Assembly (NCBI GenBank): GCA_963920765.1
Contig: OY987250.1
Span: 2,542,001-2,606,000 of the forward strand
DNA length: 64,000 nucleotides
Direction of reading: 5' to 3'
Origin: Ulota crispa
Taxonomy: Eukaryota; Streptophyta; Bryopsida; Orthotrichales; Orthotrichaceae
The position numbers were made by a program, and so were the translations under genes. Under the pieces are notes generated by a model. The model did no database searches and had not been told where the DNA came from. It worked only from the letters and a program-made list of their open reading frames with translations. How positions within the stretch are numbered: the first letter of the stretch is position 1; each line of letters starts with the position of its first letter. This document shows, in pieces, positions 1 through 64,000 of the stretch.

Positions 1-448
1 TAAATTTCACATAAATCCTCCAATTTTGCCTAGTGCATATGCAAATTTCATGGCCTTACGACACTACAAGATTTTACAAAGTATGAATCACACCTCCAAT
101 TCATTTGAAAATTCTCCCACACTTACCTAACTTGGTCATCTACATGAGAAAAAAAACCTCAGTTTTGCGTAGAGCAATTTTTTTTGATTTAGGAGCTGTC
201 AAAAGCTTTTGAAATTTTTGGGTAGTAGGGAATTTTTTTTTTTTTTTTCATTTTAGATGTCAATATCTCACTCATGTACACCTAAAATTAGTTGATTTGT
301 TTCCCGCAGGTACCTCCCATAGTCTAGGGCAAGATCTTACGGTTGGATTTCCAAAAAAACTTTTTTTCCTACCATTCTACTCATTCCCCCAAAAGTGGCA
401 ATTTTCAATGACTTTCACTAAAAAAGGACTTGAGCCTTTACGGGTTAA
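1..448 (+). mobile_element. piggyBac-like MITE, right-hand part (cut by window edge)
   Basis: The segment ends in CCTTTACGGGTTAA, a one-base variant of the CCTTTAGGGGTTAA terminus shared by many elements here. Its interior matches the right-hand halves of the elements at 49777-50709 and 59902-60826, for example the shared phrases TTTTGCCTAGTG, CTAACTTGGTC and CATTCCCCCAAAAGTGGCAA. The left half lies outside the window. No coding capacity was seen. The piggyBac assignment rests on the TTAA flank and CCC-type terminus seen in complete copies elsewhere in the window. Confidence 0.7.
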
Positions 449-1658
449 GGAATTAAACACCTTGAAACATTCTAGAACAAATTTTCTTAAAAAGTGAACT
501 AAATTAACTACTAAATTTATTTGGTTCATATTTATATCTTTAGAAGAAGTAGCTATGGACTTTTTAGTATATCTATGATGAATTGGCACTATTGAAGTTG
601 TAATAACATAAGGTTCACAAACTTTTTTTCACCTAAAATAGTCTACATTGAAAACTTCAATATGTACTTCTACATTATAAGGTGTTTTTAAAATCAATAT
701 CTATTTAGAACTATCTATAATCTATAAAACAAAATTTTAAGCATATTTTTCTATTTTTACAACAAAAAAATAGTAGCAATCCTTTTATTGCTTGGGTAAA
801 AAACAACCCTTTTCTAGACTACGTGGATAAAAAAGAAAAATGTTTTTTATTGCATGAGCAAAAAACAAAAAATGTTTTATTGCTTAGATAAAGATTTTTG
901 TTTGTTTGTAATTAGGCCTAAAATTGGGCTGCATGTGTAAAAGATGAAAAATATTTTATTGCATGAGAAACATTTAGCATGATGGACCTAAAATCATTTT
1001 GCATCCCGTCGGATCGACAAGTCATATCCTACTTCAACTATAATAAAACACATTTTGAGGTGCATTTGCATTTGGTGCCAAGAAAGATAGAAACAACAAA
1101 ATCAAACTACATTTTACATAATATTTGTGTTTTGATGTATTGACATGTTCTTTTGAAATAATTTTCACCTCGTAAACCCCGGGTGGTTCTTTTCTTTTCT
1201 TTTAACAATAAATGAAAGGGGGTGGATTTTTATTTCTTTACATTTAATGAGAATATATGGAAGGGCTACAAGCCTACAACCACTTACAGTTATTATGAAG
1301 ATATGCACGACACGACCCATTGAAACAAGATTGTAGCCAAAATTCCAAGTACTTTCAAATCTAAGGGGTACATCAAGAGCGTGCCACATGGCAATCAGCA
1401 ATTGCCCAAATCAAACGTAGGATTAAATGGGTATATATGCAGGAACAGTACACGAGGTGCTCAAGTGGGGAGTGAAAGTACCATGGCACTTGAGAGTAAT
1501 TGGTGCTTCACACCATGTCCCATGTCTCATTGAAATATGAGGACCTAATTGGTGTAAAGTCAAAAATTGGGATTTGGTACTTCATTTGACATTTCAAGTT
1601 TCACATCTTGGTTCATTGCATTTTGCTCACATGGTAGTATTTTTTGGAAGTTGTGTCG
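449..1658. other. AT-rich intergenic spacer
   Basis: No gene or RNA was recognised. The stretch is AT-rich with scattered poly-A and poly-T runs and loosely repeated phrases built on TTTTATTGC (about 780-960). Short open frames have no protein-like composition. Confidence 0.6.
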
Positions 1659-2380
1659 TTAACCCCTAAAGTATCGAGGGTCCTTTTGGGGGACAAATGG
1701 GATTTTGGGCATGACCTATGGTTAAACTACTTTGCAAGATTTTATGAAACTTTTATGGAAGGTGAGGAATTCAAAAATCTATGTAGGAATGTAATTTTTT
1801 CTTCATTCCGACATTTATTGAAGAAGTTAAAAATGAAAATCTAGAAAATGATGCTCCTCAGGCAACCAAAAACTTCTTTAAAAATTTCTTTTTTTTCAAA
1901 TAAAAATCTGAAATAGGTTCTTTAGACTTGTATAGATGTGGGGAGCTTTGAATCATTCAATTTTGATAAATGAGATGATAGTTATGAGACGTTCTAGTTT
2001 GCGGGTAACTGTGGTTTGAAGAGAAACCTTAGTTACCCACAAACTAAAACTTCTCAGAACTTTCATCTCATCTATCAAAATTGAATGATTCAAAGCTCCC
2101 CACATCTATACAAGTCTAAAGAACCTATTTCAGATTTTTATTTGAAAAAAAAGAAATTTTTAAAGAAGTTTTTGGTTGCCCGAGGAGCATCATTTTCCAG
2201 ATTTTCATTTTTAACTTCTTCAATAAATGTCAGAATGAAGAAAAAATTACATTCTCACGTAGATTTTTGAATTCCTAACCTTCCATAAAAGTTTTAGAAA
2301 ATCACGCAAAGTAGTTTAGCCATAGGTACATGCCTAAAATCCCATTTGTCCCTCAAAGGGATAATGGTCCTTGAGGGAAG
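1659..2380. mobile_element. Foldback element made of two inverted piggyBac-like MITE left halves
   Basis: The left end is TTAACCCCTAAAG at 1659. About 350 bp later the sequence turns round a short loop (about 2013-2032) and runs back as an inverted copy of itself. For example CTCCCCACATCTATACAAG on the right arm mirrors CTTGTATAGATGTGGGGAG on the left. The right end near 2380 is degraded (TCCTTGAGGGAAG in place of TCCTTTAGGGGTTAA). The arms match the left half of the roughly 930-bp family (49777-50709, 59902-60826). A transcript through it would fold into a long hairpin. No open frame is meaningful. Confidence 0.8.
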
Positions 2381-3088
2381 GTGGGACTTCAATAACGTTT
2401 AAGAAGAATCGGCGGCTAGTTCAAAGCTAGCTGATTGAACTAAGGAAAAAACATTTGCAATTTATAAACATCAGTTAAAAAATGGGTTAAAAATCTAAAA
2501 TATATATATTTGCAATATGAGATACAGAAAATAATTGGAATAGTTTCTTGATAAAAGGGTTCAATACAAGAACTGAAGGAAATCAACCAATCAAACTCAA
2601 ATATTTCCTAGACAGAGGACTTCACTCAAAGTTTGGATTGATCATTTTGTTAAACCCAACTTTCAACTCAAATCCTATCAATATTTTTGCATAAAATACT
2701 CATATTTTTTGTAGTTCTCCTTTTTGCCCATAATAATCCAATGAAGCTAGGATTTTGCGTTGAGGTGGGACCTGCACAAATGGGATGTGGAACACAATAT
2801 AAAATGCCCCTAAATTTGAGTTCTAGCCCAAGTGAGTAAGCATTTTATTGAAAATCCCCATCAATCAAAGGGTGGTTTGTACTATGTCCTAGGTATCAAG
2901 CCCCCACCTTCCCTTATAAATGCTACAATAACATTTTTTGGAAGTTTTGGTGTTAACAAAATGGAGCTTTGCTCAAGAGTGAAGTGCAACAAAATTGGAG
3001 ATTGAATCAGGAGCCAAATTCCAATTTTTTTGCTCAAAATATCAAATAAGCTTGGATTTAGTGTTGAGATGGAACTTGCAAAGTTGGG
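2381..3088. repeat. Intergenic spacer with a diverged local duplication
   Basis: The segments at about 2738-2803 and 3036-3088 are diverged copies of each other (GAAGCTAGGATTTTGCGTTGAGG against AATAAGCTTGGATTTAGTGTTGAG, and so on). The second copy is broken by the LINE and resumes on the LINE's other side at 9794. No gene was seen. Confidence 0.6.
3078..3088. repeat. LINE target-site duplication, copy 1
   Basis: GCAAAGTTGGG lies at the 3' side of the LINE. It matches GCAGAGTTGGG at 9794-9804 with one mismatch. Confidence 0.7.
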
Positions 3089-3148
3089 TTTAATGCCTTT
3101 TTTGGGCTTTGTGGGGTCACGTCCCTAGACCCGCCATTGGCGGTTTCA

Positions 3149-6100
3149 TTAAGTGAAATGCGTGAAAAAGGGGGGAGGGGAGTAGTGGTATACACCATTC
3201 CCTCTAGTACAAAAACAGGGTGACCATTCCCCATTGAACACTGACTCTAGTTCAGCTATCTTATCTTTATTCTTCACTGCTGCATGCATGGCTTTCCATA
3301 AGCCTGCCCCTGCGTGTAACGTGTTGATCCATGTGGAGCCCATAATCTGTTCACTAGTGAAGGCTTTTTGGGAGAAGCGCGCGCCACATCTGGCTGCCCA
3401 TATTTTCCACAAGATGCTCGTGCAAAGGAGATCCCAGGGCTAGAAGTGATAAACATACTTGTTTAGAGGACCCGTGCTGCTAACTTGAAACTGTCCTAGG
3501 AGTACAAGTTCAAAATTTGGTACCTCAGGTTTGTTGCATCTTCTGGCAAAATTGTTGAATCTTCTCCAGATTTTTGTTGCCATTGGGCATTCCCAAAAGA
3601 GGTGGTGTTTGGTCTCCATAGGGTGATTGCACATGGAGCTGTCTGTTGTTTATCAGCCAGTTGCATTCCTCAGCCTTTCCCCCATGGAGAGTCCTTTGTT
3701 AAGCATAAGCCATGTGAACATTGCTTCTTTCTTTGGTCTAGCTGCGTGCCAAATGAAGGAGTATAATGTTTTGGTGTTGTCTGGCAAATATTCATAGGCT
3801 CTCATCACTTGTGGGCATGGCGGAGGTTCTCTGGTGTCTTGCAGATGGCCACTGTAGCCTCTTTTGATTGAGTATTGGAAGAAAGGGGCTTTCTTGATTT
3901 TTCCAATTTCCCCCAAGACCATTCTGCTGGGTCCCAAGTTAGGTCTTTTATTGCATTGCCCAAGTACGCTTAGATTCTATTCCGGCCTTGTGGCTTCTCC
4001 GGCGGATTGCAAACTATGAAAAATTTGTGGAAGGGTTCCCACATCACCACCCTTGCTGGCTATAGATCAGCTGTGGGGAGCGGCTGCCTATAGATGTAAT
4101 TGGTTAGCAACTCTGAGTTGTTGAGTTTGCCAAATCTCGTGGCTATTTTTACTTTTGAGTCTGGATCATCAATGAAGTAGAGCAATCGTCCCTTTTGCAA
4201 AAAGCCCAATCCCCCTTCTTCCAAGACTTGTCTCGCCTTCTTGGCTCCCAAGGAATGTGGCTGATAACTTTGAGTTTGCATGCTGTTCCTCTTGCTCTGA
4301 TTGGACTGCGCGGTATGCCACCAGGTAGGATATCTCTGAGGGTTTTCTAGTCATCACTTTGTTTGCTGCAGAGGTCGGAGATTTTGCGTATCCTTGCTTT
4401 GGCCCATAGATGCAAGTCTGAGTCCTCTTCAAACCCTAATGGTGTGCCTGGAGCTTCCAAGATGAAGGGATTGCCAAAGAGCTGTTGCCCTAGGATTTGC
4501 TTTGAGGTAACTAGTTCCTCTCTTGCTAGGTGTTTCCTGATGTTTGTAAATGCTTTGAAGCATGTCGCTACCAGAGGTGAGAGCATTTTATCCTTGCGGA
4601 CCCCTTTTCCAAAGAAAAGCCAATAGGGTGAGTTATGCCATTTTGCGTTCCCTATGGGTCTAATGGCTTGGATTTCGGCTTTGATCAGCGCCTTTTTAGG
4701 TTCTTGACCTGGTGCAAGCACCCTGACAACCAGTTTAGATAATAGAGCTTGCATTTGAAGATGAGGATTGATGAGTTTGATTCCTCCCTCTATCAGGGGA
4801 AGAATGGCTATGTTCCACCTCACTTTTGTTGCCCCAGCCCCTTTTGATTTGCCTGACCATACAAATGATCTGATGAGTGCTCGTATGTGATTACTCATTT
4901 GCTTGTGCAAGCCACAACACGCCACGCTTTACCAACATGTGGCTAAGAGGATTTGGTTGCTAATTAGCACTCTTCCTGCCATCAAGAGTTGCTTGGCTGT
5001 CCATACTCTTAGTTTCTTTTGTAAGGATTTCATGAGGGGTTTAGTATTTGCACCTGCATTGAGATGGAATCTAATGAGTGGGCCAAGGTAGCGGACACTT
5101 TGTCCCTCTTTGACCCACTTGAGGCCAATCTGATCTCCCCAATCAAAGTTTTTAGGGTTTGTAGATGCCTAGATCGCATATGATTTGCCCCAGTTTACCC
5201 TCAAACCAAATGCAATGCAGTATGTCTCCAGCACTCTATACGTCTTCTCCAAATTTTCCTTGGTGCCTTGCAGATATAAGGCTGTGTCATCCGCATAGGA
5301 TGAGTCAATTATTGTCTTACCATTAAGGAGGGTGAATCCTTGTATCCCATGTTGTTCATTTGTGAGGAGATACGCTAGGGAGTCTAGCACTATTATGAAG
5401 AGGAAGGGTGCTAGAGGGCAGCCTTGGCGGACAGATCTGGAGAGATTGAAGGTTTCCCTAACTTTGCCGTTGACCACCACTGCCAATGATGCGTCTTTGT
5501 AGAGTGCTGTCACACTCCTAATGAATTTGGCTTGGAAGCCCTGAGCTTCGAGGACTTCTCCCATGAATTGCCAGTTGATCTAGTCAAAGGTTTTTTCAAA
5601 GTCCAAAAGTAAGAGGGTAAGGTCTTGTCCCGATTGTTCTGCCCACTACATGGATTCTTGCCCCATGAAAATGTTATCAATGATGTGTCTTCCTTGAATG
5701 AATCCAGTTTGGTTGGATCAAATCAGTTCTGGGAGTATTGCTTGGATTTGCTTGGCTAGGATCTTGGCCATGATATTGTAGTAGGATCCCAAGAGGGTGA
5801 TCGGATGGTAGTTTGTGATGAGGGTTGTGTCACCCCCCTTGGGGATGAGCACAATCAAGCCCCTGCTGAGCTCTGCCCCTAGTTCTCTTGTTTCAAAGGA
5901 TTCCTTAATGGTCTCAAATAGGTCCATTTCCACCTTGGCCGAGCAGGTTGAGAAGAATTCAAAGGGTATGCCATCTATACCTGAGGACCTTCCAAGGGCA
6001 ATTGCTTTGAGGGCCCGCTTGAATTCCATGTATGATAGTGGTTCTATCAAAAGAATGTAGTGTTTGCGGATTACTACTTGTGGAACGCACTGAATCACAG

Positions 6101-7446
6101 CTCTTCTAGCTGCCCTTATGGGGTCTGTTTCTATGTCGGCCGTGTAGAGTTCTCTGTAGAGCTCTGATACTGCTCTCAATTTCCCTGCTTGGTCATTCAG
6201 TAGTCTCTCTTCAACTAGGAGCTGGGTCAAGTTAGAGCTGGAGTGCCGGTCTCCTACAATTTTAAAAAACTCTCTATTATAGTGGTCACCTTTCCTGCTC
6301 CATTGTGTTGCAACGGAGTGATACCTCTTGTCAAGCAGGTCCACTGAGGTCTCATGGAGCTTGGTTCTAGCTTCATCAAGGGTGAGTTCTGCAAGGGTTT
6401 CGCCCAAGTTCTGATGAAGGTATGACTCTGATTCACTAATGCGTTTTATCAGATCCCTTTCTTTTTTGTATATGGTTGCTTTTTGCTCCTTGTGAACGCC
6501 TCGGGCCGTGTGTGGGACCCTTGTTTGAGCTGCGGCAACCCAGTTTGGCCAACACCGTTTGTCTCCATGCTGTGTCGAGTTTACTCTTCACCTCCTTGTC
6601 TTTGAGGATGGAGGTAGTCATGCTCTTGCGGAGGGTTTGGCCTCTCTTGCCCGAGAATAGAGTGAGGGAGATAGGGGAGGGGCCGGAGACCTTGGTATGC
6701 AGATGCGTATACAGTGTACCACCTTGGTCACATATCAGGTGAGATGCATATATTTTGTCGATCCTACTTGCTCTCTTATTCAAGCTTTGGCGGCTGTTTT
6801 CCTAGGTGAAGCGTTTGTCTGAGTCGTATTTGATATTGTCTTGCTGTGCTATGTCTAGGAGGCCATAATGGTTCAGTAGCTGCGTCCACCAGGTTTTTTC
6901 TCTCTGATTCTGGGTGTTGCAAGATCTGGATTGTACTAGCCAATCGGATGGGTCTTCAACCATGTTGAAGTCCCCAGCCAGCAAGTAAGCCTCTCCTAGT
7001 ATATCTGCCTCTACAATTTGTTCCCAGAGTTGCGCTCTATTGTTGGATGAGTAGGATGCGTACACATTAATGATGGTCAGAGTGAGACTCCCCTTCACCT
7101 TGATAGAAATGTATTGGGCCCTTCCTGGAACAATGATGGCTTCTTTCATCAATTGCTGTGCATGTTTTGGTGCCATTAGTATGGCCAAACCACCCCTCTA
7201 GCGCGTGTTGTTACCTTCTATGATGGTTGGGTTTTAGGCCTTGTGCCTACTCACAAAAGGAAAGCTTCTGGTGTTGAGCTTGCATCTGTCTTCATTGAGC
7301 CAGTGCTCTTGAAGCAAGATCACTTGAGGAGGGCGGAGCATTCTTTTGAACATCCGCCTAATATGTACTTGTTTTTGAGCTTTGTGACTGTTAGTACCTG
7401 AGCCATGGATGTTCATGGACGCAATATGTAGACCACACTCTATCAA
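3149..7446 (-). pseudogene. LINE ORF2: endonuclease / reverse transcriptase / zf-RVT, broken
   Basis: The start ATG is at 7446 and overlaps the end of ORF1 by 56 bp. The endonuclease/exonuclease/phosphatase domain begins with IASMNIHG and LLQEHWL (7446-7234) and continues with LLAGDFNMVEDP (about 6960) and SRIDKIYA (about 6760). The reverse transcriptase shows GRSSGIDGIPFEFF and GLIVLIPKGG (about 5990-5830), motif A LDFEKTFD (about 5610), RQGCPLAPFLF, and the catalytic motif SYADDTALY (about 5290). The C-terminal zf-RVT region has FTWLMLNKGLSMGERL and HHLFWECPMATKIW (about 3710-3570). The frame is broken by several stops, for example after FVSRHKA, inside TFD*INW and after KRFT, and by frameshifts near 5700 and 3640. 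It would normally carry out target-primed reverse transcription; this copy cannot. Confidence 0.93.
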
Positions 7447-9486
7447 AAAGATGTGGCGTTTGCCGGATCGATTGGAGTATTAGCTTTTCTCGGGGCTGCT
7501 GAGATTGCTGTGGCTGATGTGGAGGGCGCTTTGGAAGGCGCTCTAGGAGTTTGATTTTCTTGAAGGGTTGTGTTGGTGATGCATGCATGTCTGGATGCCA
7601 GCCAGCTTCAAGTTCCGTGGTGGTGGTCAAATCGGTCCATTTGCGTAGGAGGCAATTTGCTTTGGCTCTTCCCCTCCATGCTGCGAGTTTCTTGAGGTTG
7701 GCGTATTCTTGCCATGTTGTTGTTCCCTTAATGGCCTTTGCTGTTGGTGCCGCTTTGATCATTGCTAAAATTGTTAGTTCTTGCGCCTCCTCATCACCAT
7801 CCCATCTTGAAGACCATGAGATCACTTCCCAATTGTCTACCTTTGGTGGCTTGTTAAGGTTTGCCCTTAGATGGTCGCAGATCCCGGTTAGTATCTTGCC
7901 TCTGGTTGTGTTGAGCTTGAGTTTGTCTGGGGCAAATGTCACAGAGACTGGATCCAAGAGATTGGGGGCTGCCCCTTTTGTGACGAGGAGCAGCAATTTC
8001 CCTTTATCTGTGTCCTTGTATACTACATGCCAGATTGTCAGGAATTTGGGTCTATCTGCTAGCGCAAGTACATTTTTGGTGTTGAATGTGTCATACACTT
8101 TAGTTGTGGTTAGGAAGTACCAGAATCCACCTAGAGAATGGATCAATGATTTGCTTGATCTCTTCTTAGAGTCCCAAAATTTCCCTTTAATAGGGGTGTA
8201 GTTCAAGGTACTACCCTTTCTAGTTCCCACACTTTTCTTTGTTGAGGAAGGTACTAGGGGTATGCCTCTGTGTGATGGGATGGGTGTTGTTGCCTTTGTT
8301 GCTGCAGGTTCTAGTGCTGGGAATTTTGAGTCCTTGGCCACTCCTTGAATTGCTTTGGATGGGGCCTATTTGTCTATCCCTAAGAGAAGTTGGTTCCAAA
8401 CCGATTGACCTTGCTCTGGGGATATTTGTGGGCAATCCAGAGGGGCCGTTGCCCTCTGTTGCGGTGCCGTTGTATGATTGTGTGACTTAGGTGAGCGCTG
8501 CAGCCTCCACTTTGAGTTTTTGTTGAGCATTTGCTTGAATCCATCCTCATCTATTCTCTTGTTGAGGTCTTGTGTTTTTGGCTGTTGTTTCCCTAGTGGG
8601 CAGTCTGTGGTTGCATGTCCGAATCGCCTACAGCAATTACACTGCCCCCAGAGGCCAGCATAAAGTACTCTCTGGTCGTATGTCTCTCTACTATTAGCTC
8701 CTTCTCTAAGTACATGAACTTTGAGGCTGCCAGGGAGTTTTGAGAGTTTGGTTATTACGTGGACTATGGGCCCGGCGGGTCTTTTGCTAGTTGTATAGGA
8801 GCTTTCAACTAAGATGACCTATCCGATCATAGAGCCCAAGTGATGTAGCCATGGTTCTACTTGGAGCGTTGAGTCCAGTCCCAAGAATTGCACCCGGATC
8901 GAAGGCTCGGGTTTTGAATTAGGTTAGGGTTCTCTGCCAAGAAGCCATCTTTCCAGTGGAAGAAACTGAGTGTGCGTCCACCCCAATCGATGTGGGCCTT
9001 GATGATGCATCAGGTGGCTCCTTCCTCATCTGGAAACTCCATTCTAAAGTATCCACGAGCTAACTTTTGAACTAAAAGAAAGGAATCAGCTATGTACGTT
9101 CTAAAGAAATTGAGGAGGTTAGGGAAACCTAGAGAGGTGCTCGGAAGTCTGCCTAGAACCATGCACTTGTTTTTTCTGATTTGCTCCGTTTGCAATTCTT
9201 CCAGCTATTCCATTGTAAATTCCACCAGCAGCTTCCAGCTTGGGTCAATGAAGGTGTCCGCCGTTTCCTCCTGCTCTGTCCAAGGTACTTCTAGCCTTCG
9301 AGTCAATGTTGGGGAGTTTGCCGCATCCCAGCCTATCTCTTGTGTTGAGGGGAGTCTGATTCTCCTGTCTTCTGCGTGCTATTCCACTGGAGTTTCTTCC
9401 ATGGGAGCCGTGTCTTCCTCCTGTGGCGCAAGGGGCATCTGTTTCGTTTGAGAGTCGTCGATCAAGTTGAATAAGGGGTTTTCCAT
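7391..9486 (-). pseudogene. LINE ORF1: gag-like nucleic-acid-binding protein with CCHC knuckle, broken
   Basis: The first ATG is at 9486. The early part is acidic, followed by a DUF4283-like region (LGRLPSTSLGF, then ARGYFRMEFPDEEGAT, then HIDWGGRTLSFFHW). A complete CX2CX4HX4C zinc knuckle (CNCCRRFGHATTDC) lies at about 8612-8655 on the minus strand. The C-terminal part (8341-7391) is an open frame rich in Lys, Pro and Gln. In-frame stops occur at 9381-9379 (TAG), 9207-9205 (TAG) and 9012-9010 (TGA), with at least one frameshift near 8890. In intact LINEs this protein binds the element RNA and escorts it to the nucleus. Confidence 0.88.
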
Positions 9487-9793
9487 TTGGCTTCTCGTGC
9501 AGTCAGCAGCGGTGTGGGTTGCGAGCAATTGAGTACCACACCTGGGGCTTTACTGGAGCCACCCCACTATTAGCAACGAGAAAAACCTCTTGAGCTGCCC
9601 TATCCTTATCAAGGTCTGTCTTCCTCACAAAGTTCTGTGTGCTGTTCTCTTGTGCAAATTCCTCCAATGGTCGCTAGAGTATTCTACACAATGATTGCAA
9701 ACAGAGCTTGAGATCTATAGTAGACTACACAATTCGATGGTCAAAGCTGCTCCGCCTGCTTGGGTGCCTTAGCCAACAAAGAGGAAAAGATCC

Positions 9794-9804
9794 GCAGAGT
9801 TGGG
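9794..9804. repeat. LINE target-site duplication, copy 2
   Basis: GCAGAGTTGGG lies at the 5' side of the LINE. The bases that follow (AAATGGAACAGAATATAAA) continue the paralogous spacer sequence found uninterrupted at 2774-2803. Confidence 0.7.
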
Positions 9805-10163
9805 AAATGGAACAGAATATAAATTGTTGCTCTTTCAAACACATAGTTTACACTCCTTGACAACTTCCTTCTCAAATAAAGATGGACCTTTCTATGAAGC
9901 TCTCTCCTATCTCAAAATTATGTAGGTCCTCTACTAATCATCATTTTTGAGTTTTCTATTGGTCTAGCAACATGCACCCTAGGATGATTTTTTTAAATAT
10001 AATTTTGGAGTTGTGTTGGGTTTCTTTAGAGGACTCTTTCTGGTATTTTCATTGGTTGAGTGTCAAGCAAAGTAGGATGACTTGTCACATATTTTGCCAT
10101 TGTGTGGATTCCCTAGAGATTGCCATTTCTTTCTTTCATAGGTTGAGCAACTCATACCTTATA
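9805..10163. other. Intergenic spacer
   Basis: Nothing recognisable was found. The sequence is AT-rich with no protein-like frame. Confidence 0.5.
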
Positions 10164-10292
10164 CACTACAAGGAAACCATGGTGAAATCTACAAAAAATT
10201 GACAATTTTTTGACCTAATCTACAATATACTGTAGATTAGGTCACAATCTTTGTCAAATTTTTGTAGATTTGACCATGGTTTCCTTGTAGTG
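10164..10292. mobile_element. CACTA-type hairpin MITE, copy 1
   Basis: It begins CACTACAAGGAAACCATGGT and ends with the inverted complement ACCATGGTTTCCTTGTAGTG. The 129-bp element is almost wholly palindromic, with GACCTAATCTACA / TGTAGATTAGGTC at the centre. The flanking triplets are ATA and TTA, so the 3-bp duplication is imperfect. CACTACA termini are diagnostic of the CACTA (En/Spm) superfamily. Sister copies lie at 41627-41756 and 46239-46370. Confidence 0.85.
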
Positions 10293-10597
10293 TTAAAATG
10301 CATTCAGTAAAGAAGAGATGTGTAGAATCATCCACACATGCATGTTCAACCATATATAAAAACTATTGTTAGTAATGATCTTCCAAATATTGACAAACTA
10401 ATATTTTGTTGATCCATAAATGGTGATTTCATTGATTTTTTCCTACTCAGTTACTTTAGTACTAAAGCAGCTACTGTAAAAATGTGGTGAAGTTTTAGTA
10501 TTAGAGGTTCATTTCTTTTCCATAATCATCTAGCAAAGTTTATGGACTTATTCACACAAGTGAATTAAGCTTATGAAAACATGCCCAAATACCACTA

Positions 10598-10692
10598 TAC
10601 CTCATGTCACCCCATCCATCATACCATACCTCATGTCACCTCCATCCACCATACCATACCTCATGTCACCCCTATCCACCATACCATCCCTC
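10598..10692. repeat. Short minisatellite, about 31-bp unit, three copies
   Basis: The phrase CATACCTCATGTCACC followed by a CCATCCACC-like tail repeats three times with small changes. The open frames across it are artefacts of the repeat. Confidence 0.75.
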
Positions 10693-10847
10693 CCATATAC
10701 CTTTCAAGGCTGCTCAACCTTACACAAGAGTCTGCCAAGCAGTGTTTACAATAAGTGTTATAAATCAGTATAAATTGTGTCAAGTAGTATATCTATAATC
10801 TACGTTCTTACATGTCTGTTTAGTCTTCAGGTGGCCGGTATTACCTG

Positions 10848-11291
10848 ATGCTGATGGAGTGCATGGGTGCATGGGTGCATGGACGCATGGGCATGGGGCG
10901 TGTGGGATATTATCAAAATGAGGCGCATGGGGATGAGGCACATGGGGATGAGGTGCATGGAGATAGGGCGCATGAGCACATGGGGCGCATGGGACATTCA
11001 TCACGATGTGATGCATGGAGATGGGGTGCATGAGCAAATGGGGGCATGGGGCGCATGGGGATGGAGTGCATGAGGACAAAGAGCATGGGGGCATGGGGCG
11101 CATGGAGATGGAGTGCATGAGGACAAAGAGCATGGGAGCATGGGGGGCATGGGGGGCATGGGATATTTATCAAGATGGGGTGCATAGGGACAAGGCGCAT
11201 GGGGATGAAGCGCATGAGTGCATGGACACATGGGTGCATCGAGATGGGGCACATTGGCATGGAATGCATGGAGATGGGGGTGGGGTGCATG
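10848..11291. repeat. G-rich minisatellite built on GCATGGGG
   Basis: About 440 bp consist of degenerate, mainly 10-24 bp variants of GGGGCGCATGGGGATGAG and GTGCATGAGGACAAAGAGCA. A longer block, GGGGGCATGGGGCGCATGG followed by AGATGGAGTGCATGAGGACA, repeats at about 11040-11140. It is strongly G-rich on the plus strand and C-rich on the minus, unlike its AT-rich surroundings. The several His/Met/Gly-rich or Pro/His/Cys-rich frames on both strands are what a repeat of this phase yields and are not genes. Confidence 0.9.
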
Positions 11292-12290
11292 GAGCATTTA
11301 GCTTGCTAAAAGGGTTTACTAATTAACTAGTATAGCAATAAAATGATAACAACAAAAAACTAATGTCAAATTGGAATGTTCAACACATTTATTAATGTTT
11401 AGTAGATGAAAATGCCAAATCTCTTCCCAAGCCAACACTAGGTTGGCCAAAATCTACACGAAATAGTACAATTAGGTTGCCTTACTTTGGCAAAGTTACT
11501 TCATGACTCATCCTTGGCCACTTGGAGTTGGAAGGACATGCAACCGTCTCTTTATGCCACATTAATTCCTAGTTTTGTGTAAAGTTTTAGCTCCTTGGCT
11601 TTGGCACTTGATTGCACTCAACCTCTACTTCCTCCATTGTTTATTATAGTAATTATTTACAAAAGTTGGTATAATCTTGGTGATATTTAAATAGTGTAAA
11701 ACGTCAAGAGATTAGTCTAGGGCAACCTAAATGCACTCTTTGGTGTAGTATATTTTATGGATGAAAGTGCACACATTGATGATTCTATCCAATTTCATCC
11801 GCTCTACGCCTCTACCTTGATCAAAAACCAAAAAAAAAACCATGTTCAATGTTGTTAAGGGCATCTTCAATCTAGAGCATGCAACAAACTTGGTTAACGG
11901 CTATTATTAAGCGTTGTTGCATGGCCTTGCCTCGCGCGGACATCACATTGGCTCCTCCTACCCAACACACACTTAGGTAGCAAAACTATAAACTTTGTTT
12001 CTATCATACTTTTGTTAGATGTTAGTTTTTGACAGAATCTCTATTTGTGGCTTGCAAAGTAGTCATCCTTAGCATTGCTCTAACAATAGTATGCAAAGCA
12101 ATTTGAAGGACTCTTGAAGAACACTGCAACTACAATGTGTAGGCTAGGTTTTGCTGCCCCTTTCAAGATCACGTCCCACATGTAAGGTGCATTGGACCAG
12201 GTTTGCAATTCTCAAACTAAGACCCACAGTAAGAGTATTGATGCACAGCTGTTAACCCAACTAGATTGAGGATGCTCTAAGTTGGTAAGG
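11292..12290. other. Intergenic spacer
   Basis: No gene, RNA or clear mobile element was recognised in this 1-kb stretch. Confidence 0.5.
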
Positions 12291-12313
12291 TAGGAGGCTC
12301 TAATTCAACTCAA

Positions 12314-12600
12314 GCTCTAAAATGGATCACCTTCTTTTCAAACATACTATTGTTGTACATGTTGTTTTTTTCATAGCCCTTCAACAGTGTACAGATAATG
12401 TAGATTTGAAGAGGTGATCCATTTTAGATCCTTCTACCATTTCAACTTCAAATTTCCATATCTAATTCTACAAAGCTCCAAAAAATATGAAATAACTCGG
12501 ATTAGATGCCCATTCCTCTTGTCTTTCAAGGAAAATTTACTAAAAAACATTTCAAGAAGTTTCACCTCCCCAACATTTGGTTTCACCCCTTAAGGTAGTG
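12314..12600. repeat. Dispersed repeat with GCTCTAAAA hairpin head, copy 1
   Basis: A hairpin at 12314-12429 (GCTCTAAAATGGATCACCT against AGGTGATCCATTTTAGA) is followed by a conserved tail containing ATTCTACAAAGCTCCAAAA, CTCGGATTAGATGCC and CAAGAAGTTTCACCTC. The same head and tail recur at 12619-12827 and 55224-55498. The tail alone recurs at 13525-13660. The superfamily was not recognised. Confidence 0.7.
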
Positions 12601-12618
12601 TGCTCATATTCCGCTCAT

Positions 12619-12827
12619 GCTCTAAAACCGCTCACCTCCCCAAATGTACCCTGTTGGTACATGTCTTATTCATAGCCTTTCAACAATGTACATGGGATGA
12701 ACGTTTGAGAGGTGGGTGGTTTTAGAGCACCTACGCCCTTCCCACTTCAAAATTTCATAACTAATTCCACAAAGCTCCATAAAATATGAAAACACTTGGG
12801 ATAGATGCCAATTTCAAGAAAAATTTA
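12619..12827. repeat. Dispersed repeat with GCTCTAAAA hairpin head, copy 2, interrupted
   Basis: The head hairpin runs 12619-12728 (GCTCTAAAACCGCTCACCTC / GAGGTGGGTGGTTTTAGAGC). The tail follows and is cut at 12827 by the TA-flanked element that begins at 12828. Confidence 0.7.
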
Positions 12828-13238
12828 AGGTAAGTGCACCCATAAGCGTGGAAATAAGGGTTTTGGAGTAGGTAAAACAATTGCCTAACTTTGAAAAAAA
12901 TACTGAAAGTGAGGAAATGGAAACCAAAAATATTGGCATCAATTTCAAGGTTCCAACTGCAAGCACTTGTTCACAAAAATTTGTCCAAAACCATTGAAAT
13001 TTTAGGAACCATGCGTAAGAGATGCTAATCACAAGGCTTGTTAGTTCTTAAATAGTGAGATGGGTACTCAAAACCTCATGCTAGTCACCCACAACCATCA
13101 CTTCATCACCCATAACCATCACTCAGCCACCCATAACCATCACTCAGCCACCCATAACCATTTGTTTTTTTTATTAATTAGCTCTGCCACTGTTAGGTGA
13201 CGGGCATGGGAACACAATGCTTATGGATGCTGCTACCT
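12828..13238. mobile_element. TA-flanked TIR element, copy 1 (carries an empty TTAA site)
   Basis: The termini are AGGTAAGTGCACCCATAAGC and the inverted complement of AGGTAGCAGCATCCATAAGC, with TA on both sides. This fits a TA target duplication as in Tc1/mariner-like MITEs, but no transposase is present to confirm the superfamily. Inside are tandem 20-22 bp units of CACCCATAACCATCACTCAG (about 13088-13160). The TTAA at 13048-13051 is the unoccupied equivalent of the site holding the MITE at 43616-44544. Sister copies, in opposite orientation, are at 43489-44768 and 61847-62234. Confidence 0.75.
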
Positions 13239-13524
13239 TAATTCCACAAAGAACCTCATATTCAATAAAATGGGAGTTTTCCATTGAAATAAGAGGTAAT
13301 GTACAGGAAAGTCAACAAAAGATTTTATGTCAATTCAACTCGATTTGAGCTAAATTGACATAAAAAATTTCAAATTTTGCTTAAAATTAGAAGGTTTTAC
13401 TACGATTTAGGTTGAATTGACCTAAATTGCAATAAATCTTTTCAAAACTAACTTGAAATTGAAAAGTTTTATGTCTCCTTTGGTTATTCTGGGAGGTGCC
13501 CAATCTCCCATTTTACTGGATATG

Positions 13525-13660
13525 AGATTAAAACTCCAAAAAATATGAAAGAACTTGGATTAGATGGCCATTCCTCTTATCTTTCAAGGAAAATGTACTG
13601 AAAAACATTTCAAGAAGTTTCACCTTTCCAACATTCAGTTTCAGCCCTTACATGCTCCAT
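13525..13660. repeat. Tail fragment of the GCTCTAAAA dispersed repeat
   Basis: It matches the tails at 12430-12600 and 55345-55498, including ACTTGGATTAGATG, TCTTTCAAGGAAAA and TTCAGTTTCAGC. It abuts the GC-rich upstream region of the LOG gene. Confidence 0.65.
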
Positions 13661-13689
13661 TCATGAGCCTCCCTGATCAGAAAACAAAA

Positions 13690-14372
13690 AACGAGAACCC
13701 TGCTGCTAACCAAACCAAAGCGATGTCGGTGACGCAGCCGTCATGAGGCTCCGATGGACAAGGGCGCAGCAAGCAGGCCTCAAGTTGCGTAAAGGCGAGG
13801 GCACAGCGCGTCCCCCGCTCCCGCGTCGTCACGCGTCGCCACTCCATTCTTGGCACATCACCACAGCCTCCCCGCCGCAGCCTCCACTACCCCTGCCTCC
13901 ACTGCCTATCTCGCTCTCTCCGCATTGGTTTCTCTTCCTCGCACCAAATCCCTCGCGCTCCTCTCAAAGCTGCCCCCTTTCCAGCCCTGCAAGGCTGCAA
14001 CATTCTCTGCTCCGTTTCCTCCCCCGTCTCCTTTAAGTTACAAAAGATCAGCACCAAGCTCGCTCACTGGCTCCAGGCAGGGAGCACCAATCCCAGTTCC
14101 ACAGCATCCAGGAGTCCAGGACCCCTCGCCCGCGCTCGATCGCGGCTCACCTGCCTTCCCTTGATCCCTTCCCTTCCCTTAACATTCTTTCACAATAAAT
14201 GAACCCGCTTTAAATCCTTCTCCTCTCCAGGAAGGCAGGAACCCTGAGATGGCGATGCAGCTTCCATCTGTCAGCTTGCCTCACGTGTAACTCCAGCAGT
14301 AAGTTATCTGGTAGTGCCGTTACATTCGCGATCTTTCCCCATCGCCTATCGCCTCTGTTACCCCGGTTGTTT
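13690..14372 (+). promoter_or_regulatory. GC-rich upstream region and probable 5' leader of LOG
   Basis: Base composition shifts abruptly from AT-rich repeats to a GC- and CT-rich tract that continues into LOG exon 1, as is common around plant promoters and 5' leaders. CT-rich blocks (CTCTCTCC, TTCCTCCCCC) lie upstream of the start codon. No single TATA box can be chosen with confidence, so the transcription start is unknown. Long open frames here on both strands reflect GC content. Confidence 0.5.
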
Positions 14373-17300
14373 ATGAAAGTTTCAGTCGGCGAGGAGGCTC
14401 TGGCAAGTTCGATGGGGAAGGCAGGTGCGATGGAGAAGCAGCAAGAGGAGCGTCCATGCAAGAACCCGGTCGACGACGATCCCGACACAGCAAGTGCTGC
14501 CATCGCGTCGTCGAAGCGGTTCAACAGGATCTGCGTCTTCTGCGGAAGCAGTGACGGCAAGAAAGGCATCTTTCGCGAGGTCGCTTTCAACCTGGGCCGC
14601 GAATTGGTCAGTACAAACATATCCCTTGCATCCCTTGCCTTTGCCTTCGCCGGTGCCTTCACCGTTGCCGGTACCGTTGCCGTTGCGTTTCTTGCAAGGA
14701 GGAGTTTGTTTGTTTGCTTGCGCTTCATCATCACTGTAGAGTAGAGTACGTGAAATGAGGAGTCGTGGACTGTTCATTTACGCACGCAGCCGGGGTTCTT
14801 GATTTGCACAGTTGTCGACTGAGAATTCAAACTCTTGGTATCTGCTGCCATTGTCAGTTCTGCTGATGGTTGTCTCTCTATCTCGCTCTCTCTCTCACTC
14901 TCTTGCTTCGGAGATCTTTGTCTTTTGCTACGTAAGCTTAGTTTGAAACTCGGTCCTGGTCTGGTCTCGGTCCTGCTGGGCTCTCTTTTCATTCTGACAA
15001 AGAGAGAAGATGGAGAAGAGAGAATTCAAACGTGAGTGAGTGAACAGCCGCCGGGGGCTGTCACTGTCAGTGTGGGTTTCCTGCCAGGGCGCTCCTGAGT
15101 TCTGACAGTAGTGTACCCCAGTGGTAACTTAAGGTATCAATGAAGTACCTCTAAGTTAGTATCTGGATTTCACTGCCTCTCCAATACAAACTGGCTCTCA
15201 TTCATTTCCCTTTCTTTTTCATTTGGCTATTTTTCTGGCAAGCTATTGCCACCCAGGGACGTACCAGAGATGTACCGACTCTTGTAATAAGGTAGACAGA
15301 CCCATACCAGAGCGTTTAAGGGTTTGGGGGTACTGCAAGGTCTGGGAAAATTTAGGAAAAAAAATCGCAGGGTTAACCTTTCAAAAAGTTATCATGGAAA
15401 GTCATTTTTGGAAAGTTATTTTTGTGGGAAAAAGTATTGTGGAATGTTTTATATTAAAGGGTAAAGTTACAGCTCATAGGACCCTAAAAGCAAGTGTAGA
15501 CTAACAAAAAATGCATGGATGTGTTCCTCTAATGGCTTGACACCTTAACGGTCTCAATTCCATCCCTCCCAAACTAATATATGGTAGGATTTGCTTGTGC
15601 AAGTAGTGTTCACAGCTCCATTTTGGGTTCATGAGTGTATGGTGAACACCCCAAATCTAGGGTGCAAAATTGAGAGCCGCTCGGGAATGGGTATGTCTTA
15701 TGAGTATGCCTTGCACAAGCTTCACTACGTATCTCTTTTCAAGAGACTTTTCACCCTCCCTTTTTCTATTTTTTACTCTCCCTCCCTTCCTCAAATTCCT
15801 CAAATTTTCTTCAATGCCTTTTCATCTCCTCCCTTTTGGATGACTGAGAAACCCCAATGCTTGACAATCAATACTTATACTAATAGAGAATTGTAAAAGA
15901 GAATTTAGAAAAAAACTCCAATGACTTTTCACTCTCCCTTGGGATGCCTACTTGTCTCCCTTCCCCCTCTCCAATAAAACTTGTGATGTTGATAGAGAGT
16001 GATTAACGTTATATTCGTTAATTTGGGAAAGACGATACATTTTGGGACTTTCAAATTTTGGTCTAAAAGTTTTAGGAGGCCTCTTAAAACCAAACTCAAC
16101 GTTTTTTTGGGTATACGTGTCCTCACATGAGAGGAGGAATTTGTGAGGGAAAAAATCTTAGTGGCTCAAACTAAATTTGATACCTTCAAATTTGATTTAA
16201 GCTAACTTTTTGGGTTTAAGATGGAGTACAAAATGAGACACCTATTTTTCCCAATTTACCTAATATGGTGTTGATTATATCATGAGACGAGACAACCCAC
16301 TTTTTAAAATATAAATGTAGTGATCATATCATGAGATAAGACAACCCACTCTTTATAATATAGATGTACCGATGGGCTGCAACTTGGCTTTTTTTTTCTC
16401 AATCATCCCTTGTGTAATTTTCCCAATTAGCTCAAGTGGCTAAAACCACTGCTGATCGTGCTAACACCACTGCTAAATGTGCTAAAACCACTGCTGATTG
16501 TGCTAAACCACTGCTAATTGTGCTAAAACATTCAACTTTAACACTGATGTTCACGGTTTTTGTAGGAATGGTGTACAAGGTTTTGGTTAATTTAGCCACA
16601 TTGTAAATGTTGGTAGTGCTAACCAAGGGTGGTCATGGATGCAGGTGAGCAGGAAAATTGACCTGGTATACGGTGGGGGCAGGAATGGACTCATGGGCCA
16701 AGTAGCTCAAACGGTGCACGACGGAGGTGGTCACGTTGTTGGGTACATGCTCCCATTTCCGTCTCTCTCCCCCCTCCCCCCCCAACTCAACTCCTTCTGG
16801 TTCAAAATTAAAACACTTCTAGTAAATACCTTACCCTTTTTACTGAAAATTTTGAGCTTAATGGCCATTCTCCTCGGCGTTGCAAGCATTTGAGTGAGAC
16901 AGAGCTTGGCTAGAACCCACTTCCTCTCCTCCCCAGGACACGTGGAGGGAATGGATTCGCCCCTTTTCCATTATTCGGAGTGTCATTCTATCCTTAAATT
17001 ACAGTTCTGGAGGTGACACGTGGACGTCGTCATGTTGCATTGGAAAAAAATTCAGGATATGCATGACCTTAGACAGAGATTGGTGTTTAATTAGAGCTAC
17101 TTAGAAACTTGTTGTTTACCCTGGTGTTTTTTCGTTTTTCGGCAAAGTACAGAGCGAAGTTAAATGACCGATAGTTTGTTCAGTGTGTGAGAATATAAGG
17201 TCCTTTTTTGAAATTGGCTCTGATTTGTGAGGATTTGTGCATGCTTTAGTTTTGAGGATTTGACACGAACGGTATTTGGTTGGGGTTGGATGTTTCTGGG

Positions 17301-20035
17301 TGGTTGGCAGTGTCATACCCAAGGCGTTGATTGACCAAGAGGTCAGCTTGTTTTATTTTCTGCTTAATCCATTTCTTGGAAAACCCTGATAATAGAACAC
17401 TCATGGAAATTTGCTTCATGGAAAACTGCCACAAAAAATGAAATATGGAAGCGTCGTTATTATCTAGATTTTTGTTCTCAGCAGCTGCTTCAAAGTTGCT
17501 GAAAGCTTTGCCTAGAAAGGCTGAAAATACTGCCAATTTGACAAGTATTGCATAACTTGCTTTCTCTTTTATAAGAAGAAGAGAAGAGCATTGCTCTTAG
17601 TGATTTATGCTAGTCATAACTAGCGGCCCAATGCGTCTTTTGAACTGGACCCAAACTCAACAAGGATCATATGTCATAACCCCCATTTACATATTGTTCA
17701 TATGCCATAACCCTCCATATAATTATTGTAAGCTACAAGGTTGTGGCTCGACTTGGTTAGGGTTTAGGATTTAGGGCTTGTGGCTTTAATATTTCACCAT
17801 GTTGGGACAGATTTCGGGCGAACCAATAGGAAAGTTGGTGGTGGTGAGTGACATGCATCAAAGAAAAGCAGAAATGGGTCGTCAAGCTGATGCTTTCATT
17901 GCCCTCCCAGGTACACACCAATCTCTCCATAGAATTAGTAGCAAGAGAAAGGGAAAGAAAGCTCCCTAAGTTTTGTTCACCTAATGTTTTGGGTTTTGTT
18001 CAACTAATGTATTTTGAAAGGAGTTGCAAACACTTGGGGCCACAACGATTAACTCATGCCCTCTTGTACTTTCACAGTCTTTTTTTGTTGCCATAGAGCG
18101 CCTCATATCTTGGATTTAGGAGCAAAAGCATTGTTACTCACCCAACCATGATACACTCCTTGCGCAAGCATTGCTCATTTCCGTTGTTAGCTCTCTAGCT
18201 CATATATCCTTGGATAGGGGGACATTTGCACCACTACTGAACAATTTAATGTTTTAGGCAAGTGTGCCAACCATTTGTCTTACAAATTATGATGACAAAA
18301 TGCATGCAGGTGGGTATGGCACATTGGAGGAGTTACTAGAGGTCATCACATGGTCCCAACTTGGCATTCATGAGAAGCCAGTAAGCTTTTTCTTTTTCTT
18401 TTTTTCTTTAAAAACTTAACCCCTTCTTAACGCCATACTTATTTCTCAAATACCTTAAGAAACACAAATACTCATGTCACAAGGAACTCTCAACACCATA
18501 TTCGTTAAATTGGGAAAAAGGGTACATTTTGGGACTTTTGCAGGTTGTACATGATCATGTACAACCAAGCTAGCAGCATTTTTTTTGGTACATGTGCCCT
18601 CACTTGAGAGGAGGAATTTGCGAGGGAAAAAATCTTAGTGGCTCAAACTAAATCTGATACCTTCAAATCTGGTTCAAGGTGAAGTACAAAGTGGGACCTC
18701 TTTTTTTCCCAATTTAACGAATATGGTGTTTCTCATAATATATTGTGTTTGTGTTTGATTGGTTTAGGTGGGATTGCTTAACGTGGATGGTTACTACAAC
18801 CCCCTGTTGGCTCTCTTTGACAAGGCCGTGGAAGAGGGCTTTCTCAAGTTCCCAGACCGGAGCATCGTCGTTTCTGCAAGAACCCCAACTGAGCTGCTTG
18901 ACAAGCTAGAGGTATGTAAGGGGTACTTATATCCTTGGTCATTATTACTTGAAAAAATATACTTATATCCTTAGTCATTAATACTTGGAATATATAAAGC
19001 CTCATGTGTCCGTCTGTCACGCAATACAATTCTCTATTGACATTTGACACCAGAAATTCAATATTCTTTACTATAAAGCATTGGGTGTTTGTTTGTCATC
19101 CAAAATCTGAAATTCAAAAAGAGGGGGAGTTGTGAAATGTAAAGGGGAGGAGAGAGGAAGAAGCAGGGAAAAGGAGAGAGCAAAAAAAACGTGTGCAAGG
19201 GAGAATATTTGTTTGTTGGTTCTTTAGGTCTTGTGTTTTCATGTTGGGTTCTTTGCTCTTAGAACACAAAGAGGCTCTTCCCATCACTCGTAAACAAATT
19301 GTTTTGGCCACTAAGGTTTCTAGAGATCACTTTTGAGTTGATTATACACCCCTTTTGAAGGAATATAAGGGAGGAACATTCCTTTCTCCCGTGAGTCACA
19401 AGCAATTCTCCATAGAAAGGAAAAATATATGCAATGCTATGACACGATTTAGTACTCAACCAAAGTATTATTGAAAACATACCAAATGACTTTTTGGAAC
19501 TTTAAGAATGGTTCGTAATAATTCATAACAAAATGTGAAATGTAGTACTTTTCATGCAAAAATAAGGCATGATATTTTTGCACAATAGCCATTGAGAGAC
19601 CTTTTTCATGTGAACAACCAAAACTTTGTATTTGATTAACCATAATAATAAAAACAAAAATAAAATAAAATAAAAAGCACATCTCAATGAGACACTAGCA
19701 GAAGCACCATGTTTGTTGTTTCTTTTGTTGATATTAGTTGTTGGTGCTTGCTATGCTAAGCATTCACCATTAGAATTTTATTAGGATTTTCATATGTTCA
19801 ATAGAATACAAAGTAAAAATTTCAGTAAGCCTTCAAATTTTATTGATGTGATATTACAGAGGGCCTTGTGATTTTAGTACTACGATTGTTCGTTGTTTTT
19901 TTTTTCTTGTTGATATTGCTTGTTGTGTGTATGCAGGCTTATACACCAATTGCAAATCAAAGGGTCCCAAAGCTTTGTTGGGAAGATGCGGAACGCCTTG
20001 TATATGCACCTGCTGTTTCTAATACAGCACTATAA
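14373..20035 (+). CDS. LOG: LOG: cytokinin riboside 5'-monophosphate phosphoribohydrolase, 7 exons
   Basis: The inferred CDS joins 14373-14606, 16645-16742, 17311-17341, 17811-17910, 18310-18380, 18768-18911 and 19937-20035, giving 258 aa. All introns are GT-AG and the phases agree. The family removes ribose-phosphate from cytokinin nucleotides to release active cytokinin bases, usually in cytosol and nucleus. Seen: [13 protein letters not shown] at the start of the fold, GGGRNGLMG (about residues 88-96), [10 protein letters not shown] from a 31-nt microexon, [20 protein letters not shown], the signature PGGYGTLEE (about 154-162), and [14 protein letters not shown]. The Arg of MHQRK and Glu of GTLEE, catalytic in the family, are present. 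The N-terminal extension of about 50 residues before RICVFCGS is longer than usual. The first in-frame ATG was taken; ATGs at 14415 and 14433 are alternatives. Two 4-bp-TSD MITEs sit in introns 1 and 5. Confidence 0.93.
14875..14905. repeat. CT-rich microsatellite in LOG intron 1
   Basis: An imperfect run of CTCTCT units lies just downstream of exon 1. Confidence 0.6.
16005..16272. mobile_element. TIR MITE with 4-bp target duplication GATT, copy A (LOG intron 1)
   Basis: It starts AACGTTATATTCGTTAATTT and ends with the inverted complement of AACACCATATTAGGTAAATT. It is 268 bp and flanked by GATT at 16001-16004 and 16273-16276. The interior (GAGGAATTTGTGAGGGAAAA, AATCTTAGTGGCTCAAAC) is shared with 18492-18730 and 47724-47971. 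Random 4-bp duplications exclude Tc1/mariner, PIF/Harbinger and hAT. Sola- or Chapaev-like elements make 4-bp duplications, but no transposase is present to decide. Confidence 0.85.
16273..16376. repeat. Two-copy tandem duplication, about 50 bp unit
   Basis: ATATCATGAGACGAGACAAC...ATATAAATGTA is followed by ATATCATGAGATAAGACAAC...ATATAGATGTA. Similar wording recurs near 50740-50790. Confidence 0.6.
16439..16532. repeat. Tandem repeat, about 23-bp unit, four copies (LOG intron 1)
   Basis: Variants of GCTAAAACCACTGCTGATTGT repeat four times. A single related unit occurs near 24590-24630. Confidence 0.75.
18492..18730. mobile_element. TIR MITE with 4-bp target duplication TCTC, copy B (LOG intron 5)
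   Basis: Near-perfect terminal inverted repeats of about 28 bp begin AACACCATATTCGTTAAATT. The 239-bp element is flanked by TCTC at 18488-18491 and 18731-18734. It ends only 37 bp before LOG exon 6, so it lies close to that exon's acceptor. Confidence 0.88.
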
Positions 20036-20140
20036 CAAATCTGGGCCTACTTTTGCTTATTTATTTCCTTATGAGATCTTTTTTTTCCCCAAAAATCTGA
20101 TTTTTTTTCTTTCAACTTTTTGAAATTTTGAACCTTTTTC

Positions 20141-20243
20141 AGAGGCAAAGAGTGAGCGTTACAATGCTGAAGACGCATTATACATTGAGAAGACCATGAA
20201 GGACAAGCCTGGTTGGCAAATTTCTGGCTCAACTATAAAAACA
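20141..20243 (+). other. Exon-like open segment downstream of LOG, unidentified
   Basis: A pyrimidine-rich tract ending TTTTTCAG precedes an open stretch reading AKSERYNAEDALYIEKTM and then KDKPGWQISGS. Its mixed hydrophilic composition is more protein-like than the surrounding AT-rich DNA. It lies 105 bp after the LOG stop. It could be a stray exon of an unrecognised or decayed gene. No convincing donor or partner exons were found. Confidence 0.3.
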
Positions 20244-22771
20244 AAGGTGTTTGAAAAAGAGCAAACATTTATATATAAACAGAATTTAATGTTTTTAGAA
20301 GTCCAGGGGAACTTTAGGTTTTACTTGCCATGTTGCAAGACTTTGCTTGTACTGTACATAAAAAAAGTGCTCATGAATACCAATTTTGTTGAAACCTATT
20401 GCTTGTGCTCTTTGGAAAAGTGATCAAATTGGATACCCCTCTCGTTGCGCAATTTTACTAGCATTTGTTTTTGTTGGGTGTTGCCGCTTCTGCATAAATA
20501 TTAAACTCATTGCTTTAATTTTAGTCAAAATTGTTTATATTAAATGCCACAGTCGAAGAAGACATTTTGTCAACTCCATATGAGTCCGTTGACATTGGAT
20601 TTGGTTGTTTATATACAAAAATATTCATTGCTTATGTTGCTAGCTTAATTTAATTGAAATGCTCTTTCATATGGCATGATGCACTTTTTGTTTGTTACAA
20701 ATTGTTGCAAGCATGTCTTCTTAACTCGTAAAATTGTCCTTTGTGATGTTTTTATGAAATCAATGTTTGGAGTACTTTGAGATGAAACATGGCTCAATTT
20801 AATAAAGCTTGTATTCAAAAAATCCATGTTGCTATAAAAAAAGGTGTATGCCATAGGTAATTTTAAATTTTAGTACATTAGCTACTGTATGTGTTTAGCA
20901 ACTTGGACTGATTATGAAAACCACATTGAGAGATTTTTGTATTCCTTTGAAAAGCATGCATTGTGTTCTTTTTAAGTAATTTCTAAGTGGGGAAACATGT
21001 CTAACTAGGTTTGTAAATATGGATAGCATGTACTGTACAGGGAGGGCGTTTTTCTAGGAAATCTCAAGAATCCAAATGTTGTGCTGTGCTCTAGTTCCTT
21101 GAGCTCTTTACAACAAGAGCATGCTTTGAGTAATTGAGATTGAGTTGGTTATTTAGTTTTTAATATAAATTTTGTATGAACTTGAGACTTTTTGGGACTT
21201 AAGATGATTGCCTTAATCACCGTACTTTGTCTTATATTTAATTTTGAAAACGCGTTATAAATAGCCAATAATAGTATTATTTGGGAATTTGAATTGCTAC
21301 ATATACATGTGTATATGTGTGAGGGAGATTAGATATTATTTAAAACAAAGGTCTCATTTTGGCTTTAGGCAATGCAATTTTGAGACTCAAAAAATCTTCA
21401 ATCAACATAAATTGCTTTGAGAGGGCTTGCACCAATATAAACAATAGTAGATAGTTCCATTTTAATTCAATGGATAGTGCAAGGTGAATGTTCATATACT
21501 TTTCACCAAGTGGTATTTACATCCTTGTCAATAAGATAGAATAACTCAAAAACAAAAAATGTACCCTAAAGTCAAAAGTATAATAAATTTATATAATACA
21601 GAAAGTTTCATTGCATAACTCTAAATCTTAGAATTTGGATATAAAGGTCAAAACTTGGGAGATCTACCAACTGAACCTTGACTTTTTGGATTACATACAA
21701 TATTCAAATGTTAATTTTCAACCTCACCTAAGTTTGATTGCAATTTCTTTATAAATGACCATAATATTATGTGTTACCATTGCAAAATTAAGTCTATATC
21801 AGAAGTTTGCTAGGCAACTAACACTTGCTAGTTTTGTCCTTAAATAGCCTTAGTACCAGTAGTACTATGAGCTTTTGGAATAATTTTTTTAATAAAATAA
21901 AATATGGATAATTTGTAAAGCACTTAAAATAGCACACTTGTGAAATTTCAAACATAGAAAAAAAAAAAACTAAAAGTTATGTACAAAAATAGAGAGACCA
22001 AAAACACTAAGAAAAAGGACATTTTGCTTTTTGTTTTTTAGAAAATAATAAAAAAATTCAATAAAAGGGCCATTTTTCCTAACCTGAAGGTGCTCCTTTT
22101 CCATCAAATTCATTTCTAGGAAAAATAAATTGTGTTCTGTGCACTTGCGCAAAAGTAGTGCACTTTGAGCACATGTAGAAGGTGGATATTTTACTAATTT
22201 TGAAAAATCTTTTGTAGGATTGTGTAACTTTAGTACAAGAACTTATTTGTGAATTTTGGCCTTTAGATTTGCATCTTAGGGTCAAAAATAGTACTCAAAA
22301 CTCCCAAAATGGCCAAAGTAGATACCTAATTGGGGGTTATTTAAAAATAGCAAACTAATTTTGTAAAAAATGAAAAAATCACAAAGTATTTGTAACTCTT
22401 ACATGTACCTTCACTTTAAATTTAAGTAAGAAAAAGTTTATGACACAAAAGTTATAGCCCAAAATCCAACAACCAAAGACCAAGGAGACAAAAAATAGTA
22501 CAAGTGTTTCTTGCAATCGTTCTCTTAAATTCAACCAAGAACACAAATACGTGAGTTAATGCTGATAACAAGAGTTAAGACAAGACATAGCATTTGATCT
22601 ATGACAGTTCTAGTATCTTCCACCTTTGTCTATTGTAATAAAAGTCACTAAGAATTTAAGTTTAATGAGAAAACAACAAGAGATCATGGTTGTACATTTT
22701 GGGCACCATTAGTCACTATAGTCTACAAATCATTGAAATTCAAGTAGAGTTGTATTGTAAAATCCTCAAAC
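20244..22771. other. AT-rich intergenic spacer
   Basis: No gene, RNA or complete mobile element was recognised. Open frames are short and rich in Lys, Phe and Asn as expected of AT-rich DNA. Confidence 0.55.
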
Positions 22772-23559
22772 TTAACCCCTGAGCGCCCCAGCACCTCATA
22801 TATTGCCTCCTACTATTTTCAATCCCTCTTTTGAGGGACTAAATCTAACTTTTTGGTCTTACTTTACATTACAATTATGAAGGCATTCAAGTTGTCCATG
22901 CCAATGGAGTAATGGCAAGGAAAGCCAAATGTTGTACAAGCGCTACAAGAGATTTGATTGCCAGGTGAAAACATCATATGGGGAGTAGTGGCACTGTACA
23001 GGGCATGCTGGCAAGTAGCGTTTTACAGGGTACAACCGGTCAATATCCCTTGCAAGCTTCCTTGAGTAAGCTTTGTGGTAGCGGGAAAGTTGTTAGCAAG
23101 GGTTCAAGCATTTTTTAAGACCCTTATTATGGCAACCGTCACCAACTATGCTGGTCATTGTTTTCCGTGCAATAGCTATTTGAAGTCCTAAAACTTGACA
23201 TAAAAAGTAGTGCAATCTTCAATAATTTACAAGTGTGTGCGTTCACATCTAATCTTGCTACTCACAAAATTTGAGATGAATCCAGGGCTTATAGAATTTT
23301 GTAAAAATCATCAAATAGCAACTACCTACCAAAAAATGAGATTTTGTCATCACATGTTGTTTGATCAAATGTTATAATCTCCCATCTCTCGCGCTGAATT
23401 TTTCCCAAAATTTGCAAACCATTCTCTAAGTAGGTACTCCACTACTTTTGATGGTCAATTTTTGTGGATCATCCGATTGACCAAGATACAATGCATCAAA
23501 ATGGTCGGTTTCCAAAAACCTTGATTTTTGTGAAAACGGCCTAAGCGCTCAGGGGTTAA
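22772..23559. mobile_element. piggyBac-like MITE, GAGCGC subfamily, complete copy
   Basis: The element is 788 bp, starts TTAACCCCTGAGCGCCCCAG and ends CTAAGCGCTCAGGGGTTAA, a 15-bp perfect inverted repeat including TTAA on both sides. Its interior aligns with 41481-42186 and with 45870-46535. Shared phrases include TTCACATCTAATCTTGCTA and CCAAAAAATGAGATTTTG. No transposase coding was seen. It serves as an unoccupied reference for the CACTA insertion at 41627-41756. Confidence 0.85.
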
Positions 23560-26500
23560 GGATGATGAGCCTTAAGTTTCTACAAATATTTCACATCTCT
23601 TGATCATAGGACTCCATAATTAAGCCATTTTGGTCTAAAAACCAACTTCCTACTACAAGGATAACTTGACTATTTAGCACATAACTTAATGTAACAACAA
23701 TTGATAGTATTGACCTTTCACATTCCATATTTGGCATAGATAAACTAAGAGATTAAGTTTAAGCATCCCATTGAATTATTACAGAAGAGCACTTCCATAC
23801 ATTGTAATGGAAAACCTCTTGTACACTTACAGGATTTTAACATTAATGTGTATTACATTTTTGGAAAATAAACGCAAAATTCCCAAAATCAAACTATCAT
23901 ATTAATATTTAAAATTAAAAATTTGTCATAGAAGAATGTAAAATCCTTTTCTAGAAAACATCACATCTTTCCTCACAAACAAAAAATTTCACTCCATTTT
24001 TCAATGAAATGAGTCCATTTTTTACATATTTTGCATTTGCATGCTTTAATTGAGCACTAATTTCAATGGCCACATCTCCTTCTCTCTCTACTTGGGTGTA
24101 CAAAAAAATGTTAAAAAACTTGAGAGCTCATTTAGGGCATTTTCATTTTGCAATTGTTTATGGAACTCACCATTTTTTCGCATCCCCTTTGTCTCTTAAA
24201 AGTTGGTCAGTTGTGAGATTCTTAAGTATCCTCTATTCACAAAAACACTCATTCCACAAACCTAAGCCGACTCCACTTTGACATTTTCCATTTTAAATTC
24301 ATTATTACAAAATTTGATCAATAAAAAAGGAAGCTACTAATTTAGGGTTCAAGATGGAGTAGGTGTTATTTTTTCAAACACTAGAAACCCACCAACAAAA
24401 AATTGGCAAAATTGACCTACTTCATGAAAACGGAGTAAAAACTTGTCAAGAAAAGAAGATTTATTTATTTCTTGACAAACCTAGCATACAATACAATATT
24501 TACAAAACATAGACTCCATTTTCCCAAGAAGAAGAGAAAAAATCACAGAATATTTTATTAAGTCTCATTTTTTCATGCAAACATTAACTCAAGTGGATAA
24601 AACCACTGGTATATGTGCTAAACAATCTCAACTTAACACCTTAGTGTTCAACTTTATTTGTTGTTACAAAACAAGCACCTATGCTTCAAGAAGCTCTATT
24701 CTTGTAGCTATTGCTGACTTTTCAAGCAAAGTGCCCACTCAAACTTCCTTATTGCTTGGAGTTGATAAACCTTTTATTTTGGAATTTTTTTGTGGAGACA
24801 AAGGTAGAAATCCTTGCAATTCCAAAGATTGAGAACTCAACTCTTTTCACCATGATAAATTGTGTATGTACAACAGCTTCAAGAGGTATAGATTTAGGTT
24901 TTGCATTGATTGGATTAATCTTGAAGGAGTATGATAATTTTCACGACTTGGAAAACTAAATTGTCATGAAAAGGTGTGCCTCTTTACTTACAAAATACAA
25001 GTTTGTATGGTGTTTTCTATGTTGCCCAAACTTGGAAGCACGGTCATGGAACCTTGCAATTTAGGGTTTATGCATGAGAGATGATGGTGGATAAACCCCT
25101 TTTTGAGAAAAGTGCTTTAAACCATGGTGTGGGTTTGCAATTCTTCTTTCATGCTTAAAGAAATGCTACTATGTAGTATTCATGGCCAAGGAAGAAAAGA
25201 AGAAAACAGTACATTTTTGTAGTTGTTGGATGTTGTTAGCTAAAAAAATCAAAGACTTTAGCAAGTTAGAATTGATGTAGTCAAGGGAGCCATGTGAGAG
25301 AAATTTTCTAGTGTTATCAAGTGCTCCATATCACAAAAAAACTAGTTTTTTGGTTTTTGTGCATAAATTATCTCTTCTTTGCATGTATTCCAAAGACACC
25401 TTGCTATTGTTCAGTGGGTATGGAAGGTCACCTACATTTTTGGTTGTTTGTTGAGAAACAAGTAAAATTGAAAATGTCCATGCTTTTATTTATATTAGAA
25501 CAATTCAATAACAACCCTAGAACAGCAAATGATACTTTGGCTCTGTAGTATGTTGTAAGCTTGAAAGTTTTACAAAAGAAAAAAGAGATAATTTGAAGAA
25601 AGGAAAATCTAGAGCTACCATGGCTTGGAGGCTTCTTTTTGAACAGGTTACATTCAATCTTCTATAATTGCACACTCTAGAATTGCACATTTATGTACAC
25701 ATCCTACAAAACTTGTTGTAACCTAGGTGAGTCTTGCATTGTGATGGTTGAGTTTCTAACAATGAATTGTAAGTATGTATTAAGTGTCAAGTATGCATAG
25801 GAGGTAATAGCAAAGTTGCAATTTGTTGTTTTTTGTGTGAGTATTTGAAAGCTTAAGACAATCAAACAACTTAAATTTATGCAACTTGAGATTATATTAG
25901 ATTTTTGTAAGTTTTTAAGACATTTTATCTTGTTTTTTAATCTATTAATTTTTATCACTTAGGTCATATTGAGTAGAAGTAGATTGTGAAGGTAGAGCCC
26001 ATTTGTAAAGTGTAAGTGGAATGGATTGAATTTAGTAAAAGAAATCCTACAAATAAGTCCTCATCTAGCAATAATTGCTATCTTATACAAACTTATTGAG
26101 TTAGAGAGAATGTCATTCTGTGTGTCTACATTTTGTGTATCCATAGAATCCAAACTTGTTCTTTTTTTTGAAGTTGAGCAAGATTCCTATTTTTATAAGC
26201 AAATGACAAAGCTTACCAAGCTTAAAGGCTTGTAGAGTACATACACGTAGAAAGGATTGTTTCTTTATTTGCTTGACAATGACATAAAGTGGTTGTGAAT
26301 TTTTAACCTTTAGAAGATCCAACATCCATTACACTAGTGATGAATAACAATTTTTAAAAGAACGTCAAACTTGTTGTACTAGGTGGATTCAAATTGTCCA
26401 ATCTTGCTCAATAGCAATGGAGATCAACTTTGTGTTTGTATTGTTAATTTGTAAAGGTTGCTACCCTTTTGAATTATTTTGCTTTTGAAGCACAACTCTA

Positions 26501-26567
26501 CAATATTCTTTAGTGAGATTATGGTATGTAAGGATGGTGTTTGTAGGGAAGCCATGTGACTAGACAA
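23560..26567. other. AT-rich spacer upstream of FTSH4
   Basis: No gene was recognised in this 3 kb. A few frames of 70-85 codons lack family features. The last few hundred bases probably hold the FTSH4 promoter and 5' leader, but no motif can be singled out. Confidence 0.5.
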
Positions 26568-29500
26568 ATGACCTCAATCCATAGACAAGGAGGGCTTGGA
26601 GGACTTGCAGGACTTAGGGGACTTGGGCAACACTTAAAAGCCTCTCTAGTTCAACAAATGGGCTTGAGAGCATGGCAAACCACCTTTGAAGGTAAATTAA
26701 ACATTATTGCTAAATTGATGAATTTTCTCACTACCCCTAATCAAGTAGAACCTCAAAGGTAACCGTACCTAAAAGCCCCCAAATAAGCACTTGAATTATT
26801 GTAGAACTACTTAAAAATTTGTTGGCAGTTGAAAGAAAACATTAAATTCTTTTTGTGTGTATTTTGGGGCATCATTTGGAAAAGTATGGGTTTTCAATTG
26901 TTGATTATAGGGGTATATAAATTTCTCAAAATCCTATGCTATTGTGTTCAAAAAGTGTGTTCTTTAGGAAAACATATACAAGAGCCATTTCTACAACATG
27001 GTCACAATTAGATGTAGTCACCATATTATTGTCCTTGTAATCTTGGCCTCTTACATATGAATATGTTTTCCATAGATTGTAAAAAAATTGGATCCTCATT
27101 TGTGTTTCCATGGAATTTGAAAATTCCTAAGCATGATTTTTTTTGTATATGTTGTAGAAAATCCAATGATTTTTTTTAACGTATGTTCATATGTTGCTTT
27201 GTTCAAGGTAGTCACAGAAGACACATGTCATCCTACACCAACTATGTGTGCAAGCTTGAGCAATTGGATCGTGAAGCCGCAAACAAGTTTGATTTGGATG
27301 AAAAACAAGCAACAATTCTCAAGGAATTGAACAAAGTAGATCCTGAAGGTGTTTTACGTTGGTTTGAGAGTCGGCCTATGGGAACGCAAAGCTCAATTGC
27401 ACTAGTTGAATATGTGAAGGCTTTGGTAAAAGTTGATCGATTGGACGAGAGCGCCTTACTGAAGACCTTGCATCAAGGTTTGCATGTTGTTCTCTCTACC
27501 AAAAGAATGTTACCTTATCATTGGATTGAATATTGGAAGAAATATAAGTTTTTTGAACAATAGAATTATAATCCAAAGTTTTGATTCCAACACACCTAAG
27601 AATTCACTATGTAATTTTTCTACTCTTTCAAACTTGATCATGAATTTGAAAATGTTATAATCAGCAATAATTATAATTTCCATGATTTAGACATATAAGC
27701 ATCTCATAGATGAGTTTGTGAGATTTTAAAGACTCAAGCAAAAACATTTCCAATGCAATCAAGAATAATTTTTGAATTTTAATCTATAATTTCAAATTCA
27801 AAAGTTCATTCTAAAGAAATGACTGCAATTTTGCAAACATGTCAATGCTTAAGTGAATTAGTCAAAATCATTCATTAATTCCAATTGATGATCAGTTCAC
27901 TAGTCAAAGTACATTACTTCATCCAATATAATCTTTGTCTATAAACCTTCATTGTCTATTTGTAAACTTTAAAGTTATACATAATCCAAAATAAATGATC
28001 ATTATAGCAAGGCTATTAGAACACTCATCTTTAACTTTTTCTTAATAATAATTTTTTATTATGGTAAGTAGAACATTTTTTTAAAATAATTTTTGTCTTT
28101 GTAAGTAAATAAATCTTTCTAGGATGTTCATTCTAGTAACAATAAAGTTGTAGATTCTTCAAAAAAATTGGTTATTGTTTACTAAAAGGAATTGGATTCT
28201 TTTATCTTTAGGTTTACAATGCAAGCTAAAATATCCTATAGTTTTCCCTTGAGGACTTTAACACTACAAGAAAGACAAGTCCTAAATGACTATTTCACAA
28301 TGACCATAAGTGTTCACAATGACTATAATTGGGTCATACAATAGTCATTATGGACATTTGTAGCCAATGCAAACTAATTGCTTATGCATATTTTTCTTGT
28401 AATGTTTAATGGTTTGTATAAACTATGCAATGATTTTTACATCCATGTCATTTGTAGTTTCAAGCCTTCAAATCACCTTTTGGACATTTAGAATGAGAAT
28501 AATAAAATGGTTGTTTTGTATTTTGTAGGAGTTGCAAATTCATCAACAAATGTAGTGGCAAAAGGGGAACCAATTAATAATACTACAACAACAACTTCAA
28601 GTCATGTAGCACCACCTCTTGGAGGAGGTTTTATAGGAAGTATTGGAATGATGTCAAATAATGGGCCATTAGGGACCGCTGGTGCTCCAATTCATATGGT
28701 TTCTTCTGAGGGAGGCCTCAAAATACAAGCATGGCGAACTTTACGTACACTTGCTTTAGGATTCCTCCTACTTTCTGGTGTTGGAGCTTTGATTGAAGAC
28801 TGTGGTATTAGCAAAGGTAAAATTTGATTTAATGTAAAAATATATAACACACTACAAGAAAAATGTCCTTGAACAATTGGTTCACAATAACTACAAATGT
28901 TCATAATTATTATAAATGAGAGGTCTAATAGTCATTGTGAACATTTGCAATTATTGCGAACAAGTCATTTAGAACACGCTTCTTTAATAATGATATCACT
29001 TAGTTATATTATAGGGAATTGCTAAATCCACCCCACCTTTTTTGCTAAAATTTACCACATTGCACCATGCTAATGAGTTCCATAAAGAAAAAGAAACCAA
29101 ATTTCATATTCATTGGATGAGCATTTAATGATGATTGTAGAGTGACAAACTTATTCCAAATTCTCTTTGTCCACTTTTCCCTTTCTTCTTTCTTTTATGT
29201 GACTCAACTTCCATAACTTTAGGTATGTACATTCTTTCAATAAGTACACTTTCCATCGTCATTTACTAGCCATTTGATTATTATTTTTTAAATTTGTCCT
29301 TCTCTTTACAAAACTATTAAATATAGTGCCATGTGGTGAGTTTAGCAAAAAAAAAATAGTGAAGTGGTTTTAGCAATTCCAATATTTATGTTGTTGGATA
29401 AATGTATTTTTGCATCTTTTGGTTTGTATCAATGGGTTTTAAAACAAAAAGATTTGAGTTTAAATCTCTCCCTAATTGAGATTTTTTATAAAAGATTGAC

Positions 29501-32500
29501 ATCATTCATCCTATGTTATAGTAATTGAGTAGTTAAAAACATTTCAAGTAGTTTTGAAGTATTTAAATACAAAATCACTTAAAACCCCCAAAAATCAGAA
29601 ATAAATATTTTATGCTAATTGTTGTGAAATTGTATTCATTTATCTAGCTAAAATAGTAATGTGTGTATTTATTTTTAATGTAGTAGGTTTGGGCTTGAAT
29701 GAAGAGATCCAACCTAGCCTTGAATCCTCAACAAAGTTCCTTGATGTCAAAGGTGTTGATGAAGCAAAGGCTGAGTTAGAAGAAATTGTTTATTATTTAA
29801 GAGACCCCAAGGTATTATTTAAAAAAAAAGTTGACCAACTATACTTACAATGATATTTGATGTTATGATACTTATAGTGTTATTTACTTCATCATTTGAC
29901 TCCCTCTAATTCTCATTTAGTTAAACTTAAAGTTTGTGTTCACAATTAGCGTTTATTGTTGAATAATACTTTACTGCAAGCTAAACTATTAAAGTGTTAT
30001 TTTTTTATTTTTGATAAAAATTCATTTGACAAGTAGTGTTTATGTTGACATTTAGTGATACATTTAGTAATTAATGTTGCCAACAATTAATATCATTATT
30101 AGCATGATATATATGATTAAATTTGAATATGAAAGTGTATTCAAAATTCAAAAAAACCATATTACAAACACATCATTGTCAAACTAACAAAATGTCTAGT
30201 ATAAATTTAAATAATTTAAGCTAGCTTAAAATGTCTTATCCTTGCATAGATGAAAATCATTTAATATTTCAAAATGATGATGCATTTTGAAGTATTGATT
30301 TTTAGCGATTTACAAGGTTAGGAGGTAAATTACCAAAAGGGGTATTATTAGTAGGACCTCCGGGCATTGGCAAAACCATGTTAGCTCGAGCCATTGCAGG
30401 AGAAGCTGGCGTGCCTTTCTTTTATTGCAGTGGAAGTGAATTTGAAGAAATGTTTGTTGGGGTTGGAGCTCGCCGAGTTCGCGACCTTTTCTCAGCTGCT
30501 AAAAAAAGGTTAGACTTTTTTTTATTAATTTATCAAGGAAGGGTGAAAAGTTGAAGAAAGGGAGAGAAAAACAAATAAAGCAAGTGAATTAGCACAAAGA
30601 TCCGGCAAGGTTGCTATTTTTTTAATATTATAAAGCAAGCATGTGTTTGTTTCTTAGAAGAAATTCAAAAGTCTATATTATCAACAAATATGTGAAAATT
30701 TTCTATTATAAAGCATTGGGTGTCAAGTATTGGGTATTGCAAAGCATTGGATGTCAAGTATTGGGTGGATTTTGTTTGTCATTGAAATTTTGAAAAGAGG
30801 GGGGATAGGAAAAGGGAGGGTGAAAAGTAGCAGAAAGAGAGAAAAGAAAAGCAAGTGAGATAGTGTAAAAGAGCCTACGAGGATGCTAGCTAACCATTTT
30901 ATACAATAACAGTTTTTTTGTACATATATGACATATCCCTATTATAAAACATCAATTGCCTATTTGTCATGGAAAATTCAAAAACCCTTTATCAATTACT
31001 CCAAAAATATTAAAGTTCTCCATTGGCAAGTATTGAGTGTCTATTGATTTGTCCCAAAAAAAAGTGTTGCATTAGGTATTTGTATGTCCGTCATCAAAAA
31101 GTCAACAAAATCCAAAATCCTCAATTAACACATGAAAATTCAAAATTCTATGTTGTAAAGTATGGCTTGAAATCTCCTTTAAAAAGAACTCATACTATCT
31201 TGGTGACATTTATGAAACTTCTAAAATCATCCTATGAAAAACATGAAATGAAAAGATTTCATCATAACAATAAAATTTTCCTTATTTCCAAAACTTTTAA
31301 AATATGTTACAATAGCCACACACTACCAACTTGCGCAAAGCATGTCAATGTACTACTTGGGAATTCAATTAAGTTACACGATTAATGCTTTTTTATGTTG
31401 GATCGAATGTAGATCGCCGTGCATTATATTTATGGACGAGATTGATGCAATTGGTGGTAGCCGGAATCCAAAGGACCAACAATACATGAAAATGACTCTC
31501 AACCAACTCCTAGTGGAACTAGATGGATTCAAACAAAATGAAGGAATTATTGTCATTGCAGCCACTAATTTTCCTGAATCTTTAGATAAGGCATTAATAA
31601 GGCCTGGTCGCTTTGATCGCCACGTGGTTGTACCAAATCCTAACGTTGAAGGACGAAGGCAAATTCTAGAGTCTCATATGCTCAAGGTTGGTTTCTTTTA
31701 TTAAAAAAATGTACAAAATCCTCAAGAAAATCTACGTACCACCTTTTTATGGCATTCAAAGATGTCTGTCTAACAAAGAATAACATCAACATTTCATTCT
31801 CACATTGTTAGTATGCAATTCTCATGCAATCTTGATCAAGCATATCAAATTTCAATTACTAAAATTCAAAATCTTTTTTTTGGTTAAATGATTTTGTGTC
31901 AAAATCATGGTTTTACAAGAAAGTTGATTAATAAACATTGGTGATGAATTTTTGAGATTTGATTGCATGGGTATGTAGGAGACATCCATACGCACATTTT
32001 TCTTTCAAACAAACGTTTTCAAAAAGTTTCAAGTTTCCTTCTATAGAGATTTTAATGCTAGGTTGATCATGACCAAATTTAGTAAAACACATATTTCTTC
32101 ATGAAAATTAATTTTTGTTATTTGACCCATACATTGTGATTAAGTTTGTACCTTTAAACATGATGGTATGTTTATTTTGCCAAAACTGATTTCCATGAAG
32201 AAACACGTATTTTACTAAATTTGGTCATGATCACCCTAACATTAAAATCTCTATAGAAGGAATTTTGAAATTTTTTGGAAACGTTTGTTCGAAAGAAAGT
32301 TGTGCGTAAGGATGTCTCCTACATATCCATGCCATTGGGAAAAATATCAAGCCTCAGGAAGGCCCTTATAAAACTATTCCAGCCCTCATTTTCTATGGTT
32401 CCTAATGTGGGGAACCAGCCTTGCAGATGGCCAAAAAATTAATTAAAAAGATTCAAAAATTCAAAAAAAAAGAGAAAGTCTTAGAAAAAAATAAGATTTT

Positions 32501-32938
32501 ATTTTTATATTTTAGATTTTTTTTTCAAAAAATTTAAAAATCAAAAAAGCTGATGTGGCATCAATGATGCCACATCAGCCTGCGAATGATTTTATTGGGA
32601 ATTGCGTTCCCATGGCTAGGGACCCCCCAAACTTAGGGCCTTATTGAGGCCCCATATTTTTCCTAATGAATCAAATCTCAAAAATTCATCATCAATGTTT
32701 ATTAATCAACTTTGTTTTAAAACCATGGTTTTGACACAAAATCATTTACCAAAAATAGGATTTTGGGTTTTAGTAATTGAACTTTGGTATGCTTTATCAA
32801 GATTGCATGAGGATTGCATACTAACAATGTGAGAATGAAATGTTAGTTTTATTCTTTGTTATACATCTTTGAATGCCATAAAAGAGTGGTACATACTCTT
32901 TCTTGAGGGTACTGTACATCAATTGAATATCGCTCATA

Positions 32939-33025
<87 letters not shown>

Positions 33026-35963
33026 CTTTTCAAACAAGTTTTTTGGTTGGCCCAAGTTTCAACTAGTTTGTTTTTGTACATTTTGTTTGGCTAAGTTTTT
33101 GTTTTTTTTAATCTCCCCACCTGTTGCCTTTATTGTATGCACAACTTTATGATTTTTTAGAACACAAAGAAGTAACAAAGTTCAAGCATTTTTGGTAAAT
33201 TAAACGTGAAAAATTACTCTTCTTTTACAATGGAAGGTTCAAAAACATCTAAATGCTACAAAAATGATAAAACTTGTCTATAATGAGTTCAATTTAATAA
33301 GTTGACTTGATCTTTATGAAAATACAAGTATTCCTTGCCCACTTTTTCCATTGCCTCACCTATTTTATTTCCTCTCCTTCTACTGTTTGACTTCTTCAGC
33401 TTGTTCTTCTTTGTCTTCCATTTTCACCCTCCCTTTTCCTCTCCCTCCCCCCTCAAATTTCCCATGACTTTGCACCTTCACTATTTGGGTGATTTTTTAT
33501 CCTCCTTTTTTGTGCCTTTTCCTCTCCCTCCCCTCTCTCTAATAAAGAATTTAGGATTTTTGATGCTAGTAGAAAATTTCAAATCTCCCTTGACATACAA
33601 ACAACTATGTTTTAACGTAGATAATTTAATTAGGGAATTGCTAAAGCCATACTCAAAATTGCTAATTCCACACCCCTAAGAGCATGTAATTTGAGAATTA
33701 GTGCATTTGTATTTTAGTCAAGTGGTCCATCATTCATTCATTCATTCAATCACGGCATTACCACGTCCTTGAGAGAAAAAAGAACAGACACAATTTTTTT
33801 GTTGAACTTTTATTGCACCATTGCTGTTTTTTTGATGTATTCTTGTTTTAAGTATTTCAAAAGTCTTGTATTTGTGATTTCAAATGAAACACCTCCAATT
33901 TTTTTGAATATAGCTTTAGAATGATAGAAACAAACCTTTTGGCCAAATTAAAAAAATCATCATTAAATTCTCACATTTCATGCTTATAGCACACCTTAGG
34001 ATGCGGCGTTAGCAATTTAGGGTGTGGCTTTAGCAATTCCCTTTGACCCCTAAACGTTGAGGAGGATGTTTTTTGTCCTCTAGCTCCAAAAAGACATTCT
34101 ATATGACCCAAAAAAAATTCATTTGATTTTTTTTAGAAGTGATAAAAAACACATGGTTTGTCATGAAAGGCATAATATTACTTCATTAGATGCACTCATA
34201 TTTGTAGGTAACCCAAATTGTGAGAAAATTTAGAGACACAATTTTAGGTCCCAAACTGCCCTTGTTGCAAATTTCATGAGATTATCATGTACTATTAACT
34301 TTTGCAACTTCTTGAACACTTGCCACACCAATGAGAACACTAGATAATACTGTAAAGCTGGTCACAATGACCAGCCTAGTGTTTAAGGGTGAATTAATAC
34401 TTATATGAAAAAAGGGTTAAATTTGAAACATTCAAAAACTCCAACCTTTTAGGGAATTTTGTGAGCTTAGGTACCAAAAGCGGAGGACATAGAGATGATG
34501 ATCATAGCGCGAGGAACACCCGGATTCTCAGGGGCAGATCTAGCAAACTTGGTGAACGTGGCGGCACTGAAAGCAGCGATGGACGGTCAAAAATTTGTAA
34601 AAATGAACGACCTAGAGTTTGCAAAGGACAAGATCATGATGGGGAGTGAGCGGAAGACGGCGGTGATCTCTGAGGAGTCACGCAAGCTGACGGCATACCA
34701 CGAGGGCGGGCATGCGTTGGTGGCGCTGCACACCGACGGAGCGTTGCCGGTGCACAAGGCGACCATCGTGCCGCGCGGGATGTCGCTAGGCATGGTGTCA
34801 CAGCTACCTGACAAAGATGAGACCAGCTTCTCTCGCAAGCAAATGTTGGCAAGGCTAGATGTTTGCATGGGCGGGCGGGTTGCCGAAGAACTCATCTTTG
34901 GTGAAGGCGAGGTATGTCTCACTACTTCCACTATTCTTTCTCAAAAATCTCTCCTCACATACGGTGCATGACACTTATAATCAACAACTCCCAAATTGAT
35001 TTAATCCTTAAACAACAATGCAAACGGAAAACATCCACTAGTTATTGAAAAAACACTTTGTAGGATGGAGGAAAACCAATTTTCATCTAATTTTTTTTAG
35101 AAGTGATCATGAAGACATGCTCTATATCATGAGAAGCAAAAACATCCTCATCAAATGTATGCAATTTTTTAGGTAGCCCAAATTGTGAGAGGATTTAGAG
35201 ACACGGTTTTAGGTCCCATGTTGCATGTCTTTGCAATTTTCATGAAGTCAACACGTACTTGCATGATGAATTATTCTCTTTTCAAAGTACATATATGCAT
35301 GGTCACAATAACCATATCAATAAGGTTGGCAATTAGTTACCAACTTTTTGTTTGCAAGGGTGGTTTTGCACCTTGAGCACTTTGAAAAGATTGTATGCAC
35401 TTTTTATGAATATGTTTGTTCATAGTAAGTAAGCTTGTTATGTTATACATTCAAGATAAGAATCTATTTTACTTGTTATTTTTAGAAATATGACTTTAAT
35501 GTTTTTGTTGAATAATATGGAAAAGGTGACTTGTGGAGCATCATCTGATATTATATCAGCAACAAAATTGGCAAGAGAAATGGTGACAAAGTATGGAATG
35601 AGCAAAGCAATTGGTGTTGTTGCACACAATTATGAAGACGATGGGAAATCAATGAGCACGGAGACACGAAGCATGATTGAAAGCAAAGTAAGAGGATTAC
35701 TACAAAAAGCATACGAAAATGCTAAAAGTATTCTAACTATTCACCAAAAAGAACTCCACTCTTTAGCAGCACATTTACTTGAGCACGAAACTTTAAGCGG
35801 ATTTCAAATCAAGACACTACTCTCACAACTTAATGAGAAGACATCTTGGTCCGCTCGCCCTAGTGTTACCACTTCATCGGCTGCTGCTACCGCTAGTGCA
35901 GCAAAAGCAGCCGCTGCCGCTGCAGTTGGCAAGACACCTGCTCCTCATCCTGCTAGCACTTGA
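26568..35963 (+). CDS. FTSH4: FTSH4-type mitochondrial i-AAA zinc metalloprotease, 8 exons
   Basis: The inferred CDS joins 26568-26691, 27208-27477, 28529-28816, 29687-29811, 30306-30508, 31413-31686, 34471-34911 and 35526-35963, giving 720 aa with consistent phases and GT-AG introns. The family degrades damaged proteins in the mitochondrial inner membrane as a hexamer. Exon 1 is basic and lacks acidic residues until its end, as expected of a transit peptide. A membrane helix ([16 protein letters not shown]) lies at about 203-220. Walker A reads GPPGIGKT (286-293), Walker [10 protein letters not shown] (Asp345-Glu346), the second region of homology RPGRFDRH, and the zinc site HEGGH (505-509). 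The Ala-rich C-terminus resembles plant FTSH4. Ile at the Walker A position usually held by Thr is odd. Introns contain MITEs and foldbacks, the largest in the 2.8-kb intron 6. ATG 26568 is the first in frame; an extra upstream exon is not excluded. Confidence 0.94.
28262..28404. mobile_element. CACTA-like hairpin MITE, second family (FTSH4 intron 2)
   Basis: It begins CACTACAAGAAAGACAAGTC and ends TTTTTCTTGTAATG. The interior is a palindrome around ACAATGACTATAATTG. A target duplication is not clear. A related, more decayed copy lies at 28850-28992. Confidence 0.65.
28850..28992. mobile_element. Decayed CACTA-like MITE (FTSH4 intron 3)
   Basis: It begins CACTACAAGAAAAATGTCCT. The interior (TTCACAATAACTACAAATGT, AATAGTCATTGTGAACATTT) parallels 28262-28404. 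The right terminus is degraded. Confidence 0.5.
29023..29380. mobile_element. TIR element with GGGAATTGCTAAA ends (FTSH4 intron 3)
   Basis: The left end AGGGAATTGCTAAATCCACC and right end GTGGTTTTAGCAATTCC are inverted repeats, about 358 bp apart. The same termini occur at 33632-34042. No target duplication could be fixed, so the superfamily is unknown. Confidence 0.6.
31967..32330. mobile_element. Inner foldback element nested in the left arm
   Basis: The left end ATGGGTATGTAGGAGACATCC and right end GGATGTCTCCTACATATCCAT are inverted, with arms of about 150 bp (TATAGAGATTTTAATG / CATTAAAATCTCTATA). The arms of the outer foldback resume on either side, which shows that this one arrived later. 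Confidence 0.75.
32549..32579. repeat. Perfect 15-bp inverted repeat with 1-nt centre
   Basis: GCTGATGTGGCATCA, one A, then TGATGCCACATCAGC. It sits between the foldback arms. Confidence 0.85.
32942..33024. repeat. (AT)n microsatellite, about 41 units (FTSH4 intron 6)
   Basis: An uninterrupted AT dinucleotide run lies just outside the right arm of the foldback. Ile-Tyr repeat frames across it are artefacts. Confidence 0.97.
33632..34042. mobile_element. TIR element with AGGGAATTGCTAAA ends (FTSH4 intron 6)
   Basis: The left end AGGGAATTGCTAAAGCCATA and right end TGTGGCTTTAGCAATTCCCT are inverted over about 37 bp with few mismatches. Total length is 411 bp. It abuts the decayed TTGACCCC element starting at 34043. 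Confidence 0.7.
34043..34392. mobile_element. Decayed piggyBac-like MITE (FTSH4 intron 6)
   Basis: It begins TTGACCCCTAAACGTTGAGG and ends near GTGTTTAAGGGTGAA, worn versions of TTAACCCCTAAA / TTTAGGGGTTAA. The interior (TTTTTTTTAGAAGTGAT, AACCCAAATTGTGAGA, AGAGACAC) recurs at 35085-35230 (intron 7) and at 57511-57893. Confidence 0.55.
35040..35345. repeat. Fragment of the same MITE family (FTSH4 intron 7)
   Basis: It shares AGAAGTGATCATGAAGACAT-, AAATTGTGAGAGGATTTAGAGACAC- and AATTTTCATGA-type phrases with 34043-34392 and 57511-57893. Termini are not identifiable. Confidence 0.5.
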
Positions 35964-37321
35964 TTTTTGTGAATGCTTTTTTTTTTGCTTTTATAAAAGT
36001 ATTGAAGATGATTTGCACCTTTGCACCTTTGATTTGTTTATATTTAATTTTCTTTCCTATAGAACCATGTGGGATGTTTTACAAAGTTTTGCTAATAGTT
36101 GGGCCATAGTTACTTTCAAATTGCTCTAAAGAAATTTGAAAGAATATTCTCTAATCTTAATTAGGTTTTTGTAATGGAGTAGGAACTTCCTCTTCTATGG
36201 ATTTGAAAGCTTGGGATCTATTTTGGAGCAGTTAGGAGCAATTAGGAGTGCCTTCAATAAAAGTAAAAATAAGTTAGTTTTTTTTTTCCATGATGTCACA
36301 AACTGGTACAAATTGTAAATTTGGGTATGTGGTAAAAGTAAGATATTGAGCAGGTTTCAATGAAAAAAGAACTAATTTGCATTTTATACCAAAGTCCAAA
36401 ATTGCTAGTCTTTGTTTTAATTTCCTATACAAAATATTTGGTAATAAGTAATAACAATATTATAGTACAAATCTTAATGGTAAAAAAGCGTAGTGGTCAA
36501 GTGAGTAAAATGTAGGCCACATTAATATCTATCACACTCATTAACCAGTACCAAATTGAAAATTATAACTTGAGCTTGGTATATAATTTCAGCACATTGT
36601 ATAAAACAATATAAAAATATAAATTGCACATCAATTCTAGATATTGAAGATGCTTTATTGATAAAAAGAAAAAGTAAAACCTTAAAAGTAGGAAAAAATA
36701 AGAAAAAAAAAAAAAAATATAAATAAATTGCTAAAAAAATAAACCAAAAGATTTAAGCTATAGAAAACAATATAACAACCATAAAATTCTATAATAAATA
36801 TGAAATGTTTGTATGATGGCAAGATGAGTTAACATTCTGAAATTTTGACTTGATAATAAGACTAAAAATAACTTGATATAAACTGCTCAGATTTCTTTTC
36901 AAAAATAACTCAACAAAGAAAAATCAGAAAACTCTATAAAAAACAATCTTTACACATTATAGAAGAGGAGTATATTTTGTTCAAAAACGACTCCATGGAT
37001 TCATAAAAACTGCTACTTCAATATAAACACAACTTATTATTCCAAATTATTTAAAAAAAATGGGTTTCATTAAAAGAAGTTACACAAATTTCTACCTTTT
37101 AATTTTTGCAATTTGCTTTTGTAAATATAGTTTATGATATTCCTTTTTACTGTTTATTACAATGTAGGATATCATCCCTCATTTATAAAAATCATGTTAT
37201 TTGAAAATTATAGAAGATAACTCAAAATCGTATAGAACAACTCAAATTTTTGACCATTGCAATTCCAATTTCCATGAACAAGTGACAAATGAAAAAAAGT
37301 ATATAAAGGACCTTTTTGCCG
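35964..37321. other. FTSH4 3' flank and AT-rich spacer
   Basis: It starts with the probable 3' untranslated region. An AATAAA at 36256-36261 is a candidate polyadenylation signal about 290 bp after the stop. The rest is AT-rich with nothing recognised. Confidence 0.45.
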
Positions 37322-38247
37322 TTAATCCCCTAAATCCATGAGTGTCCCCTTGGGGGACAAATGAGATTTTGGGCAGGTACCTACAACCTCAATTTTTTTC
37401 ATGATTTTTTGAAATGTTTTTTGAAGATAGAAAAACACATTAGCTCTTGGGGACTATAATTTTTATTCCAATCTATGCCCAAGAGCAAAAGTTATGTCCA
37501 AATAAGCAAAAATTTATGGAGATCGGGTAGCAAAAATAAATAAATACTTGAATAAAAAAGTTTAAATTTTTTTCCTCATATTTTATAATTTTTTGTACAT
37601 TTGAAGCTTTGATACATTCCATTTGGACTAGTTATGGGAAAATTATGGACAATCTTGTTTTTTGGGCAATTCAAGCATCTTCTAGAAAAAATAACATATA
37701 AACTTCATTTTTGAATGCAAGTTTAACAGTCTTTCAAAAAAAATTGTTGGAGAGGGTGAAGTTTGCTTTCTAGAACATTCCCATCATTGGAATTATTTTA
37801 TTTCATTTCCATTGCAGGGTTATTAACAATTTAAGCTTTTGTTCAGTCTCATACCTTCTTCCGCCTGATGTTTTTTTCAAGAATGAAAATTAAGTATTTT
37901 TTGTTTTAATGTTTTTCTAAAGATTCCCAACTCAATTCTCCACCATAAAAAATAAACCTCAAAACTCTAAGGTGCAAAAATTTTAAGTTAAAAAAGTTCA
38001 AAGTCAAATAATCTAATCATGCAAGGTGCAAAAAAGTTTGTTTATTACACTTTGAATGCAAACATCTTGCAATATGGGGGGTCAAAGTTTTTGAATTTTT
38101 TTTCCACACTCTTATACTAATCTAGTACAAGATCCTATGGCTAGATATGAAAATATACCAATTTTCAAACTTTTTTACTCTTTGCAATAGAAATGATAGT
38201 TTTGAGTGTCTTTTGACAAAATAAAGGCCCCAAAGATTAAGGGTTAA
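37322..38247. mobile_element. piggyBac-like MITE, about 930-bp family, subtype a
   Basis: It begins TTAATCCCCTAAAT and ends AAGGGTTAA. The interior aligns along its length with the cleaner copy at 43616-44544 (GGACAAATGAGATTTTGGGCA, AGATAGAAAAACACATTAGC, TTTGGACTAGTTATG). Length is 926 bp. The termini are worn, so this copy is older. Confidence 0.75.
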
Positions 38248-39351
38248 AATGTAAGTGTTCAAATTTTGAACCGTGAATAAGATTATGCCCATGCATGTAG
38301 AAGCTTGAGTTGTTTCATTCATCCACATGTCATTAGATTCTTGTAGTACTTTTTTGACATTTTTACTTTACAAGTCTTTTGTAAAAAATCTCAAGTCAAG
38401 TCCTTGTGTTCAAAAAACACAAATTTGCCTTACCTCAAAAGCCTACTTTACTAATTCAAAAAATGATCCTTCAAAAACAACTTCAATAAAAAAGTAACAT
38501 AAAAAGTCATTGAAAATCGCTATATTGATAACATACCAGTATAAGCTTTAGTCTCTAAAGGGCCCTTGGGCTTTGGAGCTACGATACCAAATACAGCCGC
38601 AACCAATATTTAGAAGTTTGAATTAGCTGGAAATTAAGTGATACAACAATACATATTGAAGTGTTGTATGATGGGGGTGCATAATTTTTTTTGAAAAACC
38701 CTTAGAGTAGCTCAAATACGTTTGAACATACAACCATACATACGGTCACAAAGGGCGTTCGAGACATTCAAGGGTTAAAAAATGATGATTGTGAAGACTA
38801 TTCATTATCAACCTATAATCAATTTAAAAAAGAAGTATTGAGTTAATTGCCTTGAATTTTTTATTGTTGTTGGAAATTATAATGGAAAATTTAACCATAT
38901 GGATATGATTTATAAGTGATACTAAAGAAATCAATATTGTAATTTAATTATCCATGTACGTTGCATTGTTTAGCACGTTTCTCATGTTTAAAAATCAAGG
39001 GTATCATTTGGTCTTTGAAGGCTTAAACTAACATGCTACAAACCAATTTTCAAAATTGACCACTATATAGCAACATTTTCTTTTTTCTTTTTTTCATTTG
39101 ATTAAATAAATCTTGCATTGAAACTTCTTGCATTAATAGATGTGATTTTGGAAAACAAAGAGCAAAGTGTTGTAAATTATACTTCCAATTGTTCCAAGTG
39201 TAAGAAATAGGGAGATTGTTCTTACTAAAAGTGTACACCTTCTAAGCATACAAAGACGCATGCCTAGGTTCTCTTTTGGATATACATATCATTACCACTT
39301 TGACTTGAGTGGATATTGAAGTTATTGCAAGGCAAAGGCACAGGTCGCAGG
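38248..39351. other. AT-rich spacer
   Basis: No gene or repeat family was recognised. Confidence 0.5.
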
Positions 39352-39600
39352 TATATCTTTTTTCTTATTAATTCAGTAGGAAACCCCGCCTGAAGCGGAA
39401 ACCCCAAGGTTGTGCCGTATCACTCATACTTCGCAATATTTACCTGAATAAATCAGCGCTAAAAGATGCAACGTGACTCCGAACCTCTCAAATCCCGAAT
39501 CCAAAGTAGAAAAAAGCTATCGCTATATCGAAAGCAAAGACACAAGCTCATGGCGAAAACAAAACGATGCTGCCCAGACTACCCTTATTCATTCTATGTC
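39352..39600 (-). mobile_element. Possible retroelement 3' end with A-rich tail
   Basis: This GC-richer block differs from its AT-rich surroundings. On the minus strand it ends with a small hairpin (CCGCTTCAGGCGG) and then GTTTCCTACTGAATTAATAAGAAAAAA, the shape of a LINE or SINE 3' terminus. No reverse transcriptase or clear promoter boxes were found, so the identity is tentative. Confidence 0.3.
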
Positions 39601-40222
39601 TAAAAAAAAGTCCTAATCTTTTAGGAAATCTCCTTCATTTGTTGCTAACAAAGAAACTAGATCCAACAAAACCTACAACAAGAACCAAGCTTACAAATCT
39701 GGTTGATGTTCACACATAGTTTCCTAATTTTGTACTTGGCCAAGTGCATTTTCCTTTGAATTTTTTTACACAAAAAAACTTCATTTGCAAGAAAACACTT
39801 GAAGAATCATGTTGATTTTATATCTTATGCCACTTTATCTTTTGGGCCAATAATTCCCATAAAAGAAACTTTAACAAACTTATTTTCCTTTCTTTTCAAT
39901 GGGACAAAGACTTAATGCATGCATATAAGCACAAGTGTAAAAATATCATGGATTTGCGCACTTTCTTGGTTTAGTTGTAGTTATTTTATCCCTTTAAGTG
40001 TAATTGATATGTGGTCACCAATGTCATATTCTTTTGAGATTATCCAACTCTTGGATCCAAGAGGTTTTGTACTAAAAGAAACTACAAACAAATACTCCAA
40101 TAACTATATGGGGCCTAGAGAAGTCTAAAGTTTAAATTGAAGTGCCTTAGATTTTATTTTAAAAGCCAGGGTGTTTGCAATACATGTGAAGGATATATGA
40201 TTATGTTGTATTGAATTTGATC

Positions 40223-40470
40223 TTAACCCCTGAGCACCCAGCACAAGTTCACTCAAATCCAAACCCTTTGGAACTCATTCCAATCAAACTATCACCTAAA
40301 AGAGATTCACAAAAATTGACCGTACCGATTGATAGTGAACATAGGTCAAGAGCTCTAAGGAAAAAGACACGTCCTTTCACCATACCATTGAAAAGATTAT
40401 AATGGTCAAACAAGAATTATTTTCAAAACTGAGAGGCCATATTTTGGCCCCTTGGGCGCTCCGGGGTTAA
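40223..40470. mobile_element. piggyBac-like MITE, GAGCGC subfamily, short deletion copy
   Basis: The 248-bp element starts TTAACCCCTGAGCACCCAGC and ends GGGCGCTCCGGGGTTAA, with TTAA on both sides. It keeps the ends of the 22772-23559 type but lacks most of the middle. Confidence 0.8.
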
Positions 40471-41480
40471 CAATCAATACAATATCACATCTCATGACAC
40501 GAGTTGTTTTATTGTTGCAAAGTCGAATAAAAAATATTTCTTCTTTTGGAGGAGCACCCAACAATAAAGGGTTTCAAACCTCTTTACATTTTGTAGCAAA
40601 ATAAAAAAATAGATATTTATAGGTGGTTTTAATGCTGGTTTTTGCCTTTCTCCTTTTCTTCCACATAAGAGGGCCTTGCTTCTTTGTCAATTTCCTCATT
40701 TTCTCACATCAAGAGAGCCCATGTTTCCTACTTTCTCAAGCAAGAGAGCTCATGCTTGCACTTTATTACAAATTTTTGTAAAATTGCACAAAACTTTTTT
40801 ATTTTCCCATGGGAACTTGATTTTGCATGAGAAACCCGACATTTTTGCAAGAACAACACCTCAAAGGAACTTTATGTTCTTCAAGGTCTGAAACTCCCTC
40901 AGCATGCTTGGTGCCCAATGCCCACCAACCCACACATAAAAGGAAGAGCTCATCGTGAATTTCACCTTTTTCAACATTCATGTGATTCTTGTGTCCACTC
41001 AATAGTTCGTTGTAAAGTGTTTCAAGTCCCAAGTCCTACTGAAATTTCAGAATCTGACTAGCGGCTGACGTTTGCTACGCTATGCCTTCACTATTAGACT
41101 TTTATTAGGATTTTCATATGTTAAATAAAATGCAAAGTAAAAATTTTAAGTTTTCAAACTATATTTATGTGATAAAATTATAGAGGTTAGAGAAGTGATA
41201 TTACAAAGGTTGAGAAGTGATATTACAAAGGTTAAGATGTGATATTATAGAGGTTCTTGAGATTTTGGTAGTACGATTGTTGAAGAGCAAAAAATTAAGA
41301 TTTCTAGTTTAGTACTTTGTCTAATGTTCTTGTAAAATACTTATATGAATGCATTGTTTGAAAGATTGTGATGTTATCAAAGTGGTACTTTGCTCAAGTA
41401 TTGGATGCAACCAAATTGAAGTCCCAACTTGGAAGCCATGTTCCTCCAATTTGTTTGGCTTAAAACATCCAAAAAAAATC
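40471..41480. other. Spacer with a dispersed repeat and a 22-bp tandem repeat
   Basis: The region at 41070-41290 resembles 19740-19900 in LOG intron 6 (shared TTTTATTAGGATTTTCATATGTT). It contains three tandem copies of a unit like AGAAGTGATATTACAAAGGTT at about 41188-41260. No gene was seen. Confidence 0.55.
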
Positions 41481-42186
41481 TTAACCCTTGAACGCCCCAG
41501 AGGACCAAAATGGTCTTCACATGATTTCACAAGCTTGTTTGAGGTATTGGATTTATTTTTTTGACCTTGCTATAAACTACAATTATCAAGATATTCAAGT
41601 GGTCCATCAATCCACGCAAGCGGAGTCACTACAAGAAAACATGGTCAAATCTACAAAAAAGTTGACAAAAATTGTGACCTAATCTATAGTGTATTGTAGA
41701 TTAGGTCACAACTTTTGTCAACTTTATGTAGATTCAACCATGGTTTCCTTGTAGTGAGTAATAGCAAGGCAAGCCAAATGTTACACAAGTGCCTCAAGAG
41801 TTGTAATTGGGTGAAACACCATACGGAACATGGTGGCAAGCATTTTCTTACAAGCTACAACAAGTCAATACTCATTGTAAGTTTCTTTGCATGCCCTTTA
41901 AGGGTAGGAAATTTACCAGCAAGGGTTCAAGCATGTTCTAAGCCCTTGTTGGGGCAACCCTCACTAATTATGTCAATCATTGTTTTTTGCACAATAACAG
42001 TTTGAAGCCCCAAAACTTAACATCCAAAGATATAAAGTTTTCAATAATTTGCAAGTGTGTGCATTCACATCTAATCTTGCTATTCAAAAAGTTTGAGGTG
42101 AATTAGGGGCTTATAAATTTTTGTAAAAACCAATCAATAGCAACCACCTGCCAAAAAATGAGATTTTGCCATCACATCTATTTATA
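41481..42186. mobile_element. piggyBac-like MITE, GAGCGC subfamily, right-truncated and carrying a CACTA MITE
   Basis: It begins TTAACCCTTGAACGCCCCAG. The interior follows 22772-23559 until about 42180, where the next element starts, so its right end is missing. A 130-bp CACTA MITE is inserted at 41627. Confidence 0.75.
41627..41756. mobile_element. CACTA-type hairpin MITE, copy 2, with AGT target duplication
   Basis: It starts CACTACAAGAAAACATGGTC and ends GACTCAACC-type palindrome wording closing in CCATGGTTTCCTTGTAGTG. AGT flanks it at 41624-41626 and 41757-41759. The host sequence is uninterrupted at the same point in the sister element near 22904-22915, where a single AGT is present. 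Confidence 0.9.
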
Positions 42187-43106
42187 TTAACCCCTAAATG
42201 CCCAAGGGTGTTTTTCTTGTTTTCAGAAGGTAGTTTTGAAGATTTTGATTTGTCCTTGTAAGATCATTATCAAACATCAAAACAAAATTGTAACCGTTGA
42301 ATCTTGAAATTCAAGACTTCTAGATGGTGCTATCCAAAAAGAATCCAAAATGGCCATGCGGATTTTAAGATATTTGCAATTGAATGATGATGAGAATAGA
42401 ATTTTTTGCTTTTTTTGGAGCTGCCCAAAACTTCTAATGCAAATTGGCAACTTCTAGATACAAAATTGGAAAACAACCACTTAAATTGCTTTAGTGTTTA
42501 TTGTTGTTACTTCAAAATCAATAGCCCCCCTTCCAAATCCATGACCACCATTTCACAAATGAGCTTGCAACGCAAATGTCAAAACGCAACCATCTAATAC
42601 AAAGAATTTTTCAGCTCCAATTATTGACCAAAAATCATTATGAATGAAAGAATTTTCAACGGTGAAAGGATTCTAATTTTTATAACAAAGACATTCCAAG
42701 TGAAATTAGTCCAACAGCACTTTTAGATTCTGTTAGATGTCAAAATTTCAATAAAAAGGCCCTTATTGCCCAAAGGAGTGCCCAAGGGAAATCTTCACCT
42801 TTTGCTCAACTTGATGCCTGCCTTTTCAATGTGGCAACTTCTCATAGGCTTTGTGACACTATTCACAACACTATTCACGGCACTATTCATGATAGAAAAT
42901 GTATGCTTGTAGTTAACCTTCCACCAAAAACAATTGGAATAAGATATGGAGGAAGTTGAATTTGAACACTGGAGCTAACTTGAGCGCGCAATTTTCCCAA
43001 TAAAAAGAACCTAAAAATGATAAAATTTGTACCTTCAACAGAGTTTCAAAGTTTCTTGAAGTTTTTTGGACACCCAAATTGGATGCCTTGGGCATTCAAG
43101 GGTTAA
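42187..43106. mobile_element. piggyBac-like MITE, AATGCCCAAGG subfamily
   Basis: The 920-bp element starts TTAACCCCTAAATGCCCAAG and ends CTTGGGCATTCAAGGGTTAA. TTAA is at 42187-42190 and 43103-43106. The inverted repeat runs about 22 bp with two mismatches. The second TTAA is also the left end of the next element. Confidence 0.85.
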
Positions 43107-43312
43107 TCCCTAAAAGACCATTGTCCCCTGGGGGATAAATGGGATTTTGGGCATGTACCTATAGCTAAACTATTTTGTGTGATTTTCTAAAACTTTTATA
43201 GAAGGTGGAGAATTCTTAGGCCTACACGGGCATCTAATTATTACTTCATTTTGACATTTAATGAAAACGTTATATAAGAATTCATGAAAATTAGGGGAAG
43301 AGGTGCAACCCG
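43103..43312. mobile_element. piggyBac-like MITE, about 930-bp family subtype b, left part only
   Basis: It starts TTAATCCCTAAAAGACCATT at the TTAA shared with the preceding element. The interior (GGGATTTTGGGCATGTACCT, ATAGCTAAACTATTTTG) matches 49777-50709. Similarity stops near 43312, where GC-richer DNA begins. Confidence 0.7.
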
Positions 43313-43488
43313 AGTAGGAGCTCCTCTAAGTCCTCTTTGTAAGTGAGAGTTGGCTGAAGAGTTGGGCAGCTTACAAGGGTAAGGGTAGCAAATCTTGTGG
43401 GCAGATGGAGGAGTGGGTTTTAGAACTTGCGGATGGGGAGCGGCACGGGGACTCGGAGAATGCTATTGGCAAGAGGCGAGAGAAGCTA

Positions 43489-44768
43489 AGGTAGCCACAC
43501 CCATGGGCGTCACTAATAAAGTCAGGGTGGTTATGGGTACTTAAGTGATAGTTATGGGTGACAAAGTGATGGTTATGGGTGACTCCATGACGGTTTTGAA
43601 TACCCATCTCACTATTTAACCCCTAAAGGACCATTGTCCCTTCAGGGGACAAATGGGATTTCGGGCAAGTACCTAAGGCCTCAATTTTTGTCCTAATTTT
43701 TTGAAACTTTTTTTGAAGATAGAAAAACACATTAGCTTTTGGGGAATATAATTTTTATTCCAATTGATGCCAGGGAGCAAAAGTTATGCCCAAATAAGCA
43801 CAAATTTGGGGACTAGGGGCAGCAAAAAAAATTCTTATAAAAACTTGCAAAAAAAAATTAATTTTTTTTTCTCATAGATTATATCTTTATCTACTTTTGG
43901 AGCTTTGATTCATTCCATTTGGACTAGTTATGAGAAAGTTATGAACAATCTTGTTTTTTGGGCAACTCAAGCATCTTCTTGAAAAAATAACTTATCAACT
44001 TCACTTTTGAATGTAGATTTAACATTTTTTCAGAAAAAATTGTTGGAGAGGGTGAAGTTTGCTTTCTAAAACAATCTCACCATTGGGATTATTGCGTTTC
44101 AATTTCATTGCAGGGTTATTAGCAATTTAAGTTTTTCTTCAACCTCATACCTTCCTTTACCTAATGTTTTTTAAAGAATGAAAATTAAGTATTCTTTTAT
44201 GAAATTTTTTTCCAAGATTCCCAACTCAACTTCCCACCATGCAAAAATAGAATTCCAAACTCTCTGGTGCAAAAATTTTAAGTTAAAAATGTTCAAAGTT
44301 AAAAAATCTAGTCAAGCAAGGTGCAAAAAAAGTTGTTTTTTACTTTTTAAATGCAAATATCTTCCAATTTGTGCGGTCAAAGTTCTTCAGTTTTGTATGA
44401 CACATTCTTATAATAGTCTAGCACAAGATCCTATGGTCAAATATGCAAAATGCCTGATTTTCAAACTCTTTTATTCTTTGCCATAGAGGTGGCAATTTTG
44501 AGTGTCTTTTGACAAAATACAAGCCATGGTCCTTTAGGGGTTAAGAACCATCAAGCCTTGTCTTTAACATCTCTTATACATGGTTCGTACAATTTTAATG
44601 ATTTTGGACTTCGAAAAATCTTTGTGAACAAGTGCTTGTAGTTGGAACCTTGAAATTGATGCCAATATTTTTGATTTCCATTTCCTAACTTACAGTATTT
44701 TCCAAAATTAGTCAATTATTTTACCTACTCCAAAACCCTTATTTCTACGCTTATGGGTGCGCCTACCT
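43489..44768. mobile_element. TA-flanked TIR element, copy 2, containing a piggyBac-like MITE
   Basis: It begins AGGTAGCCACACCCATGGGC and ends GCTTATGGGTGCGCCTACCT, with TA at 43487-43488 and 44769-44770. Once the 929-bp MITE at 43616-44544 is discounted, about 350 bp remain, similar in size to copies 12828-13238 and 61847-62234. Confidence 0.8.
43616..44544. mobile_element. piggyBac-like MITE, about 930-bp family subtype a, best-preserved copy
   Basis: It starts TTAACCCCTAAAGGACCATT and ends ATGGTCCTTTAGGGGTTAA, a 19-bp perfect inverted repeat including TTAA. The flanks GAATACCCATCTCACTAT and GAACCATCAAGCCTTGT join across one TTAA in the sister copy at 13048-13051 (inverse orientation). This shows TTAA-specific insertion with duplication of the four bases. 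No transposase frame was seen, so it is non-autonomous. Confidence 0.93.
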
Positions 44769-45129
44769 TACTGCAGACCGAAGCGAGAGGGGCGGAGCGC
44801 AGGGACCTCGATTGGGTGGGAACATTGCTTGGGAACGCCGGTGGGGACAAGGCAGTTCGGGTGGGAGCTTTTGGGGGAGGGGGTAGCAGCTTCCACCGGC
44901 TAAAAAGTCAAGAGCGGTGGGCCCTGTTACAGCCCACCTACATGGGGTGCAATGGGGCCATGGGGGTGCAATGCGCCCAATTTATGGGATCCAAAAGCTT
45001 CAATTGCACCTGCCCAAAATAAGAATCTCAATTTTAATTATTTTGATTGGGTATTATATGTTTTTTTTCTGTTTTTTTTTTGCAAAAAGTAAAACATTAA
45101 TCAATCTAGGTTATCACCATTTTTATTTG

Positions 45130-45593
45130 CATTAATCAAATTTATGAATTTTCATAAAGCTTTCAAGTTTGCCTAGTGTATTTGCACATTTCATGACCTT
45201 CTGGCATTGCAAGATTTTATATAGTATGTTGGATACCTCCAATTGATTTAAAAATTTCCCCACACACATCTAACTTGATCTTTTACATGGATAAAATAAA
45301 CCTCAATTTTGCATAGAGCAATTTTTTTTGATATAACAATGGTCAAAGGCTTCTGAAAATTTATGGCAGCAAGGAAAGAACTTTCTTTTGTCACTTTAGA
45401 TGTCAAAATCTCACTCCTCTACATCTGAAATGATCTAGAGATTTTCCCACAAGTACCTCTAGTAGTTTAGGGCAAGATCCTATGGTTAAAGTTTCAAAAA
45501 AAGGTTTTTATCCTACCTATCTACTCATTCCCCCAAAAGTGGCAATTTTCAATGATTTTCACATAAAAAAGGGCTTGGCCCTTTAGGGGTTAA
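45130..45593. mobile_element. piggyBac-like MITE, subtype b, right part only
   Basis: It matches the right halves of 49777-50709 and 1-448 (TTTGCCTAGTGTATTTGCA, CTCATTCCCCCAAAAGTGG) and ends GGCCCTTTAGGGGTTAA at 45593. Confidence 0.75.
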
Positions 45594-45869
45594 TAATTAA
45601 ATGCAATTTGATTTTGTCCAAAGCCTTAGTCCTCCACCTCATTGGTTGAAGACAAGTTTTGTGTAGAAAAAGAGTAGAGTACAAGTTTTAGTAAAAAAAT
45701 GGATGTCCACTTAAAATAGAGTAGAGTACAAATTTAACCAAAGTAAATTACAAGTTTAACCACAGGTGGCATGAAGATATGGCATGGGGGAATAGCATGG
45801 GGCCATGCCATGGTGGCCACGGAAGGCTTGACCATGTTGGTACAATAAGGAGGAGGACTTGTGTTGTAT
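45594..45869. other. Intergenic spacer
   Basis: Nothing recognised apart from a loosely repeated phrase, AGAGTAGAGTACAA. Confidence 0.4.
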
Positions 45870-46535
45870 GATTAAATGTTATAATCTCCCATCTCCCATC
45901 TTCCATCTCCCATCTTCCATCTCCCCACTACAGAGCAACCTCCCTTACTACATGGGAATGGTGAGGATGTATTTAAAGAGTATGCACACAAGGAGGTTTT
46001 ATTACATAAGTGATTTAATGCGGCTTTTGATTTATGAACAAGTGGCTCAAGGCCCAAAAGCATGGTTATTTTTTTGGCTTTCCTTACCTGCTAACAGGAG
46101 TCATGAGACTGTAGACTAGATTGGTGGTCCCGCTCACAGGAATAACCCAAAAAAAACGCACTTTATGCACATAGGGAGTATGCAATTTGAGAAGTATAGA
46201 TAATTACGCAAATAGGGAATTTGCAATAAGAGAGGTTTCACTATACAAGGAAACCATGGTTGAATCTAAAAAAAGTTGAAAAAGATTGTGACCTAATCTA
46301 CAGTATACTGTAGATTAGGTCACAATCTTTGTCAACATTTTGTAGATTTGACCATAGTTTCCCTATAGTGCCCACGGTCAATTGTTCCAGAAATTTGCAA
46401 GCCATTTTCTAAACTAGGCATTCCACTATTTTCAATGGTCATTTTTTGTGGATCATTAGATTGATTGAGATAAAATGCATCAAATTTGTTCGTATCCGGA
46501 AACCCTAGTGAAAATGGCTTGGGCACTTAGGTTAA
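45870..46535. mobile_element. piggyBac-like MITE, GAGCGC subfamily, right part with insertions
   Basis: AAATGTTATAATCTCCCATC at about 45876 and the segment from 46379 (GAAATTTGCAAGCCATTTTC, GGATCATTAGATTGA) to GGGCACTTAGGTTAA at 46535 follow the right end of 22772-23559. Between them are a CCATCTCCCATCTT microrepeat, unmatched DNA and a CACTA MITE. Confidence 0.6.
46239..46370. mobile_element. CACTA-type hairpin MITE, copy 3
   Basis: It begins CACTATACAAGGAAACCATG and ends AGTTTCCCTATAGTG. The centre shows GACCTAATCTACAGTATACT, a perfect palindromic core with TGTAGATTAGGTC. No matching flanking triplet was found. Confidence 0.8.
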
Positions 46536-46727
46536 GGTTTATTTTTATTTTTTTAATTATAAAATAAATAAAAATTAAGAACAAGTAATCAATTAGGACA
46601 TGTATAGTTGGGACGTGGGACACAGTGAAACACCCCTTGGTTATAAACATGTTGCCTAAACATCTTGTAACTAAATTAGACTATAGACTCAAAATGATTC
46701 CCACTTGCATTGTTATTGGGTCATCAA

Positions 46728-48253
46728 CTAATCTTCCATTGATGTAGTAGAAGGGGGAGGAGGAAGGAACACCAAATCAAGTATTTCCACCAAGTTGCCA
46801 TCTATGACAAACACAACACCATCCATTGTATGTCCTTCTCGATCATGGATGCAATAACTTGCTTCAATGCTGAACGTTGACCAAGCTCTAGCCAAAAAAT
46901 TGCTTGCAGTCTTGAGTTTATACATGAAAGAAAAAATTGGTTGCATAGCGAATGGCTCTGACAAGACTTTCAAGATCTTGAGGTAGCACATGTCTCCAAC
47001 ACAAAACCATGACCTACCCTGAACTGTTGCATGCGGTTGATGGCTCATCACAAAATAGAGGTCCTTTGCAAATCCAAAGTGGAAAAGATCATCAGAATCC
47101 ATGACAAAGTTGATTGGCATTGCATCATACGCTCCCTAGGTGCCAGGGTGCTCTTGCATCATATGCTCTTGGAAGTTACTATACGGCTCAAGAAAGAAGT
47201 TGCAATCGGGAAAGGGGCAGGCAATGAGTTCAAACACACAAATCCTCTCGTGGACAACCTTCTCTAGATACTTCACCATGGCAGTGCACCCAAACTTTGC
47301 AAACTTGCACTTCACCTCGCAAGATTCGATCAATTTCTCCAGCACTAAACAACGGATTGACCCTGTTGGTAGTTCGCATAAGAAGCACACATTGCCGGTC
47401 TTCTCTAAACACAAATTGCAAGTGACATGTTCGCTTTGGCACTGCAACATCATAACATTTCCTCCATTCAGGGACTTTACATTGGGGATCTAAATAAAAG
47501 GGAACTACAATAAACCTCTTTTGTAAAACTACTACTTAACAAAATGACCGACATGCCTAGAATGTCCCTTTGTTAACTTTCCACACTTGCGGGACACTTG
47601 GACAACTCTAGCTCTCTACATTGTTGTTGTGCATCAACAATATTCTAGTCATGACAAAAAAGTTCTAGTATAGTGGATGCTTAGTTTAACAAACAATCAT
47701 ACATTGTGTGAGCACATGCCATAAACACCATATTTGTTAATTTGGGAAAAGTAGGTGTCCCACTTTGTACTCCACCTTAAACCCAAAAAATTACTTTAAA
47801 CCGTATTCGAAGGTATCAGATTTAGTCTGAGCCGGTAAGATTTTTTCCCTCGCAAATTCCTCCTCTTAAGTGAGGACATGTGTAGGTCTTAGGAGGCCAC
47901 CTAAAACCTTCATATCAAAATTTGAAAGTCCCAAAATGTACCGTTTTTCCCAAAATAACAAATATGGTGTTCATAGCCAACAACAATTGCAGCAATTAAG
48001 CAAGAAAATAATTCCAAATGACGGGGCAAAATTTTCATACTTGATAAATTGGAGATGCCAAAGGCTCTGAGCAGATGGGGCAATCGAGCAAATCAAGATA
48101 AAAAACAAACACATCCCTAGCTTTAAGCTCATCACTCTGGTTTTGCTCAGATTGTTTCTCCCTAGCTTCATGAGTAGAATTTTCAGCTGCACACTTCTCC
48201 CCTCCCATTGTCACTCTCCTCCGCTTCACACTCTCCACTCTTCCACGCCTCAT
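46728..48253 (-). CDS. SINA/SIAH-type RING E3 ubiquitin ligase, interrupted by an in-frame stop
   Basis: Exon 1 is 48253-48041 and exon 2 is 47441-46728, joined by a 599-bp GT-AG intron. The family attaches ubiquitin to substrates as dimers. The full RING (C3HC4) is present: CPIC (Cys58, Cys61) in exon 1, then CQSEHVTCNLC and CFLC (residues 72-93) in exon 2. A SIAH-type zinc finger follows (CKFAKFGC, HERICVFELIACPFPDC, FQEHMMQEH). A TAG at 47138-47136, right after EHPGT, stops the frame at 172 aa. The same frame then runs open for 135 more codons (GAYDAMPINFVMDSDDLFHFG onward), the size expected of the SINA substrate-binding domain. It is a nonsense allele, a young pseudogene or a base error. 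The start MRRGRVES was preferred; the longer frame upstream runs into a MITE. Confidence 0.85.
47724..47971. mobile_element. TIR MITE with 4-bp target duplication CATA, copy C (SINA-like intron)
   Basis: It begins AACACCATATTTGTTAATTT and ends ATAACAAATATGGTGTT. CATA is at 47720-47723 and 47972-47975. It is 248 bp and in opposite orientation to copies A and B. It lies 69 bp from the intron's donor side. Confidence 0.88.
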
Positions 48254-48311
48254 TGCGAACTCAAGGATCACAAAAAATGCTTCTAACTCCAAAACATCTA
48301 AAGTGTAATCA

Positions 48312-48390
48312 TTAACCCCTAAATGCCTAAGGCACTGATTTCTAGTGTAAAATCCATCAGAATTTGGTGCCGCAAGCATTTAGGGGTTAA
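48312..48390. mobile_element. Miniature 79-bp piggyBac-like element upstream of the SINA-like start codon
   Basis: It starts TTAACCCCTAAATGCCTAAG and ends GCAAGCATTTAGGGGTTAA, a perfect 15-bp inverted repeat with TTAA on both sides. It is 59 bp upstream of the assumed ATG, so it probably lies in the 5' leader or core promoter. It has little beyond its two termini. Confidence 0.85.
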
Positions 48391-49776
48391 AAAACTCCAA
48401 ACTTATACCTATTTCTGGTTCCAATCATGAGAAAGCTTAAATCATGGACACACAAAGAATACAACAAAATTCAATCAATCAGAGCACAACACTAAGATAG
48501 CAATTGTTGTTCCACTACTTGCAGCAAGTAGCACTAAGGAGTTGAACACAAACACAAATCAATTCAATGGTGCTACACGATTGGGTCACAAAAAGCTAGA
48601 AAACTATTGGAAATAGAAAAAAAAACAAAGCTACAAAAGGATATCTGTATAACCAAAGTATGCAAAAGAAAGAAGTAAGAAGTAATACTATTCCAAAAAG
48701 ATTTCCAACTATATACAAGGAGATAGGATATAAAGTAAAAGTCCTTATCTACTATTGGTCCATGGAATTCTTTTCGCAAAAGTAAACTCAAGTAAACCCA
48801 AGTAAACTATAGTGGAGAGCATATTAATAACATGATTGTAGAAGAAAGTAAAATTGGTATGTAATAAAAACAGCAAAACTATGCAAATAATCAGCTTTCA
48901 AATTTTTCCTTGAGGAGGTTTTTTCCTAAAGAAAGTCCATTACAGTACAAGGGATTTGGGCCCAAGAATGGGTTCCTTCCCCAAAACCATGGGAACTTTG
49001 GGCCCATTCCCCCAAAATAGGGGAACACTTACACATGGGCAAGTTGACTTGGTCGAAGCTCAACCACGTTAGATGATATGATTAAAAATAAAAATAAATA
49101 AAAGTAAAAAATAAAATTAATCTTCACTAACAACCAACAGGGGCTAATTCTCAACATTGGGAACAACCAAACTTGCAGCCCCTTGAAGGACTCAAATTCT
49201 TCCTAATGCTCCATTCTGGTAGGATGGATACCAATTGGAAGGAATGTTGTCAATACATATGTCTTTCTACTTTTCAAGGATAAAGAGGATCTTTGATTGG
49301 GAGGGCGGATACTAAACTAGGTTTTTCCAACAACAAAAGCTTGAACCGTCATTGAGCCTTACCATATGAAGCCATTTATAAACACAAGTGTGCCTTGCCC
49401 ATGCTTCGCTCGACGTCCATTTGAAATTAGTAAATAAAATGTATGCAAAATTTGTGACACCCAATGTTATAGAGACTTATAAGTTATAATGCTTCAAAAT
49501 ACCAAGAGACTTCAAAATATCAAATTTGGAAAATTTAATAACTTTTCATAGTTTTTTTTAAAAATGAAATTGTAATGCCATTATAACTTTTTTAAGTAGT
49601 GTAAATTTAATGACTTTTCAGAATTTCAAATGACTTTTTAAAATTCTATTGACTTTTCATATTTTCAAATGACTTTTCACCCTCACATTTGGGTGCCCCT
49701 TTCCTCTCTTTGTGATGTTTCACCCATTTAGTGTCTTTACTCTCTTTTCTCCCCTCTCTATTAGAACTTATGGGTG
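48391..49776. other. Intergenic spacer upstream of the SINA-like gene
   Basis: No gene was recognised. GGGAACTTTGGGCCCATTCC near 48990 is locally GC-rich. A CCCTCTCTATTAGAA phrase near 49753 resembles others at 15965 and 33530, part of a dispersed repeat whose bounds are unclear. Confidence 0.45.
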
Positions 49777-50709
49777 TTAACCCTTAAAGGCCCAAATGTC
49801 CTCTCAAATGGGATTCTGGGCATGTACTTACAACTAAACTACATTGTGTAATTTTTTGAAACTTTTACGGAAGATGGAGAATTCAAACATGTATGTGAGC
49901 ATCTAGTTTTTTCTTTATTCCAATATTTATTGAAGAAATTATGCACAAATTTCTTCAAAAACTTTTTTTTTTTTAAATTATTAAGTTTTAAATAAAACTT
50001 TGAAATCGGTTCTTTAGACTTACACATATATGGGATGCTTTTAATCATTCAATTTTTATTGATGAGATGAAAGTTATGAGAAATTTTAGTTTGCGGGTGG
50101 GTACGGGACTCCCACACCTCCATTCCTTTTTTTGCCCCTTGTAAAATTTGGTGCTTTACTTTTTTGAGCTCTTTGTGTATTTTTTTTTTGACTCTCTTTT
50201 TTTCAAGTTGTAGTAGACTAAAATTCCTTGGTTTTACCATTTGGATCAAAGTAACTTAGATTTATGAATTTCACATAAAATCTCCAATTTTGCCTAGTGT
50301 ATATGCAAATTTCATGGCCTTACAACATTGCAAGATTTTACAAAGTATGATTCACACCTCCAATTCATTTGAAAATTCTCCCACACATACCTAACTTGGT
50401 CTTCTACATGGAAAAAATAAACCTCAACTTTGCGTAGAGCAATTTTTTTGATATAGGAGTGGTCAAAGGCTTCTAAAACTTTTGGGCAACAAGTAAAAAA
50501 ACTTTTCTTTTTTCACTTTAGAGGTCAATATCTCACTCCTCTACATCTAGAATGAGCTGATTTTTTTCCCTCTCACATAGTCTAGGGCAAGATCTTCTAG
50601 TTGGATTTCCAAAAAAAACTTTTTTTCCTACCTTTCTACTCATTCCCCCTAAAGTGGCAATTTTTAATGACTTTCACAGAAAAAAGGACTTGGACCTTTA
50701 GGGGGTAAT
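49777..50709. mobile_element. piggyBac-like MITE, about 930-bp family subtype b, complete
   Basis: It begins TTAACCCTTAAAGGCCCAAA and ends TGGACCTTTAGGGGGTAA, one base off the expected TTAA. It is 933 bp and co-linear with 59902-60826. It is the reference for the fragments at 1-448, 1659-2380, 43103-43312 and 45130-45593. Confidence 0.8.
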
Positions 50710-50953
50710 AAAGAATTTATGGCATGACACATTATTATATCATAAGACACTTTTATCATGAGACAAGCACACCGGCCTTTATAATATAGATAATAAACAT
50801 ACAAATTTGTGAATTTACTGTAAATTGAACTAAAAATAGAAGTGATGTATTTAGTACCCAAAATTTAACATCCAATCACCATCCTTGCCAACATTGATAA
50901 AGGTAGGTTCTAGCGTGGGGTTAGAAAGTCTTATGAATAAATTGAGGTACACC

Positions 50954-51905
50954 TTAACCCCTAAAAGACCAAGGAGCCCACTTTGGGCTTTATGAGAACT
51001 CAGGCAGGCTCTATTGACTTCATAATTTGGAAATTATTCATGAAATTTTTAAGATGGATGCTACTCATCATAATCTACATGGGAAGCTTTATTTCATATC
51101 ATTCCAATAAGTAATGCAAAAGTTATAAGGTTTTTTCAATTTTAATGTCAAACCAGGCAGCAAAAAATATATTCTTTTTTTATTTTTTATTTTTTTATAG
51201 AATTTTATAGATTGACACCTACTCAAAAAAAAAGAAAAAAAAAGAAAAAAAAAGAAAAAAAAAGAAAAAAAAAGAAAAAAAAACCACTCAATTTCAAATA
51301 ATGAGGTAAGAGTTAAAAGGAGTTTTATTTTGCAGGCAATGAAGGTAGGAAGAGGGTAGAAAAAACATATAAAGTTATCTTTTACTCTCAATTTTGAAAA
51401 TTTTCAAATGAAAATGAAAGTTACTAATTGTTTGTTATAGCATTCTCACCATTGGGATTAACAATTTTCAAATTCTTCCAAAACTTATTAGCATATTAGT
51501 TGTATCTTTCATTCATCAATACCTTTCACTTTACTATTTTTGTAAAAATGAATCCAAAAAAAAATTTGGTTCAATTTTTTTATATATGCTTTCAACCCAT
51601 TTTCCAACATATTGCAAAAATTGGACAAGAAATACAACATACGTGTTTTTTTCTAAAAAGTTTGAAAAACAAAACTTCACCTTCTAGAAGGACTAGAAAA
51701 GCCTACATTTTGAAGTTTAGGCACAGCAATTGGTGGGGATATTAGTTCTGAAATTTTGGAACAATATACTTGTGCAAGTCAACCAAAGGATCCTACGGTT
51801 GGATTTGTTAAAAAGTAAGTTTCAATAAAGCTTTTGACCATGGTTTGGAACTACTATTTTGAAGCAATATTGGGCCTCTAAACATGAAAGAATTTTAGGG
51901 GTTAA
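50954..51905. mobile_element. piggyBac-like MITE, AAAAGACC subfamily
   Basis: It starts TTAACCCCTAAAAGACCAAG and ends GAAAGAATTTTAGGGGTTAA, with a 14-bp terminal inverted repeat and TTAA at both ends (952 bp). Only the terminal bases resemble the other subfamilies. It contains a poly-A/G tandem repeat at 51225-51283. Confidence 0.75.
51225..51283. repeat. Tandem repeat of nine A and one G, about six units
   Basis: An exact 10-bp period runs for 59 bp within the MITE at 50954-51905. Confidence 0.95.
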
Positions 51906-51966
51906 TCTAAATATTTTAAATTACTTTAAAACGATGAAAAGTAGTAAAGGCAATCTAAAGAAGGCC

Positions 51967-52250
51967 TTAACCCCCAAAGGATGTTGCCTACCAAAAGTGT
52001 TTGTTGTATTCATACAAGGACCGTTTTGAGTGTTTGTTATATTCATACAAGGACCATTTAGTAATTTAAGAAATAGCTTCATGATAAATGCCGAAATTCC
52101 CCAAAAAATCCTACTCGACCGGTAGCATGTTTATGATTTGGCTTGAAATTTGCAACTCCAATGAGATTCATATGCTACCCAAATACCCCATCCATATACA
52201 ACACAACACAGGAGAGCGTATACAATATATCAACATCCTTTAGGGGTTAA
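51967..52250. mobile_element. piggyBac-like MITE, AAAGGATGTTG subfamily
   Basis: It starts TTAACCCCCAAAGGATGTTG and ends CAACATCCTTTAGGGGTTAA, a 20-bp inverted repeat with one mismatch, in a 284-bp element with TTAA on both sides. It is only 61 bp from the previous element. Confidence 0.88.
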
Positions 52251-52757
52251 CAGAGCACAAAAGAGCATATATTACATCCTAGGCAACAGAAGTTCAAGAC
52301 AGTGAACACTCCTCACTTTATAGTGATCATAACATCTCCAAATAGGAGACATAGCGCCAACATCCAAATGTGCAGATATAAGACCTTACTCAGTGAAGAA
52401 TAGAAAGGACTCAAAAACTTGCTCCCTACCTTGGACCAAATATGCAATTCAGAACCCATTGAAAGTGAAATAAGCTTACTATAGACTAAAAGTACACAAC
52501 CTAAAGCTCAGGTAGACAAAACACAAGGAAAGCTCACGACACAGTCCCAGAAAACTGCAAGATACACAACCTAATAAGCCTCAGGCGAAATTCTATTACA
52601 ATTCCCCAGAATACCAATAACCAGTGGCAAAGTTGGCTCACAAAGATATATACAACGAAGTAAGAAGACAACGATCACATAAGGGACAGAGAAATGTCGT
52701 GTAATCGCTAAAAAATACAAAAAAAGAGCAAAATATTAAAAAAATGAAAAAAGATCG

Positions 52758-55700
52758 CTAGGAGGCGACATAAGGAGCTCGAGCAGCCATACTATCGACC
52801 TGAGAAGACACTTGTATTTGTCTAATCATTTGCGAAGTAGCACGATGAAAGAACTGCTCCCGGGAGAGGACTCTTACGTGCTTCAAGTAGGCTTCCACAG
52901 GAATCACCAAATCTTGAGCTCCTTTATCTATGGCGTAAAGAATATCTTCAATAGCCAGATCAGAAGCCTGGCATTCCAGCAGCTGCTTCGAAAGGGTATC
53001 CACTGGCTCAAATACATCGTCGATGTTCACCTGAGCGACACCCTTGTCATTCGCCTTGAGCCATTTCTCCAATATCTCCGTGTTTGTCAAGGTGGCTTGC
53101 AGCTGGTTCTCAAGCGCCCCTTTCTCTTCCACCAGTTCACGTACTCCATTCTTAAGCTGATCCGATCTTTGAGCCAACAGAGCCTGCAAGGCAAAACAAC
53201 AGAAATGGTAAGGTAAAGGATGGTAAAACCGTGAGGGGTTGATACTGTCTCCTATACTAACCCTTGTTATCAACAGCAACTCATCTATTCTCACACACTC
53301 AGTGGAACACACTAACAAGCAATATAAGCATGACTTGGCTGAATATTTACAGCCATTGATCTGTGAAAGAAAAAAAACTTGAAGAAGTCAAACACCTCCC
53401 ACGTTGAAATTGCATAAGATATTCCCAAATGGTGGTGAGAAATTTCAAACTCGAGAAATTTGTTTCTTATACCCAAATATCCCTCCACAGTTCTACACAT
53501 CTCTCAAGAATCAAACTCAAACACACTCCCTCTATCCCTCTAAAATCGTCCAAATCAAACACATTTCTAAAAGGCTCTTACAAATTACGGAGCATTCCTC
53601 TCCTAACAAGATTGGCCTTGCCCATATGAGGTACCATTGTTGCTACTGATCTTTAAAACATCAATAGTGAGGAGCTAAGAACATGCACAAATATGGTACT
53701 TTTTGCATGGAATTTGGGTGCCCAAACGGTAACATCAAAGCTGGAGATTCAGATAGATGGTATATTGATTCTAGAATGCATGTGTCACTAGCACAAAGAC
53801 TAAAAACACAATTAATCCTTTGCAAGGAAGCTTTTTGGACGTTTTTAGAGGGACAGAGGGAGTATGAAAAATGCCAAAACTGATGGAAATAGTTACCGTC
53901 AATTATTATTGAAGAGCATTTCAATGAAACGTTCAAAAGCAAGCATAAAATAACGTGAATACACAGTTGCAACATCTAGAAAATGAGACAGGTACGAAAG
54001 CAGGCAGTCAAACAGAATAAGAGTAAGTATCCAGCAACGACATAGACACTGACCTGTGTATTGAAAATCGATTCCATTTCATTCTTCCGGTCCTGAACCA
54101 TTTTTTTGATATCGTTTTTCAGCCGATCTGTCAAGGTAGAGACAAGATTCCGCTTATACTGTTCTTGAGGGTCATCACTCCGGCTGTGAGGAGGAGGGGG
54201 AGGCGAATGCTGATATGGAGGATAAGGAAGTGCAAGCCGTGGAGACTGAGAAGGAGTAGTAGGCCCTGGAGAAGAGGAGGAAGGATTGGTTTGAATATTT
54301 CCACCAGTATGAATGGGATTCATGAATGGAGGCGGGTGAGCTGAAGGTGGTGGAGGTGGAGGTCGAACATTAACAGGCGCGGCAGGTCTGGAATACAACG
54401 GTGGGTCCTGTCCGAAGAGAAGAGAGAGACTCTGAACCAACTCAACTAAATTTGATCTAGGATACACCCAGTGTTGAATATATATAGAGGTTACCATGCC
54501 GGATCCATCTACGTAAGGATGACGGGGCTTGATTATCATGTCCCGCGTTGGCGTCACAAACACTAGTGGAGGTTGGCGAGGGTACGTTTCCATGAGCCAC
54601 ATCGTAATAGGAATGTTGTACTTAACGTCTTGGTAATACATCGGAATCGTGCCTCCAGCTTGCAATAGGTTGCATGTCCGTCCATCATTGTGCGAGAACA
54701 CAGCAGTCTTGACCTACACCACAGATATCCAAAACAATACAAAACCTAAATTCAGGTCTATGAAGGAGGAGGGAAAAAAGTTCAAGTCGCAGTTCAGAAA
54801 CAAAGGATTCATGAAATTAGGTTTGTTTGAATGATAGAATTCAGATACACAAAGGACAGATTTTGTACCACCATAAATCATAATCAGTGAACATTAACGC
54901 ATGTGATGGTAAATACATAATAAAAATAAAAAACAGATCTCTTTGTTACACCTACTTTAATGCAATCTTCCAAAAATCTTTCTCAATAAATACTTATGGT
55001 TTTGAGAACGTACACCACTTCAACGTCAAAACCTTTGTTCCTACTGGATCAACTACTACTAAAACTTTGTAACCTGGTTTCCAAATAATGCTATCTTTAT
55101 TGCGTTGGAATCCTCTCCAACACGAGAATCTTAAATATCTGACCGTTCGATAATCTAAATCGTGCTGAGTGCTTAGTGATAATGTTAAAATTGAGTCACC
55201 ATATAGGCTCTAAAAGCGCTCAGGCTCTAAAACCGTCCACCTTCTCACATGTACTCAAATTGTACATGTTGTTTTTCATAGTCTTCAACAATGTACAGGC
55301 AAGTGTACATTTGAGGAGCTGGGCAATTTTAGAGCCCTATACCACTTCAACTTCAGAATTTCATAACTAATTCCACGAAGCTCCAAAACATACGAAACAA
55401 CTTGGATTAGATGCCAATTCCCCTTATCTTTCAAGGAAAATTTACTGAAAATTACTTCAACAAGACTCACCTCCCCGAAATTCAGTTTCAGCTCTTAGAT
55501 CGTCCTTAGATGGTCGGTTTACGATAACTTAAATCATGATGAACACTTAAGGTACCGCGATTACGAGTGATCATCTTATAAATCAAGTCACTACATACCC
55601 TAGGCCAAAACTAAAATCCAGTTCGGATCTCAGGCAATAAAAGAGATCACGACTTCCAAAGCGCACCGGCGAAGAATAAATCAAGCAACAGAGCAACAAA

Positions 55701-55905
55701 GCAACAAGAGCAGCAACAAAGGAGCAGCAACAGTAAATCGTACTTGCAACCCGGGGAACTCTTGAATGACGAGCAAGAGATGTTGACGGATCGACCATTT
55801 GTCATCTTCCACATACGGCAAGGCTTGCGGTCCACGCTGCGACAACACCGTGTTCAGAAACTGAGTGGATGCGTGCGATGTCGGTGCGCCCGTCCGCCCC
55901 ACCAT
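52758..55905 (-). CDS. ELC: ELC/VPS23 (TSG101-like) ESCRT-I subunit, 3 exons
   Basis: The exons are 55905-55744, 54713-54054 and 53183-52758 (54, 220 and 141 codons; 415 aa), all introns GT-AG in phase 0. The family binds ubiquitinated cargo at endosomes and starts sorting into multivesicular bodies. The N-terminal UEV domain includes VLSQRGPQALPYVEDDKW, SHNDGRTCNLLQAGGTIPM, YNIPITMWLMETYPRQPPL and WVYPRSNLVELV. A Pro-rich linker (PPPPPPSAHPPPFMNP) covers about residues 160-230, then a Lys/Glu-rich coiled coil (ELVEEKGALENQLQA). The C-terminal steadiness box contains DTLSKQLLECQASDLAIED and VRVLSREQFFHRA. The start was set by family fit; the frame is open further upstream. Intron 1 holds a dispersed repeat (55224-55498). 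Confidence 0.95.
55224..55498. repeat. Dispersed repeat with GCTCTAAAA hairpin head, copy 3 (ELC intron 1)
   Basis: The head hairpin GCTCTAAAACCGTCCACCTT / AGCTGGGCAATTTTAGAGC (55224-55335) is followed by the conserved tail (AACTTGGATTAGATGCCAAT, TTCAGTTTCAGCTCTTAG). It matches the copies at 12314-12827, just upstream of LOG. Confidence 0.7.
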
Positions 55906-56300
55906 ACTTCTCAGCAACTCCAGATCCCTTCCCCGATCCCCTCTCCCCTTCTCTCCCCTCCTCTTCTCCCAAAGCAAAACCCTAGACCAAACAAAACTTA
56001 GTTCGGGCAAAATAAGCACAATAGATCTCGATTGTTGCAATCACTACTAAGTTACTCCGGCGTTGGATTGATTGATTGAGTTTTTGCTTGATGTTATTGT
56101 GGCAAAGGAGATGTGAACCCTAAAATGAAAGTGTTGTGGTGGAAGTGAGGAGCCAAGTGCGAGAGAGAACGAGAGCTTCAGCAATGGAAGCGGAAGGGCA
56201 GGGGGGTGGGTTGAGGACGGTTGATTACGTGGCGGCATGGGAGAGGCTAGAGTGGTGGAGTTCATTGCGTGGAGCTTGCCTTGTCACGCGGTTTTATTCG
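55906..56300 (-). promoter_or_regulatory. Probable ELC 5' leader and promoter region
   Basis: The composition turns GC- and CT-rich upstream of the ELC start (CTCTCCCCTTCTCTCCCCTC on the plus strand). No specific TATA box could be chosen. No divergent gene starts on the other side. Confidence 0.4.
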
Positions 56301-57125
56301 TTGGGAACGTGACGGGTACGGGATGAGTACAGGACTTGCTTTTTTTTGTGAGCTTTTTACAGTAAGGTATGTACAGTACAGTGGGGGGACAAAAGATTGG
56401 GAAATCTTCAAACTGCCTAAATTTTTTGTAGGATTGCTACAAAAAGATTTGCAGCTCGTAAAATTTGTGAACGTAGCAGTGTTAATTTTGAAAATTTTAG
56501 CTGTTTCCTTGTACTTGAGCTAAAAGTCAAAATCATATTTGAGATTAGTGGAGTTGGGTGGTGGCCTAAGATTTTCCAATCTTTTTGTCTCTCCAATATA
56601 CATCCATAAGCGTCAAATTAAGGGTTTTGAACATGATGAGTATCAATGAGTATCAATAAACAGCTAGCAAATTATAGGATTCTATTAGGAACAGAAAATA
56701 ATGAGTTTGCACTTTTGAATGTATTATTTGGATTCTCTGAGAATAAGTTGTGAATTTTTAAAGAGCAAACTACCATTGCACCCATAACCACTTTCAAGAT
56801 TTCATGTTCACATGTTGTACATCCTTGTCATTACATCTATTCACTTTCACAGATTTTTCAAGATTTTAGAGGTGACGGTTATGGGGACAGTGGTGCTTAT
56901 GGGTGTACATACCTTAGTGCATGGCTAAGATGAAGGTATCTAGACAAAATAAAAACTCATCTTAGGAAAGAATTCATTGTAGCCAAATATCCCTTGGAGC
57001 TCCCCCAATCGACACGGACAGTCATCTTAGCCAAGCGTGTTTCTTATAAAGGTTCATCTTAGCTAGGCACTACTCTAGTCGGCTTTGCATTGCAACCCAA
57101 TTTATGGTGCTAATATTTTGTCACA
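56301..57125. other. Spacer with a possible decayed TA-flanked element
   Basis: Between about 56770 and 56916, TACCATTGCACCCATAACC and TGCTTATGGGTGTACATACC are inverted and resemble the termini of the TA-flanked family. The copy would be only about 145 bp and is uncertain. Nothing else was recognised. Confidence 0.35.
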
Positions 57126-57128
57126 TAA

Positions 57129-57495
57129 GAGCATCCGCACCCACACATGCTCAATAGCCTCACAAGAGCACTAGGTGCGGTCGCTTCGTTTGATGCACCA
57201 ATGTCCTATACAAGACAGGGCTTGCTCAATTGTAGCTCAAAAAGTGGAACATTCCAAGTTTGATGCATTGTTAATGCGCTCAAATCCAAGACAATAAAAA
57301 CTAATTGATTGGTTGATAGAAGAGGCTTGTGATTGAAGCTCAACACTTGCCCTTTGGGATATGCTCTTAGTGCCTACTAGTACCTGCTTGAGGGCAAGGA
57401 TAGGGCTTTGAGATTTGAGCGAGCCCGAGGTTGTGGATGCACCCTAGACACATACTTTTGAGAGCTTTAGGTTGTGTGCAAGGGTGCGGATGCTC
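57129..57495. mobile_element. PIF/Harbinger-like MITE, TAA duplication, copy 1
   Basis: It begins GAGCATCCGCACCCACACAT and ends GCAAGGGTGCGGATGCTC, a 15-bp inverted repeat. TAA flanks it at 57126-57128 and 57496-57498. TWA duplications are typical of PIF/Harbinger. The interior matches 63249-63853 (GTGATTGAAGCTCAACACTT). Confidence 0.85.
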
Positions 57496-57510
57496 TAAGC
57501 AAGCATGTTG

Positions 57511-57893
57511 TTAACATTTAAACGCCAAAAGGAATAGTTTTTGGCTCTTGTTTATAAAGTAAACACTGTGCAGGTAAAAAAAAAGTTTTCTTTCGTCTGA
57601 TTTTTTTAGAAGTGCTCATAAATACATGGTGGATCATGGAAGACAAAAAAAACAACCTCATTGAATGCATTCATATTTTTAAGTAACCCAAATTGTGAAA
57701 AGATTTAGAGACATAGTGTTGGATCCCATGCAACCCTTTGTGCAATTTTCATGACGTTAGCATGTATTGTTGATTGATGCAACTTTTAGAAACAATTTTA
57801 TTAAAGGTAGGTACTTGCCACACCGTTGTAGAGCAATGTAGGGCCATTGTAGAGAGGTTACTTATGGTGAGTAGCCTGACATTTAGGGGTCAA
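57511..57893. mobile_element. Decayed piggyBac-like MITE
   Basis: It begins TTAACATTTAAACGCCAAAA and ends GACATTTAGGGGTCAA, degenerate but recognisable termini. The interior (AACCCAAATTGTGAAAAGAT) matches 34043-34392. It starts 13 bp after the Harbinger-like element's duplication. Confidence 0.55.
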
Positions 57894-58191
57894 CAAATCA
57901 AATTAGGTAAGCTCTCACTAGAAAGATTTTGGAATACAAGAAGAAGGTTGAATCTGGTTTTGAAATATGAGTTTGAAACAAGCATCTTCTGGGAATAGTT
58001 TGACTATCTAAGCCTCATGTACCTAGGTGGCAAATTCCATTTTTGATGCTTACAATAAGAGACAGACCTTGCAAAGAACCAACATAGTATTTTCTCCAAG
58101 AAATTCTTGAGTTAGATCATTGACCCTACCACAAATGGATGTACTATTGTAGTAAACATGTGATAACCTATGAGTTTGAGTTTATGACCAC
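57894..58191. other. Intergenic spacer
   Basis: Nothing recognised. Confidence 0.4.
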
Positions 58192-58424
58192 TTAACCCTT
58201 AAAAGACCATAGGGCATAGCATATACGCTGTCGTATGATCGATATTTGCTATCAGTAAGAATTTTTAATTTGGGATCTCAAGTAGCTCACTAGAACGCTC
58301 TGATCTATTTTCCAACTTCTTTGTTGATCTCAAATGTAATATAGGTGTGAATCTATTCTAAATACAAGAAAAATACCTCGTATTCTACTGGTCGCAGAGG
58401 CACACAGTGTCCTTTAAGGGTTAA
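58192..58424. mobile_element. piggyBac-like MITE, 233 bp
   Basis: It starts TTAACCCTTAAAAGACCATA and ends GTGTCCTTTAAGGGTTAA, with TTAA at 58192-58195 and 58421-58424. The inverted repeat is about 16 bp with one mismatch. The interior matches no other copy in the window. Confidence 0.8.
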
Positions 58425-59295
58425 TTAGAGCAACAAAGGTCAAAGCCACTAAACCAAAACTACACTTGATTTATAACCTTTGAAGGTGGCTTGATTTATT
58501 GCACATACGTCAATGTGGGGACAAGGTGAAAAAGCTTTGATTTTTCACTTACCAAGGAGTGTAAGAATTTAAATATTTTTCATCGTAAGATTGAATTTGA
58601 GAATTTTGGATTCACATTTGGATTCAAGGACCTTGATTTTGTCCATAATATTATAGGAGGATACAATAGACCAACTCCAAAAAGGGAGACAATTTGATAC
58701 TTTTACCCTTGATTGTAAGAAAAAACTAAAATTTTCCACTGTAACCCCACATCAACGTATGTTAGTAGTCCAATCCCTTGAACACCATTGATGGTCCCAT
58801 TTTAAGCTTCAAGAATCCCATTGGTTAATTTGTGGTCATTTTAAAATTAAGCCAAATGTATAGTGATCTTTAAGGTGGACTCGGGGTGTAAAGCTCCAAA
58901 TTTTCACCTCAAAATATAAGCGTAACAATTTTTTTAGCGTGTGGATTAACAGAATGATTATTTAGCAAAAAAAATCATTTTTATTTTGCTAGAATGGTGC
59001 CACGTACTATCCCTTGATTGACTTATACACGCAATGAACATACATAGAATGTTAATTCGAAGAGGGAACGTGTCAAAGCTGCTCTTCACAAGTGGATTTT
59101 TGTCTATCTTCATACTTCAGACTCTTTGGATCCGAACCAATAATTAACTTTCTAAATTTGACTTAAGATGGATTAAAAAATGACAACTTTCATAGAGGGG
59201 TTCTAGATCATGATCCAAAGATCATACACATACGGTGGATCCATCATTGCATTTACCAAATTTTATCAACAAATAATTTGAAAAAAATTAAACAT
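58425..59295. other. AT-rich spacer with a low-copy repeat
   Basis: About 58590-58710 resembles 63880-64000 (TTTGAGAATTTT, ACCAACTCCAAAA, TACTTTTACCCTTG). No gene was seen. Confidence 0.45.
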
Positions 59296-59724
59296 TAAAA
59301 TTTAGGGAATTGATTTGTGTACCATACCCTCTGAACTATTGTACCACACTCCGGGGTAATTTTTAGATTTCTAACACCAAAAAACTGAATTTGAGAATTT
59401 GGAATTTAGATTTGGACATAGAGACTATGATTTAGTTTAGAACCATAAAAAGGGTTGCAATTCAACAACACCCATTGAAAAAATTAGCTTTTTATATAAA
59501 TAAAAGTAAAAGTAACACTTTTCTCCCTAGCTAAGCTTTTCACTGGATGTTGTTGAATTGCAACTTTTTTTATGCTTCTAGACTAAATTATAGTCTCTAA
59601 GTCCAAGTCTAAATTCTAAGTTCTCAAATTCCGCTTTTTGATGGTAGAAATCTAAAATTTACTCTAGGATTGTGGTATAGTAGTTCAAAGGGTGCGGTAC
59701 ACATATCAATTCCCTAAAATTTAT
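59296..59724. repeat. Foldback element with arms of about 175 bp
   Basis: TAAAATTTAGGGAATTGATT at the left mirrors AATCAATTCCCTAAAATTTA-type wording at the right (ATATCAATTCCCTAAAATTTATA). The arms continue through TTGCAATTCAACAACA and TGTTGTTGAATTGCAA around a loop near 59475-59545. It has no coding content. Confidence 0.8.
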
Positions 59725-59901
59725 AGTGAAGATTAACAATTTTTGCAATAAACTTTTTGGCTATTTTTGCAATAAAATTTTTAGTGATTTATGTAATAAA
59801 TTTTTTAATACTTCTTGTATAATGATAAATTTTGCTTGTAGTCATTTTTAAATATACTTTGTCATTAAAAAATAATTAAGCTGCTTCTAAAGAATCATCA
59901 T

Positions 59902-60826
59902 TTAATTCCTAAAGGCCCAGCTATCCCCTGGGGACAATTGAGATTTTGGGCATGTACCTATAGCTAATTTAGTTTTTCTTATTTTTTTAACTTTTATTGA
60001 AGGTGGGGAATTCCAAGACCTACCTAGGAATCTAATTTTTTTGTCATTCTGACAATTGACAAAGAAGATATGCAAGGATTTCTGGTGCTCAGGGGAGGGG
60101 GCAATCCGGGCAGCCCAAAACTTCTTTAAAAATTTATTTTCTAAAAATAGAAATCTGAAATTGGTTCTTTCAAACTTTTTATATGCGAGAAGCTTTGAAT
60201 CATTCAACTTCAATTGATGAGATGAAAGTTATTAATTTGTGGGCAGTTATGGATTCTCTACTCTAAAATAAACTTTGAAGTCTTTTATTTTCCACAATTT
60301 TTAATATTTTGGAAAAAAAACTAAACCCAAGGAAGTAGATTGTTTATCACAACATTACAACAACTGGGATTTTCATTTTTTCATTTTAATAATTAAAGTC
60401 TTAACAATTTAGTGATTTGAGTCATTCTCTACTTCTTTTTACTTACTATTTTCCCCCACGTGTTGAATAGTTCCAATTGATTTGAAAATTCTCTCACACA
60501 TACCTAACTTGGTTTGCTACATGGAAAAAATAAACCTCAACTTTGTGTAGAGTAACTTTTTTCATGTAAGTGTGGATAAAGGCTTCTGAATTTTTTTGGA
60601 CAGCACAAAAAGAAACCTTTTTTTCACTTTAGATGTAAATATCTCCCTCCTCTCCATTTAGAATGACCTGATTTTTTCCCACAAGTACCTCTTCCAATCT
60701 AAGGCAAGATCTTATGGTTGGATTTGCAAAACCAACTTTATTTCCTACTTTTCTACTCATTCCTCGCAAAGTGATAGTTAACAGTGACTTTCATTGGAGA
60801 AAATTGCAAATGCCTTTAGGGGTTAA
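59902..60826. mobile_element. piggyBac-like MITE, about 930-bp family subtype b, complete
   Basis: It begins TTAATTCCTAAAGGCCCAGC and ends ATGCCTTTAGGGGTTAA (925 bp). The interior is co-linear with 49777-50709, including TTGAGATTTTGGGCATGTAC and CCACAAGTACCTCT. TTAA is present at both ends. Confidence 0.82.
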
Positions 60827-61846
60827 AGCAACAATATTAGGTTTTAAGTTGAAAAAACCTAAACTTTTTGAATTAAAGAATAATTGCAAAAAAAATCTAC
60901 AAAAATGCTAACGTAAAAAAAAAAATCTACAAAAATGCAAACATTAAAAAAATAAAAAATAAAATCCCAAACAAATAACAGACTAATTTCAAACATTTAA
61001 AGGTCTACCCATGTTTTTGCGTACATATCCCAATGCTTTACATGTATCTTCCAGAGTCTACAAACAAAACGAGACCATAAAAAACCTTTTTTTTGGCTTA
61101 ATTAAATATCCACTAATGATTCCAATTGTATCTAGTAAAGATCAAATTGGAAGATTTAAAGTCACATTTCTAAGTCATAAAGTAGAAAAAGGAATATCAT
61201 GTCTTGGACTCCTTTGCTTTGGTGGAAAAAACCAAGAAATACTCTTAATTTTTCAAATTTTGTTTGGAAAAAACATGAATACAAGTAATTTACCCTATTA
61301 TCACTTGGCCCTAATTATCACTTCTCTATCTTCAAATTTTCATATCTTTTAGGTATTTGCTTCAAATCCAGGTGGACAAGTATTGTAAGAAAGGTATTAG
61401 AGTTCTTTACGTAAGAGTGCATTTTTTTCCATTTGACCAAAATTTGTAAAAGATAGAGCGTATTAGCTACATAGACCTCTTTTAGACATATAATTTATTC
61501 CCCCAATGCCTTAGCTAGCACTTATGAATGGCCACAAAAACCAAAGAAAGGATGAGGAAGGTCAAACATGAAAATGACAAATTATGATCATGCATGCCAA
61601 CCAAAATCTCTAGAGAAGTGAAAATATGACAATTTCAAGTTCAAGCTTAACCTTAACCTTACCTCATTAACATCTTGACAAGTAACACATACTTCACTCA
61701 ATTAGGAATTTAGAAATTTGGAATTTAATACAAAAACTTGACTTGATCATCTTTTAAATGATACCATAACCATGGAATCTGGTGTATTGTAACTTTTTGT
61801 AATTAGTTTTTGAATTAAGGCTAGTGAATAGGATAAATAGCATGTA
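60827..61846. other. AT-rich spacer
   Basis: No gene recognised. A 113-codon frame at 61011-61352 has no family features and a low-complexity AT-driven composition. Confidence 0.45.
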
Positions 61847-62234
61847 AGGTAGCGACACTCATAACCGTTATTGTCTCCATGGGTGTGACCTATGCTTGAC
61901 ATAGGTTGTCAGTTACTTACAATTAATAAAAAAATTAGTTGTGGGTACTTAACTGATGGTTATGGGTGACAAAGTGATGGTTGTAAATGACTTGCATGAC
62001 ACCTTTGAGTGCCCCACCGCGTTGTTTTGAACATCTCCTACTCACAACTATGCATTTGCAATAATTTTGAACTTTGCAAAATTTTTGTGAACAAATGCTT
62101 ACACTTGAAACTTTGAAATTGATGCCAATATTTTTCATTCCTTCTTATTGATTTAGCAATATTATTTTCAAACTTGTTCAATCTGAGTATATACCCTATA
62201 ACCCTTAAACTCACGCTTATGGGTGTTGCTACCT
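61847..62234. mobile_element. TA-flanked TIR element, copy 3
   Basis: It begins AGGTAGCGACACTCATAACC and ends CTTATGGGTGTTGCTACCT, with TA at 61845-61846 and 62235-62236. It is 388 bp and has the same internal order as copies 12828-13238 and 43489-44768. Confidence 0.78.
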
Positions 62235-62236
62235 TA

Positions 62237-63245
62237 TATTAACTTCAAAGTATTGAGAATTTATTTTTTATGGTGAAAAAATTGTTAGAAGAGTAAACCG
62301 TAGCAATTTATTGACTAACCATCGGAGCTAAATTAAGAGTTTTGTTTCCCGTCTTTTAGCAAACCCCATTCTTTCCTAGCATGTAGACATGGGGGTGGGA
62401 AAGTTCCATTGTTTTTATGAACAACACTAAAAGTAAAGAATTGACCATGTTTTAATAGTTAGTCAACTTTATCTCTAGTCACTTTTCCACACTATTTGAG
62501 TGTCCTTGATTTCAAGAATGAATTCAAATGTTTAAATTTCCAAATATGATATTCTAATGATAGACTTCTATATTCCCGCTTTTTCTCCCAAGTGAAAATA
62601 TCTAAGCTTTTTCCACGGGTCCATATGTAAGAGAAGACTGGATATACTGCGCATAAAGGTTTGTGGGGCCAAGGGGCCAGGGCCCGGGCCCGGGCCCGAG
62701 GTAAACTGATTCGTCATTGCCCCCGCCTGGATGAATAGGGCTAGGACTTGGTCTACTGTTCTGTGAGCTTGTTTGTGGGGTCAGGAGAAAAATATCCGCA
62801 TTTTTGCATGTCAAAATTGTAAGATTTTAGACTTTAGAGTTTCTCCAGCCCTGTCCCGCACACGGAACTCTCTAAACGGAGCTTCAAGTGTGCTTTTCTA
62901 ATTACCGGGTGTCACTCTGGGCAAGAAAGCTAGCCTTTCTCCTCAGAAACACACGCCACCCATCTTGTACTCCTGCAAGCAGACGACCGCAGTCCGCAAA
63001 ACGTGTGAAAGAGCCCCTCGCGACAAAAGCAAATCTTGGATTTTTTTGTTCTTAAGGAGCTTCAAGATCAACTTTTGCTGCTTTCAAGGGCAGTGAGCGC
63101 ACTAGAACGTGCAGTGTGGGAGCCAAAGTTTGACGAGCCCGCTCATACTTTCCAGTGTAGCGTGACCGCCTTGGACCCAATTTCAGACATTGGTCAAGCT
63201 AGGGCACGAGATTTGCTCGTGTGGTGAGAAAGGCTGGAGGTACTC
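62237..63245. other. Spacer with a GC-rich block
   Basis: A GGGCCC-rich tandem (GGGCCCGGGCCCGGGCCCG) lies at about 62681-62699 within a GC-richer stretch to about 63230. A 63-codon frame at 63036-63227 is open, but no family was recognised. The block could be the edge of a gene lying outside the window or a fossil. Confidence 0.35.
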
Positions 63246-63248
63246 TTA

Positions 63249-63853
63249 GAGCATCTACATTTGCACATGCTCAACAGTTTCTAGAGAGCTCTTGGTGCAG
63301 TTAGAGCCGGTTTCCATTGGCAAGGGGACCTGGATTGTCCATCCAAGTTGTCCACAAGCAGAGGAAGGCAAAAATTCTGAAATCTTTAATTGGCTCACAT
63401 TTTAGAACACAAGCTTCAATCAAGGGTCTAGGCCGTCCAGGTATGCTAGTAAACTTTTACGGAGCTGGAGGCTGGAGATCTACGCCTGGACCCCTCCAGC
63501 TCCTCAATGGAAATCAGCCCTTACTCTATTTGACGTGTCTCGCAATAGGCATGCCAATGCCCTATCCAAGACGGGACTCACTTAATTGTACTTGGAAATT
63601 AAATTGGAACGTTCATAGTTTGATGAATCTTCAGCACACCCAAATCCAAGACAATCAAAACTTGCTTATTAGTTGACAAAAGAAGACCGTGATTGAAGCT
63701 CAACACTTGTCCTTTGTAATACACTCCAAGTGCCTGCTAGTTCTACTCAAGAGCAAGGGTGGAGCATCTCGTATTTGAGCAAACCCGTGGTGGTGGATGC
63801 AAACTAGATACTTGCATTTGAGAGCTCAGTTGTGTGCAAAGGTGCGGATGCTC
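63249..63853. mobile_element. PIF/Harbinger-like MITE, TTA duplication, copy 2, with nested insertion
   Basis: It begins GAGCATCTACATTTGCACAT and ends GCAAAGGTGCGGATGCTC. TTA is at 63246-63248 and 63854-63856. Its extra length over copy 1 is explained by the 217-bp element nested at 63304-63520. Confidence 0.82.
63304..63520. mobile_element. Second PIF/Harbinger-like MITE nested inside the first
   Basis: It begins GAGCCGGTTTCCATTG and ends CAATGGAAATCAGCCC, a 16-bp inverted repeat with three mismatches. TTA is at 63301-63303 and 63521-63523. The surrounding element lacks it in copy 1. Confidence 0.8.
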
Positions 63854-64000
63854 TTAAGAATATTATCTATACAAGATGAGATTTGGGGATTTTGAATTTA
63901 CACTTGAATTTAGAAACCCTGATTTAGATTGAGAATCTTGAAAAGGAATAAAATTGACCAACTCCAAAATATGGACAAACTATTACTTTTATCCTTGTCT

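Follow-up and report, generated by a model that had tools for sequence, protein, structure and literature searches.

What are the short, C-tipped repeats that crowd this land-plant locus, and which enzyme moved them? The reading that we favour, at a probability of about 0.94, is that they are non-autonomous MITEs of the piggyBac superfamily, mobilised in trans by 5–6 kb elements of the same genome. The host is a land plant, perhaps a moss, and a plant had been supposed at first sight: the genome holds 56 chlorophyll a/b-binding matches together with a land-plant-like Lhcb. Within the window, by which we mean the whole 64-kb stretch of DNA that was analysed, 16 intervals could be delimited, comprising 11 units and 5 pieces (strand unassigned throughout; the evidence follows each description where it is specific to that interval):

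1..448, right end of a TTAA element truncated by the window start
1659..2378, foldback-like piece, left tip TTAACCCCTAAA, no right TTAA found
22772..23559, complete TTAA MITE, 788 bp, tip CCCCTGAGCGCC; tip pairing and genome copies
37322..38247, complete TTAA MITE, 926 bp, family of 43616; 83% identity to 43616–44525
40223..40470, complete TTAA MITE, 248 bp, tip CCCCTGAGCACC; tip pairing
41481..42186, piece preserving the left end of a TTAA element, with tip CCCTTGAACGCC; 41756–42177 matches inside 22772–23559
42187..43106, complete TTAA MITE, 920 bp, tip CCCCTAAATGCC; tip pairing, and 42187–42778 matches the end of the transposase-bearing elements L019 and L033 at 84% identity
43103..43298, left part of a TTAA element that has its TTAA in common with 42187..43106
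43616..44544, complete TTAA MITE, 929 bp, tip CCCCTAAAGGAC, inside another repeat; three empty paralogues
45043..45593, piece with a right end, which may be the second half of the element starting at 43103
48312..48390, complete hairpin-like TTAA MITE, 79 bp; tip pairing and genome search
49777..50708, the eleventh unit, a TTAA MITE of 932 bp whose right end is TTAC
50954..51905, complete TTAA MITE, 952 bp; tip pairing
51967..52250, complete TTAA MITE, 284 bp, containing a 33-bp tandem duplication; tip pairing and genome search
58192..58424, complete TTAA MITE, 233 bp; tip pairing
59902..60826, complete TTAA MITE, 925 bp, left tip TTAATTCC

The ten copies that the initial annotation had called complete are genuine TTAA-to-TTAA units. 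Each begins with TTAA and a C-rich tip and carries the inverted tip and TTAA at its opposite end (10/10 in the window). Short (79–952 bp), TIR-bounded, present in many genomic copies and apparently free of transposase genes, they are MITEs. The tips TTAACCCC and GGGGTTAA occur nine and eight times in the window; 30 order-1 Markov simulations of it gave 1.5 and 1.4 on average. All starts had been placed within one base of a common tip; at 59902, TTAATTCC carries two changes. Left tips also differ from TTAACCCC at 37322 (TTAATCCCC) and at 58192 (TTAACCCT), and a right-end tip, AAGGGTTAA, is common to 37322, 42187 and 58192. A mechanical search for pairs of TTAA-bounded C-rich tips (at most 3 mismatches in 12) returned 11 pairs in the window, made up of 8 listed elements, 2 cross-pairs between neighbours and 1 chance-like pair (2650–3093), as compared to a mean of 0.16 and a maximum of 2 in 50 Markov shuffles and to 1 in the reversed window. 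Tip pairing in the window exceeds chance, and 37322 and 59902 escape the filter because their tips have changed. The 16 intervals cover 9,833 bp, or 15.4% of the window, somewhat below the roughly 12 kb first estimated; given these intervals and further weak tips, for example near 34043–34393, 38778 and 57893, the original count of about 18 MITEs is plausible. That the subfamilies agree only at their tips is true in part, as some groups share ~110 bp past the tip.

Insertion into TTAA is visible both locally and genome-wide. Three unoccupied paralogues of the MITE at 43616..44544 each contain a single TTAA. The exact tip CCCCTAAANGCC occurs 9,297 times in the genome, directly preceded by TTAA in 7,643 cases (82%; absent before the other 18%), as against 1 occurrence of TTAA plus tip in a chance comparison, and the degenerate tip TTAACCCYTNANNGNCC occurs 31,318 times versus 9 for the reversed pattern; a set of 14 control genomes, one of them a cyanobacterium, is of little use for comparison here. 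Genome searches with five MITE families yielded between 271 and 5,153 first-look candidates for each family, and 40 per family were scored. Homology stops at or near TTAA in copies of the four families queried with flanks, and copies of the 42187 family, queried without flanks, also end at or near TTAAs. For the 22772..23559 family, right ends lie at most 8 bp from TTAA in 39/39 other scored copies, and left starts at most 21 bp from it in 37/39. Copies with flanks other than TTAA, the outcome that the initial annotation had set against its own reading, are not the rule. The repeats thus display a TTAA target site duplication (three empty paralogues; 82% of exact tips) and short TIRs starting CCC, with changed tips such as TTAATTCC in a minority of copies, both of which are characteristic of piggyBac.

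The corresponding enzyme is abundantly represented in the genome. At least 120 matches to PF13843 (piggyBac transposase) were found, with a best E of 1.3e-73, and stops interrupt 110 of the 120 listed; judged from sequence, the genome carries about a hundred putative piggyBac transposase genes, mostly decayed. The catalytic DDD residues of piggyBac are D268, D346 and D447 (excerpt of PMC2533014). The triad is complete in 11 of 20 copies examined, with aspartate at the three positions in 17/20, 14/20 and 17/20 copies, and one uninterrupted ORF matched only piggyBac 6x67 and piggyBat 9c0f in the PDB (E up to 10). Where a single transposase family had been envisaged, several diverged clades exist side by side in the genome, and tip variants appear to follow the transposase clade.

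The transposase-bearing elements are 5–6 kb long and have ends of the TTAA+CCC kind, so that the check proposed at the outset, a search for a DDD piggyBac transposase between similar ends, found what it sought. No MITE ends were found within 1.5 kb of 15 transposase matches, an empty result that misled because, in 10-kb stretches, the element ends lie 2–3 kb from the transposase. A tip pair with at most 3 mismatches in 14 surrounds the transposase at 11 of 20 loci; tip pairing alone is weak in this setting because some pairs link MITEs that are unrelated, or sites that are not C-rich, and element ends are placeable at about half of the 20 loci. The link between transposase and ends is instead based on L016 and L025, two 5.03-kb elements that are 90.5% identical and whose homology stops at TTAA, together with L019 (TIR match 14/14), L029 and L033. 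The MITE at 42187..43106 shares 590 bp with transposase-bearing elements and is the only one in the window tied to them beyond the tip; no source of its other end emerged among these elements.

The C-rich MITE tips would then be recognised by a piggyBac DDD transposase that the 5–6 kb elements of this nuclear genome supply in trans; it would cut the MITE out and insert it at TTAA, which would be duplicated. Resident transposases would have moved the MITEs of the window, each clade probably serving mainly its own tip class, and by analogy with known piggyBac, excision would be precise.

Might the piggyBac elements instead be bystanders, and the MITEs cargo of another TTAA transposase such as Sola3, whose target is also TTAA? 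Such an arrangement would fit the matching of most window MITEs to transposase-bearing elements at the tips only, and the want of a full-length partner in the 20 loci for the most numerous MITE families, yet it is very improbable in light of the shared 590 bp and of tip variants in transposase-bearing elements that resemble the MITE tips class by class. The usual plant MITEs, Tourist (PIF/Harbinger) and Stowaway (mariner), are short, TIR-bounded and present in many copies. They have other targets, TTA/TAA and TA, and other transposases; given a conserved neighbouring base, TTAA…TTAA over an empty TTAA does fit a 2–3 bp duplication plus an A or T of the element's own. A 3-bp reading, however, gives asymmetric ends; symmetric ends require TTAA rather than TTA or TAA, and the transposase-bearing elements with such ends encode piggyBac. 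Their standing as the usual plant MITEs (excerpt of PMC10004981) notwithstanding, a Tourist or Stowaway origin is highly unlikely. Kolobok MITEs share an identical TTAA duplication and are scarcely credible here, since Kolobok termini are 5′-RR and YY-3′ (both from an excerpt of PMC9587614), whereas the window MITEs start 5′-CC, and the transposase within elements with such ends is that of piggyBac.

The elements belong to a known superfamily, and it is their load that is surprising for a plant. The piggyBac family is best known from insects. Like Trichoplusia ni piggyBac and piggyBat, the elements combine a TTAA target, short C-rich TIRs and a PF13843 transposase with DDD; unlike T. ni piggyBac, roughly 2.5 kb in length, they span 5–6 kb, reside in a land plant and are accompanied by very many MITEs. 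The view that piggyBac is seldom reported from plants needs tempering, as some papers already name it there. The table of a 2022 land-plant transposon review that counts six TIR superfamilies lists mariner, hAT, Sola, MULE, PIF-Harbinger and CACTA, without piggyBac in that part of the text (PMC9033089), and the best-ranked open-access PMC results included no paper describing piggyBac as abundant in bryophytes or lycophytes. A paper on the moss Niphotrichum was set aside, the matched word being "piggybacking." Tens of thousands of piggyBac tips alongside transposase-bearing elements would amend the land-plant superfamily picture, and would make native plant ends and transposases available beside the insect piggyBac system used in rice (excerpt of PMC10905368). 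They would also make it possible to ask how one genome accommodates several transposase lineages, each with its MITEs.

A broader account, tentative and in our estimation a little short of even odds, is that of a long, multi-lineage piggyBac radiation in a land-plant nuclear genome: TTAA MITEs would occupy, by extrapolation, about a tenth of the genome and be mobilised by several coexisting transposase clades, each with a tip class of its own, and one group would have gained an upstream helical domain or protein, lacking a Pfam or PDB match, that serves transposition or host interaction. One group of elements does depart from known piggyBac in having a conserved domain upstream of the transposase, without a Pfam match. 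The six longest upstream ORFs gave no Pfam match at 0.1 and no common alignment as one protein, and the codon-position pattern of L016 versus L025 gave no clear coding signal. Compared with the PDB, the L021 upstream domain reached E 0.8 at best, by fold and by profile alike. Among the upstream ORFs compared, shared segments occur only in L019/L033, L020/L031 and the L021 group, and the L021 domain has a weak predicted fold (mean pLDDT 67, pTM 0.59).

All ten elements that the initial annotation had read as complete copies run from TTAA to TTAA, with C-rich tips in inverted orientation and lengths from 79 to 952 bp; the right end of an eleventh unit, 49777-50708, reads TTAC. In the window (C9:2542001-2606000, within an assembly of 275 Mb and 157 contigs), TTAACCCC occurs nine times and GGGGTTAA eight times, about sixfold the Markov expectation. 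Mechanical pairing of TTAA-bounded C-rich tips returned 11 pairs, comprising eight of the listed elements, two cross-pairs and one chance-like pair; 50 shuffles averaged 0.16 and never exceeded 2, and the reversed window gave one. When the C-rich condition is dropped, 22 pairs are observed versus 7.75 expected; the non-C-rich pairs are thus mostly background. The elements cover 9,833 bp, or 15.4% of the window, in sixteen intervals, and a single TTAA is common to unit 42187-43106 and the unit from 43103 onward. Self-comparison yields at least six groups, as proposed, but these do not agree only at their tips, since some share about 110 bp beside the left tip. A long inverted repeat (foldback) at 1659-2378 bears one TTAACCCC tip and has a close copy at L016 538-1264 (L-numbers denote genome loci with piggyBac transposase matches, with positions within the fetched stretch).

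The boundaries recur across the genome in the five families searched, with 40 candidates scored per DNA search including the window copy, which leaves 39 others to count. All 39 copies of 43616-44544 stop no more than 10 bp from each TTAA, at 92-96% identity (5,153 first-look candidates). Copies of 42187-43106, queried without flanks, span from 1-15 to 914-920 of 920 in 39/39 at 89-93% identity (2,237 candidates), and those of the 79-bp element reach no further than 16 bp past its TTAAs and fall short of them by 1 bp at most, again in 39/39 (271 candidates). Right ends of 22772-23559 lie within 8 bp of the TTAA in all 39 (2,111 candidates), while left starts lie within 21 bp in 37, two starting further in. 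Those of 51967-52250 lie within 7 bp in 39/39, with internal starts at query 102-114 (1,287 candidates); its left end is matched by 26 extra rows as a second block, consistent with the 33 bp that are duplicated within the window copy.

The tips are abundant genome-wide. Genome totals are 7,643 for TTAACCCCTAAANGCC (reversed control, the pattern read backwards, 1) and 9,297 for CCCCTAAANGCC (control 44), so that 82% of CCCCTAAANGCC tips are preceded by TTAA. TTAACCCYTNANNGNCC totals 31,318 (control 9), or 0.114 per kb, compared with 10 in the window (0.156 per kb), which thus exceeds the genome average only modestly. Sixteen lie in 66 kb taken from the margins (1.5 and 1.8 kb) of 20 transposase stretches, a non-random sample, at 0.24 per kb and with none for the reversed control. 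If coverage is proportional to tip density, the window's 15.4% would correspond to roughly 30 Mb, about 11% of the genome, an extrapolation from one window.

Unit 43616-44544 is inserted within another repeat, and among 11 units tried it alone gave clear empty sites.
12823-13139, 43487-44772 and 61921-62236: host repeat of 43616-44544, also present in L023 and L031
Its joined flanks with one TTAA match an unoccupied site in L023 at 93% over 164 columns with no gap; further unoccupied paralogues lie in L031 (87%) and at window 12983-13123 (87%), and a fourth copy, at 68% and gapped at the site, is uninformative. A candidate for 49777-50708 in L035 was poor and gapped (77% over 91 columns) and was not counted.

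The genome also encodes piggyBac transposases. The piggyBac transposase domain PF13843 is found in 120 listed rows (best E 1.3e-73; 528 candidates, 116 scored), which outnumber genes, a few genes having two rows. None was found in 14 control genomes, of which the one identified is a cyanobacterium, so this control tells little about eukaryotes. The uninterrupted 476-aa ORF of L031 matches PDB entries 6x67 (E 4e-20) and piggyBat 9c0f (E 6e-17), and no others at E up to 10. The catalytic residues are D268, D346 and D447 (in the part of PMC2533014 consulted); aspartate occupies the equivalent places in 17/20, 14/20 and 17/20 copies, and all three in 11/20. The remaining cells hold nine N, one E and two gaps; in L031 the third residue is N. 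Because 110 of the 120 rows are interrupted by stops, most transposase copies are dead. The stops are mostly TGA or TAG and 9/10 catalytic changes are D to N (loci L001-L015, L031-L035), a pattern as expected from C-to-T decay of methylated copies.

Full-length elements were delimited among 20 fetched 10-kb stretches around transposases, several of which had unplaceable ends. The L016 and L025 elements are 90.5% identical over 5,029 columns, homology stopping at TTAA within a base. At L019 1967-7712 the terminal inverted repeats, starting TTAACCCCTAAATGCC, match 14/14; L016 and L021 have two mismatches and L020 three. The outermost 590 bp of the L019 and L033 elements align with window 42187-42778 at 84% identity, and those of L029 at 78%; MITE 42187-43106 has thus kept an end of an element that carries a transposase. 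The origin of its remainder was not found in the 20 stretches. The single transposase family first envisaged is too simple, as a tree of the 20 domains (midpoint root for drawing only) contains several clades.

Transposase clades, tips assigned by eye, and window units for comparison
L019/L029/L033: CCCCTAAATGCC; compare 42187, 48312
L020/L031/L035: tips containing GACC or GATC; compare 43616, 50954, 58192
L017/L027/L032: AAGCRCC, GAGCGCC; compare 22772, 40223
L016/L025: TCATYGCC
L021/L028: SACCGCC; compare 41481

That tip class tracks clade is just suggestive, since four loci have a single end assigned (L029, L031, L032, L033) and seven none (L018, L022, L024, L026, L027, L028, L030).

One element group carries a conserved, helical domain (NWxYLCRRQIAKLLGW) upstream of the transposase. 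The L021 segment (L021:2486-3010) recurs in 8/19 other stretches at 37-44% identity; the nine carriers are the eight rows of one well-supported tree group plus L026, and the domain was undetected in L022 and L034 of L026's wider group. Genome-wide there are 89 matches, many with stops, 36 of which (30 of the best 50), including the query's own locus, lie on the same strand 1.3-4.3 kb upstream of a transposase row (117 listed), against none on the opposite strand and one downstream. The other 53 may adjoin unscored transposases, or may not. Pfam gave zero matches at 0.1 and a model-based fold search no convincing one; the domain may be either a first exon of the transposase or a second protein.

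For land plants, the portion of PMC9033089 consulted names six TIR superfamilies, piggyBac unmentioned there. In the portions consulted, piggyBac is included among angiosperm MITE superfamilies (PMC10004981) and plant superfamilies (PMC10794571), was isolated from plants according to an abstract (PMC10813416), and has 1,230 copies (122 kb) in a fern genome table (PMC6890710); the presence of piggyBac in plants is therefore already published. Distinctive here are the load, the elements that carry a transposase with DDD, and the coexistence of several clades.

The window also holds:
31252-35963, + strand, FtsH-like gene whose AAA, AAA lid and peptidase M41 domains lie in different ORFs
53976-54713, - strand, piece of a UEV-domain gene
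4347-8818, - strand, ORF run, LINE-like by appearance, with a zinc-knuckle-like stretch at 8366-8818; three of these ORFs have no match in Pfam at 0.001
A repeat of about 130 bp (10164-10292, 41627-41756, 46244-46370 and L017 9608-9737), whose copies match in both orientations, was not recognised as a TTAA unit.

Chlorophyll a/b-binding rows number 56 in the genome. For one Lhcb the closest single-domain PDB chains are 8htu and 7xqp, presumably both from the moss Physcomitrium patens, two multi-domain 9vfj chains having a higher summed score. The host is accordingly a land plant, perhaps a moss. Eight of the 11 strongest matches cluster at G000:C4:21391382-21771811, which suggests repeated Lhcb copies.
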